DNA from: Zychaea mexicana
Taxonomy: Eukaryota > Mucoromycota > Mucoromycetes > Mucorales > Lichtheimiaceae
Direction: 5' to 3'
Assembly (NCBI RefSeq): GCF_025766255.1
Contig: NW_026516764.1
Span: 1 to 64,000, forward strand
DNA length: 64,000 bases
The notes beneath the pieces are model-generated. The model ran no database searches. It saw nothing but the letters and a program-made list of their open reading frames with translations, and was not told the origin of the DNA. Both the position numbers and the translations under genes were made by a program. Positions 1 to 64,000 of the stretch are shown one piece after another; position 1 is the stretch's first letter, and the number at the start of each line of letters is the position of its first letter.

Positions 1-69
1 CATATATTCATGTAGCATTAAGTCATTAGGAGGGAGAAACGTCAACAAGGTTACATCAACATGCCCATG

Positions 70-420
<351 letters not shown>

Positions 421-479
421 ACTACCATTAGACGAAGGAAGAACAAAATTGTTGACTATCTCTTTATGACTGATTACAT

Positions 480-987
480 CAACAGAAGAGGGACAGAACA
501 AACGCATAAAGTCAAAGGAAAGGTCAAGAGAAAGCAAAAAGCGCAAAAAAAAAAGTGACGAAATCCAAAAGGGTTTGAGCGGTCTCCTCTTTCTTTTTTT
601 TATCCAACTTGCTCCTCTTCTTCCCTTTTCACACCCTCTCTTTCCACAACTTCCCTTTTTTTTTATCAGTTCTGTACTTTGAGGTAAGACATCTACGCCT
701 TCTTAAAGCACACTACAGCTAGTACAGCACAGACCTCGTCATCAAGCAGCCCTCCTACTGCTCCTTCTCTGACTATTATATTGCCTGACTCTGCTGCGCA
801 CTGAACACACATACTCACTCACTCACTTCTTTTTGTTTTTCTACCGTACTTGAACGTCTTTTTCGTTTCTGTAATTACTCTGGAGAACCAGGCTAAACAA
901 GAGCACCAGCACCAGCAACACTATCATCACACGCAAGTACACCAAACGCAGCCGTCACAACAAGTAGTAGCTTTTACAGAGAGCGCC
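480..987 (+). promoter_or_regulatory. Pyrimidine-rich upstream region of the RRM-like gene
   Basis: This stretch has no convincing gene. It holds long T/C-rich tracts (about 580-665 and 745-845), typical of fungal promoters and 5' leaders, and ends at the ATG chosen at 988. No clear TATA element was seen. Confidence 0.35.
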
Positions 988-2156
988 ATGCCATCCTTGT
1001 CCTTGGTGCCTCCCGAATCATCCTCATCGCAATCGTCAATGCTAGATGTTGAGGGCTCTACCACTGTGGCTCCTCCAGGCACAGGTAAGAACAAATCAAA
1101 GTGATTTTTCTCAGCCCCCCGCACTTCTATCCTTTCCCATTTTCTTTCCATAAATAATTAGGCGCAAAAGGGCTGTGGCAGCAGTAATAAGCTCACGCGT
1201 ATTATGCAGATCATCAAGCAACCCATCATATATGCGTTGGCAATCTAAGCATCGAAAACGTGCAAGCCGTGTTGCGTCTTCTTCGAGTAGGGAATACTTT
1301 CTTTTTCTGCTATCTAATTATCGTCACCACTGTTCCCATCTCACCTCCACCCCACAGAAGAGAAGAAAACATGTGGTTTACCCTGCGAAAGAGAGAGAGA
1401 AAAAGAGTATGAGAGAGACTAACTACTCTTGTTTCTATAAAGTCTTCAGGTCGCATCAAAACAACGTATCCAGACTTGCTGCTAGGCCCAGGCATATTGA
1501 TGGTGACATTCTATGATTTAAGAGAAGCAGCAGTTGCACTTGAATCGATCAATTCATCCGAGTATCAAGAAAGAGTTAGAGCGACATATATATCCGATGT
1601 TCAATTGGCTACGCTGTCCAACACCCCACCTCAAGACAGCCGATCCGCTAGAACGGTGATTGTAACTCTCTGCGGTGCTCATGATCGCTTGGTGGAATTC
1701 AATTACAAGGTGAAAAAGACAAACAAACGGTTCTCTCTTCTTTCTATTCATATGCTACGTTACATTAGTCTAGTAGAAGCTAATGCAACTACACCTTGTA
1801 ATTGTCTTACACAGGAAGTTTTCGATACTTGGGGAGCTACAAGAAGTATGATTGAGATGGGATTCTCCGGTAGTCGGCGCACGTTCGAAGTTGAATTCTT
1901 TGACCAACGTGTTGCCTTCCGAGTCACAGCTGAGCTGCACAATCACGCCTATCAGGTAAAAGTCTAAATGACTACGTATGGACCCTGCAAACTTTATATT
2001 CTCACAACACCAACCTTTTTTTTTGTATTCAAATAGCTTGAGGGTATCTCTTTCCATGTCTGCAACGCTTGGCTTGGTCCTACTCGTGGTAATGCTTTCA
2101 CTCCATTTAATGCTTCCGGTGCTGTCCACGCCCGGCAAACGAACAGCCATCATTGA
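988..2156 (+). CDS. RRM-like RNA-binding protein, five exons
   Basis: A five-exon model keeps one frame: 988-1084, 1192-1286, 1443-1709, 1815-1955, 2037-2156 (TGA). All introns are GT-AG. The second and third exons carry an RRM-like pattern: ICVGNLSIENVQAVLRLLR, then LLGPGILMVTFYDLREAAVA. The second stretch resembles the RNP1-like part of Mei2-type RRMs (hydrophobic strand, FYDLR, then a helix). A second such unit may follow (FEVEFFDQRVAFRVTAELH). The protein is about 240 residues with a Ser/Pro/Thr-rich N-terminus. Meiotic or RNA-regulatory function is inference from fold resemblance only. The start at 988 was chosen because it opens the frame that splices in phase into exon 2. The exon 1/2 acceptor (AAG) is the least certain junction. 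Confidence 0.5.
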
Positions 2157-3114
2157 CCTCTGGAACCCCCCCCCCCGCGGCGGAACGAATGATGACATTG
2201 TTGCTTTTATCGTTTCTGCTGTAATTGATTAGCCAATAAAGCGAAAACAAAAGTGGAGACTTTGAACACGGCGAGAAAGAGGATATACAGAATGATATAA
2301 TAAGTCAGGGTGATGAATAAGTTGGAAAACTGGTGTTCAAGTTCCTGCATCTGGCGTTCTGTCCTCATTGTAAAGTTGGAGAAGAGGCTGGGTGGGAGTG
2401 GTAGTAACCATTCGACGAGGCGATCCCAAAGGGCGAATAGCGACCACGGCGAGGATGGTTGCAATACTGTAGTAAAGCTGATGCTGTTGTTGTTCGATGG
2501 GGATGTAGAGGTTACTCTCCACGCTGTTGGTTTTGAACAGACCTCTTTATAATGTTTATTTTTCTCATGCGTGAAACTGTTATAAAGCTCATTTATGCTG
2601 TGACCGTTCCAAAATGAGAAGTTTTTGGCATTCTTCCGCTCGTTGCCCCTCTTCTTCACCTGGTACTTGCCTTTTGAAGCAATGAAGAGGATTTGGTTTA
2701 TTATAAAACACTCCTTGTGGTGGCAAGTGCACAATGTCATTTTTTGCTGCTTCGAGAAGTAAATTAACACATGTATTGATTGTCTCTTTCTTTGTGTATA
2801 ATAACTGCATCACAACAATAAGCAGGCATCGGCAACAGCAGAGGTAGCAGCTGAACATACATTTTGCGGAAACTGTATGATTCAGAACCATGATGGAGTG
2901 TGCTTCCGTCTTCCCACAACAATGCCTTGTCATATACGCGACGTACGTACATGTGACCATTATGCAGCAATGGCCGTTTTCATACTCCACTTTTCTTGCA
3001 TGAGGTTTTCAGTGTAATCAAAAGACCAAATTGGATATACTATTACTTAGTGGCAATTGTATACATTTTATGCTGCTACAGTAGATTGGTAGAGTATAAG
3101 AGCACTTGTTTTAT
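2157..3114. other. Intergenic region between two gene 3' ends
   Basis: The region lies between convergent genes and probably holds both 3' UTRs. Short open frames exist on both strands but none has convincing composition or splice structure. A C9 homopolymer lies near 2166-2175. Confidence 0.4.
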
Positions 3115-4395
3115 TTAAAAAATAAGGGTGTGCAGCGATTGGGGCATCGTTGTTTTGATATCCTTTGGCAGATTCTCTTGCGCATCCGTTGTGGTTGCAT
3201 TTACGGCAGGATAAATAGCAAGCACCTGAAGATTAGGACACTGGAACAGGAAGAACTTGACGAATGCGATTCGTGAGTCGTTCTCGTCGCTGATAGCATC
3301 GTAGAAATACCAATCCAGCTTGAACCCATTGACAGTAACGTGCGTCAATGAGGGTAGTTGATTCTTTCTTTCATGGAAAAAAGATATGCTGGTTGGTGGC
3401 ATCGAAGCATAAAAGGGGGATGTAAAGCTCAATCTCGAGATTGTTGATCGGGCCATCGCTGGTAAAAGGGCGGTCAAGCTGCGTGAGGATGGGATAGAAA
3501 GTGTCACTTCACGTAGCGTGCTTGCATTTGCTTCGATGACGCTTTGGCCATGGTACGGAAAGCCACTAAGATCTGATTATATAAAGCATAGACACACAAT
3601 AATATACTTGATGGTTAACCGTTTGGACGTTTAAGCTATCGACAACCTCGTACGGCAGGCAAATGCTTATAATAATGATGATACTAATGACTACATACTG
3701 ACACGCAACAGATCACTGAATATATACTACGTACCCACCGATTGAAGACCACAATTACCCATACCGCCGATTGCTTGGGCACGCTCGAAGGTATAAGCGA
3801 CAAATGAAAAAGGACAATCTTGTTCACCACGCAATGCCTGGGCTAAGGCACAATGCTCTTCTGACGTCAGCCATTTCAATGGATAAGCCTTAAAGAACAC
3901 AGTGGAACGCTTCGACCAAATATTGGTCGCATGCATGTCGGTCATGAGCGTCTGGTGCCAAACACGACTGACATGAGTGCAAGTCGCGAAATCGCGATAA
4001 TCATCAATGTAGCAGAACACCTTGTATACTAGTTTTTGTGGGAGCATTTTGACAAAGTCGACTTTGGGGTTTCTGCCATAGCGTGCCATATGCTTCAATG
4101 CCAACTTTTTTAGCTTGACAAAGTCCTTGTTGTTGATTGCGCTCGTGTGGACATCGTCACAGATGGCGATGGCTTTCTCGCATTGATCAAGGCCAATGTA
4201 TGCTGAAGCTTTTCGAAAGTGACCAACGCGGCATCGATTGTCGACGACGATCATCTCTTTGGCGTATTGCAGAGCTTGGACATAGTCTTTGTTTGTCTCG
4301 CATTGAAGCGCCTGTTTGTTGAGCTCGCTCAGCTTTTTATGTCTTGTTGACAGCATTGTCCTTGGTGTGCTGCGAGCACACGTAGTTTGTAGCAT
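3115..4395 (-). CDS. TPR / F-box / LRR protein (Pof3-like)
   Basis: Two exons: 4395-3735 and 3572-3115, joined in phase across a GT-AG intron (the join reads LQSVDLSGFPYHG). The first ~110 residues form TPR-like helices (ALQCETNKDYVQALQYAKEM; YIGLDQCEKAIAICDD). An F-box follows near residues 115-160 (KMLPQKLVYKVFCYIDDYRD, then CTHVSRVWHQTL). The rest is a leucine-rich-repeat-like tail. The order TPR, F-box, LRR is that of fission yeast Pof3, a substrate adaptor of SCF ubiquitin ligases; substrate and phenotype cannot be read from sequence. At ~370 residues it is shorter than Pof3, so the LRR part may be reduced. A second in-frame ATG 13 codons downstream could be the true start. Confidence 0.7.
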
Positions 4396-4882
4396 ACAGT
4401 AGTTTTACTTTTTTTTTTTTTGGATGGTGAGGAAAAAAAGAGAAAAGGATGGAGGAAAAGTAACTCGATTTTTCCTGCGGACCCGTGATTACTTTTTGTT
4501 CTTACGTCTGTTTCCCGAATATTGTTTGGGTTGCAGATTAATTGCGTTTTGCCTAATGATGATCCTATTTCCCATCCATATGCACTTTTCGCATTGCTGA
4601 ACAGTAACTCAAGCAGTATCATGGATTGCTCTGCTCTAAAGTAACCAGAACCAGTATTAACAGGCCTAACCGGTGAATTATTCTGGCTAGAGTAACAAAG
4701 TATAAAGCATCCCATTTCTTCCCGCATGTGTCATTTACTCGAGAAGTTATAGACTTCATATATCTCCAAAAGTTGTAAACAGTTGCGTAAAAGTTTCTAC
4801 AGACATGTATATAGAATGATATGTGTATTTATAGAGTGTGTATGCAATCATACGAAGAAGAGAGAAAAAAAAAGGAAAAGTA
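4396..4882. other. Intergenic spacer
   Basis: Separates the F-box gene start from the XMAP215 stop. It contains A/T homopolymers (4410-4440, 4866-4875). It should hold the F-box gene promoter and the XMAP215 3' UTR; no defined element is seen. Confidence 0.35.
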
Positions 4883-5893
4883 TTAATAATGTTGCTGCTG
4901 TTGTGAAGTTTTTCCACCAAACTTTTGTTTTAACCGCTGTAATCTCTGCTTGATTTCTGTGGCATCATCTATTGATGGAAATCAACGAAACAGTTATTTA
5001 TATATGTCATCCAACTTAGATTCAAAAGAAAACACATAAAGAAAATGCTCTCTTTACCTGCATGCATGCTAGAGCGAACACCCGACATGGATGATGTGCG
5101 ATGTAAGTCGAACGATTGCTTTTGTTCTTGGAGGACTGGCGACGATATCTGGGGTGTTGATGAATTCCGTGGTGACGAATGATGGCTACCATATTCTGCT
5201 GTACTACTACCTGTGTGGGTGGCAGATACTGGTGTAGGTGTAATAGTAGCTGAAGCCAAAGGAGGGCTTGTTGCTGATGCTGTGGAAGAAATGGGTGGCG
5301 TCGTTGTCGCTGTCGCTGTCATACCACCACCAGCAGCAGCAGCAACAGCAACAGGGGATGATGATGATGCGGTTTGGCTTGAGCGAAGTTCATTATCTTC
5401 AGCAGCCAGATTGCTCAGACCGCGACGAATGTAACTCTGGAAATATGTACCGGATTGACAGAGATACGTATTCACCTTGGCTTCGGCAAGCGGGTATTTC
5501 TTTTGAAACTCGTACAGTTCAATGATGCCCTGTTTGGTTTGCTCGCGCGTGCCAATCTTGACAAAGATTTGTGTCAAGAGATTGTTCATTTCGTAGTCGG
5601 AAAGTGGCTTGTTGGGATCGTCGTGTTGTTGCTGTTGGTCTTCATCGATTTGCATCGGTTGGACATTATTATTAATGTGATTGCTGTTATTATTAGGATG
5701 ATGATTAGATGTATTATTATTGTTGTTGCGCATCGGCGCAGCAACGGGTATCGTAGTGTCCATGGGTACGTCAGTTTCTCCTGAAGGATAGGAAGCCATT
5801 GACGTTGATCGTAACATGCCATTGGATTGGAGTGAAGATATGGAAGATGGACGGCTCAGGGATGAATTGAACGATTGTGCTGAGTATCTTTGC

Positions 5894-5931
<38 letters not shown>

Positions 5932-8900
5932 CTGATACTGACTTTCGACTCCGGGTTGTTTTTGATGTTGCATAGCAATTGGGGATTGTGGCTGCGGCGG
6001 TGGTGGTGTCTGTTGTTGTTGTTGTAGTCGTGTCTGTTGCAATCGTTCACGCTTTCGACACGCTTCCAACATGTGATGTAAATACGGATACACACTGCTT
6101 GCTGGTGGATTGTCGATCAGACTCAGGTGTTGGAAAATTGAATCGCCCAAGCCATTGACGAGTTCCAAAAGCAACGTCTTGACCGTTCGAAGTGGCATCT
6201 CGCCCAAGGGAACATTCTCGGCTGCACGGCGTTTCCATTCGGCTGGCGGTGTCGTGATGAAAAACTTGTTGATTTCGTACAGTAACTCATCAGGATTCAA
6301 TACGCGTGCGCGCAGATTTTCCTGAACCGTCTTTGCCAGCTTCCACAAGCATTTCATCGTCAACTCAGTGTAACGCGTTTCTTTGGCGCCTGGATCGTCT
6401 CCAGGACGAAGACTGGCTGCACAAGAGCCCAAGATGGACAGCAACGCACTGTAACAGAGACAAAACATTTAAGTAACCAAAATACCTATTTAAAAAAAAC
6501 ATGAAATGGTTTTTACCTAAACGTCGCGTTTCGATGACTATTTTCAAGAACTTTCACCATAGCAACATTCAAGGCTTTGGATAGTTGCGGTCCAGATTCC
6601 ATGGAAAGCATTTTCTGATCAAGCAAGCGATGGGCCAGCTCCTCCAACAAATGGTGTAGAGCGTCTTGCGATACCGCGCATGCCAAGTCCCGGTTGGAAA
6701 ACAAAAGGACGAGTGCGTTGACGAGATGTTTGCATAAACGTGTCATGGCTGGCACCCGTGGATCCACATTCGAGTAGGCAAGGCGTACTTGCAGCGTGAT
6801 GGCATTGATAAGCGGCTCAATGTCAGGCAATATCAATTCAGACTTGGAGTTCAACAGTTTGTCCAGTTGCTTCAATGCCTCGATGCTAGGCTGAGGATCA
6901 CCGCTGGTGATCTGGGAAATCAAATAGTCAACAATATAGTCACCGCGATCTTGCTGAACAGCCTTTTGGAACGCCTGGTGTGTTGCTGAACGAGGCTGGC
7001 GCATCGATGACGGTCCCGGCAATGTTCTTGGCTCGCTAATACCTGCCATACCCGCAGCACCGCCATCGTTGAATTGATTGCCATAATCGTCGGTCACATC
7101 CTCCATAGGTTCAGCGTCATACATACGTTGCTGTTGCTGTTGCGGTGGTGGCGGTGACGGCTGAGCAATACCAGAACGTTGTTTACCATGTCCAGGCCGT
7201 GGAAGACGAGGAAGTTGGCTGACCGTAGGGAATTCGTCAATCTCCATCTCCTGAGCCTCTTGCTTTTCGCGCGCTTCCTTTTCTGCCAGGACGCTTGCTG
7301 ATGGCTTTGTGCGTTTCAAACGTTCTTCCAGCATTCCTTTTTCCTTTTCACCAAGACGACTGACATACTTGAACACAGCATCGCCTGTGAGAATGTAGGC
7401 CTGAGCAATCGCGCTCAACGCAGCGTTGCGTACGCCAGCGTCACGATCACCAATGTGCGTAGCAATCAATGGAAGCGATTTGTTGGGAAGCATGACCGAG
7501 ATACCATTTCGCTGAATCAACGCACCGACTTCTTCCAAACATTCAGCCCGTGCTTTGGCGTTCTTGGAGGTTGCTGCCGAATCCAGGAGATAATTGAATA
7601 GTTTGCTGGCCGGATAGATACGACAGACGGACTTGAGGATAGTGCGGATACGCGTACGCATGACTTCCTTGGGATCGCCCACCTTGTTGATCAAGAACGG
7701 CAAGAACGAAACGGCTTCATATTCTGTCAAATGATAACCTTCTTCGTCCATGACCGCAACAAGATTTTGCGTAACGTCCAAACACTTGATGAGCATGCTT
7801 GTGTTGGTATCGAAGAAGCGGATCGTCAAGTATTTGAGAATGAGATCAGCATTGGCAATGTATCGCTGTTTGACATCTGAAAAATCGACACCGTATCTAT
7901 CAGAGGCGACTTCAGGGTTGGCCAAACAGTCGTTCAAAAGCGTGAGTCCGTTAAGTCGGTCGCGTTCGGCGTATTGGCTGGTGCTGAACAGTAAAGCACG
8001 CACTTCTGCGCTCATGTTGGGCTCGCATATGGCTTTCAAGCCGTCAATGACATCAGGTCGTGGGACGTCGAATTGCCATCGAATCTCCTTCTTGGCACGC
8101 ACTAGTTTTGCGCGAGCATCGCTAGTCAATACAGGTGCCTGGCCACCAGCATCGGCAGCGGCAGCAGCAGCAGCGGAGGCTGGAGCAGCAGCAGCACTAC
8201 TAGACGGTGGGGCTATACCCGATGCCCGTGGTGCTTGCAATCCTGGCTTACGTTTTGATAGAATTCGTGATCGTCCGACTGAACTTGCTTTGGGTAGATG
8301 GTCTTCTGCTGGTTCAGCAGCTGCGGCTTTCGATGGTGCTGCCGACATACGCTTAGCTTGAACCGGTGCTGAACTTGGAGCCACCGTAGTAGCAGCAGCA
8401 GCAGATGCGGCCCCCCGATTCGCTTCAATCAGTGGCATGATCGCTTGCCGTTGAGCGCCCTTCAAATCAGCAGCCTTGTGGACGACAGCGTCATAGCCAG
8501 CACTAGCGATAACTATGGGTAAACATGCCTGAGCGGATTTTCGAACATCGCCATTTCGATCCTGCAGACTCGACAATAAAGGTGCAATGATGGATGCAAG
8601 GTCGTACGATGGTGCATTTTCGTCTTCTTTCAATTGAATAGCCAGCCAAGCAAGCAATTCTTTTCGTAGTGATGGGGAATCGGCTGCCAAGCTCGCTGCA
8701 AATGATCCAACCATGCCTTCCAGACTGCAAGCCTTGCGGAACTGATCCAAGGCAGCGATACCGGCAGCACGCACGTTGGCCTTATTGTCGGATAGCGACG
8801 CTGCGACAGGACCTGTCAATGCTTTGAGATACTTTTCGAACGGTTTGCCGGCTGATTCAGCCAAAAGACCGGCGATCTCGAGTGCCATGATTTGTAAGTT

Positions 8901-11900
8901 CTTGTTGCTGTCATTGAGTCGTTGCTTCAAAACACCCGGGAATTCACCCAGGTTGGGTTTGATGCGTTTGTTGGCGCCTTGAATAATACCAAGCACCTTT
9001 TCAAGACCTTCTTTACGAACCTTCCAGTTGGCATCGCTGCATTCACTCGAGGCTTTATTCAGTGCAGATGAAATGTCAACACGTGGGAACAGAGATTCGA
9101 CAGCATCTGCAGCAGCGTTTCCGCCTCCGCCTCCGCCCCTGCCTCCAGCCGCTTGACTTGTGTCAGCCTGTGGTAAAATAGTGACAGCTTTAGTCGGAAT
9201 GTTCGAGAACTTATCCAAAAGCAGGTTCTTCCCTCTTTCTCTCTCTCTCTTACCGTTGTTTTGGTCGGCTTGGGTGGTTCCATTTGTGCAACCCTGTCAA
9301 ATTCTGCTTCAATGTTTGCCATTAAAGCTGGTGTAACGTCCTGCACAAACGACTTGACCTCTAATAGACAAATCCTTTTAGCAACTCGTTTCTCTCTCTC
9401 TCTCTATCGCCACAAACCACCAGGTCGGGAACAATCATTTACCTGGTCCAATGTAGAGACGCAAAGCACCCAGAACAGTGACCGCACTGGTACGTACAGC
9501 TGCGTTGGTGTTGCCAAGAGCAAACTTGAGAAACTCGATCAGATCCCGCACCTGTAAGCCTGCAATACCAAAGTCCATGACGGCTCCATGGATCCATGTC
9601 AATGAATCGGCGAGCACCTTGGGTGACTTGGCCTTCTTCCAGATAGGGTACGATTGTGAAAAGACAAACTGGAGAGATGTCTTTTCGGCAAATACAACCA
9701 AACACTCGCCTGCTGGTTTCTTCAATTTGATATCACCGAGCTTTTCAACGAGCACTAGACACACAAAAAAAACAATAGCATGAGTATATAAAAAAAAACA
9801 AAGGTCTAACCCGCATGGCAAAACCCCCCGGGGGAATAAAGTGAGTACCTTGTATAGCGATAGCAACGCATGCTTTTGTAAAGTTCGGGCATCTTTCAGC
9901 CAACAGCTGCATCGTCGCAAAGAGTTTTCCCATCACTTGAAAGTTCATTTCCTTCCATCCAGGCTTCTTGGAAAACACACGAAACACGATTTCTGGCTCG
10001 GTCTCGATCGTGTCGTCGTCGCCCATCTGATCGAAATGACTGTAAAGCGATTCCATGGCTGCCAATCTGATTTTCCATTGACTTTGTTGAAGTTCTTCCC
10101 AGATCTTGGCCGGAACAAACTCAGTTGTCCGTGCCTCGGCATCTTCAGGGGTAAACCTGTATTTTACTGTTTCTTCCGGTCCGCTTGAAGGTGGTAATTT
10201 GGCGGCTTTCTTGGGTGCTGCTGCTGCTGCTGTAGGTGCTTTCGGTTTTGGTTTTGTTGAGGAAAGGGTCGGTTTTTTGGCCGAGCTTCCACCTGCAAGT
10301 CGCGACGGTGGTTTTCGTTTGGGCGGACTGATCGCTGGTGCTGCATTCATACCGTCGTCGTCGTCGTCGTCGTCGAGTGCCATGGGTTCTGGTTTTGCTG
10401 CGGGTTTTTTGACAGGTGGTTTGGCTGCAGGGGCCTTCAAGAGGGAAGGTAGGGGAAGAATATCCATATGGAAAAGTAAGAAAACACACATTCACCTAGT
10501 GTATGCCTTTCTACAATAACCCTTGAGCGGGGGGCCCCATCCTCTCCTGTTTTTTTTTTCCATTACCACTTTACCTTTTTAGCGGGTGGCGGTGGAGGTT
10601 TCTTTGCAACGACAGGTTTTGCTTTTACTTCGGCCTTCTCAAATGCCTCCTTGATCTTGCCCATTTTGATATCGTCAAGACCTTCTGTCCAAGGCAGTAA
10701 TGCCTTTTCGCCAATGACTTTCATCAATGTACCAAGACCCTCTGCACCGGCTTCACGGGCCCCGCCATCTGCATCGTCGAGTGTTTTGAGCATCAGCTCT
10801 GCAAATGCCTTGTATTCGGGTTTGACGGGCGCCACACGTGTTTCTTTCAACCGTCGCGACAGCACTTTGACAGAGCCACCGCGTACTTGAGGATTCTTGT
10901 GCTTTACACCCGTTGAAATGTCTTCAATCATCTCGCTTAGCGGTACGGATGCTAGTACTGCATTGAGGCCGTTTTGAAGATGTTCGAGAATCGCTGGTTT
11001 GCGTTCTTTGAGTTTCTCGATCATTGGTAGAGCAACCTGTTGTATTCCCCCCCCACACACACACACCACAGAGTGAGCATGGTTATTTCGTTGGTTTCTC
11101 GGTATAAGCTGGAGAGAGAAAAAAAGAAACGTACCACTCCTTTATATTTGCCAAAATCCTGACGAAGACCAGATGCAATTTTCTCGATACAATTTGCTGC
11201 CGTTCCCACCAGTAGAATATTTGTGTCGCTAATACGCTGTGGCACACAAATGGTGGGTTAGTGGTGAGTCAATATCAATCAAAGCCTTTCGATGTGTCAG
11301 TTATACCTTTGCCAATGCACCCATTAATTCTGTATAATCCTTATCTGCGAGTCTTGGAGTTTCTACCACTTTAAGCAAAGCGTCTAATGCCTCTCTTCGT
11401 TCCTGCCACTTTTTGGAAGCCTATAATAACCACATGAACATTTGACACAAGGGGGATGGCCATCCCCATCGTTTAGCACATTCTGTTTTCCCCTCCAGTA
11501 CACACACACACACACACACACAGTACACACAGAGACTGAGATATCTCACTAGTAATTCAAAAAAGTTGGGTGGCAATTTGCTTGTAATATCGACTGGATC
11601 CGCTAAATCATATGGATCAATCACTTCTTCCTCCATTGCCTCGCCGCCGCCACCATCTTCGTCATTATCTTGTGCATCGCCTAGTTTCGAACATATAGAA
11701 ATCGTGTTAATAAGAGTTAAAGTACTGAATTTCCAACTATTTTTTTACCCATTTCAACTTCAGCAGCAGCGGCTTCGGCAGCGGCAGCTTGTTCCGATCG
11801 CAATAATCGCTCGGGTTTAGGCTTTTCTTGTGGCAATTTTGAAAATGCTTCTTCCAAATCCTTTTGTTGAACTGGTTTAAGATCGGAAAGGTATTGATTT

Positions 11901-13181
11901 GTTGCTGGACCCAGCCATCGATAAAGTTCGACCGTTAATGCAAAAGTCTAAATAACAAAGAAGTGTCGTTGTTGTTGTTGTTGTTAGCTGCCAAGTAGCT
12001 CCTGACTCCCGCTTACTACCAGTATATATAAATCTGCTGGGGCCTTGCAGCAGGCATATGTGTATGCATCTTACCTCCGCTCGCACATTCTTATCCGTGT
12101 GTCCGAATAACTTGGGTATGATTTTAAGGATTGGTTTAGGGCCGACTGTCTTGATACCGTATTGTCTGATAATGTATCCTTTGGTTAGTTTTTTTTTTTT
12201 TTTTGGTTTATCCATGGATCATATCCATGCGACGACTCATTAGAGATTACTACTACTACTACTACTACTGATTTACTTTACAAACTCCTTCAAGACGATG
12301 ACTGTTTGAGTCACCAGTTTGGGTTGTTTAGCTTTTATGCCAGGTATGACGAGTTCCTGTGTTGCAGAGAGAAAGAAATAGAAAGAGATCGAACAATCAA
12401 CAAAGACATGGCGATAAGCAAAATAAGCCATGTTGCAGCACCCCCCCCAAGAAACACTTACCACCACTGGATCAGCAACATCGATCTCTGCATATAATAA
12501 AAGGAGTTCGGTTGCTTTTTGCTTCGTGCCAGCTTTTGTAGCACCGAGGCACTTTTCGACAAGGGCAGGTACAACCGTTTCACGGGTGCTGGAAAAAAAA
12601 GACAGCATATAACGGCAAAAGTGGTGTATGTTAGAGTAAACGAATCTCCTTCCTTCCTTCCTTTGGCTTTCTCTCTCTCTCTCTCTATCCCTCCTGCTTT
12701 CTTTGCACACACACCCTATCTATGTTTCCTATGGCCCCTCTCCGACTACCAGTATTAATTCTAACCCCAAGCAACCGCAGCAAACATAAAAAAATAAATG
12801 TATATCAAGAAGCCGCACCCCCTTTCTATGTCATTTTACCTTGAAGCGTTGGGTGCATTATTTACATATTCGGTTATCGTGGTGAGCCCTGCTTCTTGCG
12901 CAACGGCATTGGCATCTGTGGCGATTTTCTTTAAATAGCTTTCGTACGTGTAAAAGTCGGAATCGTTGTCCGTTTTTCGAAACAGGGATGTTAACTCTTC
13001 ATACGCTGACACACGCGCTTTCCAAAGCTACATTTAACGGATAGTGAGTTGAAAAAAAAGTCAATGCATAAACCATTAAAAACTAGCTTCTTTGTAAAAA
13101 TAAAGATCCAGTTTGTACCGTGTGTTGTAATCTGTCAGTTACTGGCAGTTTTTCAAAGTCTTCTCCACCTCCAGAATCCAT
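4883..13181 (-). CDS. XMAP215/Dis1/ch-TOG family microtubule polymerase
   Basis: About 16 exons give a protein of roughly 2,200 residues. It starts at 13181 (MDSGGGEDFEKLP) and ends at 4883 with KQKFGGKTSQQQQHY. Example exons: 13181-13119, 13027-12840, a long exon from ~9200 to 6519, ~6448-5060, and a last exon 4971-4883. Repeated TOG (HEAT) modules are visible: TOG1 (about 13.1-11.9 kb), TOG2 (about 11.6-10.65 kb; VRGGSVKVLSRRLKE), TOG3 (about 10.15-9.45 kb), TOG4 (about 9.1-8.4 kb) and TOG5 (about 8.1-7.3 kb), joined by Ala/Lys/Pro-rich linkers. A conserved C-terminal region follows (NKPLSDYEMNNLLTQIFVKI). The family binds tubulin dimers and adds them at microtubule plus ends, at spindle poles and kinetochores. 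The length matches animal ch-TOG rather than the two-TOG yeast proteins Stu2 and Alp14. A poly-Gln tract and Ser/Thr-rich segments interrupt the C-terminal part. Confidence 0.92.
5890..5933 (-). repeat. CAG/CAA repeat encoding poly-Gln
   Basis: Mixed CAA/CAG codons encode about 14 glutamines inside the C-terminal part of the XMAP215 protein. A second Gln-rich block lies near 6010-6030 and an Asn-rich stretch near 5690-5725. The codon mixing suggests a stable low-complexity linker rather than an expanding triplet. Confidence 0.8.
11498..11521. repeat. (AC)n microsatellite in an XMAP215 intron
   Basis: Simple ACAC tract inside an intron of the XMAP215 gene. No function is proposed. Confidence 0.7.
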
Positions 13182-14685
13182 TAAAAAAGGTTATAGGGTT
13201 GTAGTCGATGTAATGTTAAAAAAAAAGAAATGGGTGTGTTTTCTTTTTATGTGGCCAGAAAAAAAATGGGGTGTGGCGAAAATGAAAGGTGAGTGGTTTT
13301 TGTTTAAAGGAAAAAAAAAAAAGAAAGGAGGAGGAGAGAGACAGACAGAGAGATGGCAAAAGCAGCAGGCACCAGGATTACACGCCTCGCGCCTCTACCC
13401 ACGCACACCCTATCATAGCGATGAATTTTTTCATGTCCCGCACAACGCAGCACTTTGTGAATATGCGTGTATTCCATGGCACTGCTTTATGTTGTCAACG
13501 GGTCCGAAGGACGGCACTGAACCTCGCGGGGAAATGGATATGATTGTTGGAGGCACAAGAGTATCAACGACCAAACAACCCAGACGAATGGACGGAGCTA
13601 AGAGGATAGCGTAGGATAATAACGGATATCCATAGATAGTAACGCAAAAGAACGGAAGAGGTCAATACGACCTAGAATACAAACACGGCCCCGTCATCAA
13701 AACAATTGAATACAAAAAAGCTTCTCAAGGCAAACGAGACGATTGTGTGGGACTCGTGTTGCACAATTTAGATGGCCGTCCTCCAAACATTACTCACTTA
13801 TATCCTTGAAGTGTAAATTTTGTGTGAGAGGCTTATTGTAATTAAATGAGGAAACCTTTATACTCGGCGAGTCAAAACACTACTTGCTATCATACGGATG
13901 GGATCGGTTTGGGTCGTCCAAGGATCACTGCAACCATCACCAAATCTTGAAAAGTGCCAAAAAAAAGTGTAGCTCCACGCGGTTTAGCTCAAGAAACCAT
14001 TTGTGTTGGTGACGACGGTTTTGGCTGTAATCTAATGGCAGCAGATATATGAATGCGCACGAGTAAAAAGGAACCGCTCAAACGTAAAACATTGGCTATC
14101 CATGAACAATAGGTCGCTGTACTGGCTACCCCTCGCTTCTTCCACCGAAGCTCAGATGCGCCAGGTCGTGGAAATCCCCTTGCTTTCGATATAATTTTTG
14201 GAAATAAGGATGACACAAGCTACTAGTTTGTTAGTAACTAGACAAATGCTTGCCATTATATCATTTTCCCTAATGTAAACCTCGCCTTACAAAATCCATA
14301 TCAAACCCTTTCTCGGACCACCGGTGTACAAAGAATGATCTCTATCACTTTAGTATCGTGGACTTTGAGCTAAGTGACACAACACCTGAGGGGCAGTAAT
14401 CGTAGTAGCATAATTTGCGATGCTATCTAGCGAACAGTTATTTACAAAGGAGAGGCGTATATGAGAGATGGAAGCCAAACAAGCAAAGATCCCAGGACCT
14501 ACGTAGCAACTTGCACTGAGGGACTTAACAGTAATATATCATCTCCATATTTTAGTCGCTTTAACTCGTTGTGGCATTCACTGCTATATATTTCCCGTTG
14601 CTCTACAACACATAGTCATATAAAATAAAATCAATTTATTTATTTCTCTTTTAACTAACCATCGCTATTTCTGTGCGAGCTTCTC
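13182..14685. other. Intergenic region upstream of XMAP215 and the complex I gene
   Basis: A 1.5-kb divergent intergenic region. It holds A-rich tracts near 13215-13330 and a GA-rich patch near 13325-13355. Open frames are short and of poor composition. It probably contains the XMAP215 promoter; no confident element beyond that. Confidence 0.35.
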
Positions 14686-14695
14686 ATTGGCCAAT
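14686..14695. promoter_or_regulatory. Palindromic CCAAT box (ATTGGCCAAT)
   Basis: ATTGG and CCAAT abut to form a perfect 10-bp palindrome about 205 bp upstream of the complex I subunit start. CCAAT is the binding site of the Hap2/3/5 (NF-Y) complex, which controls respiratory genes in many fungi. That it acts here is inference from position. Confidence 0.45.
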
Positions 14696-14798
14696 TCCAA
14701 AATATCCGCAAACGCAGCCCAGGTTGTGACGTTGATTGTTTTTTAATCGACAACCCGGCTTTCAGCACACTGCGGTGGAACGAACAAAGACCAAAAGG

Positions 14799-14809
14799 TA
14801 TATATATAG
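14799..14809 (+). promoter_or_regulatory. TATA-like element
   Basis: The run TATATATATAG lies ~90 bp upstream of the start codon at 14899, a plausible core-promoter position. It could also be a chance AT run. Confidence 0.4.
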
Positions 14810-14898
14810 TGTGCCCATGGCATCCTCCTGATTATGTATAAACTAGTTGTAAAAACTCACTCTCAATTATCTTTGTTTACTAGTCTACATTTATAATT

Positions 14899-15820
14899 AT
14901 GTCGTGGAATTCAAAGACCTGGGCTTGGGTGAAGAAATATTTCTCGGTGGTAACGTCTCATTTTTTGTTTACTTGGAATTATACATAAACACATATACAT
15001 AGTATAGCGTGTATTCAATGCATCAACACGATTCAAATAATTGATTTGCTTTTTTACAATTTAGAACCCATTGTCGACTGACGGTATGCCCGCTGTGGGC
15101 AAATTCCGTACACCTGCTGTCGGGTAAGCAACAACGTTCCCAACAGTTACTACGAGTATAAGACGCGACGATCGCGAATTAGATACCTTGCAATATATAT
15201 TTGAGACGGAAGAAGAAAGAACACCAAACTTATGACTACCTACATTGAACGCGAAACAACAAAATCAACGTTTATGTTTTTTTATTAGTTCCCGAACAGA
15301 AAAGTACAAGTATCCCACTACACATGCATCCAACGTGAACAACAACTACTATTTCCAACGTGATGTTCGTCGAAACTATCCTCGTTTGGCTGTGTACACT
15401 CAATCCAAGGTCGCTGGTCTTCTTGAAGGTGCTTCGGTCCAAGCTAGGTAAAAATCATCTTAGAGATATGTGCTAGCAACGAAACGGACAGGACATCTAA
15501 CATCAACTGTTTCAAGCCTTCCTCCCGCTGGTTCTGATGACCAACCCATCACTCCTGCCAAGGTGACCGAGGAAAAGCCGCTTGTTCAGGTCTTGAACAG
15601 CAAGAAGTTGTACAGCAAGCAAAACTTGGCTCCCACCCCCAACTGGGGTCATGAGGTGAAGTGGGTGGAATCGTCAGATTTCGTGCACCCTGGAGATCGT
15701 AAGTTTGTTTGTTTTTTAGAGCATGATGCTGCTTAGGAAAAAAGGAGAAACGATACATTAACATATATACTCTTTCTTTCTATAGCTGCATTCCCCATGA
15801 GATGCTACACCAACGCTTAG
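14899..15820 (+). CDS. NADH:ubiquinone oxidoreductase 21.3 kDa-type subunit (complex I)
   Basis: Five exons keep frame: 14899-14949, 15065-15123, 15289-15447, 15517-15698, 15786-15820 (TAG), giving about 161 residues. All introns are GT-AG. The core YYFQRDVRRNYPRLAVYTQ closely resembles the fungal 21.3 kDa complex I accessory subunit (NUZM type), which has a YWKRDARRNYP-like segment. The C-terminus, FPMRCYTNA, also fits the family's aromatic/Cys-containing end. The protein is an accessory subunit of the mitochondrial inner-membrane NADH dehydrogenase. The short N-terminus (MSWNSKTWAWVKKYFSV) replaces a conventional cleavable presequence. Identification is from motif memory, without a database search. 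Confidence 0.75.
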
Positions 15821-16501
15821 ATCTGTTTTTCTATTCTTTCTCCCCCACCCCCCACCCCATCAACATATATACACGCAACGCAACGCAATTACATACAATC
15901 AAAAAATTAAAAAACCAAGAAAGGCGGGTCTCCGGTGTGTGTTCTGTCAAAACTTGATTACTGCATGCGTCAATTGCTTCGAGACGTTTCCGATTATAGA
16001 AAAGGCGGGGCATTGGGAGGAGAGCTGTGGGGAGCATATGGAATCTCTGATGATAGCAGTCAGCGGGAAGAATTCCCGCCAAATTATAAAAAAGATAGGA
16101 GAGAGTTGCTGTGAATGCATCATCATCTTGCAACAATGGTGCTGCTCGGACACATACCTTCCGTGGCTGATAGTGCATAACCCTTTTTTGTTCTGGGTAA
16201 AATTGCAGCTGATATAAAACAAACGATCTCAGAACGGGCGCTCTCCATGCTTGGATCATGCTTATGTTTTTGCGCATTGACACGTCTGAGAGAGCGAGTC
16301 TTGCTCTTTTGATTAAATACGGTCATAAAAAGCTGAGATATACATTTTTTGAACATTTTCGTGACAACGAGTCAACAACTGCAGACAATAAGTTACCAAG
16401 GCAAAAGAAGAAAGCAATAGCTATCCCTAGTGACCATGTCGTTGTCATTGTAGGTTTATAATGATCTTTATAAAGAATCGTCATTGTGGGTCATGGCGAT
16501 T

Positions 16502-16551
<50 letters not shown>

Positions 16552-17148
16552 ACAGTAACCGCCAACTTCGTGGCGAACAACGGCGTCATCAGTGACACCA
16601 ACTGTAATGCGTGAGAAAAAAAATCCAGTATCACTCGGTCCAACAACAACAACAACCAATATCATGTTTAAAGATGCCTATTGTTTGTTTTCCGGGTGGC
16701 AGAGTAATACAACACGCTTCAAGTGAAATGCACCCCATTCATCGACACGATGTCTTCTGACAGCAATGCATCGTTACTACTTTATTATATGAAATCTAAA
16801 GATGGTACGCAAAGCACCGATGCACCTGCATACTATCATCATCCCCCACCCGTGATTGTTTCGTATCGGACCGAGATTAAGAGCGAAAGGATGCTTCTTA
16901 AAAAAACGCACAATTGTTAAAAGGGTAAAAGTTCCTTATCAGAGGGCTGCTGCCCTCTTCCTGATAGTAAAAAAAATATACACCTCGCGTAAGTCAGAGC
17001 GGGGAGCTGTCCGTCCAACGCCGAGGAGGAGTTCTTCCACAACACAGACTAACACACAGAAGAATGGTTGCACATGTTTCTGATCCCACTACTGTTATTT
17101 TACCCAAGAAAATAGAGAGCTTTGGAACACCGCTGCCTGTGTACATCC
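15821..17148. other. Intergenic region before the MFS gene
   Basis: Holds the 3' UTR of the complex I gene and upstream sequence of the transporter. Open frames on both strands lack convincing composition. A long CT microsatellite lies inside. Confidence 0.35.
16504..16549. repeat. (CT)n microsatellite
   Basis: About 22 uninterrupted CT units. It generates the spurious RERERE open frame on the minus strand. Confidence 0.9.
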
Positions 17149-17157
17149 TATATAAAG
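17149..17157 (+). promoter_or_regulatory. TATA box of the MFS gene
   Basis: TATATAAAG lies 124 bp upstream of the ATG at 17281 and is followed by a C/T-rich leader (about 17195-17265), an arrangement common in inducible fungal genes. Confidence 0.5.
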
Positions 17158-17280
17158 GGGAGCGCAGACACACTTGTGCTCGCACACACCGAGAGACTCT
17201 TCCCCACCTTGCTTTCCCACCCTTATTAACCGACCCTTCTTACTCCCCCATCCTCCATTCTCTTGCCGTGAAAAATTGAG

Positions 17281-19161
17281 ATGGCATATCATTCTCGGTT
17301 GAAGCATGTTTTAATATCCCGGCTATCCATCCGTCCCCCGGTGGATGAGGATCCCCGTCTATTGTCGAGTCGAGTCAAGGCCATCGTCCTCGTCATTCTT
17401 GCCATGTGTGCGGCAAGCTCTGGATTTTCCAGCACAATCTATTTCCCTGGTAAAAAATAATAATAACGGTGATGTGTGGATGGTTGTATTCATTCACCGA
17501 ATCAAAAAAAAAAACGATCGTATTAGGTATTCCTGATATCACTGTCGATCTGGATGCTCCTTCCATCGCGACGACTTTGACAGCTGCGCTGTTCATTTTG
17601 TTTATGGGATTGGCGCCAGTCTTTTGGGCTGCCATATCTGATTATTACCGCATTCGGCGATTTCTGTTTATTGTATCCATGGCCATTTTTGGCCTTGCTT
17701 CTCTGGGAGCAGCACTCGTCAATAACATTTGGGGCCTTGTCGTTCTGCGGTGCGTTCAAGCACTGGGTGCTTCCTGTGGCCAATCTGTCGGTGCTGGTGT
17801 GATTGCTGACTGTTATCCAATCGAACAACGTGGCGCAGCTTTTGGCAAATACTTTTTCGGTGTTTTCTTCGGTCCATTGATCGGTAAGGAGGAATACCGA
17901 AGAAAAGGGCGGCCGGGCGGGGGGGGGAAGGACAAATCCATCTAGCATGTTTCAGATCACTCAACTCTTTTTTTTTCTAGGTCCTATTTTGGGTGGGTTC
18001 TTGATCATGAGCGACTTGAACTGGCGTGCAACCTTTTGGTTCTGTTTCGCATTTGCATTCATGGTGATTTTAATGATCATTTTCATCTACCCGGAGACCT
18101 ATCGCGAGAACGACAAGTGGGACGTTGCCTTGCCAACGACTGTCAAAGAGAATGAAAAGCAGCAAGAGCAATCCGTGGAGGAGGATGAGGGTGGTGGCGA
18201 CCAAGACTCCGCGAGCACGCAGATCTCAAGTCCCGCCACTCCATCAACAAATTCAAAGACAAGTGGGACAATAGCCGCTATTCCTCATAATGACGCGGTT
18301 GCGAAAAAGAAAAAGCCTTTGAATCCGATCCGACCCTTCTTATACCTGCGTCATCCTCACGTATTGCTCGCTTCCCTGGTCATGGGCGTCTCATTCGGTG
18401 CCATGTTCTGTGTTGAAACAATCATCCCTGATCTTTTCGAGAACAATTATGGATTTGTTCCATGGCAAACAGGTAAAGAATATTTTTCTAAAACGGGTAG
18501 ATTTGACAGGGACTGGCGAACTTTTGCTCTGATTTACAACCCGCTCGATAGGTCTCAGTTACCTTGGTGCTGGTGTGGGTAACCTGTGCGGTGCCTTTGT
18601 CAACACTTTCTTATCAGATCGTTTGTTGATGCATGCACGTGCAAAGCGCGGAGGCCGTGCCATGGTCGAGGACCGTATCGCCATCAACCTCTGGCCTTCT
18701 GGTTTGATCCTGATGCCATTCGGTCTCTTGTTGTTTGGTTGGGGCATTGGCACCGGAATGAGTTACTGGACGGGTATCATTGGTTTCGGTATCCAGAACT
18801 TTGGCATGAATCAGATGATGACTGCACTGAGTGCTTACCTCGTGGACTCTGCTCCGGGCATTGGTGCCTCGTTTACTGCTGCTGCAAACTTGGTCAGAAT
18901 GTTGTTTGCATGCGTCCTGGTTAGTAGAAAAAATTATAGTAGTGTGTGCAATGGATGCGCGGGAAACTGTAACTCACCGGTACAAAAATGTTATAGACGT
19001 TATGTGCCAACCCCATGGTCAAAGCAATCGGCCCTGGATGGACATGTGTGTTTTTGGCTGCTTTAACCTACGTTTCTATGGGTTGTTTGATCCTTCTTAA
19101 AATTTACGGTGCACGACTGCGTCACTATTCCGGATACGAACAGAAGGATGAGCGTGAGTAA
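17281..19161 (+). CDS. MFS transporter, DHA1 (drug/polyamine:H+ antiporter) type
   Basis: Five exons: 17281-17449, 17527-17883, 17981-18472, 18552-18919, 18997-19161 (TAA); all GT-AG and in phase, about 517 residues. Twelve hydrophobic segments fit. The second segment region has the DHA1-like pattern GIPDITVDL, with DYYRIRRFLFIVS as the loop 2-3 motif (a variant of the family's GxLaDrxGrr). LRCVQALGASCGQSVGAGVI matches the motif B/C region, with the functional Arg, and GPILGGFL is a typical helix-5 signature. A ~70-residue acidic Ser/Thr-rich cytoplasmic loop lies between helices 6 and 7. The likely role is proton-coupled export of small organic molecules at the plasma membrane; the substrate is unknown. 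The TATA box and the lack of linked biosynthetic genes give no further hint. Confidence 0.88.
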
Positions 19162-19547
19162 AAATACCATATAGATTACCCCCTTTCTTTCTTGGTCATC
19201 GCTGTCATGTTCGCTTGATCTGCAGTGTCACGCGTATTTATATATTTCCCCTTTCATCTTAATATTCACATCATCAACTCTGCATGTAAACATATTTTAC
19301 ACATCCTTGCATTTTTCTGTACGAATTAAAAAAAGAAAATACCTTGTACTTATAATACAAATAAATTATTTATCTTATTACTACCTTTGCATGGGTAGTT
19401 TAATCTCCAACAAAGAAAACATACATGTCGTCAGTCCATTATTTTTGTGCTTGCTAGTTATTACCGATGGTGTTAACGCAGAAGTATTCGGCTACAGTAC
19501 ATACATTTCTATATAAAAGTGCTACATTGCTACTCTTATATATAGTA

Positions 19548-19720
19548 CAGTCAACCCCCGTTAACGTCAACCCCCAAAAGCGTCAACCGATTCGCTCGTA
19601 CCCTTTTAAATAAAGCAGTTAAAAATTTTGCCTATTCTCTATCCCCGGTGGTCGTCAACCCTCGAAATGGTCAACACTTTTGCTGGTACCCTGAGGGTTG
19701 ATGTTAACGGGGGTCGACTG
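19548..19720. mobile_element. 173-bp MITE with TA target duplication (Tc1/mariner-pogo type)
   Basis: Terminal inverted repeats begin CAGTCAACCCCCGTTAAC on the left and end GTTAACGGGGGTCGACTG on the right. TA dinucleotides at 19546-19547 and 19721-19722 form the target-site duplication. TIRs of the CAGTC type with TA duplications are typical of pogo-like Tc1/mariner elements. There is no coding capacity; the interior is also partly palindromic (GTCAACC repeats). Confidence 0.85.
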
Positions 19721-19722
19721 TA

Positions 19723-20562
19723 TTTCTATTACGCGTTAAACCGTACATAGTGCGTTGGTGGAGTACATACAACAGGAGAGTTTTTTGTAGTTGACAGAGC
19801 TGAAAGTTAACAGTTGGCAGAATTATAGCATTTATAAGGCGTCTGGAAACGGTACTTTGAACTTTATGATTTATCTAAAAAAAAGCATACGTAAATATAA
19901 ATGAGATTTCGTTAAATACAAAGAAAAGAATATACCTGCGGCATATTTCATATCTTGGTCATTGACACAAGGGACTGGTTATAGCTAGCTTAAGAACGCG
20001 AGTTAAAGGGTGAACAGAAGATACAGTAGAAAACGTGTCGTGATTTTCTACTTATTAACCTTAGGCATAATCGCAAGCTGTTCTCAATGATGTTCGTTGG
20101 TTATACGGAGCATCATGGGGGTTTATGATATCATATGAAAAGGTTTTACTAGACTCGATGTAAACTGCACTTACAGCTATCGCTTCGAAATGTTCGGTTC
20201 ACCAAAGTGACGAGGCTTTGTGTAAGATAAATGTCATCCGGCGTTGCTTTTCGTATAGGGTATTACTAGGGACACTCCAAAAAAGTGACTCGACACTCCA
20301 TTTTACCTCAAATAAACCAAACAGTCACACAAAAATAAACAGTTGCTCTATAAATATACTAACAAAGGACTATAAAAGGAAGAGGAGTATTTGGAGTGTT
20401 GCAATTGCCATGATGGCGTCGTAGGCGTTGAGCTTATGAAATGGTTTACTACTACCATGACTGATAAAGCTACGAAGTGTCTATTATATAAGTTGACAAG
20501 TTTATAAAGAAAAAGGATAAATCCCCTTTTCTATCAAATTGAACGCTACAAGAACAGATACC
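19723..20562. other. Intergenic, no recognised feature
   Basis: AT-rich sequence between the MITE and the MULE relic. Only short, low-quality open frames are present. Confidence 0.35.
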
Positions 20563-21528
20563 ATGGTTGATCTTATTGGCACCAAATATGATTCGAAAAA
20601 ACAGTTCCGAGCAAGGTTCAAGAGATGGCCCTAAAGATTCAGTTTACAACATCCATCAAGCGCAGCAACAGTCGAAATATCTACAGTACATTCACTGTGT
20701 CCATGGGGGTGTCTACAGGAACTGTCATGACATCGACGATGATGAACGTAAGACTGGTATCGACACAGAAAACCGGTTGTGCTTGGGAGCTCTTTGGCTC
20801 ATACATGCAGAAAATCAAAAAATGGGTGATTAAACGTGTCAGCAGCGCCGACAGCCACAATCATTTATTTGACAGTAACGAACAGCATCTTACCATCAAC
20901 ATCGAAAGCCAACAGCTGATATTGCCCGTCGCATCTTGTCAATGACAGAGACTTCTATCAAACCAGCCAAGATTTGTCAAGAATTACAAAACAACGACGA
21001 AGGCACAATCGTGACGATCAAGGATATTTACAAAAAATATTCGAGGACGACAAATCTGGTGCATTCAGAAAACTATTCAGCTTCTTGGTCAGCAATCAAT
21101 ATATCGTAAGATATCGCATAGATAGTAAAATGGAAACATTGGAAGCACTGTTCGTTACGCATCAAGTTGGCTTGGAAAAAGCAAGGCGATTTAAAGAAGT
21201 CATCAGTCTCGATGCGACGTATGGAACGAACAACAGCAAGATGCCGCTAATCAACGTTGTTGGGATCAGTAACCTTGGTACGACGTCGCTACACAATATA
21301 TTAATCGCATCAACAGTCGTCGTCAATGGAAAAACCGATTCGTATCTATGGGTTACGAAAACCATGCGTGATACTATTTGGCCCGAAGGTGATGTCGGTA
21401 TCTTCAATACTGATAAGGAGAAGGCGCTCATCACTGCCATCGATACTATCTTTCCGAAATCGATTCATCTTTCATGCGGTTGGCACATGGCGCAGCATTT
21501 GATCTCTCAGTCCGGTCGACTAGCATGA
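20563..21528 (+). pseudogene. Mutator-like (MULE) transposase, truncated and frameshifted
   Basis: From 20563 three frames must be joined to follow the protein: DSKKQFRARFKRW, then IHCVHGGVYRNCHD with KTGCAWELFG, a FAR1/WRKY-GCM1-like DNA-binding region. After a degenerate stretch the MULE catalytic domain appears in one frame (20974-21528): EVISLDATYGTN (first Asp), GIFNTDKEKALITAI (second Asp) and SCGWHMAQHL (the conserved His segment). Similarity stops abruptly at about 21520, so the final catalytic Glu and the C-terminal half are missing. Frameshifts plus truncation mark it as dead. The break lies at the edge of the GC-rich zinc-knuckle relic, which suggests insertion or recombination there. 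Confidence 0.8.
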
Positions 21529-22164
21529 TGAGAAAGACCGCGTACATTGAGGAAAGAAATCATTGTGTTGTGTAAATTCATATATTTAAAAAAAATACAA
21601 GGAAGAAAGACAACAGAGAGACAACTACAGATTATGTAGAGGGGGTTGGGGGAGGACGAGGAGGGTCGCAACGAGCGCCACGGTCCGGGTCCTTGCCCTT
21701 GCTGCAGCCACCAGAACTTGGTTGCTGGTGCTGCTTTGATTGCTTGGCCCTTTGGGACGGAGCGGTCCGACCTAGTTGCCTGCTTGGGGGGCAGTGGCGA
21801 GGAAGAACCAGAGGGCGAGCGGAGCTGTGCCCGGGCTTGCTGTGCCCACTCTTGGTCGCGGACCAGGGCGGCGAGGCCATCGGAATCGGATTCCGAAGAG
21901 GCGGAGGCACGGCGGTAGGAGGACGACGCGGGCTGGTCAGCTAGGCTGACTTCGGACATCCGGTCATCGAGTTCCTCAATAGAGCGCTTGAGCGCAGTGG
22001 TGGGGCACGCCTCGTGGGAGTGGCCTTGCTGGCGGCACTTGAAGCAACCATCAAGGGGCAACGTCCGGCACTTGCGGGAACCACCACTACTGGAGATGGT
22101 GACGCGGGGGGGGAAGGTCCTTAAACTTGGGGGCGAGCTTGATGGAAATCAGCTCGGTGGCCAT
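21507..22164 (-). pseudogene. Zinc-knuckle (gag/ORF1-like) protein relic
   Basis: Read from ATG 22164 downwards, the product begins MATELISIKLAPKFKDLPP. A run of eight C then shifts the frame; with seven it would continue into CFKCRQQGHSHEACP, a CCHC zinc knuckle (C-x2-C-x4-H-x4-C) near residue 50. A Ser/Asp-rich tail with Gln/Pro-rich composition follows. CCHC knuckles with such tails are common in ORF1/gag proteins of retroelements, but no reverse transcriptase is present, so the class stays open. The region is markedly GC-rich against AT-rich neighbours, suggesting a separate origin. Coding character fades below about 21640, where sequence becomes AT-rich. Confidence 0.55.
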
Positions 22165-22235
22165 ATCTGTAGTGAGGAATTTTCATCTACCGGTCACAAC
22201 AAACATTGTAAAGAAAGGAAAAAATACGTACAGGA

Positions 22236-22530
22236 TTTTCACTAATGTTTGGTGCATCTTGCTTTTCAATTTGGCGTGACACGAATTTCCATTTGGCAGA
22301 TGGGGAATATAACTTGGCGCATGAAAAAATTAGAATGGCTGACAGTGGTTTTTTACTTGGCACTTGGTTTTTTTTTTCATTTTGGCGCAAGCCATATTTT
22401 CAATTTGGCATTACACATAGCAAACCAAATAATAACAAATTGCACACAATATAATATCTCATCTCTGTTTTATACCACGAATGGTCTACCTGTGTGCATT
22501 TTAATTAGTTTGATAGTATAGTATGATATA
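22236..22530. repeat. Dispersed repeat with phased TTGGC motifs
   Basis: Positions 22236-22410 match 44094-44278 in inverted orientation, and 22415-22530 match 33495-33605 in inverted orientation. The first half holds a run of TTGGC(G/A) motifs at roughly 15-30-bp spacing. It looks like the subterminal part of a DNA transposon; termini were not delimited. Confidence 0.7.
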
Positions 22531-23259
22531 AAAAACTATAGTTTAGCGTGTGATCAGCAAAACAACAACAAATGATATGAAAATGGAAGAAAAGAGAGGA
22601 AAAAAGGTTGTATATTAATCAAAATTGGATGAGAGCAAGTCAAAAAAACAATTGAACCGAAAATATCCTGGTACAATCATCTACAAGATCTTCTTCAAAG
22701 TAACAATTTGGAAAAAAAGAGTTTGAATAGTACAGGTTATGCATATAGGGTGATGTGTCAAAGGTTCCCATGAAAATGAATTGAGCCTGTGAAGTGAGGT
22801 GGATTTTTTTTTTGTTCCATAGCTTGTTGGTTAAAATTATTCGTTATATGACGGAAGGGGACATACTTGTTTATTTGTAGTTTTGTTGGTGCCAATAATC
22901 TTTCTATTATAATATGTGAACAATACTGCTGTTTTAGGTTCCTGAAACTTTAGAAAAGAGAAGAAATTATTCATGGCGCGGCGTTCAATAATAATAATAA
23001 TATTAATAATAATAACGAGAAAGACAGAGAAATAGATGAGAGGATAAGACACCTTTTGTGTATCGTTATTCTATATGTTTTGAAACAAATTGATATGTAC
23101 ATACTCAAATAAAAAAGGTTTGTATTAATCATGATACAAGGTATATAATTGTTGAGATAATTTCTGGTTGATACAATATGGAACAGCACGAAGAGAGAGA
23201 AAACGGGTAAATACTAACAACAGTGTTAAAGAAGTGGGGGAATATTGACAAAGACGAAA
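22531..23259. other. AT-rich intergenic region
   Basis: Lies downstream of the nuclease-like gene's stop codon. It contains an ATT/AAT microsatellite near 22985-23015. No gene was recognised. Confidence 0.35.
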
Positions 23260-25962
23260 TCAATTGGATGATCTATCTTGGGTTGGAGTGAAAAATATAT
23301 CAGGGTTTGTATTTGCTGAAGTGGCTATAGATGAGGTATAATTGGATCGTGATCGTTCAAATCTTCTTTGTCTAAGTAGAGGGCCACGGACTACTTTTCG
23401 TAACTTAAGATGTTCATTCTAAGTTTACAGCATATTAGTATTTGTCACCCCTTCAAGCAGATGTCACAGTATATAAAATGCCACTAACCTTCCAATGCAA
23501 TAATAAAGTGAGTGTTTTATGGAAATCACTAATATCGTCCAATGTCAAGGGTAAGTACATGTCACCAATGGTTGTGCCAACAAAATAATTATTATATCTC
23601 TTCATCGAAACCAATTTTCCTTCAGCCCCTAAAAGAAAAAAAAAGATATTGAGGAGCCAACACTTTTTTTTATAGCAAAAAAAAAATATACAAGTGATTA
23701 CCTGTCCACTCCATAGATAAGATACTGATATCATTATTGAATCCATCAAAAGGTAATCGTAATATTTGTAATAGCACACATGCATTGACTCGAAGATTCT
23801 TGTTATGCTGTTTGTCAACTAAACTGTCTCCAGCTCCGGCAGATTTCCATTCCGATGCTGAGAGTTCAAATTCGTCGTGTTCCATGATTACATCAATTTT
23901 TCTTCCAACAATACTGGATATTTTTTCTTTATCACCAAATGCATGTTCATTTGCTTGTCGTACAACTTTTGTGGCCATGCTACATTTTTCTCCCCTTGAT
24001 AAAAAAACATATTTGCTTCAGTCACTATAGTAGCCTTTGCCATCCGCCCATCCTTTCTATTTAACACTTACATTCTAACTGACAAATCCGTATCCCGTAA
24101 CAAAATATCTAACAATGAAACTAAGCGGTGGGTCCAGTCTACTTCAGTTGCTCCTTTTTCATTTCCCCATTTTTTCACGTTTCGAATACTATATTACAAA
24201 CATAAATGATAAAAGCAGTCAATAAATGAGATAAAAAGTAGCACAGATACATGGCATAATAATTCCTCCAACATACACATAAGTGAGAATATCAATGACT
24301 TGAAGATTGATGTTATCTTTTTCTGTTTCCAATTGTTTAGAAGCGGCATTGGATAAGTATCTTAAAGCTGGGTGTTCTCCTTCCAACTCCAACAACTACA
24401 AATTGAATAATAAAAAAGGTTGGTTTGTTGATCGCATACATCATTTGAACCGATCCCCCATGAATAATACACATACTTCAATCGTTTCCTTAAATATCAA
24501 TGATAAAAAAGCGGGCAATTCTTTTATGGTGTTACTTTGGCTTTTGCTGTGCTCCTTGACTTCATGGACATGAGATGGCTCCAATGCTTTTAACATTTTT
24601 TTGCTTGTATTATTATTTGCGACATCAACAATCAACGACAATGACAAACTATTCAATAATAATTTATGTTTTAGAATGGGTGCTAGCTGCTATATTTACA
24701 ATTGACCAAAACAAAAAGTATTACCTTAATGTGAATCGATATGCATCATCTACATCACTTGTTGTCCAGTCCTCCAATAGATTGGCAGCCATTTTCGTTA
24801 ACGCATCGGAAACAGACACCGCTCTTTGTTCTCGAATGATACCTAATACCGTTGTAGACATAGTAACCGATTTCTTGAGATACTATTAACGATAGTTTAA
24901 AAGTGAATATTAGAAGTTATACAAAAAAAAGAGCAAAATTAAAATCAACAAGAAAAACAAAACTTACCAAGGTATATGCCCATTGAAAGAGTGCTGATCT
25001 TGTAATTGATGTTGATGATGATGAAGCTGTGCTCGGAATAATTTCGGTGACATCGAGCTGTTGTGGAGTAGTCGTTGTCAACGTGTCATTGTCAATATCA
25101 AAAAAATCTTTCGTTTTGGAGCCAACCTAATATACGTACTTGTCAATAAAAATCATGACAATAATAAAAGCAAACGTTGAAAAAACCAACCACAGATCCA
25201 CCATGCTCTTCAGTTTCATTTATGTTTTCTCGCTCTTCCTCTTGATCGTTGAATAGAGAATCATCATCACTGCTACTATCCTAATAAATAAAACAATATC
25301 ATATTAGAACTACATACGAGAAAAAAAAAGAGTGCTGCGTATACTGACCGCTCCACGATCATCATTATTATCATTATTAATAGACCGATCCTTTGGTTTT
25401 TCTTCTTTGAAACGTGCTTTCTTGTTACTCTTCTTACTACTACTTGCCACTCTTTTTGAGCTATATAAAATAAAATATAAGTTAAAAGATGAATACTTCG
25501 CGAAACTATTATTTTATTACCTTGTTTTATATTTATGAATAATATTGTGGCTGTTTCCAGTGAATATATCAACAGGACCACTTAACGTGATACTGGTACT
25601 AGAACTGCTGGAGTTTGACTGTAACCACTTCTTTACATCGTCAATGAATATTTTCTAATTTTTATTATCCAAAGTTAGTATCAATCGGTTTACTCTCAAT
25701 GGGAAATGAAAATTACCGTTGATTCTTTAATTAGTGTTCCTACATGACGCTTGACGTCCATGGGAAGGTCACATAATGCTAACCAGTCAAGATCTTTTTT
25801 CATATTTGCCAAAATAGTAGCTGGGTCAGCTCGTGGATGGTGCTTTACATAATTTTTGAAAGACCATTCCTCAATAGGCTTGTTCACAAAAATGGAGCGT
25901 CTTGGTAATGAAGATTCTAAAGTGTCAAACACTTTTCCTTTGTATTTGGATATAGCAGACAT
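23260..25962 (-). CDS. Multi-exon protein with PD-(D/E)XK nuclease-like motif
   Basis: About twelve short exons can be joined with GT-AG introns from MSAISKYKGKVFDTLE (25962) to TPTQDRSSN (stop 23260-23262), about 700 residues. The N-terminal half is Ser/Asp/Glu-rich and probably disordered (DSSSDDDSLFNDQEEE). The C-terminal half holds GRKIDVIMEH followed by ELSASEWKSAG near 23905-23840. This is the Asp...Glu-x-Lys pattern of the PD-(D/E)XK nuclease superfamily. Next come KNLRVNACVLLQI and a strand/helix tail (YFVGTTIGDMYLPLTLDDI). Similar lineage-expanded proteins occur in Mucoromycota as I recall; some fungal CRN-type effectors also end in REase-like domains. Nuclease activity is inference. 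No frame break was found, so the gene may be intact. Confidence 0.6.
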
Positions 25963-27865
25963 TTGAATATTTTAAAACAGGTTTTTTAAAAAGTAATGTC
26001 GCAAAAAAAAAATTCTTATAATGAGTTATCTGGGGGAATTAGCTTGGGTTACAGACCGGAGCCAAAAATAAATAAATCATGTGATATTGATGATTCTTCT
26101 ATAATTTTTTTCTTTTGCAATATTTACATAGATCTTTATATTGAAGTGAGAGAACCAGTTATTTACAATGCGTGGGTATTAACATGTGAACCCAACAATG
26201 GTGAAAATCACCCAAAGGCAAAATAAGTTTGCATGGACATAGACAAAGCACAATACAGGTCGGTTTTATGCAAATCCTTGTCGTGGATTATTATATATGG
26301 TAAAAAATAATAATAAAAACGGCACTGTGGATAAGTTAATACAGTGTAAGGACTCCTTGAAGGGCCTTCTGGTGAAATATGTGAAGAACAAAGATGCTGT
26401 TGCAAAAAAAAAGGTGGAATCATTGGTACTCGTTTTTTTTCATCATGCCATGATACTAGTGGCAATAAAGCTGATAAACATAGAGGAGAACATGGGGTAG
26501 TTACTGCTGAGTAGGTAGGAACTTTTAGAAGCAAAACAGAAAGAAAAAGACAACGCCGGATAACTACAAAATTGTTGCTCAGGATCTACAAAGTCGAAAT
26601 TACTAGCAGATGATTACTGTAACAGAGAGATAGGGAGAAAGTGTGTGTGTGTACAGTTGTTTGAAAACATTGTCTATTATGATTTACTAACGAGATGCGT
26701 TTCTGTATTTTAGGTAATCTAACACCACGATGCTGGTTTCGTCAAGAATGGACGCGATCTCCGAAAAGTGTTTTGTATGGATACCTTAGGTCATAGACTG
26801 GGAACAGATTCTTTATATATTTCGTCAGATATATTAAACATATATCGAGTTAAAAAAAGCTCAAAGAACAGCAGCCAATGTTTTTCTACTTCAGTTTTCG
26901 TTACTATGGACAATAAATTATCTTGAGTGTATTCATGCAGACACAGCTTGTTTTCTTCGTGTACTATGCGGGTTTTTTTCATTCATACACTAATGTGCTC
27001 CGCATATCTGCCAGGCCAAAACCACGGATCATCTTCAAAACTATCCACTTGATCTTTACTGGGATCATGGGGCGTGCAACGTGCCAGGCTATTCGATCTA
27101 ATTCCAAGATGCTACATAGATTTATTTATACTCACCAATTTTTTTCCTACAAGGAAACGAACTATGTTCGCAAATTTACTAAGTGCATCTAATCCATGTT
27201 ATCAGTGAGACCTTGTTTCAATTACTATCGTAAAGTAGCCAAATACGACTCTTCAGGCAAACATAAACTCTATTCTTCAGTTTCGCCTATATTTATAAGC
27301 TCGACATCTAGTAAAAGGGCAAGATGCTTCAACCAATTTCTTGTATAAAACATCAATTCAATTCAATTGTTTTCTGTTGAAGTGATCCGGAAACATTTAA
27401 TATCCTTTCACTCATCATCTAGATTGTTTTTAAGTGTTATAAACAAGTATACATTAATTTTACAAGAGAAAAAAAAAGGGCGGTACAAATGCAATGGCTG
27501 TATATAATATGGATGGGATGGACGAACAGGTTAAATAATGTCATTAATATGTCTTTCTATTCACTCTTGTGTGCATGCCTACGCTTCATCACATAGTCTT
27601 TCGTCTGTAACAAGAATTGGGAGCCCAGTGTAATTTTTCTTTATCGGATAAAATATTGTCATGGGTTATGTTAACTCCCTGCTCTATTATTTTTGGGTTA
27701 GAATACAATAGAATTATTAACGCTATATATCTTTATTACCTTACTACATCGATTATCAAATATTAAGTGTCGGAAAGTTGATGCAAATGTTATATTTTTT
27801 ACCAGAGGCCAATATTTACTGCAAACAAAATCATTATTTCCATTTCCCCCCGTCGTTAATAAAAT
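25963..27865. other. AT-rich intergenic region upstream of the tandem array
   Basis: Contains only short open frames (for example 25996-26226 and 26297-26500 on +) with no recognisable motif. Part should be the promoter of the 25962 gene. Confidence 0.35.
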
Positions 27866-30800
27866 GCAACCACAAAACAAATTCTGTAAGTCGAATTCAG
27901 TCCTTACCTATTCAACGCCAGACAAGCACCGGTAAAAGAACACACGAGAAGGCAATATCAACTCGACGACTACCAAGCACAAGGCAACGGCAAACAAAAA
28001 GCTTTGCTACCACCACCATGTGGAGGAATTTTTCATGGCAGGGATAGCCAAAAAGTCCATCTGAATTGCTCGCGGCAGCTCAGGCCACATCCTTTCAAAG
28101 TCCCTGGGATGCAGGAGAGCTTTCCATCTTTTTATCGAAACGTGCCGCGTCCTTCTCGTTACATCTGACAGCCCGACGACTACCAAGCACAAGGCAACGG
28201 CAAACAAAAAGCTTTTGCTACCACCACCATGTGGAGGAATTTTTCATGGCAGGGATAGCCAAAAAGTCCATCTGAATTGCTCGCGGCAGCTCAGGCCACA
28301 TCCTTTCAAAGTCCCTGGGATGCAGGAGAGCTTTCCATCTTTTTATCGAAACGTGCCGCGTTTGGCGATGTAAGTTCTTTTTTCATATGAATCTCAAAGT
28401 ACCTGTTAGTTAATGAATAAAGATGCATTAAACCATCAGTATTGTGGTGCCATGGACATAAACGGCTTAATAACATAAAATAATACGTACCAGGCTGCGA
28501 GAAATTCGAACACTTGGAAAAGGAGGAAGGCCATCGCTCAATATAAATTGTATAAAAGAGATAATTTCGGGAAAATGTATTCCAAAGTAAGAAAACAAAA
28601 GAATAATTCCAACAGCAACCACAAAACAAATTCTGTAAGTCGAATTCAGTCCTTACCTATTCAACGCCAGACAAGCACCGGTAAAAGAACACACGAGAAG
28701 GCAATATCAACTCGACGACTACCAAGCACAAGGCAACGGCAAACAAAAAGCTTTGCTACCACCACCATGTGGAGGAATTTTTCATGGCAGGGATAGCCAA
28801 AAAGTCCATCTGAATTGCTCGCGGCAGCTCAGGCCACATCCTTTCAAAGTCCCTGGGATGCAGGAGAGCTTTCCATCTTTTTATCGAAACGTGCCGCGTC
28901 CTTCTCGTTACATCTGACAACCCGACGACTACCAAGCACAAGGCAACGGCAAACAAAAAGCTTTTGCTACCACCACCATGTGGAGGAATTTTTCATGGCA
29001 GGGATAGCCAAAAAGTCCATCTGAATTGCTCGCGGCAGCTCAGGCCACATCCTTTCAAAGTCCCTGGGATGCAGGAGAGCTTTCCATCTTTTTATCGAAA
29101 CGTGCCGCGTTTGGCGATGTAAGTTCTTTTTTCATATGAATCTCAAAGTACCTGTTAGTTAATGAATAAAGATGCATTAAACCATCAGTATTGTGGTGCC
29201 ATGGACATAAACGGCTTAATAACATAAAATAATACGTACCAGGCTGCGAGAAATTCGAACACTTGGAAAAGGAGGAAGGCCATCGCTCAATATAAATTGT
29301 ATAAAAGAGATAATTTCGGGAAAATGTATTCCAAAGTAAGAAAACAAAAGAATAATTCCAACAGCAACCACAAAACAAATTCTGTAAGTCGAATTCAGTC
29401 CTTACCTATTCAACGCCAGACAAGCACCGGTAAAAGAACACACGAGAAGGCAATATCAACTCGACGACTACCAAGCACAAGGCAACGGCAAACAAAAAGC
29501 TTTGCTACCACCACCATGTGGAGGAATTTTTCATGGCAGGGATAGCCAAAAAGTCCATCTGAATTGCTCGCGGCAGCTCAGGCCACATCCTTTCAAAGTC
29601 CCTGGGATGCAGGAGAGCTTTCCATCTTTTTATCGAAACGTGCCGCGTCCTTCTCGTTACATCTGACAACCCGACGACTACCAAGCACAAGGCAACGGCA
29701 AACAAAAAGCTTTTGCTACCACCACCATGTGGAGGAATTTTTCATGGCAGGGATAGCCAAAAAGTCCATCTGAATTGCTCGCGGCAGCTCAGGCCACATC
29801 CTTTCAAAGTCCCTGGGATGCAGGAGAGCTTTCCATCTTTTTATCGAAACGTGCCGCGTTTGGCGATGTAAGTTCTTTTTTCATATGAATCTCAAAGTAC
29901 CTGTTAGTTAATGAATAAAGATGCATTAAACCATCAGTATTGTGGTGCCATGGACATAAACGGCTTAATAACATAAAATAATACGTACCAGGCTGCGAGA
30001 AATTCGAACACTTGGAAAAGGAGGAAGGCCATCGCTCAATATAAATTGTATAAAAGAGATAATTTCGGGAAAATGTATTCCAAAGTAAGAAAACAAAAGA
30101 ATAATTCCAACAGCAACCACAAAACAAATTCTGTAAGTCGAATTCAGTCCTTACCTATTCAACGCCAGACAAGCACCGGTAAAAGAACACACGAGAAGGC
30201 AATATCAACTCGACGACTACCAAGCACAAGGCAACGGCAAACAAAAAGCTTTGCTACCACCACCATGTGGAGGAATTTTTCATGGCAGGGATAGCCAAAA
30301 AGTCCATCTGAATTGCTCGCGGCAGCTCAGGCCACATCCTTTCAAAGTCCCTGGGATGCAGGAGAGCTTTCCATCTTTTTATCGAAACGTGCCGCGTCCT
30401 TCTCGTTACATCTGACAACCCGACGACTACCAAGCACAAGGCAACGGCAAACAAAAAGCTTTTGCTACCACCACCATGTGGAGGAATTTTTCATGGCAGG
30501 GATAGCCAAAAAGTCCATCTGAATTGCTCGCGGCAGCTCAGGCCACATCCTTTCAAAGTCCCTGGGATGTAGGAGAGCTTTCCATCTTTTTATCGAAACG
30601 TGCCGCGTTTGGCGATGTAAGTTCTTTTTTCATATGGATCTCAAAGTACCTGTTAGTTAATGAATAAAGATGCATTAAACCATCAGTATTGTGGTGCCAT
30701 GGACATAAACGGCTTAATAACATAAAATAATACGTACCAGGCTGCGAGAAATTCGAACACTTGGAAAAGGAGGAAGGCCATCGCTCAATATAAATTGTAT

Positions 30801-32360
30801 AAAAGAGATAATTTCGGGAAAATGTATTCCAAAGTAAGAAAACAAAAGAATAATTCCAACAGCAACCACTAAACAAATTCTGTAAGTCGAATTCAGTCCT
30901 TACCTATTCAACGCCAGACAAGCACCGGTAAAAGAACACACGAGAAGGCAATATCAACTCGACGACTACCAAGCACAAGGCAACGGCAAACAAAAAGCTT
31001 TGCTACCACCACCATGTGGAGGAATTTTTCATGGCAGGGATAGCCAAAAAGTCCATCTGAATTGCTCGCGGCAGCTCAGGCCACATCCTTTCAAAGTCCC
31101 TGGGATGCAGGAGAGCTTTCCATCTTTTTATCGAAACGTGCCGCGTCCTTCTCGTTACATCTGACAACCCGACGACTACCAAGCACAAGGCAACGGCAAA
31201 CAAAAAGCTTTTGCTACCACCACCATGTGGAGGAATTTTTCATGGCAGGGATAGCCAAAAAGTCCATCTGAATTGCTCGCGGCAGCTCAGGCCACATCCT
31301 TTCAAAGTCCCTGGGATGTAGGAGAGCTTTCCATCTTTTTATCGAAACGTGCCGCGTTTGGCGATGTAAGTTCTTTTTTCATATGGATCTCAAAGTACCT
31401 GTTAGTTAATGAATAAAGATGCATTAAACCATCAGTATTGTGGTGCCATGGACATAAACGGCTTAATAACATAAAATAATACGTACCAGGCTGCGAGAAA
31501 TTCGAACACTTGGAAAAGGAGGAAGGCCATCGCTCAATATAAATTGTATAAAAGAGATAATTTCGGGAAAATGTATTCCAAAGTAAGAAAACAAAAGAAT
31601 AATTCCAACAGCAACCACTAAACAAATTCTGTAAGTCGAATTCAGTCCTTACCTATTCAACGCCAGACAAGCACCGGTAAAAGAACACACGAGAAGGCAA
31701 TATCAACTCGACGACTACCAAGCACAAGGCAACGGCAAACAAAAAGCTTTGCTACCACCACCATGTGGAGGAATTTTTCATGGCAGGGATAGCCAAAAAG
31801 TCCATCTGAATTGCTCGCGGCAGCTCAGGCCACATCCTTTCAAAGTCCCTGGGATGCAGGAGAGCTTTCCATCTTTTTATCGAAACGTGCCGCGTCCTTC
31901 TCGTTACATCTGACAACCCGACGACTACCAAGCACAAGGCAACGGCAAACAAAAAGCTTTTGCTACCACCACCATGTGGAGGAATTTTTCATGGCAGGGA
32001 TAGCCAAAAAGTCCATCTGAATTGCTCGCGGCAGCTCAGGCCACATCCTTTCAAAGTCCCTGGGATGCAGGAGAGCTTTCCATCTTTTTATCGAAACGTG
32101 CCGCGTTTGGCGATGTAAGTTCTTTTTTCATATGGATCTCAAAGTACCTGTTAGTTAATGAATAAAGATGCATTAAACCATCAGTATTGTGGTGCCATGG
32201 ACATAAACGGCTTAATAACATAAAATAATACGTACCAGGCTGCGAGAAATTCGAACACTTGGAAAAGGAGGAAGGCCATCGCTCAATATAAATTAGTCTA
32301 GAAGAGATAATTTCGGGAAAATGTATTCCAAAGTAAGAAAACAAAAGGATTAATCCAACA
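27866..32360. repeat. Tandem array, six units of 749 bp
   Basis: Units start at 27866, 28615, 29364, 30113, 30862 and 31611; spacing is exactly 749 bp. Units are almost identical. Rare variants mark sub-groups: units 4-6 share CATATGGATC where 1-3 have CATATGAATC, and units 4 and 5 share GATGTAGG against GATGCAGG. Each unit contains an internal direct duplication with a 210-bp offset (27965 against 28175 in unit 1). On the minus strand each unit offers two open frames (RHVSIKRWKALLHPRDFERM, 66 codons; YFEIHMKKELTSPNA within a 107-codon frame) with splice-like signals, so the unit may derive from a gene. The last ~80 bp of unit 6 are diverged. The array has the look of recent in-register unequal exchange. 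Confidence 0.93.
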
Positions 32361-32813
32361 GCATTTTGATTTGATGTTACCTTAAACATTAAAAAGATTA
32401 CGCCATAACACAACGATAAGGCTGTGAAATTATATTGTCAACATGGAGAATGCCTGGTTCTTAACCACGGAGCTGAGTTGTTTGACTGCTTTTTTCTCTT
32501 TTTGGCTGTTTGGCTTCCCACCCTTATGCACGTGTAGTTTAAAATATTTCGTTTATTGAAGTGGAAGGCGGAGGTAACCGGCGCCTTTGGGCATATGTTC
32601 GCTTCCTTGCGGTACAAATAAGAAGAAAAATATCTACAGATTAGAGTAGATAAAAGTTACTATAACTAATAACTAAAAAAAACCCCCAGTAAGGGGAAAA
32701 GTTACGCTTGTTTACGTGCATGTGTAGTTTTGTAGAAGAAGTTAAAATAAATTAAATTAAATTATAAAGAAAAGTCAGGAGGAGATGCGGTTATAATACA
32801 TAAGAGAAGTGTA
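32361..32813. other. Unique sequence after the tandem array
   Basis: No gene recognised. The region is AT-rich with short direct repeats such as TAAATTAAATTAAATT near 32745-32765. Confidence 0.35.
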
Positions 32814-33370
32814 TCATTGGTGTGGTGTTGTTGTTGTGGTGGTGGATAACTCCATTACTTCCTCTAGAGCTTGTTCAACCTCGTGAAAGATTTCATTCGT
32901 GTGACTAAGGATATCAATTTTCCTTAGAACTCGCATGTGCGCTGGCCAAGCTGTATTCCATTTACCCAGAGTGGGCCCAACCTCAGATCTTGGAAGGCTG
33001 TTAATAAGATAATCCAATGGCTGCATTGGAGGTGGAAGTGCTGGTATTGTGTTGTAAATACTTATTAGATCCATTAACAGTGTTTGTAGTACAGGAGAGG
33101 TGGAGAAGTGCTCACATTTAGCATCTTTATATCCACATCGACAATCCTTAAGGGAGAAGAAGATAACCAGTGCATACTCCACTTTATTAGCCCATGGCGA
33201 TCTTTGGAAAAGGCTGGTAGGTATAAAATGAGGTCAATCAGCCTTTTAGTTCGCATGCAGTTAATGGTCTTGAGACTATTGCGCCTTGAGCTATATTCTT
33301 CGTCTCGTTTTTCAGTCATTGCTTTTGCAACTGGGAATTTTTTTTGGTGGATTAATGTTTTGCGCAATTT
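32814..33370 (-). pseudogene. Unrecognised coding relic, one frame change
   Basis: Two overlapping minus-strand frames make one plausible protein if joined near 33190: an upstream part (MTEKRDEEYSSRRNSLKTIN; then TKRLIDLILYLPAFSKD) and a downstream part (CRCGYKDAKCEHFSTSPVLQ; then HEVEQALEEVMELS). Composition is protein-like with two paired cysteines (CRCGYKDAKC). I do not recognise the family. The frame change could be an intron or a decay mutation. Neighbours on both sides are repeats, so a transposon origin is likely. Confidence 0.35.
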
Positions 33371-33494
33371 GTTGTAACGTTGGTGGAGTGGATTCTCGGT
33401 AGTGATTTTTCTCCATTATTTATCTGGTTGTTTTTTGTTCCAAAGAAAAGAAAGCTTTACCGATCTAGCCATCGATAATACAGGTAGTGTCTGT

Positions 33495-33710
33495 ACTATA
33501 CTATCAAACTAATTGAAATGCACACAGGTAGACCATTTATGGTATATAACAGAGATGAAATATTATATTGTGTGCAATTTGCTATTGTTTGGTTTGTTAT
33601 GTATAAGGTCAGAATTTTGCAGCGTTGATTTTTCGCCAGGCGGAAAATCTTTGGGGTTTTTCGCTAGGGCGAAAATAGGCGAAAAAAGGCGAAAATTAGG
33701 GCCCTAGTAA
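33495..33710. repeat. Dispersed repeat with GGCGAAAA motifs
   Basis: 33495-33605 is the inverted partner of 22415-22530. The adjoining 33620-33705 carries five copies of GGCGAAAA/TTTTCGC(C) and ends with TTAGGGCCCTAG, which resembles the AATTTTCGCC-bearing end at 43993-44060. It is probably a terminus of the same transposon family. Confidence 0.55.
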
Positions 33711-33892
33711 TATTCCTGGGGAAGAACCCGATATTTTTTTAGAGACTTGATAAGCTATTTGGGAGCAGCATGAAATAAAATACGTTTATTGTTGAGTGGT
33801 ATCGATGACGGTAAAAGTATATAGTGGTGTAGATAACAAGATATGATTATAATATGATATGTATATAGTTCCAAGGGTGTGTAGCTTAGTCT

Positions 33893-36800
33893 TTAGGATC
33901 CCTGTAATACATGTTTTTTACGGCGCGCTCGTTTCTTGGGGATTTGTACATTAACTGTAAACAGTGGTTGTGATGGTGTAGACAATGGTGATGGCGCCAG
34001 AGCAATTCTTCTAGGACTATTGCGACTAAAACCTAATGGTGATGCACCGAGAGAGTTTGGTGTTGATGATGAGATAGTTGTTGCTACTGATGACGGGTCA
34101 GCTACTGCTATTGATGATGGTAACGAGTTTTGCAGATCTTCTTGTACTATGGATTGGAGGGCAAATGGAGGCGGTGACGGTATGCTAGCAGGTAATGCGG
34201 AACATCCTCTGCTTGGTGACATCAATTCTGCGTTCATCGTTTCACAAATGCCATCGCTAATTGCTTTGCTAGCGCGTGTCAATCGTCTCTCATTCCATCG
34301 CTCGAAATGTATTTTTAGATGATCTGGTGTCTTGTAAAATACTGTTACTCCATCTACCGGCTTGGATGTGGATGCGTTCCAAAGCTTTGCCAATCTGGTC
34401 CAGTCTGATGCCCCAATAGTTCTTTGAGCTGGTCCATGGATGATTTCTTAAAACTTTTCAAGTTCCTGCTTCGTGTGGACAGGGGTAACAGCATACTTTG
34501 TTCCTTGTTTTTAGGCAAGAAAGATGTAGCGCTTATTCAAAGGATTGGCCGTAGAACCAGGCGGTAAGAAGATGTTGATACTAATGTTGAGAGAGTATGG
34601 CCGAGGTTTGAGCGTATTCATTTGGTCGCGATGCTCTTCGTTGTTTCGTTCTTCTGCTGAAGACATGTCTATCCCAAGTGTGCGAGCAACGTCAGGTGCA
34701 AATTCTGCAATACCAAATGTCTCGCTGCACTCTTTCAGCTCCAAGCCTTGGACATGGGCACCCGCTTGCTCCTCAATAGCACCACCAGTGCCGAAAATCC
34801 CAAGCTTCATCCGTAGGTATACCAATGCTTCAATCAACCATGGATCATAATGTCCCTTGTACTGACGTAAATATCGATTCATAGTGCCGATTTGATATAT
34901 AAGGTATCTCAATATCAAAACTAATTGAATTCAGTGGATATCACCTTTTACCTTCAAGTTATGACGAAGTCGATACTCAGCAAGAAAGCAATCAGCCAAA
35001 TGTGGTCCGGCACCGCTAGAACCAATAGCACGGATAATGTTTTGATGGACTCCACCCTCTAGAGAGTTTGTTCCACGGGCACACCGATAAAGGGGAAGGT
35101 TTGCTTTTTTGTCGTATCCAATTTTATAGTACAGCGGCATATCGGGATGATCGGAAACTTGGCCTTCATATATTGCCTTGAGCATGTTTTGGGCTTGACG
35201 GTGGGCATCATTATCAAACAATTTCCTTCCAGTTCTGGTGCAAATTAGGTTACTGTATTCAGCAAAAAGATTTTGGACTTTAGGACCGAGCTCGTGTGGT
35301 GGTGGGACGATACGTTTTACTCTTCGCATAACCCAAGATGGATTCGTGTTCAGCATGTATTCCCATGTAATGTTTTTGGTCGCTAGATATTGCTCCACTT
35401 TTTGCCGATCTTCTTGGTGCACAACAAAGATAGCGTTGCGTAGTTGCCGGGAGAATTCTTTTGCGAGAACGTGCCGTTTAGGTATCTTGATAAGCGCCAT
35501 GAAGTGATAGATGTCTTTTAGGATTCTCGAATATACTGGTTGCTGCTGGGTATCCTGCGCATAAATATTTGTGAAGTTGAAGCTTGAAGAGTCGGAACAT
35601 GTTATATTCGATGTGCTTTGTTCATTGGAGTTGTCATTGGGTTCGTGTGATGTTGACGTCGAACAAGAAGATGTTGACTCCTGATCACTATCGTCTGGTA
35701 TACTGTCGGTTATATGAGGTGTATCGTGCATATCGTCAGGTATGTTGGCTTGTGATCGGTTGTTGCCTTGATGCGGTGGTTGCTCTCTCCATAAACATAG
35801 CGACTTTTTTTCGAATCGTAGCATGGATATCGGTACTGTCACAGCAAAAGGGAGGTCTCCAAATTCCATAAGAGTTTTTTGAGTGTGCGAGTCAAGAATT
35901 GCGCCAGGAACACAAACGTGATTGATCGATATATATGCCATGTTGTCGTCGAATGTTATCTAGTAATTCATGAAGAGAAGCACATGTTGTTAATGAATCA
36001 TATATTTCTTCCAAAGAATATTACGTAAATCGTAAAGTACCTGCTGCTCATTGTGTAATATCTCGCCATATGCAATTGGAAATGAACATTGAAGACGGGA
36101 ATAAATAGCAACGTACCCACCATGCGGAGGAGGATTTAGTACGGTTTTACCCAGTGTACGAAAACACACAAGCTTTGTATATCGCCAACGACGCCCACGC
36201 GTCCAGCGCTGCATAATACACTTGATTCTCGGAAAGATCTTGTAACTCCCAGTTGCTGTCTCTATCATTTTTTTCGATCCTACCCCCAAGTACTTCTTCA
36301 GCAATTGTAGATAGTCCTACATTTCCATTTTCAATGAAGCCTCGTCTACGAGAGAACTTGCCGAGCTCCAACCCCGTGCCTTCATGATAGTCTAGTCCGT
36401 AGTCGCGCTTTAGTTTTTTTTAAGTCACCACTAACATTACGGCCAGCTTTTAGGACCTTGGACGACTTTAGAAGAGTTTCAATAGAAGGAGGAATATTAT
36501 TATACTGGTGGATTGGCAGGATAAAGACGTAGCTCTAAACCACAAGTTATTTTGTTAGCGTGAAGCTGTAACTTGCCAAAACGATAGTGTAACAGAACAG
36601 AGCCAATACCTTGTATGCTAACTGTAATATTGCCACTTTGCCAGGGGAAGCATGTCGACTGAAGTTCCATTCGCAATCCAAACCAATTACAATCGTTTGT
36701 GGATCAATATCACACAAGATGGTGTTCGTAATTTTTTCTTCAGCTTCGGTTTCATTGCGTATGTAGTGCGTAGTAATAAAGGTTGGCAGGTGTAATATGT

Positions 36801-38753
36801 GATTGTTGCGGGTAGATTCAGTTAAAGTCAAACTGTTAATCTTGAGACCGTTCTTCAATGAGCTGATATTATCAAGTAGGAACGCCTTGTCTCCCCGGAC
36901 GTTGTCAGTAAAAAATAGCTGCGGTGGTTTATACCCGTACATGTCGTATGTTTTCATCATTTCCTGAAAAGGCGTCTGTAAATGCGATAATGACTTGGTG
37001 GGGACTAGCAATTGCATTCGTATCTCCTCATACTCGTTACATATAGTATATAGAGCGCCAAAAGTCGGTGCGTCACCCATTTTTGCAACTTTCTTCAAAA
37101 ACTTGAATGTGTGGTCTCCCTTGAGTATCTCTCCATCAATAGTAACCATCTGCTTGTCCATAATTGGCCGAAGAACATCCATGATAGCATTGTATATGAG
37201 TCGAAAATATGGTATAGAAGGAACGTATCCAGCGTATCCTTGAGAATCCTTGAATGTCGAGAACTCAGGGTAGCTTCTGATGCGATTTTCGGTCTCCTTG
37301 TAAGTTGGGTTCGTTCGACGATGTATTTGATATAGGGTGTATATGATATGCAGTCGGATATGGCGTTTGAGGTGCAGCTCCTGTAGCATATCTTGAAAGT
37401 TTGCAACTCCTATACCGTGCTGCATACATGGTCGTAAAATGTCAATGAGATCCTTAGAGATAGATGAATAAAGTTATAAATAACAAATTTATGATATTTT
37501 ATTATTCTGTCAAGCTAGCCTTCAATCCAGTAGGTCTCGGCTAGAGAGGGGATTTGCTCACTACCGTTCCGCCACTTTAAGAAATTCTTATGTTTATAAA
37601 AAACATAAAAATATTTAAAGTTTACAAATTTTATTAAAGATCACAAAATTAAAAAACCATATTTATAAATATAGTTTTTAATTTTTAAACTTATCACATT
37701 AAAAAATTTCACAATTTTTTAACTAACAATAATTTCACTAAAATTATAACACTAAGGGTTATCACCCATAGCACACCGATAGGAAAAAATGGCGGGAAAT
37801 TCTGCTGCTAGTTCGTTGGGCAGCTGTTTCAAGATTTTTTCATCGTGTGCACCCAATGAGGCATGACAGGTTTTGCATTCATATCGTCTTGACATAATAT
37901 AAAAGCATCTTTCAAACACATAGTTCGCTGTTAAAGGCTTGCCATGATTGTTGCTGCTAATAATTCATACCTGTTCATGTCCACCACTCGACGTGCATAA
38001 GGTCCTTGTAGAAGCCTTTATCTTCAAGTTTGCTTTTTTCAAAGGTATTTTCGTCCGCCTCATTGTAGCACCTCGGATCGCGGCAGTACAATCGATCAAC
38101 CAATAAATGAGGGAACCATAGAAATACACGAGGAAAGTACAATGGCTTGGGATTTAATATACTTTCGTCTCGTAGTGCAAAATAAGGCGACTTTGGCTCA
38201 ATCCAAAAAGTTCCATTCTTGTATTCCCTTGGATAACCACCATCTTTGGTCTTGATACGATCTTGGATACTTAAGAAATACTGGGCGAGCACTCCGAAAC
38301 TTTTTTCTTTGTATCCTCTGTCGTCATCATTGAGTGTTTGTGCTTCGTCAGGGATGGGATCTTCCTCGTTTTCCACGCCAGTATCATTATTAGTATGATT
38401 TTCTTCCTCTAATTCGTCGATCAAGTCCTTTAAAGTATAGTTATCGTCATCCACACGAGCCTATATAATCGATACAATAAGTATATGTATGTGGTGGCCC
38501 TTTCTGGATACAACCTGTTGGGAGGAAACTTCACAGCTTGGTTGCTCATTGATATCGGGTGGTGAGGCTGTGGCTTCAGCGCTTGTTGTGTCGCGTTGTT
38601 CTGAAGAAAGGTAGCGCGAAGGAACGTATTGCATCAAGCTCGTCTGACCGCGAGCGCGAGCCGAGGAGGATTTCTGCTTTTTATTTTTGCTACCTATGAT
38701 AGAGGTCTACCGCGACGACGTTTTCCATCTGACCGAGAAGTAGAATCACCCAT
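33893..38753 (-). pseudogene. Copy 1: Zn-domain / DDE transposase with embedded DEDDy exonuclease
   Basis: Read from ATG 38753. A disordered N-terminus (QKSSSARARGQTSLMQYVPS) is followed by a Cys-rich domain (FPRVFLWFPHLLVDRL; YECKTC), resembling the domain Pfam calls DUF6729 from memory. The transposase-like core then has GDHTFK (first Asp, ~37100) and LFFTDNVRGDK (second Asp, ~36900). A complete WRN-type exonuclease follows: VIGLDCEW (motif I, ~36675), AGRNVSGDL (motif II, ~36435), VYYAALDAW (motif III, ~36205). After a beta-rich linker the core resumes with RGTNSLEGGVH (final Glu, ~35060) and FLAEYRLRHN. The C-terminus is Ser/Pro-rich and ends KKRARRKKHVLQGS. Breaks: a stop after RGRRGRPLS-like sequence near 38690, a ~0.33-kb AT-rich insertion (about 37455-37780) and one extra A in an A8 run in motif II. 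Confidence 0.75.
37455..37780. mobile_element. AT-rich ~0.33-kb insertion in copy 1
   Basis: It interrupts the Zn-binding domain between AEFPAIFSYR and SKDLIDILRP; copy 2 is continuous across the same point (LEYPATLSHKSGVSKELM). The insert is about 80% AT with short palindromes. One end carries a 43-bp sequence (about 37472-37514) also found inverted at about 52518-52560. Ends and TSD are not resolved. Confidence 0.6.
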
Positions 38754-39081
38754 TATTTGTCAAATACGTTATGAGGAGGTGATAGAGTGAGAAAAAATAC
38801 AAGACGAAAGACCCGTGCAAAAGTGCTGTTGTTGACAGGAACAATCAAAACGCCAACTGATATACCCACACACAAGCGCTACACAGGGGCAACACAAGAT
38901 ATCGGCACACGTAACAACCCCCGTTAACTTGTTATCTCATTGGCTACCCTCACACTTTGCACCCAGAGAGCAGTTGCTTAACTTTTAATATCATTGGATG
39001 AGAGTCTACCCCAGTAGCTTCAACCCCGCCAAAATTAGAGGCGAAAAATCAATTACTTTATTTGGAAATACATATGAAAAT
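38754..39081. other. Spacer between copy 1 and the hAT relic
   Basis: Should contain the promoter side of copy 1 and the 3' end of the hAT element. No hAT terminal repeat was identified here. Confidence 0.3.
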
Positions 39082-41059
39082 CTAAATCTGTTGAAGGGAG
39101 GGGGTGAAAAGTGTTGACAATTTGTATTTATAAGATTGGTTTTCTGCTGGGTGCACTTGTATGTCAGGAGTTTCAGCTGTTTCGTCGTCAACTTCACCAT
39201 CAAGATCCAAGAACCACTCATTAACAAGAGCATTCCACTGCCGTGGAGTCATGTCAGCCTCTTCTTCACTCCGGAGGTTCCGGTCTTCTTCCTCCATGTA
39301 AAGTTCGTCGTCCTCGGCGCCTTGGCTTTCAACGCTATCAAGTCTTGCTAGTGCGGGAAGTGCTGGTGCTTTGCCTTTATCCTTGGCGTGCTTCTTCTTG
39401 AGTGTGGCACGAACTTGGGCAATGTGAAGAACTTTTTGCCAATGAAGCTGGTTTCTCCTAGTGCTATGGATGTACCCCATGTCGCTGAATAATCTCTCGC
39501 ACGAGGCCGAGTTCACACCAATCGCCAGCAAGCGTCGCGCCACAAAAGCAAGTTCTTTGCACGACTCGTCGTTGGCAGCCACCATTTTCCAAAACTTGTC
39601 CGGGTTGCGACCGGATCCAATGTAGCCTTCATCATCGAGCGGCCAATCCCTATCGTCGTACTTCATGACTTGTAAAAGCATGGTTTCGGCCTCGTTTCCT
39701 GTCCATTTATTATAGTACATTTGAGCCCACTCGGTAATGATTCTCGACGTGATGCCCCGTCTGTTGCATGCTTCTGGATGTACAGGTTCCGGATAGCGGT
39801 TGATGTAATCCAAACGGTACGTTGGATGTAGATACATGGCCAGAATCAGTAGCGGTTGCTCCTATTGATACCATCTTTTTTCCAGTCGCTTGACAAATAC
39901 TTGGACAGCATCATCTGGCAGTCTTCTACGCACACGTCGATCTTATCAGTCGTAAACATGGGGAGTAGCTTCGCGAACTGAGTGGCAATGTAGTATAGCT
40001 TGGCATTATCTCGTTGGAGAACATCTAGGCACAATGCAAATGGTTCGAGCATTGCCTTGATTCCATCGATATCTTCCCAGAAGGCCATGGAGCGAATGTT
40101 GTTTGCAACTTCGTCTGGTATTTTGGCACCTGCATCAGATCCAGAATTCGAAACGACGAGCTAAGTCAAGACAAAACAATAAGTATGAGTGCTAACCATT
40201 GTACACGTATATTTAAAATCCATAATATTGATCGCTTTACCTAAAAAGAATCCTTCGTATCAAGCAAGTTTTTCAAAGCATCGAAGTAACTGTTCCATCG
40301 TGTTGTTGCAGGTTGACGAAGACTAACGCAGCACTTATTTGGGGTACCATCTTGATGGTCATGGAGTTTTCGTGTCAAATATGTTGAGCGATTGAATGTT
40401 TCGATGAGTTTGACAGCTTGCTGCATGCAAGAATTCAAGTCTGGGAATGCCTTCAACATATCGGCTATGCAGAGATTCATCTGGTGGGCAAAGCATGGCA
40501 ACCATATAATCTGTTGATGCTTTCGACGTAGTTGTGAACGGGCAGCAGCATAGGCACTCGCTGAATTAGTAACAACCGCGATGACCGTGATGTTGTGCCT
40601 CTTGATCCGCTCACTCTCGTCGAAAAGTAACGTCTCCAATTTTTAATTAACATCCAGCGTCCTTGCTTGCTCTCCTGAGATGTCTTTTGCGTCCCAAATG
40701 ACGCTGCTCCCACTTGAGGTGTTGAGGACTATGCCAAGTATCGACTCCTTGGAGACATTTCGCCATCCGTCGCATGTTAGAGTTCCGCCTTGTATATCTT
40801 GAGCCTCGGCAATGAGTTGTTCATTCGCAGAATCGGCAACACGTGAAAGAATTTTGGTTGATAGGTTTTGCCTTTTAGGTATGGCTCCATTTGCCTAGAA
40901 GAAGGCCGTACTAGTTAGTTACATCTTATTACATCATAAAAATATAAAGTATAATAACATTGCATCTTCTTATTACCAAAGCGCGATCATTCAAATGGAG
41001 CAAGTATTCGATGACCTCTAAGTTTTCGATCCAACGGAATGAAGATTGGCCGACACAGT

Positions 41060-42844
41060 CACTGTAGGAAAATTCTTGTGGTTCTTGTGAATTTCTTGTG
41101 AATTTGGACCCCCGCTGGCCTCATTCTTGTGGTTCTTGTGGATTTCTTGTGAATTTCTTGTAAATTTGTGACGTCTGTCACTGCCTGCTCTGGGTCGCCA
41201 AATTTTTGTGGATTCTTGTAGATTTCTTGTGAATTTGGACCCCGCCGGCCTCATTCTTGTGGATTCTTGTGGATTTCTTGTAAATTTGTGACGTCTGTCA
41301 CTGCCTGCTCTGGGTTGCCAATTTTTTTGGGTGGTTCTTGTGGATTCTTGTGGATTCTTGTGATTAAACAGTACTCTCTTGTTATAACCACCTGGTTACC
41401 AGGGTGACAAATACTTTTATATTACCGCAAAGGTTTTTTTTATTTCTTTTCTTCCCAAACACTAACCAAACACCTCCCAACGCTAACCTTAATCTCCTAA
41501 GTCTTCACTCGTATGGAGCATCGTCTTATCAATGTAGAGACGAATCAAGCAATCATTCTAGAGAAGCTCGACCAACTGCTAACGGCGCAATCCCTAGTCG
41601 AGGTGCCAGTTGTCGATGAAGCAGAACTTGCTGAGACGGTTGCCCTCATTCCCCACCCAGTGGCTCTAAATACCAAGGGGAAGATGGTGAAGAAAGCTAA
41701 CAAGGATGATGTCAAGCACCTTCTCCTTCAAGGCTACCACCAGTTTGAAGGTGGTGCTTTGATCAAAGCCAAGACGGACATCAAGCACATCCGGGAGCGT
41801 GTTGTGGTCGTATTAGAGAAGAGATTGCGGGATCGTGCTGACAACAGCGCGACCTGCTACTTTGCTAAGCTGCAAAGCAAGGATAGCAACTGGGCTATCA
41901 GCCTTTTCACGAACCTGGCAAAGAAGCAGGGAATTGATTTTGCTGTCTGCTAGGACCAGTGGGCAGCTCGCCACATCGTCCAAGAATGCTGGAATAACTA
42001 CGGCAGATCCAGCAAGCTGAGGTATGATAACTACTACACTAGAGCAACCACAATTGAATATATATTAACTTTCAGGTAGACAACATGAACTGGCTTCTGC
42101 GTCTCTTCCTGCTTCTCTTCCTGCTTCTCTTCCTGTCTCTTCTGCTTCTCTTCCTGCTTTCGCTTCTGCTCTTCCTGTCTCTTCTGCTTCTCTTCCTGCT
42201 TCTCCTCCTGTCTCTTCTGCTCTTCCTGTTTCTTCTGCCTCTCTTCCTGTTTCCACTTCTGCTCTTCCTGTCTCTTCTGCTTCTCTTCCTGTCTCCGCTT
42301 CTGCTTTTCTTCCTGCCCCTGCCCCTACTCCTTCCTCCACGCAGTCTACCAAACGACGCCGTACTACAAAGCGGCTCGGAGCTGCTCCCCCCCACAAAAA
42401 TATACATAATTAAAAGGTAAGTTAAAGTATCAGAAAGTTGATTATTGTATAAACACACACACATACACGTATATATATAGCGAGAGTGTATGTGATATAT
42501 AGAGAGAGAGAAAGGGGTGGTTTTCATCTGTATACGCTCGACCAGTATTCCATCAATCAATAAACCTTAGCTAGTATCATGTAATTGAATAAAGCTATAT
42601 TTTTTAAAATCTATATAATGAATATTCCACAAAAATGTTTTGTGATTTTCCTGTGAACGTGTGACCGCTTTGGTATTCCACAAAACGTTTTGTGATTTTC
42701 TTGTGAACGTGTGACCGCTTTGATTTTCTTGTGAACGCGTGACCGCTTTATCGCTACTTTAAATTCACAAGAATCCACAAGAATTCTTGTTACTTTACTT
42801 AGTGTTTACAAGAATTTAAAATTCACAAGAATTTTCCTACAGTG
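41060..42844. mobile_element. CACTG-ended (CACTA/CMC-like) element in the hAT gene
   Basis: Left end CACTGTAGGAAAATTCTTGTG and right end CACAAGAATTTTCCTACAGTG form ~21-bp perfect TIRs (each motif spans 21 positions; outer bases CACTG/CAGTG). The 3-bp duplication AGT lies at 41057-41059 and 42845-42847. CACTA/G termini with a 3-bp TSD are the hallmark of the CMC (EnSpm) superfamily. Removing element plus one TSD restores DKALRAT-VSANL in the hAT frame. Subterminal arrays of TTCTTGTG(G/A)ATT motifs occupy 41075-41360 and 42630-42830; on the left they include a ~131-bp direct repeat. There is no transposase, so it is non-autonomous. Confidence 0.88.
41513..42413 (+). pseudogene. Passenger ORF of the CACTG-ended element
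   Basis: An ATG at 41513 opens 146 codons (NQAIILEKLDQLLTAQSLVE; KKANKDDVKHLLLQGYHQF) to a TAG at 41951-41953. The same frame continues past it as DQWAARHIVQECWNNYGRS, so the TAG looks like a nonsense change. An intron (about 42021-42079) then leads to a Ser/Leu/Pro/Ala repeat exon (SASLPASLPASLPVSSASLP) ending in a basic patch, TKRRRTTKRLG, and TAA at 42411-42413. I do not recognise the family. A coiled-coil N-terminus plus low-complexity tail and basic end suggest a DNA-associated or nuclear protein, which is inference. It is not a transposase. Confidence 0.5.
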
Positions 42845-43992
42845 AGTAGCACGCAATGCCTTGTCCTGTGCTTGCTGAACCCACAAGCTGTTTTCGACGA
42901 CACCATATTTCGAGATTGATGCTTGTGCGAGTTTACGTCTTGTATTTGATGTTTGACTGAGACCAGATACTTGACTAACCGAATCTTCAGGAAGTATATC
43001 TTCATTATCTACCCACGTGAAAGCACCTGAGGCCTGAATCATAATTCTTTCATCTGAATTCAAATTGATGCAACCCTTTTTTTTTGAAAGAAAAGTATTA
43101 GCTCTATTATCAAGATTTTGAGGCTACATTTAAGCTATAATTCATGCATATCTTTCTATTTTACCTTGAGATGCTCAAGTAAAGCGGCATTTTTATCCCT
43201 AACTCCTTGCACATAGTCACCGAGTACTCGAATGCATGCAAGACATTGTGCCTCACCATCCCTGCATTTTTGATTGTCCAAGTATCGATCGTAGAGCTTG
43301 AAAAACTGCTTGGCAGGATGTCGTCTGCGACCAGCACCGGAACCTTGGTTGGACCTTTCCACCAATACATAAGAACGCTTGGAACCAGCAGTTGTTGATA
43401 AGTTTTCTTCGGATTACATGAGAGAGGATAATGTAGATCGACGAGAAAGTGTAGATATAAAATGTTAATGAAGTATCTAGCTCAGAGAACTGGCCATATT
43501 TATACGTTTTCTTAGGTCATGTGCTGCGAAACTATTGCCTCAAGAAAATAAACTGTTGTATAATGAAGAAGGCGACTGCTTAGCAGCTGCGCGACAAGTT
43601 CGTCATCGTCATCATTGCGCAGCATAACGTTTGGACGAGCTATGAAGTAATGAGTGCAGCACAGTCGATAAATTTGTATTTCGAAGATAAGCTGCTTTTG
43701 AATTTAGAAGGAAGAGGACAGTTATTTCGCTGTCGCACAGAAACTACTTAGCAGCTGCGCAACAGCTGCGCAGCAGATTTGTCATAAACATCAATCTGCA
43801 GCATGCTTTTGGCACGAGTCAATGAAGACCTGACTAATAAGAACCTCGCATTGACCGTTTAATATATTTATCTTGTAATCTTTTCTTTTCTTTATTATCA
43901 AAGGAGTAAACCATTTTACTTTTGAAGATGAAATTTATTTATTTAACTGCTTATTCGGGTGGTACACAATACTCAATCAAAAAAAAATGTAG

Positions 43993-44278
43993 CAGGGAAT
44001 TACCCGCAATTTTCGCCAATTTTCACTAGGCGAAAATTGCGGTTGGCGAAATTCGTCAATGCTGGAATTTTGAGAGTACCAAAATATAATCCATCCAATT
44101 CCAAATTGAAAATATGGCTTGCGCAAAAATGAAAAAAAACCAAGTGCCAAGTAAAAAACCATTGTCAGCCATTCTAATTTTCATCATGCGCCAAGTTATA
44201 TCCCCCATCTGCCAAATGGAAATTCGTGTCACGCCAAGTTGAAAAGCAAGATGCGCCAAACATTAGTGAAAATCCTTT
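43993..44278. repeat. Dispersed repeat copy with phased GCCAA motifs
   Basis: 44094-44278 is the inverted partner of 22236-22410. The adjoining 43993-44060 has TTTTCGCC / GGCGAAAA motifs like 33620-33705. It sits between the hAT relic and the end of the copy 2 transposon. Confidence 0.65.
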
Positions 44279-44383
44279 AGACGCAAGTGCAAAGTGTATA
44301 TTTGATGATATGTTTGTTTATGCGAGAAAAGTATTAAAAACTATTACAAATATATAGGGAAAAATAAAGTTGTGGTTGAGTAC

Positions 44384-46986
44384 CTAGTTCAATTTCTTTC
44401 TTTTTCGTGTATTATCATTATTTGCACTACATGATGGGTGAGATCTGTTTTGACTGCCAGGGCAATTTTGTGGATCAGTGCAGCCTTCATTTTGACAAGT
44501 CTGGGAATATTTTTGCTGTTTCTTTGGTGGTAGGCTTTTGAGGAAATCAGCACGGCTTATGCTTGATGGTGATGATGATGGTGCTCTAGGTTGCATTTGC
44601 CGTATATAATGTTGTTGGTGTTGTGGCTGGATTGCTTGTTGCTGAGGTGTAGGACTATAGTGCATATGCTGCTGCACTTGGAATGATGGATATAATTGCG
44701 GCGGAGGCAGTTGCGGTTGTAGTGTAAATGTAGTAGGCGGTGGCGGTAATGCTGACATGGGTGGACGTGCAAAGGAATACAAATCAGATTGGCTGTAAAC
44801 TTGTTGTTGCTGTTGCATTGGCCGTGGAGCAAGCGGTTGGTAGACAGAAGATCTAGATTGCAGTCGTCTAGATGTACTACGTTGTATTGAGGATGGCAGT
44901 GTCGGTGCTGGCAGATTCAATCGAGGCTCCAAGATTTCAGCAGTACGATCAGAGTTATCACGTATTTGGGATCGTGGGCGAGCTGTACCTTCCAAGCTAT
45001 TCCTTATCACCGCGTTCTGACTCCATTTGTTGAAATATGTGCGCAGATACTGTGGGTACTTAAAAAAAAATATTGCCCCCGTCAGTGTGTATCAAGTTCC
45101 ATGACTTGGCGAAAACGGTCCACCTCGTTGAGTTCGGTTGCTGACTGTTGTAGAATTGAGATATCTGTCGGTTGAACAAAGCTACCTCTTCTTTAGTATG
45201 TACAGGTAGTATTGGATACTGGGTGCCTTGACGAGATGCTAAATATGCTGCTCTCACAGCTGCACTATCTCGTTTGTTGGCCTGTTCAATTGATGGTCTG
45301 TAATGCTGCACGCCATATGTATCCAAGCTTTCGTCGCTCGTCTTGCAAATGTCAAACTTTTCTTCAGTCGAGGCCAACAGATCCGTGTTCTGCCAAGCAA
45401 GCCAATGTTTTGGTAGCTGCAATTCGCGTCGCAAGTATGCAAGCTGGATTTTGTTCTTCATTCATATATCGTAATGTCCCTTGTATTGTTTGCCTGTGCG
45501 ATTCAGCGTACCAACCTGCCACATAAGAAAATGTTCGAGTTGTTCAGTAAATTGGTCACTTTTTTCAAGCTATGAGATACACTTACATGTATATTATGTT
45601 GTGTTCGATATTCGACAAGCAAATTAACCACAAATCTCGGACTCGCATTGAAAGCTCCAAAATGCCTCTTTAAATTTTGGTGCACACCGCCCTCAAGAGA
45701 GTTTGTTCCCCTTAGACATTGATATACTGCCAAACCATTTTCATCCCGTCGTTGAAACAAGTACAATGATGTCCCAGGTGGATCGCTCAAATATCCTTTG
45801 TCAATAAGCTGTAGCAAATTTCGTGCGTCTTTCCAGGCCTGTTTGTCAAATAACGGTCGACCACTTGAGGCGCATTTCAGAGGTCCAAACGTCATGAATA
45901 AATCGTACACATCTTGTACAATTTTTGATGGTGGTGGGACAACGCGGCGTATTCGCTCGTTAATCCAAGATTTGCGACGCCAACGAACTAAAATAACATG
46001 GTTTTGATATTTCAAATTAAGCTTGTTGTCGCCCACAATAAAAGAGAATCATATAGATATATACCCAATTCAAATCTCTCTCCTTTTTCATGCCGAACCC
46101 GGGTAACAGCTGCAACATCTCCAGAATCCATTCACAAAATTGCGTCAGTTAATTTACGTTGGAATTCTATGCGTAACCCATGTTTCTTTGGTATTGAGAT
46201 TCTCTTGAGCGCATGCCAAGCATCTTGAGCGATTCTGGTGTGGATGGCGTTATCTTGTTCCAAGCGTTGTGGTCGATACTTTTGTAAAATAGGATCGAGG
46301 AGGCGACTGCCATAAATCTTGGAGCTCTCGTCGATAGCTAAAGTGTATGGCGTTGGCACCGGCATATCATCGTCACTGTCGTCTTCCGAGTCAGTTTCAT
46401 TAATATCCCATGCTTGCACGTCATTGTCGCTGCTATGATCAGTTTGACCAGCTTGCGATTCCGGATGATCCACGCTCTGTGATATGTTTAGTGTTTCCTC
46501 ATTGTGTACGGTGGCGACAGGCTTAATAAGTTGATAACAAGGACGGAGTGACAACAAACGCACTAATATACAAAACGGAGCAGCACCAAATGACGAAAGT
46601 GGCTGGCTATCACATAATTGCAACTTTGCCGCAGGGATCAAGACAGTAGTAACTTCAACCAGTGCACGATTTTCCGTTATCGTCCGCTTATTAAAGATTC
46701 TGGAAAAAAGTCAGGGTTAGCTTAATATTAGTAATATGATTTGACTTATTGTGTTATTCCTACTACGAATTGGTGCAAGCAAGGAGTAAGTAAGGGAGAG
46801 AATATGTACATACCCACTTTGTCTAGCATCGCTGATTTTCCCGCGCGCCACCTCCACAGTACCATCGTCGCTTAGTACTGTTACATGTACACCAGCTCGT
46901 CGATTTATGATGTCATTTCTAGGCGATGTCACTTAGAAATAAATTTGCCGACTACTCCAGGCATCCAAAGCTGCATAGTGTACTTG
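44384..46986 (-). pseudogene. Copy 2, C-terminal part (exonuclease motif III to end)
   Basis: This part resumes the interrupted gene with QVHYAALDAWSSRQIYF (DEDDy motif III, ~46955-46986). A beta-rich linker follows (RAGVHVTVLSDDGTVEVARG) and an acidic segment. The end of the transposase-like core is RVVPPPSKIVQDVYDLF, then YQCLRGTNSLEGGVHQN (final Glu, ~45695) and LLVEYRTQHNIHV. After an intron the frame reads VGTLNRTGKQYKGHYDI and meets a TGA where copy 1 has Trp (GHYDPW); the sequence beyond (MKNKIQLAYLRRELQLP) stays protein-like, so this is a nonsense mutation. The C-terminus is Gln/Pro-rich with a last Cys cluster (TCQNEGCTDPQNCPG) and KRKKLN. Confidence 0.72.
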
Positions 46987-46994
46987 CTCGTCAG

Positions 46995-48003
46995 TAGGGA
47001 TCCGCACGGTTCGGTTCGGTTCGGTTCTTGAAGGGAACCGAACCGAACCGACTAGAACCGACGAGAACCGTAGAACCGAAGAATCGAACCGAAGAACCGA
47101 ACCCATCATGTATATAAAAAAGGCAAGATTCGGTATTTTTAAATGAAAGCTGATGTGTGTGTTCAAATGTCGCGGTATACTTGAATACTGCAGTAAAAAA
47201 GAAAAGTTTATTATTATACATTGAACAGCGATCTCAAAATGAATAAGAAGAGAAACAGAATGTAAACATTCTTATACGATGTGGGTTATTGCATGGTTAA
47301 AAGATTGAAGCACAGTTTTTCCAAAAAAAAGTGGAGCTTATAGTACTTACTTAGAGCGACTTAGTATTACTAGTACAATATGTTATCGTAACATTGGAGG
47401 AATTGAACCACAACCGGCAGTACATACAGCTGCTGTGTCTCTACGTGTGTATAGTGTATAGTGTCTCATAAAAGGCAAAGGGTGAATGGGTAAGATAATT
47501 CTGTTATGAGCCCCAGAATGCGCAATCTCAAATGGAATGCACAAGCTTGATAAAACTGATCGAGAAGCCATGATAAATCTAGTAAAGTAGTACGTCATGG
47601 AGAAAAATGCATTGTGGGTAGCAAAGTAGAGGAATAAGTAATAATGCGCGTCATGGGCGGAGAAAGCAAGCTGCCATCAGAAGAAGTGTTTTTTCTCTTC
47701 TCTTCTTTACTATTTTTCCCTCCCTTCTGCTTTTGCAGGTTTTGTTAAGTTTTTAAATAAAGTATGGCTTGCAAATACACTACTTCTTGGACTTTACGGG
47801 ATAACATTGTTCGTAACTTCCATTATAGCCACTTTATACTAATTAACAAAATCGCTAAATGCAATCTTCTGCCTCTCAGTTCTTTGGTTCTACGTATACA
47901 AAACCGGTTCGATTCCGGTTCGGTTCTTGGTAGGAACTGAACCATATTTTCTCGGTTTCGGTTCGGTTCGGTTCCGGTTCTACGGTTCTGATACGGATCC
48001 CTA
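46995..48003 (+). mobile_element. hAT-type MITE A
   Basis: 1009 bp, starting TAGGGATCCG and ending CGGATCCCTA. Subterminal arrays of GGTTCGGTTC / GAACCGAACC motifs occur at both ends. There is no coding capacity. It is nearly identical to MITE B in the interior (for example the stretch around 47380-47700). Confidence 0.88.
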
Positions 48004-48146
48004 CTCATAATAACCTTTAAGGCTATTATAGAATGTGGATAATAGGGATTTAATCCATAATAATTAATTTTACTGTAAACAGTAAAATAATTTTATTATG
48101 TCTTTCATGTCAAGTGTTCGAATAAAAATTTATGATTTTTAAATGA

Positions 48147-48310
48147 ACTGGGCGTCGTTGTTCCTCCTAGCCTGTTTTTCCTCAAACTTAATAGTTGAGA
48201 TTAATCCTAATGGTTGAGAAACTTATAGTGTTTGAGAAATTATTTTTTAACTAAAAAAATTAATTTCATTATTTATTATAATCTCTTTAAAAGTGTATTC
48301 CCTATAGTTT
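48147..48310 (+). repeat. Left inverted repeat of the cargo element
   Basis: Matches the reverse complement of about 52330-52496 with scattered differences. Shared blocks are GGCGTCG, CTAGCCTG, AAGAAATTATTTTTT-like and AATTTCATNATTTATTATAAT. It is interpreted as an old terminal inverted repeat. Confidence 0.65.
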
Positions 48311-48318
48311 TTTATTTA

Positions 48319-50234
48319 GAGAAGTGCTACGGGTACGAGTTTTTTATCTTACGCGTACGAGTTTTTCTAAGCGGGTTTTTAAGGTGGTTGTGTTGTGAAA
48401 CCTCATATGGCCAATCCGATTGCCGTCTTACACGTACGAGTTTTTTGCTAAAGGAACTGAACAGCATATGCGTACGAGTTTTTGTCTACCCATCAGTCTT
48501 CCCTTTTTTTAGATGGCCTTGTCAAAATAACTAGCTATTGTCATACTTCTTGATGTAAAACTGCTCATTAAATCGGCGCAATGGATTTAATTACGCTGTT
48601 CTTTTCGAAATCTTACAGGATTCTGTTCTGCCACTATACAGTGATGGCATATACAAGTTTTGCATTCCTTCTTTTCTTTAAGTTCTTGGCCTTTTCCCAA
48701 TATTAGATGGCACACTAAGCTCGATATCAGGTTTCCAATAAATCTAGCAATTCATTTGTTTGTGTGGAGGAGTTTTCTACTGAGTCCACATAGGTAACAA
48801 TCACTTATAAAAGAACTCTGGGCAGCGCTCTTTTACGCTTACGAGTTTTTTTTAATCTGTTTCCACGTAAATCATAATTAGCGGGGACAGATTTTGACAA
48901 TTGTCTGCTTACGCGTACGAGTTTTTTCTATCCTGGTTCTATGTAAATCATGACTAGCTGGGGCAAATTTTGACAGCTATCTGCTTACGGGTACGACTTT
49001 TCTTAAGCCTGGTTACAGTGAGTTATTTGTTAATCTGAAGACCGTTCAAACAGCTCCATAGGAAGTTGGAGGTTCATAGGAGACTTGCTCACTGTACTTT
49101 CGAGTACCATATGCTTTTCAAATGTAGAAAGACTATGATCTGATATTTTAAGTAGAAATAATAGTGAGGGTAAGTACTAACTTCCTACTTCATAGTAAGA
49201 CCAAGACTCTAACATCGAAACATTGCGCCTTACATACATGACTTACATTCAAATGATCCTTGCACCCGAAACAGCCATTTTATCTATAGCTGACGATCTG
49301 GAAGAAGGTACTGTAGAAGGAGCAAAAATCTAAATGAATGGGGATCTAATGCAGATAGAAGGTGTTGAAGATCTCACGTCTTATGCACGAACTCGCATGT
49401 GGAAAAGTGCATATTTCGTTCCATTGTTTCTAGAAACGTATAAATAGTATTGACAATTTTCATTACCTTTTTCCCGATAATATCTTGTTGTAACAACCCA
49501 TTTGTTAATCTCTCCTCCATTTCATTTCTATTTTTCTCTTTCAGACACAATTACCGTTATTCACCTTATACTTACTCTCACATGAATTAGCGTCTTAAAT
49601 CTCTTATGTCTTCTTTTGCCTTTTACCTTTTTATAATAAACACCGATTCCCTACTGCAACAGCTTATGCTCAGGGAATGTTTTACACGTGGAACCAGATT
49701 AAAAGAAACTCGTAAGCGTAAAAGAGCGCTGCCCAGAGTTCTTTTATAAGTGATTGTTACCTATGTGGACTCGGTAGAAAACTCCTCCACACAAACAAAT
49801 GAATTGCTAGATTTATTATAACCTGATATCGAGCTTAGTGTGCCATCTAATATTGGGAAAAGGCCAAGAACTTAAAGAAAAGAAGGAATGCAAAACTTGT
49901 ATATGCCATCACTGTATAGTGGCAGAACAGAATCCTGTAAGATTTCGAAAAGAACAGCGTAATTAAATCCATTGCGCCGATTTAATGAGCAGTTTTACAT
50001 CAAGAAGTATGACAATAGCTAGTTATTTTGACAAGGCCATTTAAAAAAAGGGAAGACTGATGGGTAGACAAAAACTCGTACGCATATGCTGTTCAGTTCC
50101 TTTAGCAAAAAACTCGTACGTGTAAGACGGCAATCGGATTGGCCATATAAGGTTTCACAACACAACCACCTTAAAAACCCGCTTAGAAAAACTCGTACGC
50201 GTAAGAAAAAAAACTCGTACCCGTAGCACTTCTC
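48319..50234. mobile_element. 1.92-kb foldback element with ~550-bp TIRs (MULE-like)
   Basis: The left arm (48319-~48868) and right arm (~49685-50234) are almost perfect inverted copies, starting GAGAAGTGCTACGGGTACGAG (21 positions) on the left. A 9-bp duplication TTTTATTTA lies at 48310-48318 and 50235-50243. Long TIRs with a 9-bp TSD point to a non-autonomous Mutator-like element. The arms contain spaced copies of TACGAGTTTTT (about 48335, 48357, 48440, 48472, 48840), and the loop continues the series (48916 and a variant at 48988) with a ~90-bp repeat. There is no transposase. Confidence 0.88.
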
Positions 50235-50347
50235 TTTTATTTATTTATTATTTTATTTAAGACATAATATTAAGGCTTAACTTCCATAAAAGAAAAGAAG
50301 ATTATTTTGAATCTAATATAAGGAGTATACCAATGATATGTTCTTGA

Positions 50348-51414
50348 TCAATGCGATACCCTATGTATCTTTTTTATTTTCCCATCTTTCATACACTTTT
50401 GTCGAATAACAGGGTTCAGGCAGGTACAACACATCTGACTTGTGTTTCTTTTACCCGTCATTACTACTGGACAGTTCCTTCTGTGTATTTGTCTAAGTTT
50501 CTTGGTGCCTCTTCGCTCATGGCTACTGAATCGACTACCCACTTCTGTTCCTTGCGTTACAATATACATCATGGGGATGACATCCTTGATAATACTGCCA
50601 GAAACAAACTGACGCTCTTTCGAACAGATTTGGTCATATATATGACTCTGCTGAAACTGGATTGTGTACTTGTCATATTGATGTTTTTTACTGTTGTGGT
50701 ACTTTTTCATGCTAGCCTGCTTGTTGACAGCCTTCTAAAGCATATAGCAAAATGAAAATAGTAAGTATACACTGCAAAAAATTTAGAGTATTAAAACGGT
50801 ACCTGGTAGTGTAGAATTGTTTGGTTTTTGTTAATGGTAAGGTCTAAAGACTTTTTCGCCAGCATTTCCTTAGCGACAAGCACCTCTTCAGGCTACTATT
50901 ATATAAAAAATGTCAGTGTAAGCCTAATTTAATCGTAGCCAGTGCCCTTAAATAAGATAGTAGTGGATCCAAAAATAAAGCATAGCAATATTGTCGTTGT
51001 TCTTGCACCTTGCAACAACAGCTCCTGAAGCAATTGATACATCTTTGGCCCGGATGTTATATAGGTGGAGCAGCTTTGGTTCTAATATAGATAGTACTTA
51101 ATTGCTTGGTATTTGTCCACCCTTGTTCACTTTGTCAACTTGTATCACTCCAATTACCTGAGCCTCAGTTACGTGGGATGTACAAGCCTTAACAGCAAAA
51201 CAGCAATGCCTTAGTCAGTTCCACTGTAGTTGATTGATTTGTCCTCTTGCTCAGCTTGCCTTTTAAGTATATTGAGGTTGGTACGATGTGGCACATCCAT
51301 GCTTCGTCTGTCACTCAAAGTCGGTGTGCTGGTGTAATCCTTGAGGGCCCTTGTTGAAGAAGCCTCCTCGTTGTCAGCCTTTTTGCCTTTTGCATTGATT
51401 GCTTTTGCTATCAT
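50348..51414 (-). pseudogene. TnpB/Fanzor-like nuclease relic (zinc-ribbon end)
   Basis: The best-preserved part is 50710-50348: SRFSSHERRGTKKLRQIHRR, then KRNTSQMCCTCLNP and KDGKIKKIHRVSH. This fits the C-terminal zinc ribbon of TnpB/Fanzor proteins (E/K-x-N/R-T-S-x-x-C-x-x-C, then a basic strand and a second Cys pair). A TGA stands where the next Cys (HC...) is expected, and TYHW follows. Upstream to 51414 only broken pieces are seen, for example VIQVDKVNKGGQIPSN near 51130. Fanzor proteins are eukaryotic RNA-guided DNA nucleases found inside transposons. The RuvC Asp residues are not identifiable, so this is a dead fragment and the family call is tentative. Confidence 0.5.
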
Positions 51415-51699
51415 GTATTTGTCCAGTCAGCATTGGTCAAGAGCAACTACAACATGTACATAGTTTGTAAAGTATATATTCCTTTTTTGTTTTAGTTTCT
51501 TGATTTCTATTGCGAGAACTGATTTCCTATCCACTTCTTCTTCTGTGTGCTTTAGGGTGGTGATTTTGTTCTATATTCCCCAGAATTTCTTTCATTCTTC
51601 GTTTCTTGAACCAAATCCATGTTGGTTAATCATTTTTACTCATTATTTGAATATATCAATATATCTTAATATATATTTTCATAATCCTCCTGAAGTATT

Positions 51700-52200
51700 A
51701 TACTAGACAGAAAAGAAAAAAAAGAATTTTCTTTTTATAAAATAATTATCAATAATAATAAATGACAATAAACATTTTACTTTATGTCATTTCACTATTT
51801 TAAAATTACTTATGTATAATATATAAATTATAATATAAAAGAAAAACTATTCTTTTTCTTCTATCTATTTATATTCTTTATCTTTAATTTCTAAAATTAA
51901 TGATATTAATTTCTTAGGTTTATTTGAACCTCTTTTGAAGTATTGAATATAATAAAAGATAAATGTTATATATTTTTATATATTTCTATTTCTAGAAACA
52001 AGAAAAACAATTTGTTTTTCTTAATATTACTATAAAACAAACTTATTTTTAATCTATTTCAATGCTAAGAAAATTAAAAATATTTAATATTTTGATTTTA
52101 ATCTCTTATATATTTATTTTATTTATATATATAAATATTATAAAATTCTAAAATCTTGTAGTTTTTCTATATTCAATAAGTCAATGTTTATCTCTCCTAG
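51700..52200. other. Extremely AT-rich stretch
   Basis: Very low GC with TATATTT and AATAAA runs; open frames are lost. It lies between the Fanzor-like relic and the right inverted repeat of the cargo element. Confidence 0.6.
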
Positions 52201-52320
52201 TATATTACCAAAGGAGCCATATCAATCACCAGGTATGACACAACAACTACAACATGCTCAACTACTTGGAGAACCAAAAAGCTACAACGGGTTTTTCAAT
52301 CCTAGAGGGATGGGTCTTAG

Positions 52321-52497
52321 CAAAATGATTTTAGCAAAATTATTATTAGCTAATTTTTAAATAATTATAATAAATCATGAAATTAATTTTTTCTAAAAAA
52401 AATAATTTCTTAACCCCTAAATGATTCTTAGCCAAAATAATTATTCTAAATCACTAAGTTTAGAAAAAATCAGGCTAGAACTTTAGTTCGACGCCTG
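52321..52497 (-). repeat. Right inverted repeat of the cargo element
   Basis: Inverted partner of 48147-48310. It also contains short tandem TTAGCAAAAT motifs (52317-52350). Together the pair defines an element of ~4.35 kb now, ~2.4 kb without the foldback insertion. Confidence 0.65.
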
Positions 52498-52611
52498 GAG
52501 TGAATGAAATGAACGGAGCTTGACAGAATAATGAAATATCATAAATTTGTTATTTATAACAAAATTTATAGATATTGAATATTCTTCCTATACACAAAGC
52601 TATGTTGTGGC

Positions 52612-53627
52612 TAGGGATCCACACGGTTCGGTTCAGTTCGGTTCTTGAAGGGAACCGAACCGAACCGTCTAAAGCAAGAACCGAACTGACTAAAACCGAC
52701 AAGAACCATAGAACCGAAGAATCGAACCGAAGAACCGAACCTATCATATATATAAAAAAGGCAAGACTTGGTAAACTGATGTGTGTGTTCAAATGTCGCG
52801 GTATACTTGAATATTGCAGTAAAAAAGAATAGTTTATTATTGTACATTGAACAGCGATCTCAAAATGAATAAGAGAAACAGAATGTAAACATTCTTATAC
52901 AATGTAGGTCATTGCATGGTTAAAAGATTGAAGCACAGTTTTTACAAAAAAAAGTGGAGCTTATAGTACTTACTTAGAGCGACTTAGTATTACTAGTACA
53001 ATATGTTATCGTAACATTGGAGGAATTGAACCACAACCGGCAGTACATACAGCTGCTGTGTCTCTATGTGTGTATAGTGTATAGTGTCTCATAAAAGGCA
53101 AAGGGTGAATGGGTAAGATAATTCTGTTATGAGCCCCAGAATGCGCAATCTCAAATGGAATGCACAAGCTTGATAAAACTGATCGAGAAGCCATGATAAA
53201 TCTAGTAAAGTAGTACGTCATGGAGAAAAATGCATTGTGGGTAGCAAAGTAGAGGAATAAGTAATAATGCGCGTCATGGGCGGAGAAAGCAAGCTGCCAT
53301 CAGAAGAAGTGTTTTTTCTCTTCTCTTCTTTACTATTTTTCCCTCCCTTCTGCTTTTGCAGGTTTTGTTAAGTTTTTCAATAAAGTATGGCTTGCAAATA
53401 CACTACTTCGTGGTCTTTTCGGAATAACATTGTTCGTAACTTCCATTATAGCCTACTTTATACTAATTAACAAAATCGCTAAATGCAATCTTCTGCCTCT
53501 CAGTTCTTTGGTTCTACGTATACAAAACCGGTTCGATTCCGGTTCGGTTCTTGGTAGGAACTGAACCATATTTTCTCGGTTTCGGTTCGGTTCGGTTCTG
53601 GTTCTATGGTTCTGATACGGATCCCTA
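52612..53627 (+). mobile_element. hAT-type MITE B
   Basis: 1016 bp with the same TAGGGATCC...GGATCCCTA ends and GGTTCGG subterminal arrays as MITE A, in the same orientation. It differs from A by small indels near 52660-52780 and scattered substitutions. Confidence 0.88.
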
Positions 53628-55539
53628 CTCGTCAGTAAGTCGACCTTCCCAATTGCCTTGTTGTAAATCCTTGGATAGACGATGTTGTAGAATTGTTGCG
53701 CACATATCTGCCAGACTTGTTCTAGTAATTGTTTTGCATTTGTACTCGTTGCATATTGTCAACAGGTCCACGACATTGGATGCTTGAAGGTTATGGTGCA
53801 CACACCTTATAATCCACAATTTTGAAATTTGTTTCAATTTCGAGTTTTCAGATTCCGCTTCTATATATGGTAGTTTTTAATCATCAATGCCTACTTTCCG
53901 ATGGGAGCTTGCAACTTTGGTTATGAATATCCTCACTTCTTCATCTTCTGCCCAGGCATCCTCTCCCTTTACTTATATGCTTCTATATAATAAAACCATC
54001 TTTTGTAATATCTACGAATCTTTGTGGGGTTATTGGGGGAAAAGCTTAGTCTAAAGCAATAGGAAGGTGTTTCTGAAGGCTAGCAGAGGAGTTGTCGCAC
54101 ATTCCTCTTATGCAGCTGCAATTGCTCCATTATAGTGACGAAGTTACTGATTTCTGTTCAATTGTGCTTTTTAGCAGCTTTCTTTTGATCTTTAGGACGA
54201 GGTATAATGGAGAAATTGTGTGGAATACGCATGAGAAGGCAAAGCAAACATGAACCTAAGTTAGTAGCCAGTCGTAAGTGGCTTTGCACCGCTTAAATAG
54301 TTTACCCATAAGGCTAAACTTGATTTCCGCTTGCTTAAGTATAATCCTATATGTTTCAATTTGCTATCCCTCAGCCAAAAGTGACCAACTTCAGAAGCCT
54401 ATAACTTTTTTTAAAGAAGCAAGAACTCAAATCTAATCCACAAATATTGTTTTTAAAGGTCTAAAAAACATAAGTAGCCGCTTCTTTTTTTATTTTAAGG
54501 TGATATTAAAAAGTAGTAGGGATTCAAAGATTACCCAAGAATTTGCAGATAATAAGGTGCTTGCACCATATTAAATTGTTGAGGAAAAGATTTTGAAAGC
54601 CAGGTGATATCATTTGCGATGTTACGCCCAACCTTGATGATATCTTTGCGATTAAGCAGCGTCCAGATAGCATGTGGCAATGATGATAACTTCTCAAACT
54701 TTAATATTGATACTCGGTCGTCATATGCAACTTGTATTATTGATACTGGATGCCACGTTGGATCATTTTCATGAAATGTCCACTCTGCATCAAGACCAAC
54801 GACGATCGGTTGCTGTTCAGTGCCATTTTGTTCGAGTAGTGGTGTCAAAGCAGCTTCGATTTGCAAAGGTGAGCTGTGAATTGTTACTGAAATTGTTGAT
54901 GGTAGCTGTAGCTGCGGCAGATGATAATATGGATCAGCGACTATACGTAGATGAACTTCAGTACGAAGAGATTCGATTTGTGTTTCAAAAAACTGTTTAT
55001 CGGCCTCGACTTTGTCAGTAAAAAGGATTTCTGGGTGACGGCGGGAAACTGTTGAATTCTCGGGCAGTAAGGCATCGAACCATAAAAAAGCGGTAGCAGA
55101 GGAGAACATAAAGTGGAAAGAAGGAAGAATAGGAGGGCCTGTTGAATCAACAGCAATGTTAATAGCAGTCGTTATGTCTTGTAGGCTGCAATGTATTTGA
55201 CGCAGGCTTCGACTTACCAGTAAGGTATACATACTCAAGTCCTTTTGGGGAGTTTTGACTTTTCGACTTTTCTTTTTCTTTAGACTATAACTTTTTGTAG
55301 AAAGGAAGATCAGCAATCACGTTCAAGCAGAGCACAACAGAAGCACATGACTACTTACTTCTCGGGGGGCTTTTTTCACTGGCACCACCAGGGGAACGCT
55401 GGCGCTAGCCCTACCCAGTCGACATACATCTCGTTGGAATCTTCTTCTTCGCACCACTCGTCGATGTCCATTGGCTCATCAGTATCCATGGAATCATCGT
55501 CGTCTTGTTTTTTCTCTTCATTGTTTGGGACACCGAGGG

Positions 55540-56140
55540 CGGAAAGAGTGGAGGTGGAGCAAATAGAGGGATGGTGGGGGCAGCTTAGTGTTGTGGCATT
55601 GGTGATTGATGTTGTTGTTGCAGTGAGTGAATATGCTGCGGTGGAAGCCATTGATGTTGTTGGTGTTGGGATGGTTCAGGATGCTGCGGCAGAAAGAGTG
55701 GAGGTGGAGCAAATAGAGGGATGGTGGGGGCAGCTTGGTGTTGTGGCATTGCAGATTGATGTTGTTGTTGCGGTGAGTGAATATGCTGCGGCGGAAGCGA
55801 TTGATGTTGTTGGTGTTGGGATGGTTCAGGATGCTGCGGCAGAAAGAGTGGAGGTGGAGCGAATAGAGGGATGGTGGGGGCAGCTTGGTGTTGTGGCATT
55901 GCAGATTGATGTTGTTGTTGCGGTGAGTGAATATGCTGCGGCGGAAGCAATTGATGTTGATGGTGTTGGGATGGTTCAGGATGCTGCGGCGGAAAGAGTG
56001 GAGGTGGAGCGAATAGAGGGATGGTGGGGGCAGCTTGGTGTTGTGGCATTGGTGATTGATGTTGTTGTTGCGGTGAGTGAATATACTGCGGCGGAAGCGA
56101 TTGATGTTGATGGTGTTGGGATGGTTCAGGATGCTGCGGC
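55540..56140. repeat. 150-bp coding minisatellite, four units
   Basis: Units recur at exactly 150-bp spacing (for example ATGCTGCGGCAGAAAG at 55681 and 55831, near-copy at 55981). As 150 is divisible by three, several frames stay open on both strands. Confidence 0.88.
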
Positions 56141-56712
56141 GGAAGTGATTGATCTTGTTGGTATTGTGATGATTCAGGATGCTGCGGCGGAAGCGATTGA
56201 TGTTGTTGGTATTGTGATGATTCAGGATGCTGCGGCAGTGGTGATTGATGTTCTTGTTGCAGTGAGCGAGGGTGCTGCAGCGGTGGTGATTGAGGATGCT
56301 GCAGCGGAAGCGGTTCCAGAGGGAGCACGGGAGACGGGAAGCTGTTTGGCTGAGGTGATGCCGGTGGGGACGAACCCGCACGCGACAGAGCACGAAACTC
56401 ATCATCATCACGATCGAGGCCAAGGACGAACGAGGAGGCAGGGGAGTAGGCTTGCTCAAAGGAGCCGTAGGAGGCGGTGGTGGGGTTGCCATAGTTGCTG
56501 TTGAAGGAAAGAACAGGCGAGTTGATGTTGAAGGTGGAGTTCGTATGGTGAGATAGTTCGGAAGTCACGTCAGGGTCATAAGGGGCAGTGGTTGCGTCGT
56601 CGTCAAAGTCGTAATAACCAGTTTGGTGATTGTAGCTGTTGCTCACAGAAGTCATCGTAGTAATACGGAAAGGTGAAGTGGTAGAGAAGAGAAGAGAAGA
56701 GTAGGTGACCAT
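55585..56712 (-). CDS. Gln/Pro/His-rich repeat protein nested in copy 2
   Basis: 375 codons from 56712. The first ~130 residues are ordinary disordered sequence (SYNHQTGYYDFDDDATTAPY; SFVLGLDRDDDEFRALSRAG). Then comes a Gln/Pro/His tract built of 50-residue repeats (LPPQHIHSPQQQHQS; APTIPLFAPPPLF). The stop at 55585 is TAA where the other repeats have CAA, so it is either the real end or a recent nonsense change. Beyond it, in another frame, lies an acidic sequence (DDDDSMDTDEPMDIDEW, ~55480) that would make a sensible C-terminus if an intron or frameshift joined it. The composition resembles fungal transcription-regulator tails, but no DNA-binding domain is seen and no function is claimed. 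It may be a captured gene or its own mobile unit. Confidence 0.45.
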   Translation of the reverse strand: MVTYSSLLFSTTSPFRITTMTSVSNSYNHQTGYYDFDDDATTAPYDPDVTSELSHHTNSTFNINSPVLSFNSNYGNPTTASYGSFEQAYSPASSFVLGLDRDDDEFRALSRAGSSPPASPQPNSFPSPVLPLEPLPLQHPQSPPLQHPRSLQQEHQSPLPQHPESSQYQQHQSLPPQHPESSQYQQDQSLPPQHPEPSQHHQHQSLPPQYIHSPQQQHQSPMPQHQAAPTIPLFAPPPLFPPQHPEPSQHHQHQLLPPQHIHSPQQQHQSAMPQHQAAPTIPLFAPPPLFLPQHPEPSQHQQHQSLPPQHIHSPQQQHQSAMPQHQAAPTIPLFAPPPLFLPQHPEPSQHQQHQWLPPQHIHSLQQQHQSPMPQH

Positions 56713-57911
56713 GGGCAGTAAGACTTTGTAGCATGGCTAATCGCAAAAATTAGTTTCAGTTACTGTAATGCAATCAGGAAATTGTAAGAAAGAAAGTATA
56801 GTATGCCTTGTATTCCTTGTTCTATGTGATCCATGGATGTAGTAGGCACAAAAGCTTGATACCGAATCTCTTCGTATTCGTTTGTCATTGATACCAACCC
56901 TACAAAAATTTTGCACGAATCTAGTTTGCAAAGATGCTTTGTCACCTATTATCAAAAACAAACAAAGCACTTGTCAGAATATACACAAAAGCAAATAAAT
57001 TAAACTCACCTTATGGCTGTGGTCAATGTTGATTATGGTGGCTGGTAGAGAACTCATGTGGTTGTAGTGGTCGTTTATATGCATTTCAACAAATTCATTG
57101 TACATTTTTGTGAGATACTTAGGACCAGGTGTCGAACCACCATATCCATCTCGATCATCGAATGATGGGAAATTCTTGAACTGCCTTGATGCCGAGTGCA
57201 CTGGTTTATAAAACGAATTGATTGCCGACTGTCTAGTGGGTGATGGATTTTGCTGTTCGTTAGAATGTTCTTGCTGCTGTGGTCTTCCTTCCACATACTG
57301 CCATTCAATTTTGTCGTGCCGCAGGTGGTGTCTAGTGCTCGATGCTTTTGCAAATGAACTGGGCCCCATTCCGTTACCAAAGCACAGCCGCATATTTGTC
57401 ATCAACTCCTTGGATACACCACTTTTATGTGAAAGTGTGGCCGGGTATTCGAGCACAAGTTGTATGGGTAGCGATTCTTCTATCAAGTTCTCGTCTGTGC
57501 CCATAATTGTGTTGACGTCGCATCCGTCGTTTTTGCATTGATATCGATAGGATAGGATGTAAAAAAAGTCGTCGTCGTCTGCGATGCGTCTGGCAAGTGG
57601 GTTTGATAGAAATCCAAGCTCTGTGAGTTTTTGATTGCACTTAGGACACTTGAGCTTTTCTATCAAAAGGTGGACAAGCCAAATGAACACACGTGGCAAA
57701 TATATAAGTCGGTTGGTTCAAAGTATTCCTTCTTATATATAGCGAAAAAGGGCGCTGGTGGCAAAACCCATAAGGTCTTGTTTTCGTAGCAAGCTGGCAT
57801 TCCTTTGCTTCTTCTTTCTCTGTCAATTTTGTTGCGGACACTTGTCAGGTATGGCTCAAATACTTTAGGCGTTGCCAAGGTTTCCTCATTGCGTCCCACC
57901 ATCGGTGTCAT

Positions 57912-58290
57912 TAAATCGTTAAACTGTTGAAAAATAAATGAGCAAAATTGAGAGAATGTCCCTCAATAAGTGAGAGTCGAGCAGTGGAAACATACTTCAC
58001 TGTGTGTAGATATGTCAAACGTAAAAGAGTACTTTTTGACAGTGTCATGTCAAAGTGGTTGTAGCAGCAGTAACCCGAGTATTCATCCTGCACTAGGGTT
58101 CCCAGCAGCTATATGTATACTGTGGAACGCACTCAAGCTTTTGTGTAATGCTGGATGTTATTCTTTATTCCTGATTGGACAGACTTTATTCAACCTTTGT
58201 TATTGGTGTAAATAACAATGCCGTACTTTATTTTTTACAAGCAATTGCTCAGTTTTTCCATAACGCACTTTATTATGTAAATTTAACTGG
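57912..58290. other. Spacer right of copy 2
   Basis: No gene recognised. Short open frames only (57970-58215 +). The upstream end of the copy 2 element should lie here, but no terminal repeat was found. Confidence 0.3.
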
Positions 58291-58335
58291 TTAGGTCTCT
58301 ACGGGTACGGCCCGACTGCCTGGAAATCTTCCAGT

Positions 58336-58862
58336 TCGGGCTCTGAATGCCGTGGAAACGGACATTCTCGGCCTTGACGACCCGGCCAAACTCTTGGAGC
58401 GACTTACTGAAAAACGGCATGTCACTGCCAGGAGGGCAGAAGTCGACGAGGTAACATCGAGCTGCCCAGCGATCTGGAAACCACTTGTCGACAAAAACCA
58501 GCTGATGCTGATTGATGACGAACGGAACGGCCCTTTGTACGGCTCTGTTCGCAAGAAAGAGGCGTAATCTTGCCCGAACCAGGTTGAACTATCGTGCGAG
58601 ATTATTTCCAAAAAAAAGCGAGAAGTACAAGCAAGTCAAGAGCGTTGTGAATTGCTTGATTTACAAGTACAAAGACGAAGAGAAATTCGAAGAAGCAATC
58701 AAGGAATATCGCCAACTAGCGGAGGATGTAGCAGCAGCAATGATCGACAGGCAGAAAAATAAGACATCGAAAAGGCTGAAGCAAAAGAAAAGAAAGCTAA
58801 AAGAAAAAGAAGAAAAAGATGAAGAACACGAAAAGAAGCTGACAAAAATAAAAGATTTTTGA
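58336..58862 (+). pseudogene. Unrecognised coding relic with Lys/Glu coiled coil
   Basis: Two overlapping plus-strand frames form one plausible protein: LPGNLPVRALNAVETDILGL with DKNQLMLIDDERNGPLYGSV, then after a frame change RRNLARTRLNYRARLFPKKS and a highly charged helix (KRLKQKKRKLKEKEEKDEEH). The last part predicts a coiled coil or single alpha-helix. I do not recognise a family. A GC-richer, well-behaved codon pattern in an AT-rich setting suggests a decayed transposon or host gene piece. Confidence 0.35.
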
Positions 58863-59274
58863 CTATGGCGGTATCGGCAACACCGTTGACGGCAAGTATC
58901 AGTGTTGGGTTTCCGACGTCGGTAATCGACAGCGTAGTTTCCGACCGTCGTAAATGTCGGAAATCGGAAATTTAAAAGAAATATTTATTTTTCAAATACA
59001 GGATTTTTCCTACTGATTGGCAGTGCTTTTTTTCCTATGATGGCGGGTACTTTTTTCACTTTGGAGTTAGAGGGATTCTTGATTGACGGCGTGTTTTCGT
59101 GATTGGCAGGAGGTGAGAATTACAATGGCAGTGTAATGTAATATGTTGGCAGAATTACGAAATTCATAGCGGCGGTGGGGAACTGTTATTAATGCCACTT
59201 TTTAATAATATCCATATAGGAAATTCTTTATCATATCTAAATGAATAATTAATAATCAAAAGTACGTACAATAT

Positions 59275-59278
<4 letters not shown>

Positions 59279-59312
<34 letters not shown>
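59279..59312. repeat. (TA)n microsatellite
   Basis: About 17 TA units without interruption. Confidence 0.85.
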
Positions 59313-59314
<2 letters not shown>

Positions 59315-60537
59315 CAAGCAAGACGAACAATCTGCAAAAGTATCAAGTGTTGTAGCATGTGTTGGCAAAAAAAAAATTCACTTTATCAATTTATCCCTCA
59401 TAAATAAGGTATGTTAAGATGGTGACACTCTTGTGTTATATATGGTACGGTTCAACCTACTGTTGCCTTTACAAATTGTCGAGCCTTGCTGTGTTCATTA
59501 TGATTGGCGCTGCTACTACTGACTGCTAATACAAATCTATTAGGTCATTCAATCTCACAAAAATATAAACGAACCATAATTTTGGAAATGGTCACACACT
59601 CCTCAAATTGGTTCATGTCAAGCAAATCCAAGTACTCGTCTCAAAAATATAGTTTTCCTACGAATTTGAGCTAAAAAAAAAAACCAGCTTGGATCAATCA
59701 ATATTTGTGGTCAAATGAATTATTGCTGTGCTTTACAGGTGTTCTACTTTTTGGTAACTATCGTATCCGTAAAAGCAATCAGAATTGGCATGATAATAGA
59801 ATTGTAATCTGCAGAAGAGAACAAAAGATGATGCAAATCTCACTAGCTATATATCAGCAAGGTCCTTTATTATATATTGCGAAATAACATGGTAAAAGAT
59901 GTGTAAATGTTTATTGAGTAACATCTTCCTTTATGATTTACACTATTGCAGCCCTCACTCACTCATATATTTTTATTACATCAACTGATGCTATAATTGT
60001 TTATTAATCAAATTAGCACGACAAAATCGCGGATTGTCATTAAGACCAAACCAGTTTCAACACATAACTGAACATAAAAAGAGAAAAAAAAAACAAATAG
60101 AGCATTTGTTATTGACAGCAGTAAAAAATTTTTATTCACAGTACTATCGAACAACATCGAATGAGCCTTGGTAATTTGACACCGACAGTTCCTGCTTGTC
60201 AAAAAAAAAGATTTGGTTAACTTTACTGTAAAGAATAACATCTATCTTCGACAAGGGAGATAGACAAGGAAAAAGAAAAGAACGAAGCGTCTCATACCAG
60301 GATATGTGAGATAGGCATGTGCGCTTCATCCATTAATTAGTTTTGAAATGCAGTAAGACTGCACAAAGAGGGCGTGTAGGTGATGATACATCTTTTTTTT
60401 TATTTTCTCACTTTCACATCTTATTCCGCATGAAGCCTGTATATACAAAAAATCTTGGAAGGGCAGAAAAGAAAATTAGTCCTCGTATCCATACATGTAC
60501 GTTACTTGGTCAGTGACAAGAGGAAGAAGATCAACTT

Positions 60538-60723
60538 CCCACTCCTGGTGGAACAGCATATAAATGCTGTAGACAACCAGAATATTTCTCCGCGCAGGGC
60601 AGGGTTCATCCGGATCTTCTTCCCATGACAACAATCTACGGCTCCCACTCCCAGTGGAACAGCATGTAATATGCCGTAGGCAACCAGAATATTTCTCCGC
60701 ACAGGGCAGGGTTCATGTGCAGA
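60538..60723. repeat. Imperfect tandem duplication, 106-bp period
   Basis: An ~80-bp block (CCCACTCC..GTGGAACAGCAT to GCAGGGCAGGGTTCAT) occurs at 60538 and 60644. The copies differ at about ten positions. No coding role is evident. Confidence 0.75.
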
Positions 60724-61062
60724 TTGCCATCATGCTATTCATGCCACTTTATAAATAGAATAAAATAGATACTTAGCTTCTTTGCCCAAAATTATCAGGT
60801 CCGTCATTGAAAGAAGAAACTATTCAGGTTGATGGTGTACATGATTATGTTTTTTGAATGAAGTATTGACTGATTTATACAAATAAAACGTATAAAAATA
60901 AATGTGTATGTGTTTTGGAGAAGAATAATGTTAACTTGCCAACCAGTGTATTCGAAACTCAGGTCAATAAACAATTTTGCATGATCACATGATCACTATT
61001 CAACCAGCAAGAAGAAAGGTCATCATTTAGCTTTTTTCTTCCAAAAGCACTTTGTGATTATC

Positions 61063-63323
61063 ATGACGCAGTTCAACAAAAAGTTTTATTTTCAATCCTC
61101 ATTCGTTGAGAATGTACAGTCAAAATTACACCTCAAAGGTAAGTTCGATTCTGTTTTGTGTTCAACGATGTAGAGAGATGAACCTATATTGAAGCATTTA
61201 CTCTAGAGTTTTAGATCAAGGAAGATCCATGTTATTGGACTGTGACACACTACCTACAGAAACTGGTGGCTCAAGATCCTGCAATTACTCGTCGCGATGC
61301 TTCTATACGATTGCTGAACGATAGTAAAATAGTTCAACAACATGTTGTTGCAGGAACTGTCGCTGAAACAACAGTAAATTCTATGAACAAGTATAACCAG
61401 GTTAGAAAATATTTTTATTTTTTTCTATTAGTCCTATTATATTATTACAGTTACTGATAGTATATATTTTAGACAGTACAAGGCAAAAATGCATTCAAGA
61501 ATTTTTCCGAAAAGGGTTCGGCTGCTGTAATCGCAGAAAGCTCGGTTAATTTCTCTGTGCAAAAAGTAAATCACTGTGTTTATTGTTAGCATACAGTCTA
61601 AACAGATCTGTCTAATAAACAATTTATATAGCATCGTTTAAGAAGCAGCATGGCAGAACAAATTGCAAATGAAGAAGAAAAGATCACAAGAAAGAGACGT
61701 GGGGTCGATGAGGGGTCTAGTAGTGGTGTGGTGCAAAAACGAATCAAACAGAACGAAGAAGAGAGCGAAGACGATAGTGAAACCACCGAAGTTGACGTGT
61801 GGGAGCAATGGAAGAAATTCCTTGATAACCCACAAAATACAAATCATTTGATGCAACTAAGGTAACAAATGATTCAATATAGGCAAATGGCTATGAAATG
61901 ATATGCAATTAATAATTATATTCATGGGTATATAGTCCAGAGAAGCACAAAATCATCTGGTGTGGAAAGACTGTTCGCCGTAGAAGCCCTTTACCTCAAG
62001 ATCTGTATAATAGGCTCCAAAAGGAAGTGCCGCTCATTACTTGTCATAAAATTAGCTCATACTTTGTCGATGTAACAAAAAAAATTCAAGATTCGGTATG
62101 TTATATTATTTCAGTACGTCTATTCTGCAGCTGAAGGTAACCTCATCTCTATATAGAAGTCGTATTGCATAATGGGAGAAGCACTTTCAGAGCTTCAATC
62201 GATGTCTCCAATTGACAAGTTGCTGATGCCTGAAAAAAAGTTTATTTCGAACATGTGCGACAATTTATGAGTATAAAAAATAATTGGAGTCATATACACA
62301 TACTTATAAATTACATAGCAGGGTCATGCTCTTGTGCTAATTTTTTATATATATTATTGATATTTAGCTTTGACTATATTTATGACAATTGTAATGAAGA
62401 GATCTTGAGCCAATCGGAGACTTGCTATCGGTTATATCTGTTTGATATTTGTCTCAAGTTCACCACCAAATATTTGAGAGAGAAAAAGATCGATATGACT
62501 TTTCTGCCAGGTGAAATAGAGCTCGTTTCCATGACTACGCAATTGAAACTAAAGGGGCTGAATAATGGTCATTATAAATACAATGCAGATGGAATCATAA
62601 AAGATAACCAAAGCGATCTCGAAATTCTCTTAACTGAGGTATCATCAGCATTTGGAAGTAACGAAGTTGGAAAAATTAGCTTTGATCATTACAAAGCAAT
62701 GTTTGGCCAGCTTTCCATGTTACGAACAGTAGCCCATATATATGAGTATGCTTCGTTTAATACATTTAAAAAGCTTAAAGTACATTTTCTCCATGGACAC
62801 GGTAAGTAACTTAACATTAGCTTTGCATTAATCGTCTTAATAGCATATTTGTCAAGTAATAACTGGTTCCTTTTTTGTGTTGTTAGGAACCGCAATTCGC
62901 CATTGGTCGATGTCTGTCCAGTCACCAGGTATATTCGTGATGAATAAAGAACAAAAGGTCGAGGTACCGGTGAAATTTGCTCAAAAAGATTTGTACTTGC
63001 TGGAGTTTATTGAATTTTACAAAAGTCTTGCCGTAAGTTGACAAAAGAAAGAAACGTATGCAATCAATTATACGAGAATATCAACTTACAGAATGCAATT
63101 TATTAAATATTTGCAGTTGGCACTTGAGGATACCACGGAAATACTTACACAACTAAAACAAGAACATAAAGAAGTGAAATCAAGTAATACGAATTGCAAA
63201 AGCCTTTTGGGTAGCATTGATCCGGTCATAATAAGGCTCAATGAAGGAAAACATTTGGGAATTGTTGCTGATGAAGGCCCAATGAGTGTACCTCCTAGTC
63301 CTGACCGTGATCAAAAGAATTAG
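61063..63323 (+). CDS. Multi-exon protein with degenerate PD-(D/E)XK-like motif
   Basis: Exons can be followed from about 61063 to TAG 63323 with GT-AG introns. Visible blocks are QKLVAQDPAITRRDASIRLL, an NLS-like KRRGVDEGSSSGVVQKRIKQ, an acidic patch, WCGKTVRRRSPLPQDLYNRL and a C-terminal domain. That domain has ADGIIKDNQSDLEILLTEVS (62584-62643), then MFGQLSMLRTVAHIYEYASF and RHWSMSVQSPGIFVM. The Asp...Glu arrangement resembles a PD-(D/E)XK core, but the Lys of E-x-K is missing (TEVS), suggesting a non-catalytic or binding role. The first intron does not join in phase with a simple ATG 61063 model, and a TGA ends an exon near 62270, so the gene is either misread by me or decaying. It may be a distant relative of the gene at 23260-25962. 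Confidence 0.45.
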
Positions 63324-64000
63324 TTTATCTCTCATTAAAAATGGTCTTATTGTTACGATTTCATTATTCTATTTGTACATGATATTTTTCTACAAATGTG
63401 TTTTATACCCCTCTTCCTTTATATATGATCTGTAATACAATAAAGATAAACACACACTGATTTCGTTTTCCAATTTATACTATCACTCATAGAAAAAGTA
63501 AACCAGGTTTCCAAATAATTCAGTAGCAGATGAGTCCTCAAAAACGAGGTTTGTACATCCACGATACTTTTGCTGAAATCCACATAATGCCTGGCAGCAA
63601 GGACGAAGGCGCTTAATGTGGTTCGTACTTTCACTAACTTTATATCTATGTTGGATCGATTGAACAGTCGATCCATAGGTAAAAAGAGAAAAAGGGTAAT
63701 AAATAGTAATAGTAATGTAAGTATTATATAAGTGTCTAAGAGACAACAATTATATAAACACAGTAAGGAAACACATGAACAATCCCAATGTTGGAGAATG
63801 AAATACATATTAAATAGATCTATAATATGTAGCTGCAACAGCAGCAACAATGGTTGTAAAGAGAAGTTTTTTTGTAATTACATAATTAGATTATTTATCT
63901 ACCATATGCAAATATTCAATCTACCATAATATATAGCTTTTACTTCCATGATATAAGCGTTTACTCATATAGAATAATTTTTTTAGGCAATTAAATAAGT
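63324..64000. other. AT-rich 3' flank, no recognised feature
   Basis: Only low-complexity open frames are present, and no repeat shared with the rest of the window was noticed. Confidence 0.35.

Follow-up and report, generated by a model that had tools for sequence, protein, structure and literature searches.

We identified two decayed DNA transposons in a 64,000-nucleotide stretch of the Zychaea mexicana genome (contig NW_026516764.1, positions 1 to 64,000; the window). It is highly probable that each carried a single gene for a DDE transposase whose fold is IS256-like, and that a complete WRN-type DEDDy exonuclease is inserted in its RNase H core between alpha2 and beta5, where it would trim the 3' ends that cutting exposes. 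A preliminary description of this DNA had reported two minus-strand copies with the same motif order, and we located every motif as stated in both copies. The observation is thus confirmed, and its interpretation as a transposase plus exonuclease is supported by the results below. The motifs are not a matter of chance, because a tblastn search of the 50.3-Mb genome (305 contigs) with the 342-aa exon of one copy (copy A) gave 125 matches, which are exon pieces, not copies, and three homologue searches returned 45, 9 and 65 proteins in overlapping sets.

Copy A is a whole element at 33700-39030 with its gene on the minus strand. Its limits were set by homology with relatives elsewhere in the genome (L009-L012 and L022), the nearest of which, L009-L012, are 97-98% identical to it. 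Its 5,331 bp include a 304-base insert (37464-37767) that is missing from relatives of about 98% identity. The ends, each read inward, begin with GGCGGGGTTGAAGCTACTGGGG and GGCCCTAGTAATATTCCTGGGG, and they are flanked by an 8-bp target-site duplication, AAAATTAG, at 33692-33699 on the left and 39031-39038 on the right. A DUF6729-type Cys-rich N-terminal domain lies at 37768-38133 (minus strand) as pieces in two frames, and the insert comes next. Copy A's own match to this domain (37767-37913, 25.1 bits) falls under the 27-bit cut-off, and the domain is above the cut-off in L011, a close copy. The DDE core from the first to the second Asp occupies 36901-37122 (minus strand), with KGDHTFK at 37102-37122 and LFFTDN at 36901-36918. 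The exonuclease is encoded at 36195-36687 (minus strand) in two frames, with IGLDCEW at 36667-36687, AGRNVSGDL at 36421-36447 and YYAALDAW at 36195-36218; its C-terminal part matches PF01612 with an E-value of 4e-8. A DxxH motif (KDIYH), a helical insertion and the final Glu follow at 34958-35521 (minus strand), where RGTNSLEGGVH is at 35045-35077 and AEYRLRHN at 34958-34981. The fold of the DDE core and of this last part was taken from homologues. Open frames at 39082-40894 (minus strand), adjoining copy A, resemble a decayed hAT transposase, which we presume from a motif that we take to be typical of hAT. Elsewhere in the window, 27866-32121 consists of 749-bp tandem units, several of them near-identical, with an internal shifted repeat.

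Copy B belongs to a second family and spans 44278-58320 on the minus strand; its match to relatives ends at 44278, the 3' end, and its long 3' piece is about 97.9% identical to family-B copies L017-L021. The N-terminal part (56974-57962) contains the Zn domain (LKCPKC ... YQCKNDGC) and the first Asp (IDHSHK, 57010-57027). The second Asp and the N-terminal half of the exonuclease lie at 54558-55040, with ILFTDK at 55011-55028, VGLDAEW at 54780-54800 and VGRNIAND at 54609-54632; the PF01612 match here has an E-value of 0.025, below the cut-off. A middle piece of the exonuclease (53628-53794) is left between two inserts. The remainder, at 45593-46996, holds the end of the exonuclease (HYAALDAW, 46957-46980), the linker, DxxH (QDAWH, within 46201-46239), the final Glu (RGTNSLEGGVH, 45680-45712) and VEYRTQHN (45593-45616), all these pieces being on the minus strand. 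Comparison with relatives delimits nested inserts at 53795-54557 and 55041-56705. The third insert, at 46997-53627, has outer ends TAGGGATCC and GGATCCCTA and CTCGTCAG repeated at both flanks, and it looks like a hAT-type element into which further inserts have gone. It contains direct repeats (46995-48006 and 52612-53630) about 5.6 kb apart, and a fold-back at 48318-50235 in which a 416-bp inverted repeat at 99% identity encloses a second, 132-bp pair. The interval originally proposed for the feature, 33893-57911, does hold the motifs of both copies, but its limits are not those of the elements, since copy A covers 33700-39030 and copy B starts from 58320. Given these limits and the three inserts in copy B, much of that interval is other DNA.

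The fold of homologues supports the preliminary reading of the outer motif blocks as a catalytic triad. D, D and E lie on one RNase H fold, and the exonuclease, as had been claimed, sits between the second Asp and the final Glu, more exactly between alpha2, just past the second Asp, and beta5, with DxxH. The exonuclease was recognized by both its fold and its D-E-D-Y-D residues, and in a Foldseek search with the P0001 model exonucleases filled the best 50 of 464 matches. The WRN exonuclease domain (PDB 2e6l, 2fbt) is joined to a helicase in WRN, whereas here it is inserted inside a transposase. When solved structures were searched by sequence with an exonuclease-free profile, no transposase was found; a transposase was recovered by fold search only. 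This match was ISCth4, a bacterial transposase that we take to be a member of the IS256 family. Its structures (PDB 6xgx, 6xg8, 6xgw) show 9-12% identity, and a counterpart of our exonuclease is missing from the aligned length. The fold matches listed included no MULE, Dada or KDZ structure, an absence that bears against none of these superfamilies.

We compared the window with 18 genome stretches (L009-L026), giving 19 sequences, and located both family ends in 15 of them. The two ends of an element have in common a terminal GGC and, about 13-20 bases inward, an inverted block (for example, CCGTAGTGA for family B and CCGGACCT for the L013/L023 family), and there is no single long perfect repeat. 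Our first scan for duplications considered only 8-base repeats beside GGC ends and was positive in 10 of 19 sequences. Because that scan asked for a single length, it was repeated with family motifs defining the ends and with any length of 3-20 allowed. Ten of the 15 two-ended elements again had exactly 8 bp, L014 had 4 bp, and the two-ended L009, L010, L015 and L022 had no duplication in the 3-20 bp range. The ten duplications are all different (on the gene strand, CTAATTTT, GAATTTAC, GAAATTTC, CTTTCCAG, GTTTTTTT, AAGAAGTG, AAAATTTT, AATATAGG, CCAGTATG and AGGCTTCT). Read from the flanking DNA, these duplications show that insertion occurs with an 8-bp stagger.

We found no sequence common to the ten insertion sites. 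Neither the 15 sources nor the ten rejoined sites yielded a tRNA with ARAGORN, and Rfam gave nothing at the gathering score in 12 loci. A permissive Rfam search of all ten duplication-bearing loci returned four weak matches, all within elements and far below the gathering score; snRNA and 5S genes were searched for at target sites only with the element in place. On the ARAGORN and Rfam results at the insertion sites, we rejected the small-RNA-gene targeting described for Dada elements. The host genome is rich in DNA transposons, with at least 150 MULE-profile and at least 75 KDZ-profile matches (pieces).

Several elements have moved recently, as judged from identical copies in unrelated flanks. 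Three contigs carry L017, L018 and L019, which agree over their full 5,039 bp but have different flanks and duplications. L020, which ends at a contig edge, matches L021 without a difference over 5,029 aligned bases, and both differ from L017-L019 at 8 positions. A scan for the family-B 5' end (up to 3 mismatches) found seven places in the genome, corresponding to the five uninterrupted copies, copy B and one other, and therefore gave no sign of numerous short derivatives. The preliminary description had proposed looking for intact homologues with transposon ends and target-site duplications. In addition to the ends and duplications described above, L017 can be translated across six exons into 1,348 aa with no stop, in a model whose GT-AG introns and start were set by hand from the sequence alone. 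Since L017 is uninterrupted, intact relatives of the decayed copies appear to be present in the same genome.

We examined conservation in a 93-row alignment, leaving out P0034 (extra DDE_3 domain) and P0045 (a stand-alone exonuclease). The DDE triad is intact in 49 of the 53 rows having all three columns, and 66 of 73 rows have DxxH. All five exonuclease residues, D-E-D-Y-D, are kept in 56 of 70 rows; of the 14 others, nine carry at least two changes. In seven measured proteins, the two Asp residues are 70 residues apart and the DxxH His is 148-152 from the Glu. Between the genome subfamilies, dN/dS was 0.16 and 0.19 for the exonuclease (two of three pairs, the third being not computable) and 0.06-0.08 from DxxH to E, values that are rough because synonymous sites are near saturation; for the D1-D2 and beta parts, saturation made dN/dS not computable. 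For the exonuclease in nine pairs of closer copies, the values were 0.29-0.94, as in decaying copies. Distances for the exonuclease and the core were correlated across 47 rows (r 0.784, reached in 0 of 2000 permutations), which is the expectation if both parts travel together. Deep forks were open in our trees, and the long branches L017B, P0083, P0090, P0093 and P0052 were unsurely placed. The exonuclease tree did not separate the family from the stand-alone exonuclease and gave no support for the insert having arisen only once.

The family has homologues among Mucorales and also among mushrooms (such as Termitomyces, Lyophyllum, Mycena, Psilocybe and Leucocoprinus), and the closest named ones include proteins from Phascolomyces, Circinella and Fennellomyces. 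We take these genera to belong to Mucorales and Agaricales. P0083, a EukProt transcriptome protein with the prefix Partr, keeps the exonuclease residues and groups inside the family, so the family may reach beyond true fungi; the prefix perhaps stands for the aphelid Paraphelidium, as we presume. Three Apophysomyces models (P0011, P0016 and P0019) are missing the exonuclease domain and form one group in a 53-row core tree, and they are possibly faulty. Because P0019 is also without the stretch after the Glu and P0011 without one in the Cys domain, the absence may be a property of the gene models rather than of the DNA. In the P0016 model (Apophysomyces sp. BC1021), SH3 domains are attached to the transposase part, which reflects either a faulty model or a host-transposon fusion. 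The P0034 model (Mucor saturninus) has a DDE_3 domain, which is of Tc1/mariner type, besides the exonuclease, and probably runs into a neighbouring element.

We compared these elements to Dada, a DDE transposase superfamily for which Kojima and Jurka (2013, PMC3706591) describe distant similarity to MuDR, hAT, P, Kolobok and IS256. The preliminary description had considered an exonuclease at this place unusual; the arrangement stands, but its novelty does not, as an exonuclease inside a DDE transposase has already been in print since 2013. In that account, a DEDDy exonuclease that keeps its four catalytic residues lies between the second D and DxxH in elements from Laccaria bicolor and Ectocarpus siliculosus (Dada-1_LB, Dada-2_LB and Dada-1_ES), and the authors propose that it processes cleaved 3' ends (PMC3706591). 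The same paper places DxxH after the second D and describes fingers at the N terminus (CCCC) and at the C terminus (CCHC); only the Perkinsus elements are free of introns, and the inverted repeats of Dada-U6 and Dada-U1 are short and sub-terminal rather than terminal. Going by this description, our elements are the same as exonuclease-bearing Dada in combining DDE with DxxH, in placing a DEDDy exonuclease between the second D and DxxH, and in having an N-terminal Cys4 finger, introns and short sub-terminal inverted repeats. DxxH lies between the second D and E, as DAWH in copy B. A loose CCCC pattern (C-x1-2-C, 28-60 residues, C-x2-8-C) fits 10 of 16 proteins, with Cys spacing that differs from the C-x4-C-x34-C-x2-C of Dada-U6_DR (PMC3706591). 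The last finger Cys is 137-151 residues from D1 in eight measurable proteins and 135 in Dada-U6_DR, and the D1-D2 distance given above compares with 68 in Dada-U6_DR (D567-D635; PMC3706591). Eight of 16 proteins have a C-terminal knuckle-like match, whose third position is Cys in every case, and in P0026 its spacing is as in Dada; several models may end early.

Other properties set the elements apart. Their duplications are 8 bp in ten elements, whereas 6-7-bp duplications are reported for Dada, although its authors did not rule out 8 bp for Dada-U1 (PMC3706591). The ten insertion sites are unrelated, whereas all Dada elements with clearly definable ends were found in small-RNA genes (PMC3706591). 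The shared terminal GGC is a further difference. A 2022 survey of fish repeats the 6-7 bp and the RNA-gene targets, and the word exonuclease is absent from its main text (PMC8869645). Among the literature matches listed, none reports Dada from Mucoromycota; Repbase lay outside this search. We conclude that our elements would work like exonuclease-bearing Dada and are probably related to it, taking Dada from its published description. Because duplication length and targets differ and Dada is known here by description, we do not assign formal membership.

The proteins could instead represent host genes with the exonuclease as their sole enzyme, spread by duplication rather than transposition. 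Database entries are indeed named 3'-5' exonuclease and carry PF01612. The preliminary description had named host genes without transposon ends as the finding that would overturn it; the inverted ends proper to each family, flanked at ten sites by 8-bp duplications (of 15 two-ended elements), identical copies in unrelated flanks, and the fold and conservation of the DDE part contradict this explanation. We rejected it on the ends and duplications, and give it almost no credence. It is also improbable, though less so, that another known superfamily (MULE/MuDR, KDZ, hAT or Kolobok) captured an exonuclease. hAT elements make 8-bp duplications and have an insertion domain between D2 and E, and no hAT domain was found in 36 proteins up to E 10. 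KDZ was our first guess from the Cys-rich domain, and was rejected because these 36 proteins contained no match to PF18758 up to E 10; a KDZ-associated Cys cluster gave one weak match (E 1.7). The MULE profile PF10551 touched 3 of the 36 at E up to 10, the best (E 0.019) being far below the cut-off, and profile comparison (hhalign) with MULEs of the same genome reached a probability of 10.6 over 24 columns, from shallow alignments. With profile matches this weak, we set MULE identity aside as improbable. Zisupton is also described with 8-bp duplications (PMC12730594), and KolobokD, like our elements, is a DNA transposon with a DnaQ-kind 3'-5' exonuclease, but that exonuclease is DEDDh on a Kolobok transposase (PMC9587614). 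Here it is DEDDy and precedes DxxH, as in Dada.

In the transposase-plus-exonuclease model that we prefer, the N-terminal zinc domain and helices would bind the sub-terminal inverted repeats. The DDE site would cut at the GGC ends and join them to the target with the stagger recorded in the duplications. The exonuclease, held next to the active site, may then remove 3' ends that cutting has exposed, those of the flanking donor DNA being the most likely substrate; the break left in the donor would in that way be resected and repaired instead of simply rejoined. A competing explanation treats the exonuclease as a structural module, giving the transpososome its shape or binding DNA ends but not cutting them. 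Such a role is favored by the nine rows in which at least two of the five catalytic residues are gone, among them P0010, P0012 and P0048, which nevertheless keep D, D and E, and by the five exonuclease-dead rows of the core tree, which require at least four changes. We nevertheless find a purely structural role unlikely, if worth keeping in view: the 56 rows with all five residues come from both Mucorales and Agaricales, and the five near-identical family-B copies share the same exonuclease match. The multiply changed rows and the three Apophysomyces proteins without the domain indicate that the exonuclease is not essential everywhere. Because its decay is repeated, we suggest that the trimming step would be helpful rather than strictly needed.

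Our results add to the published architecture a well-bounded, recently moved and apparently non-targeting version with natural exonuclease-dead relatives. A short paragraph of the 2013 paper describes exonuclease-carrying Dada (PMC3706591). In the Zychaea genome, the same arrangement comes with well-defined ends, a gene free of interruptions and copies that agree fully over 5 kb, and these properties make the role of the exonuclease directly testable, with the exonuclease-dead relatives as built-in controls. We tentatively propose that fungal exonuclease-bearing DDE transposases could be a non-targeting lineage of their own, either sister or ancestral to the Dada elements that target RNA genes, in which cutting follows a distinct 8-bp geometry and two RNase H-fold nucleases, nested in a single chain, act in sequence on one DNA end. 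Our findings suggest that RNA-gene targeting is not general to this architecture.
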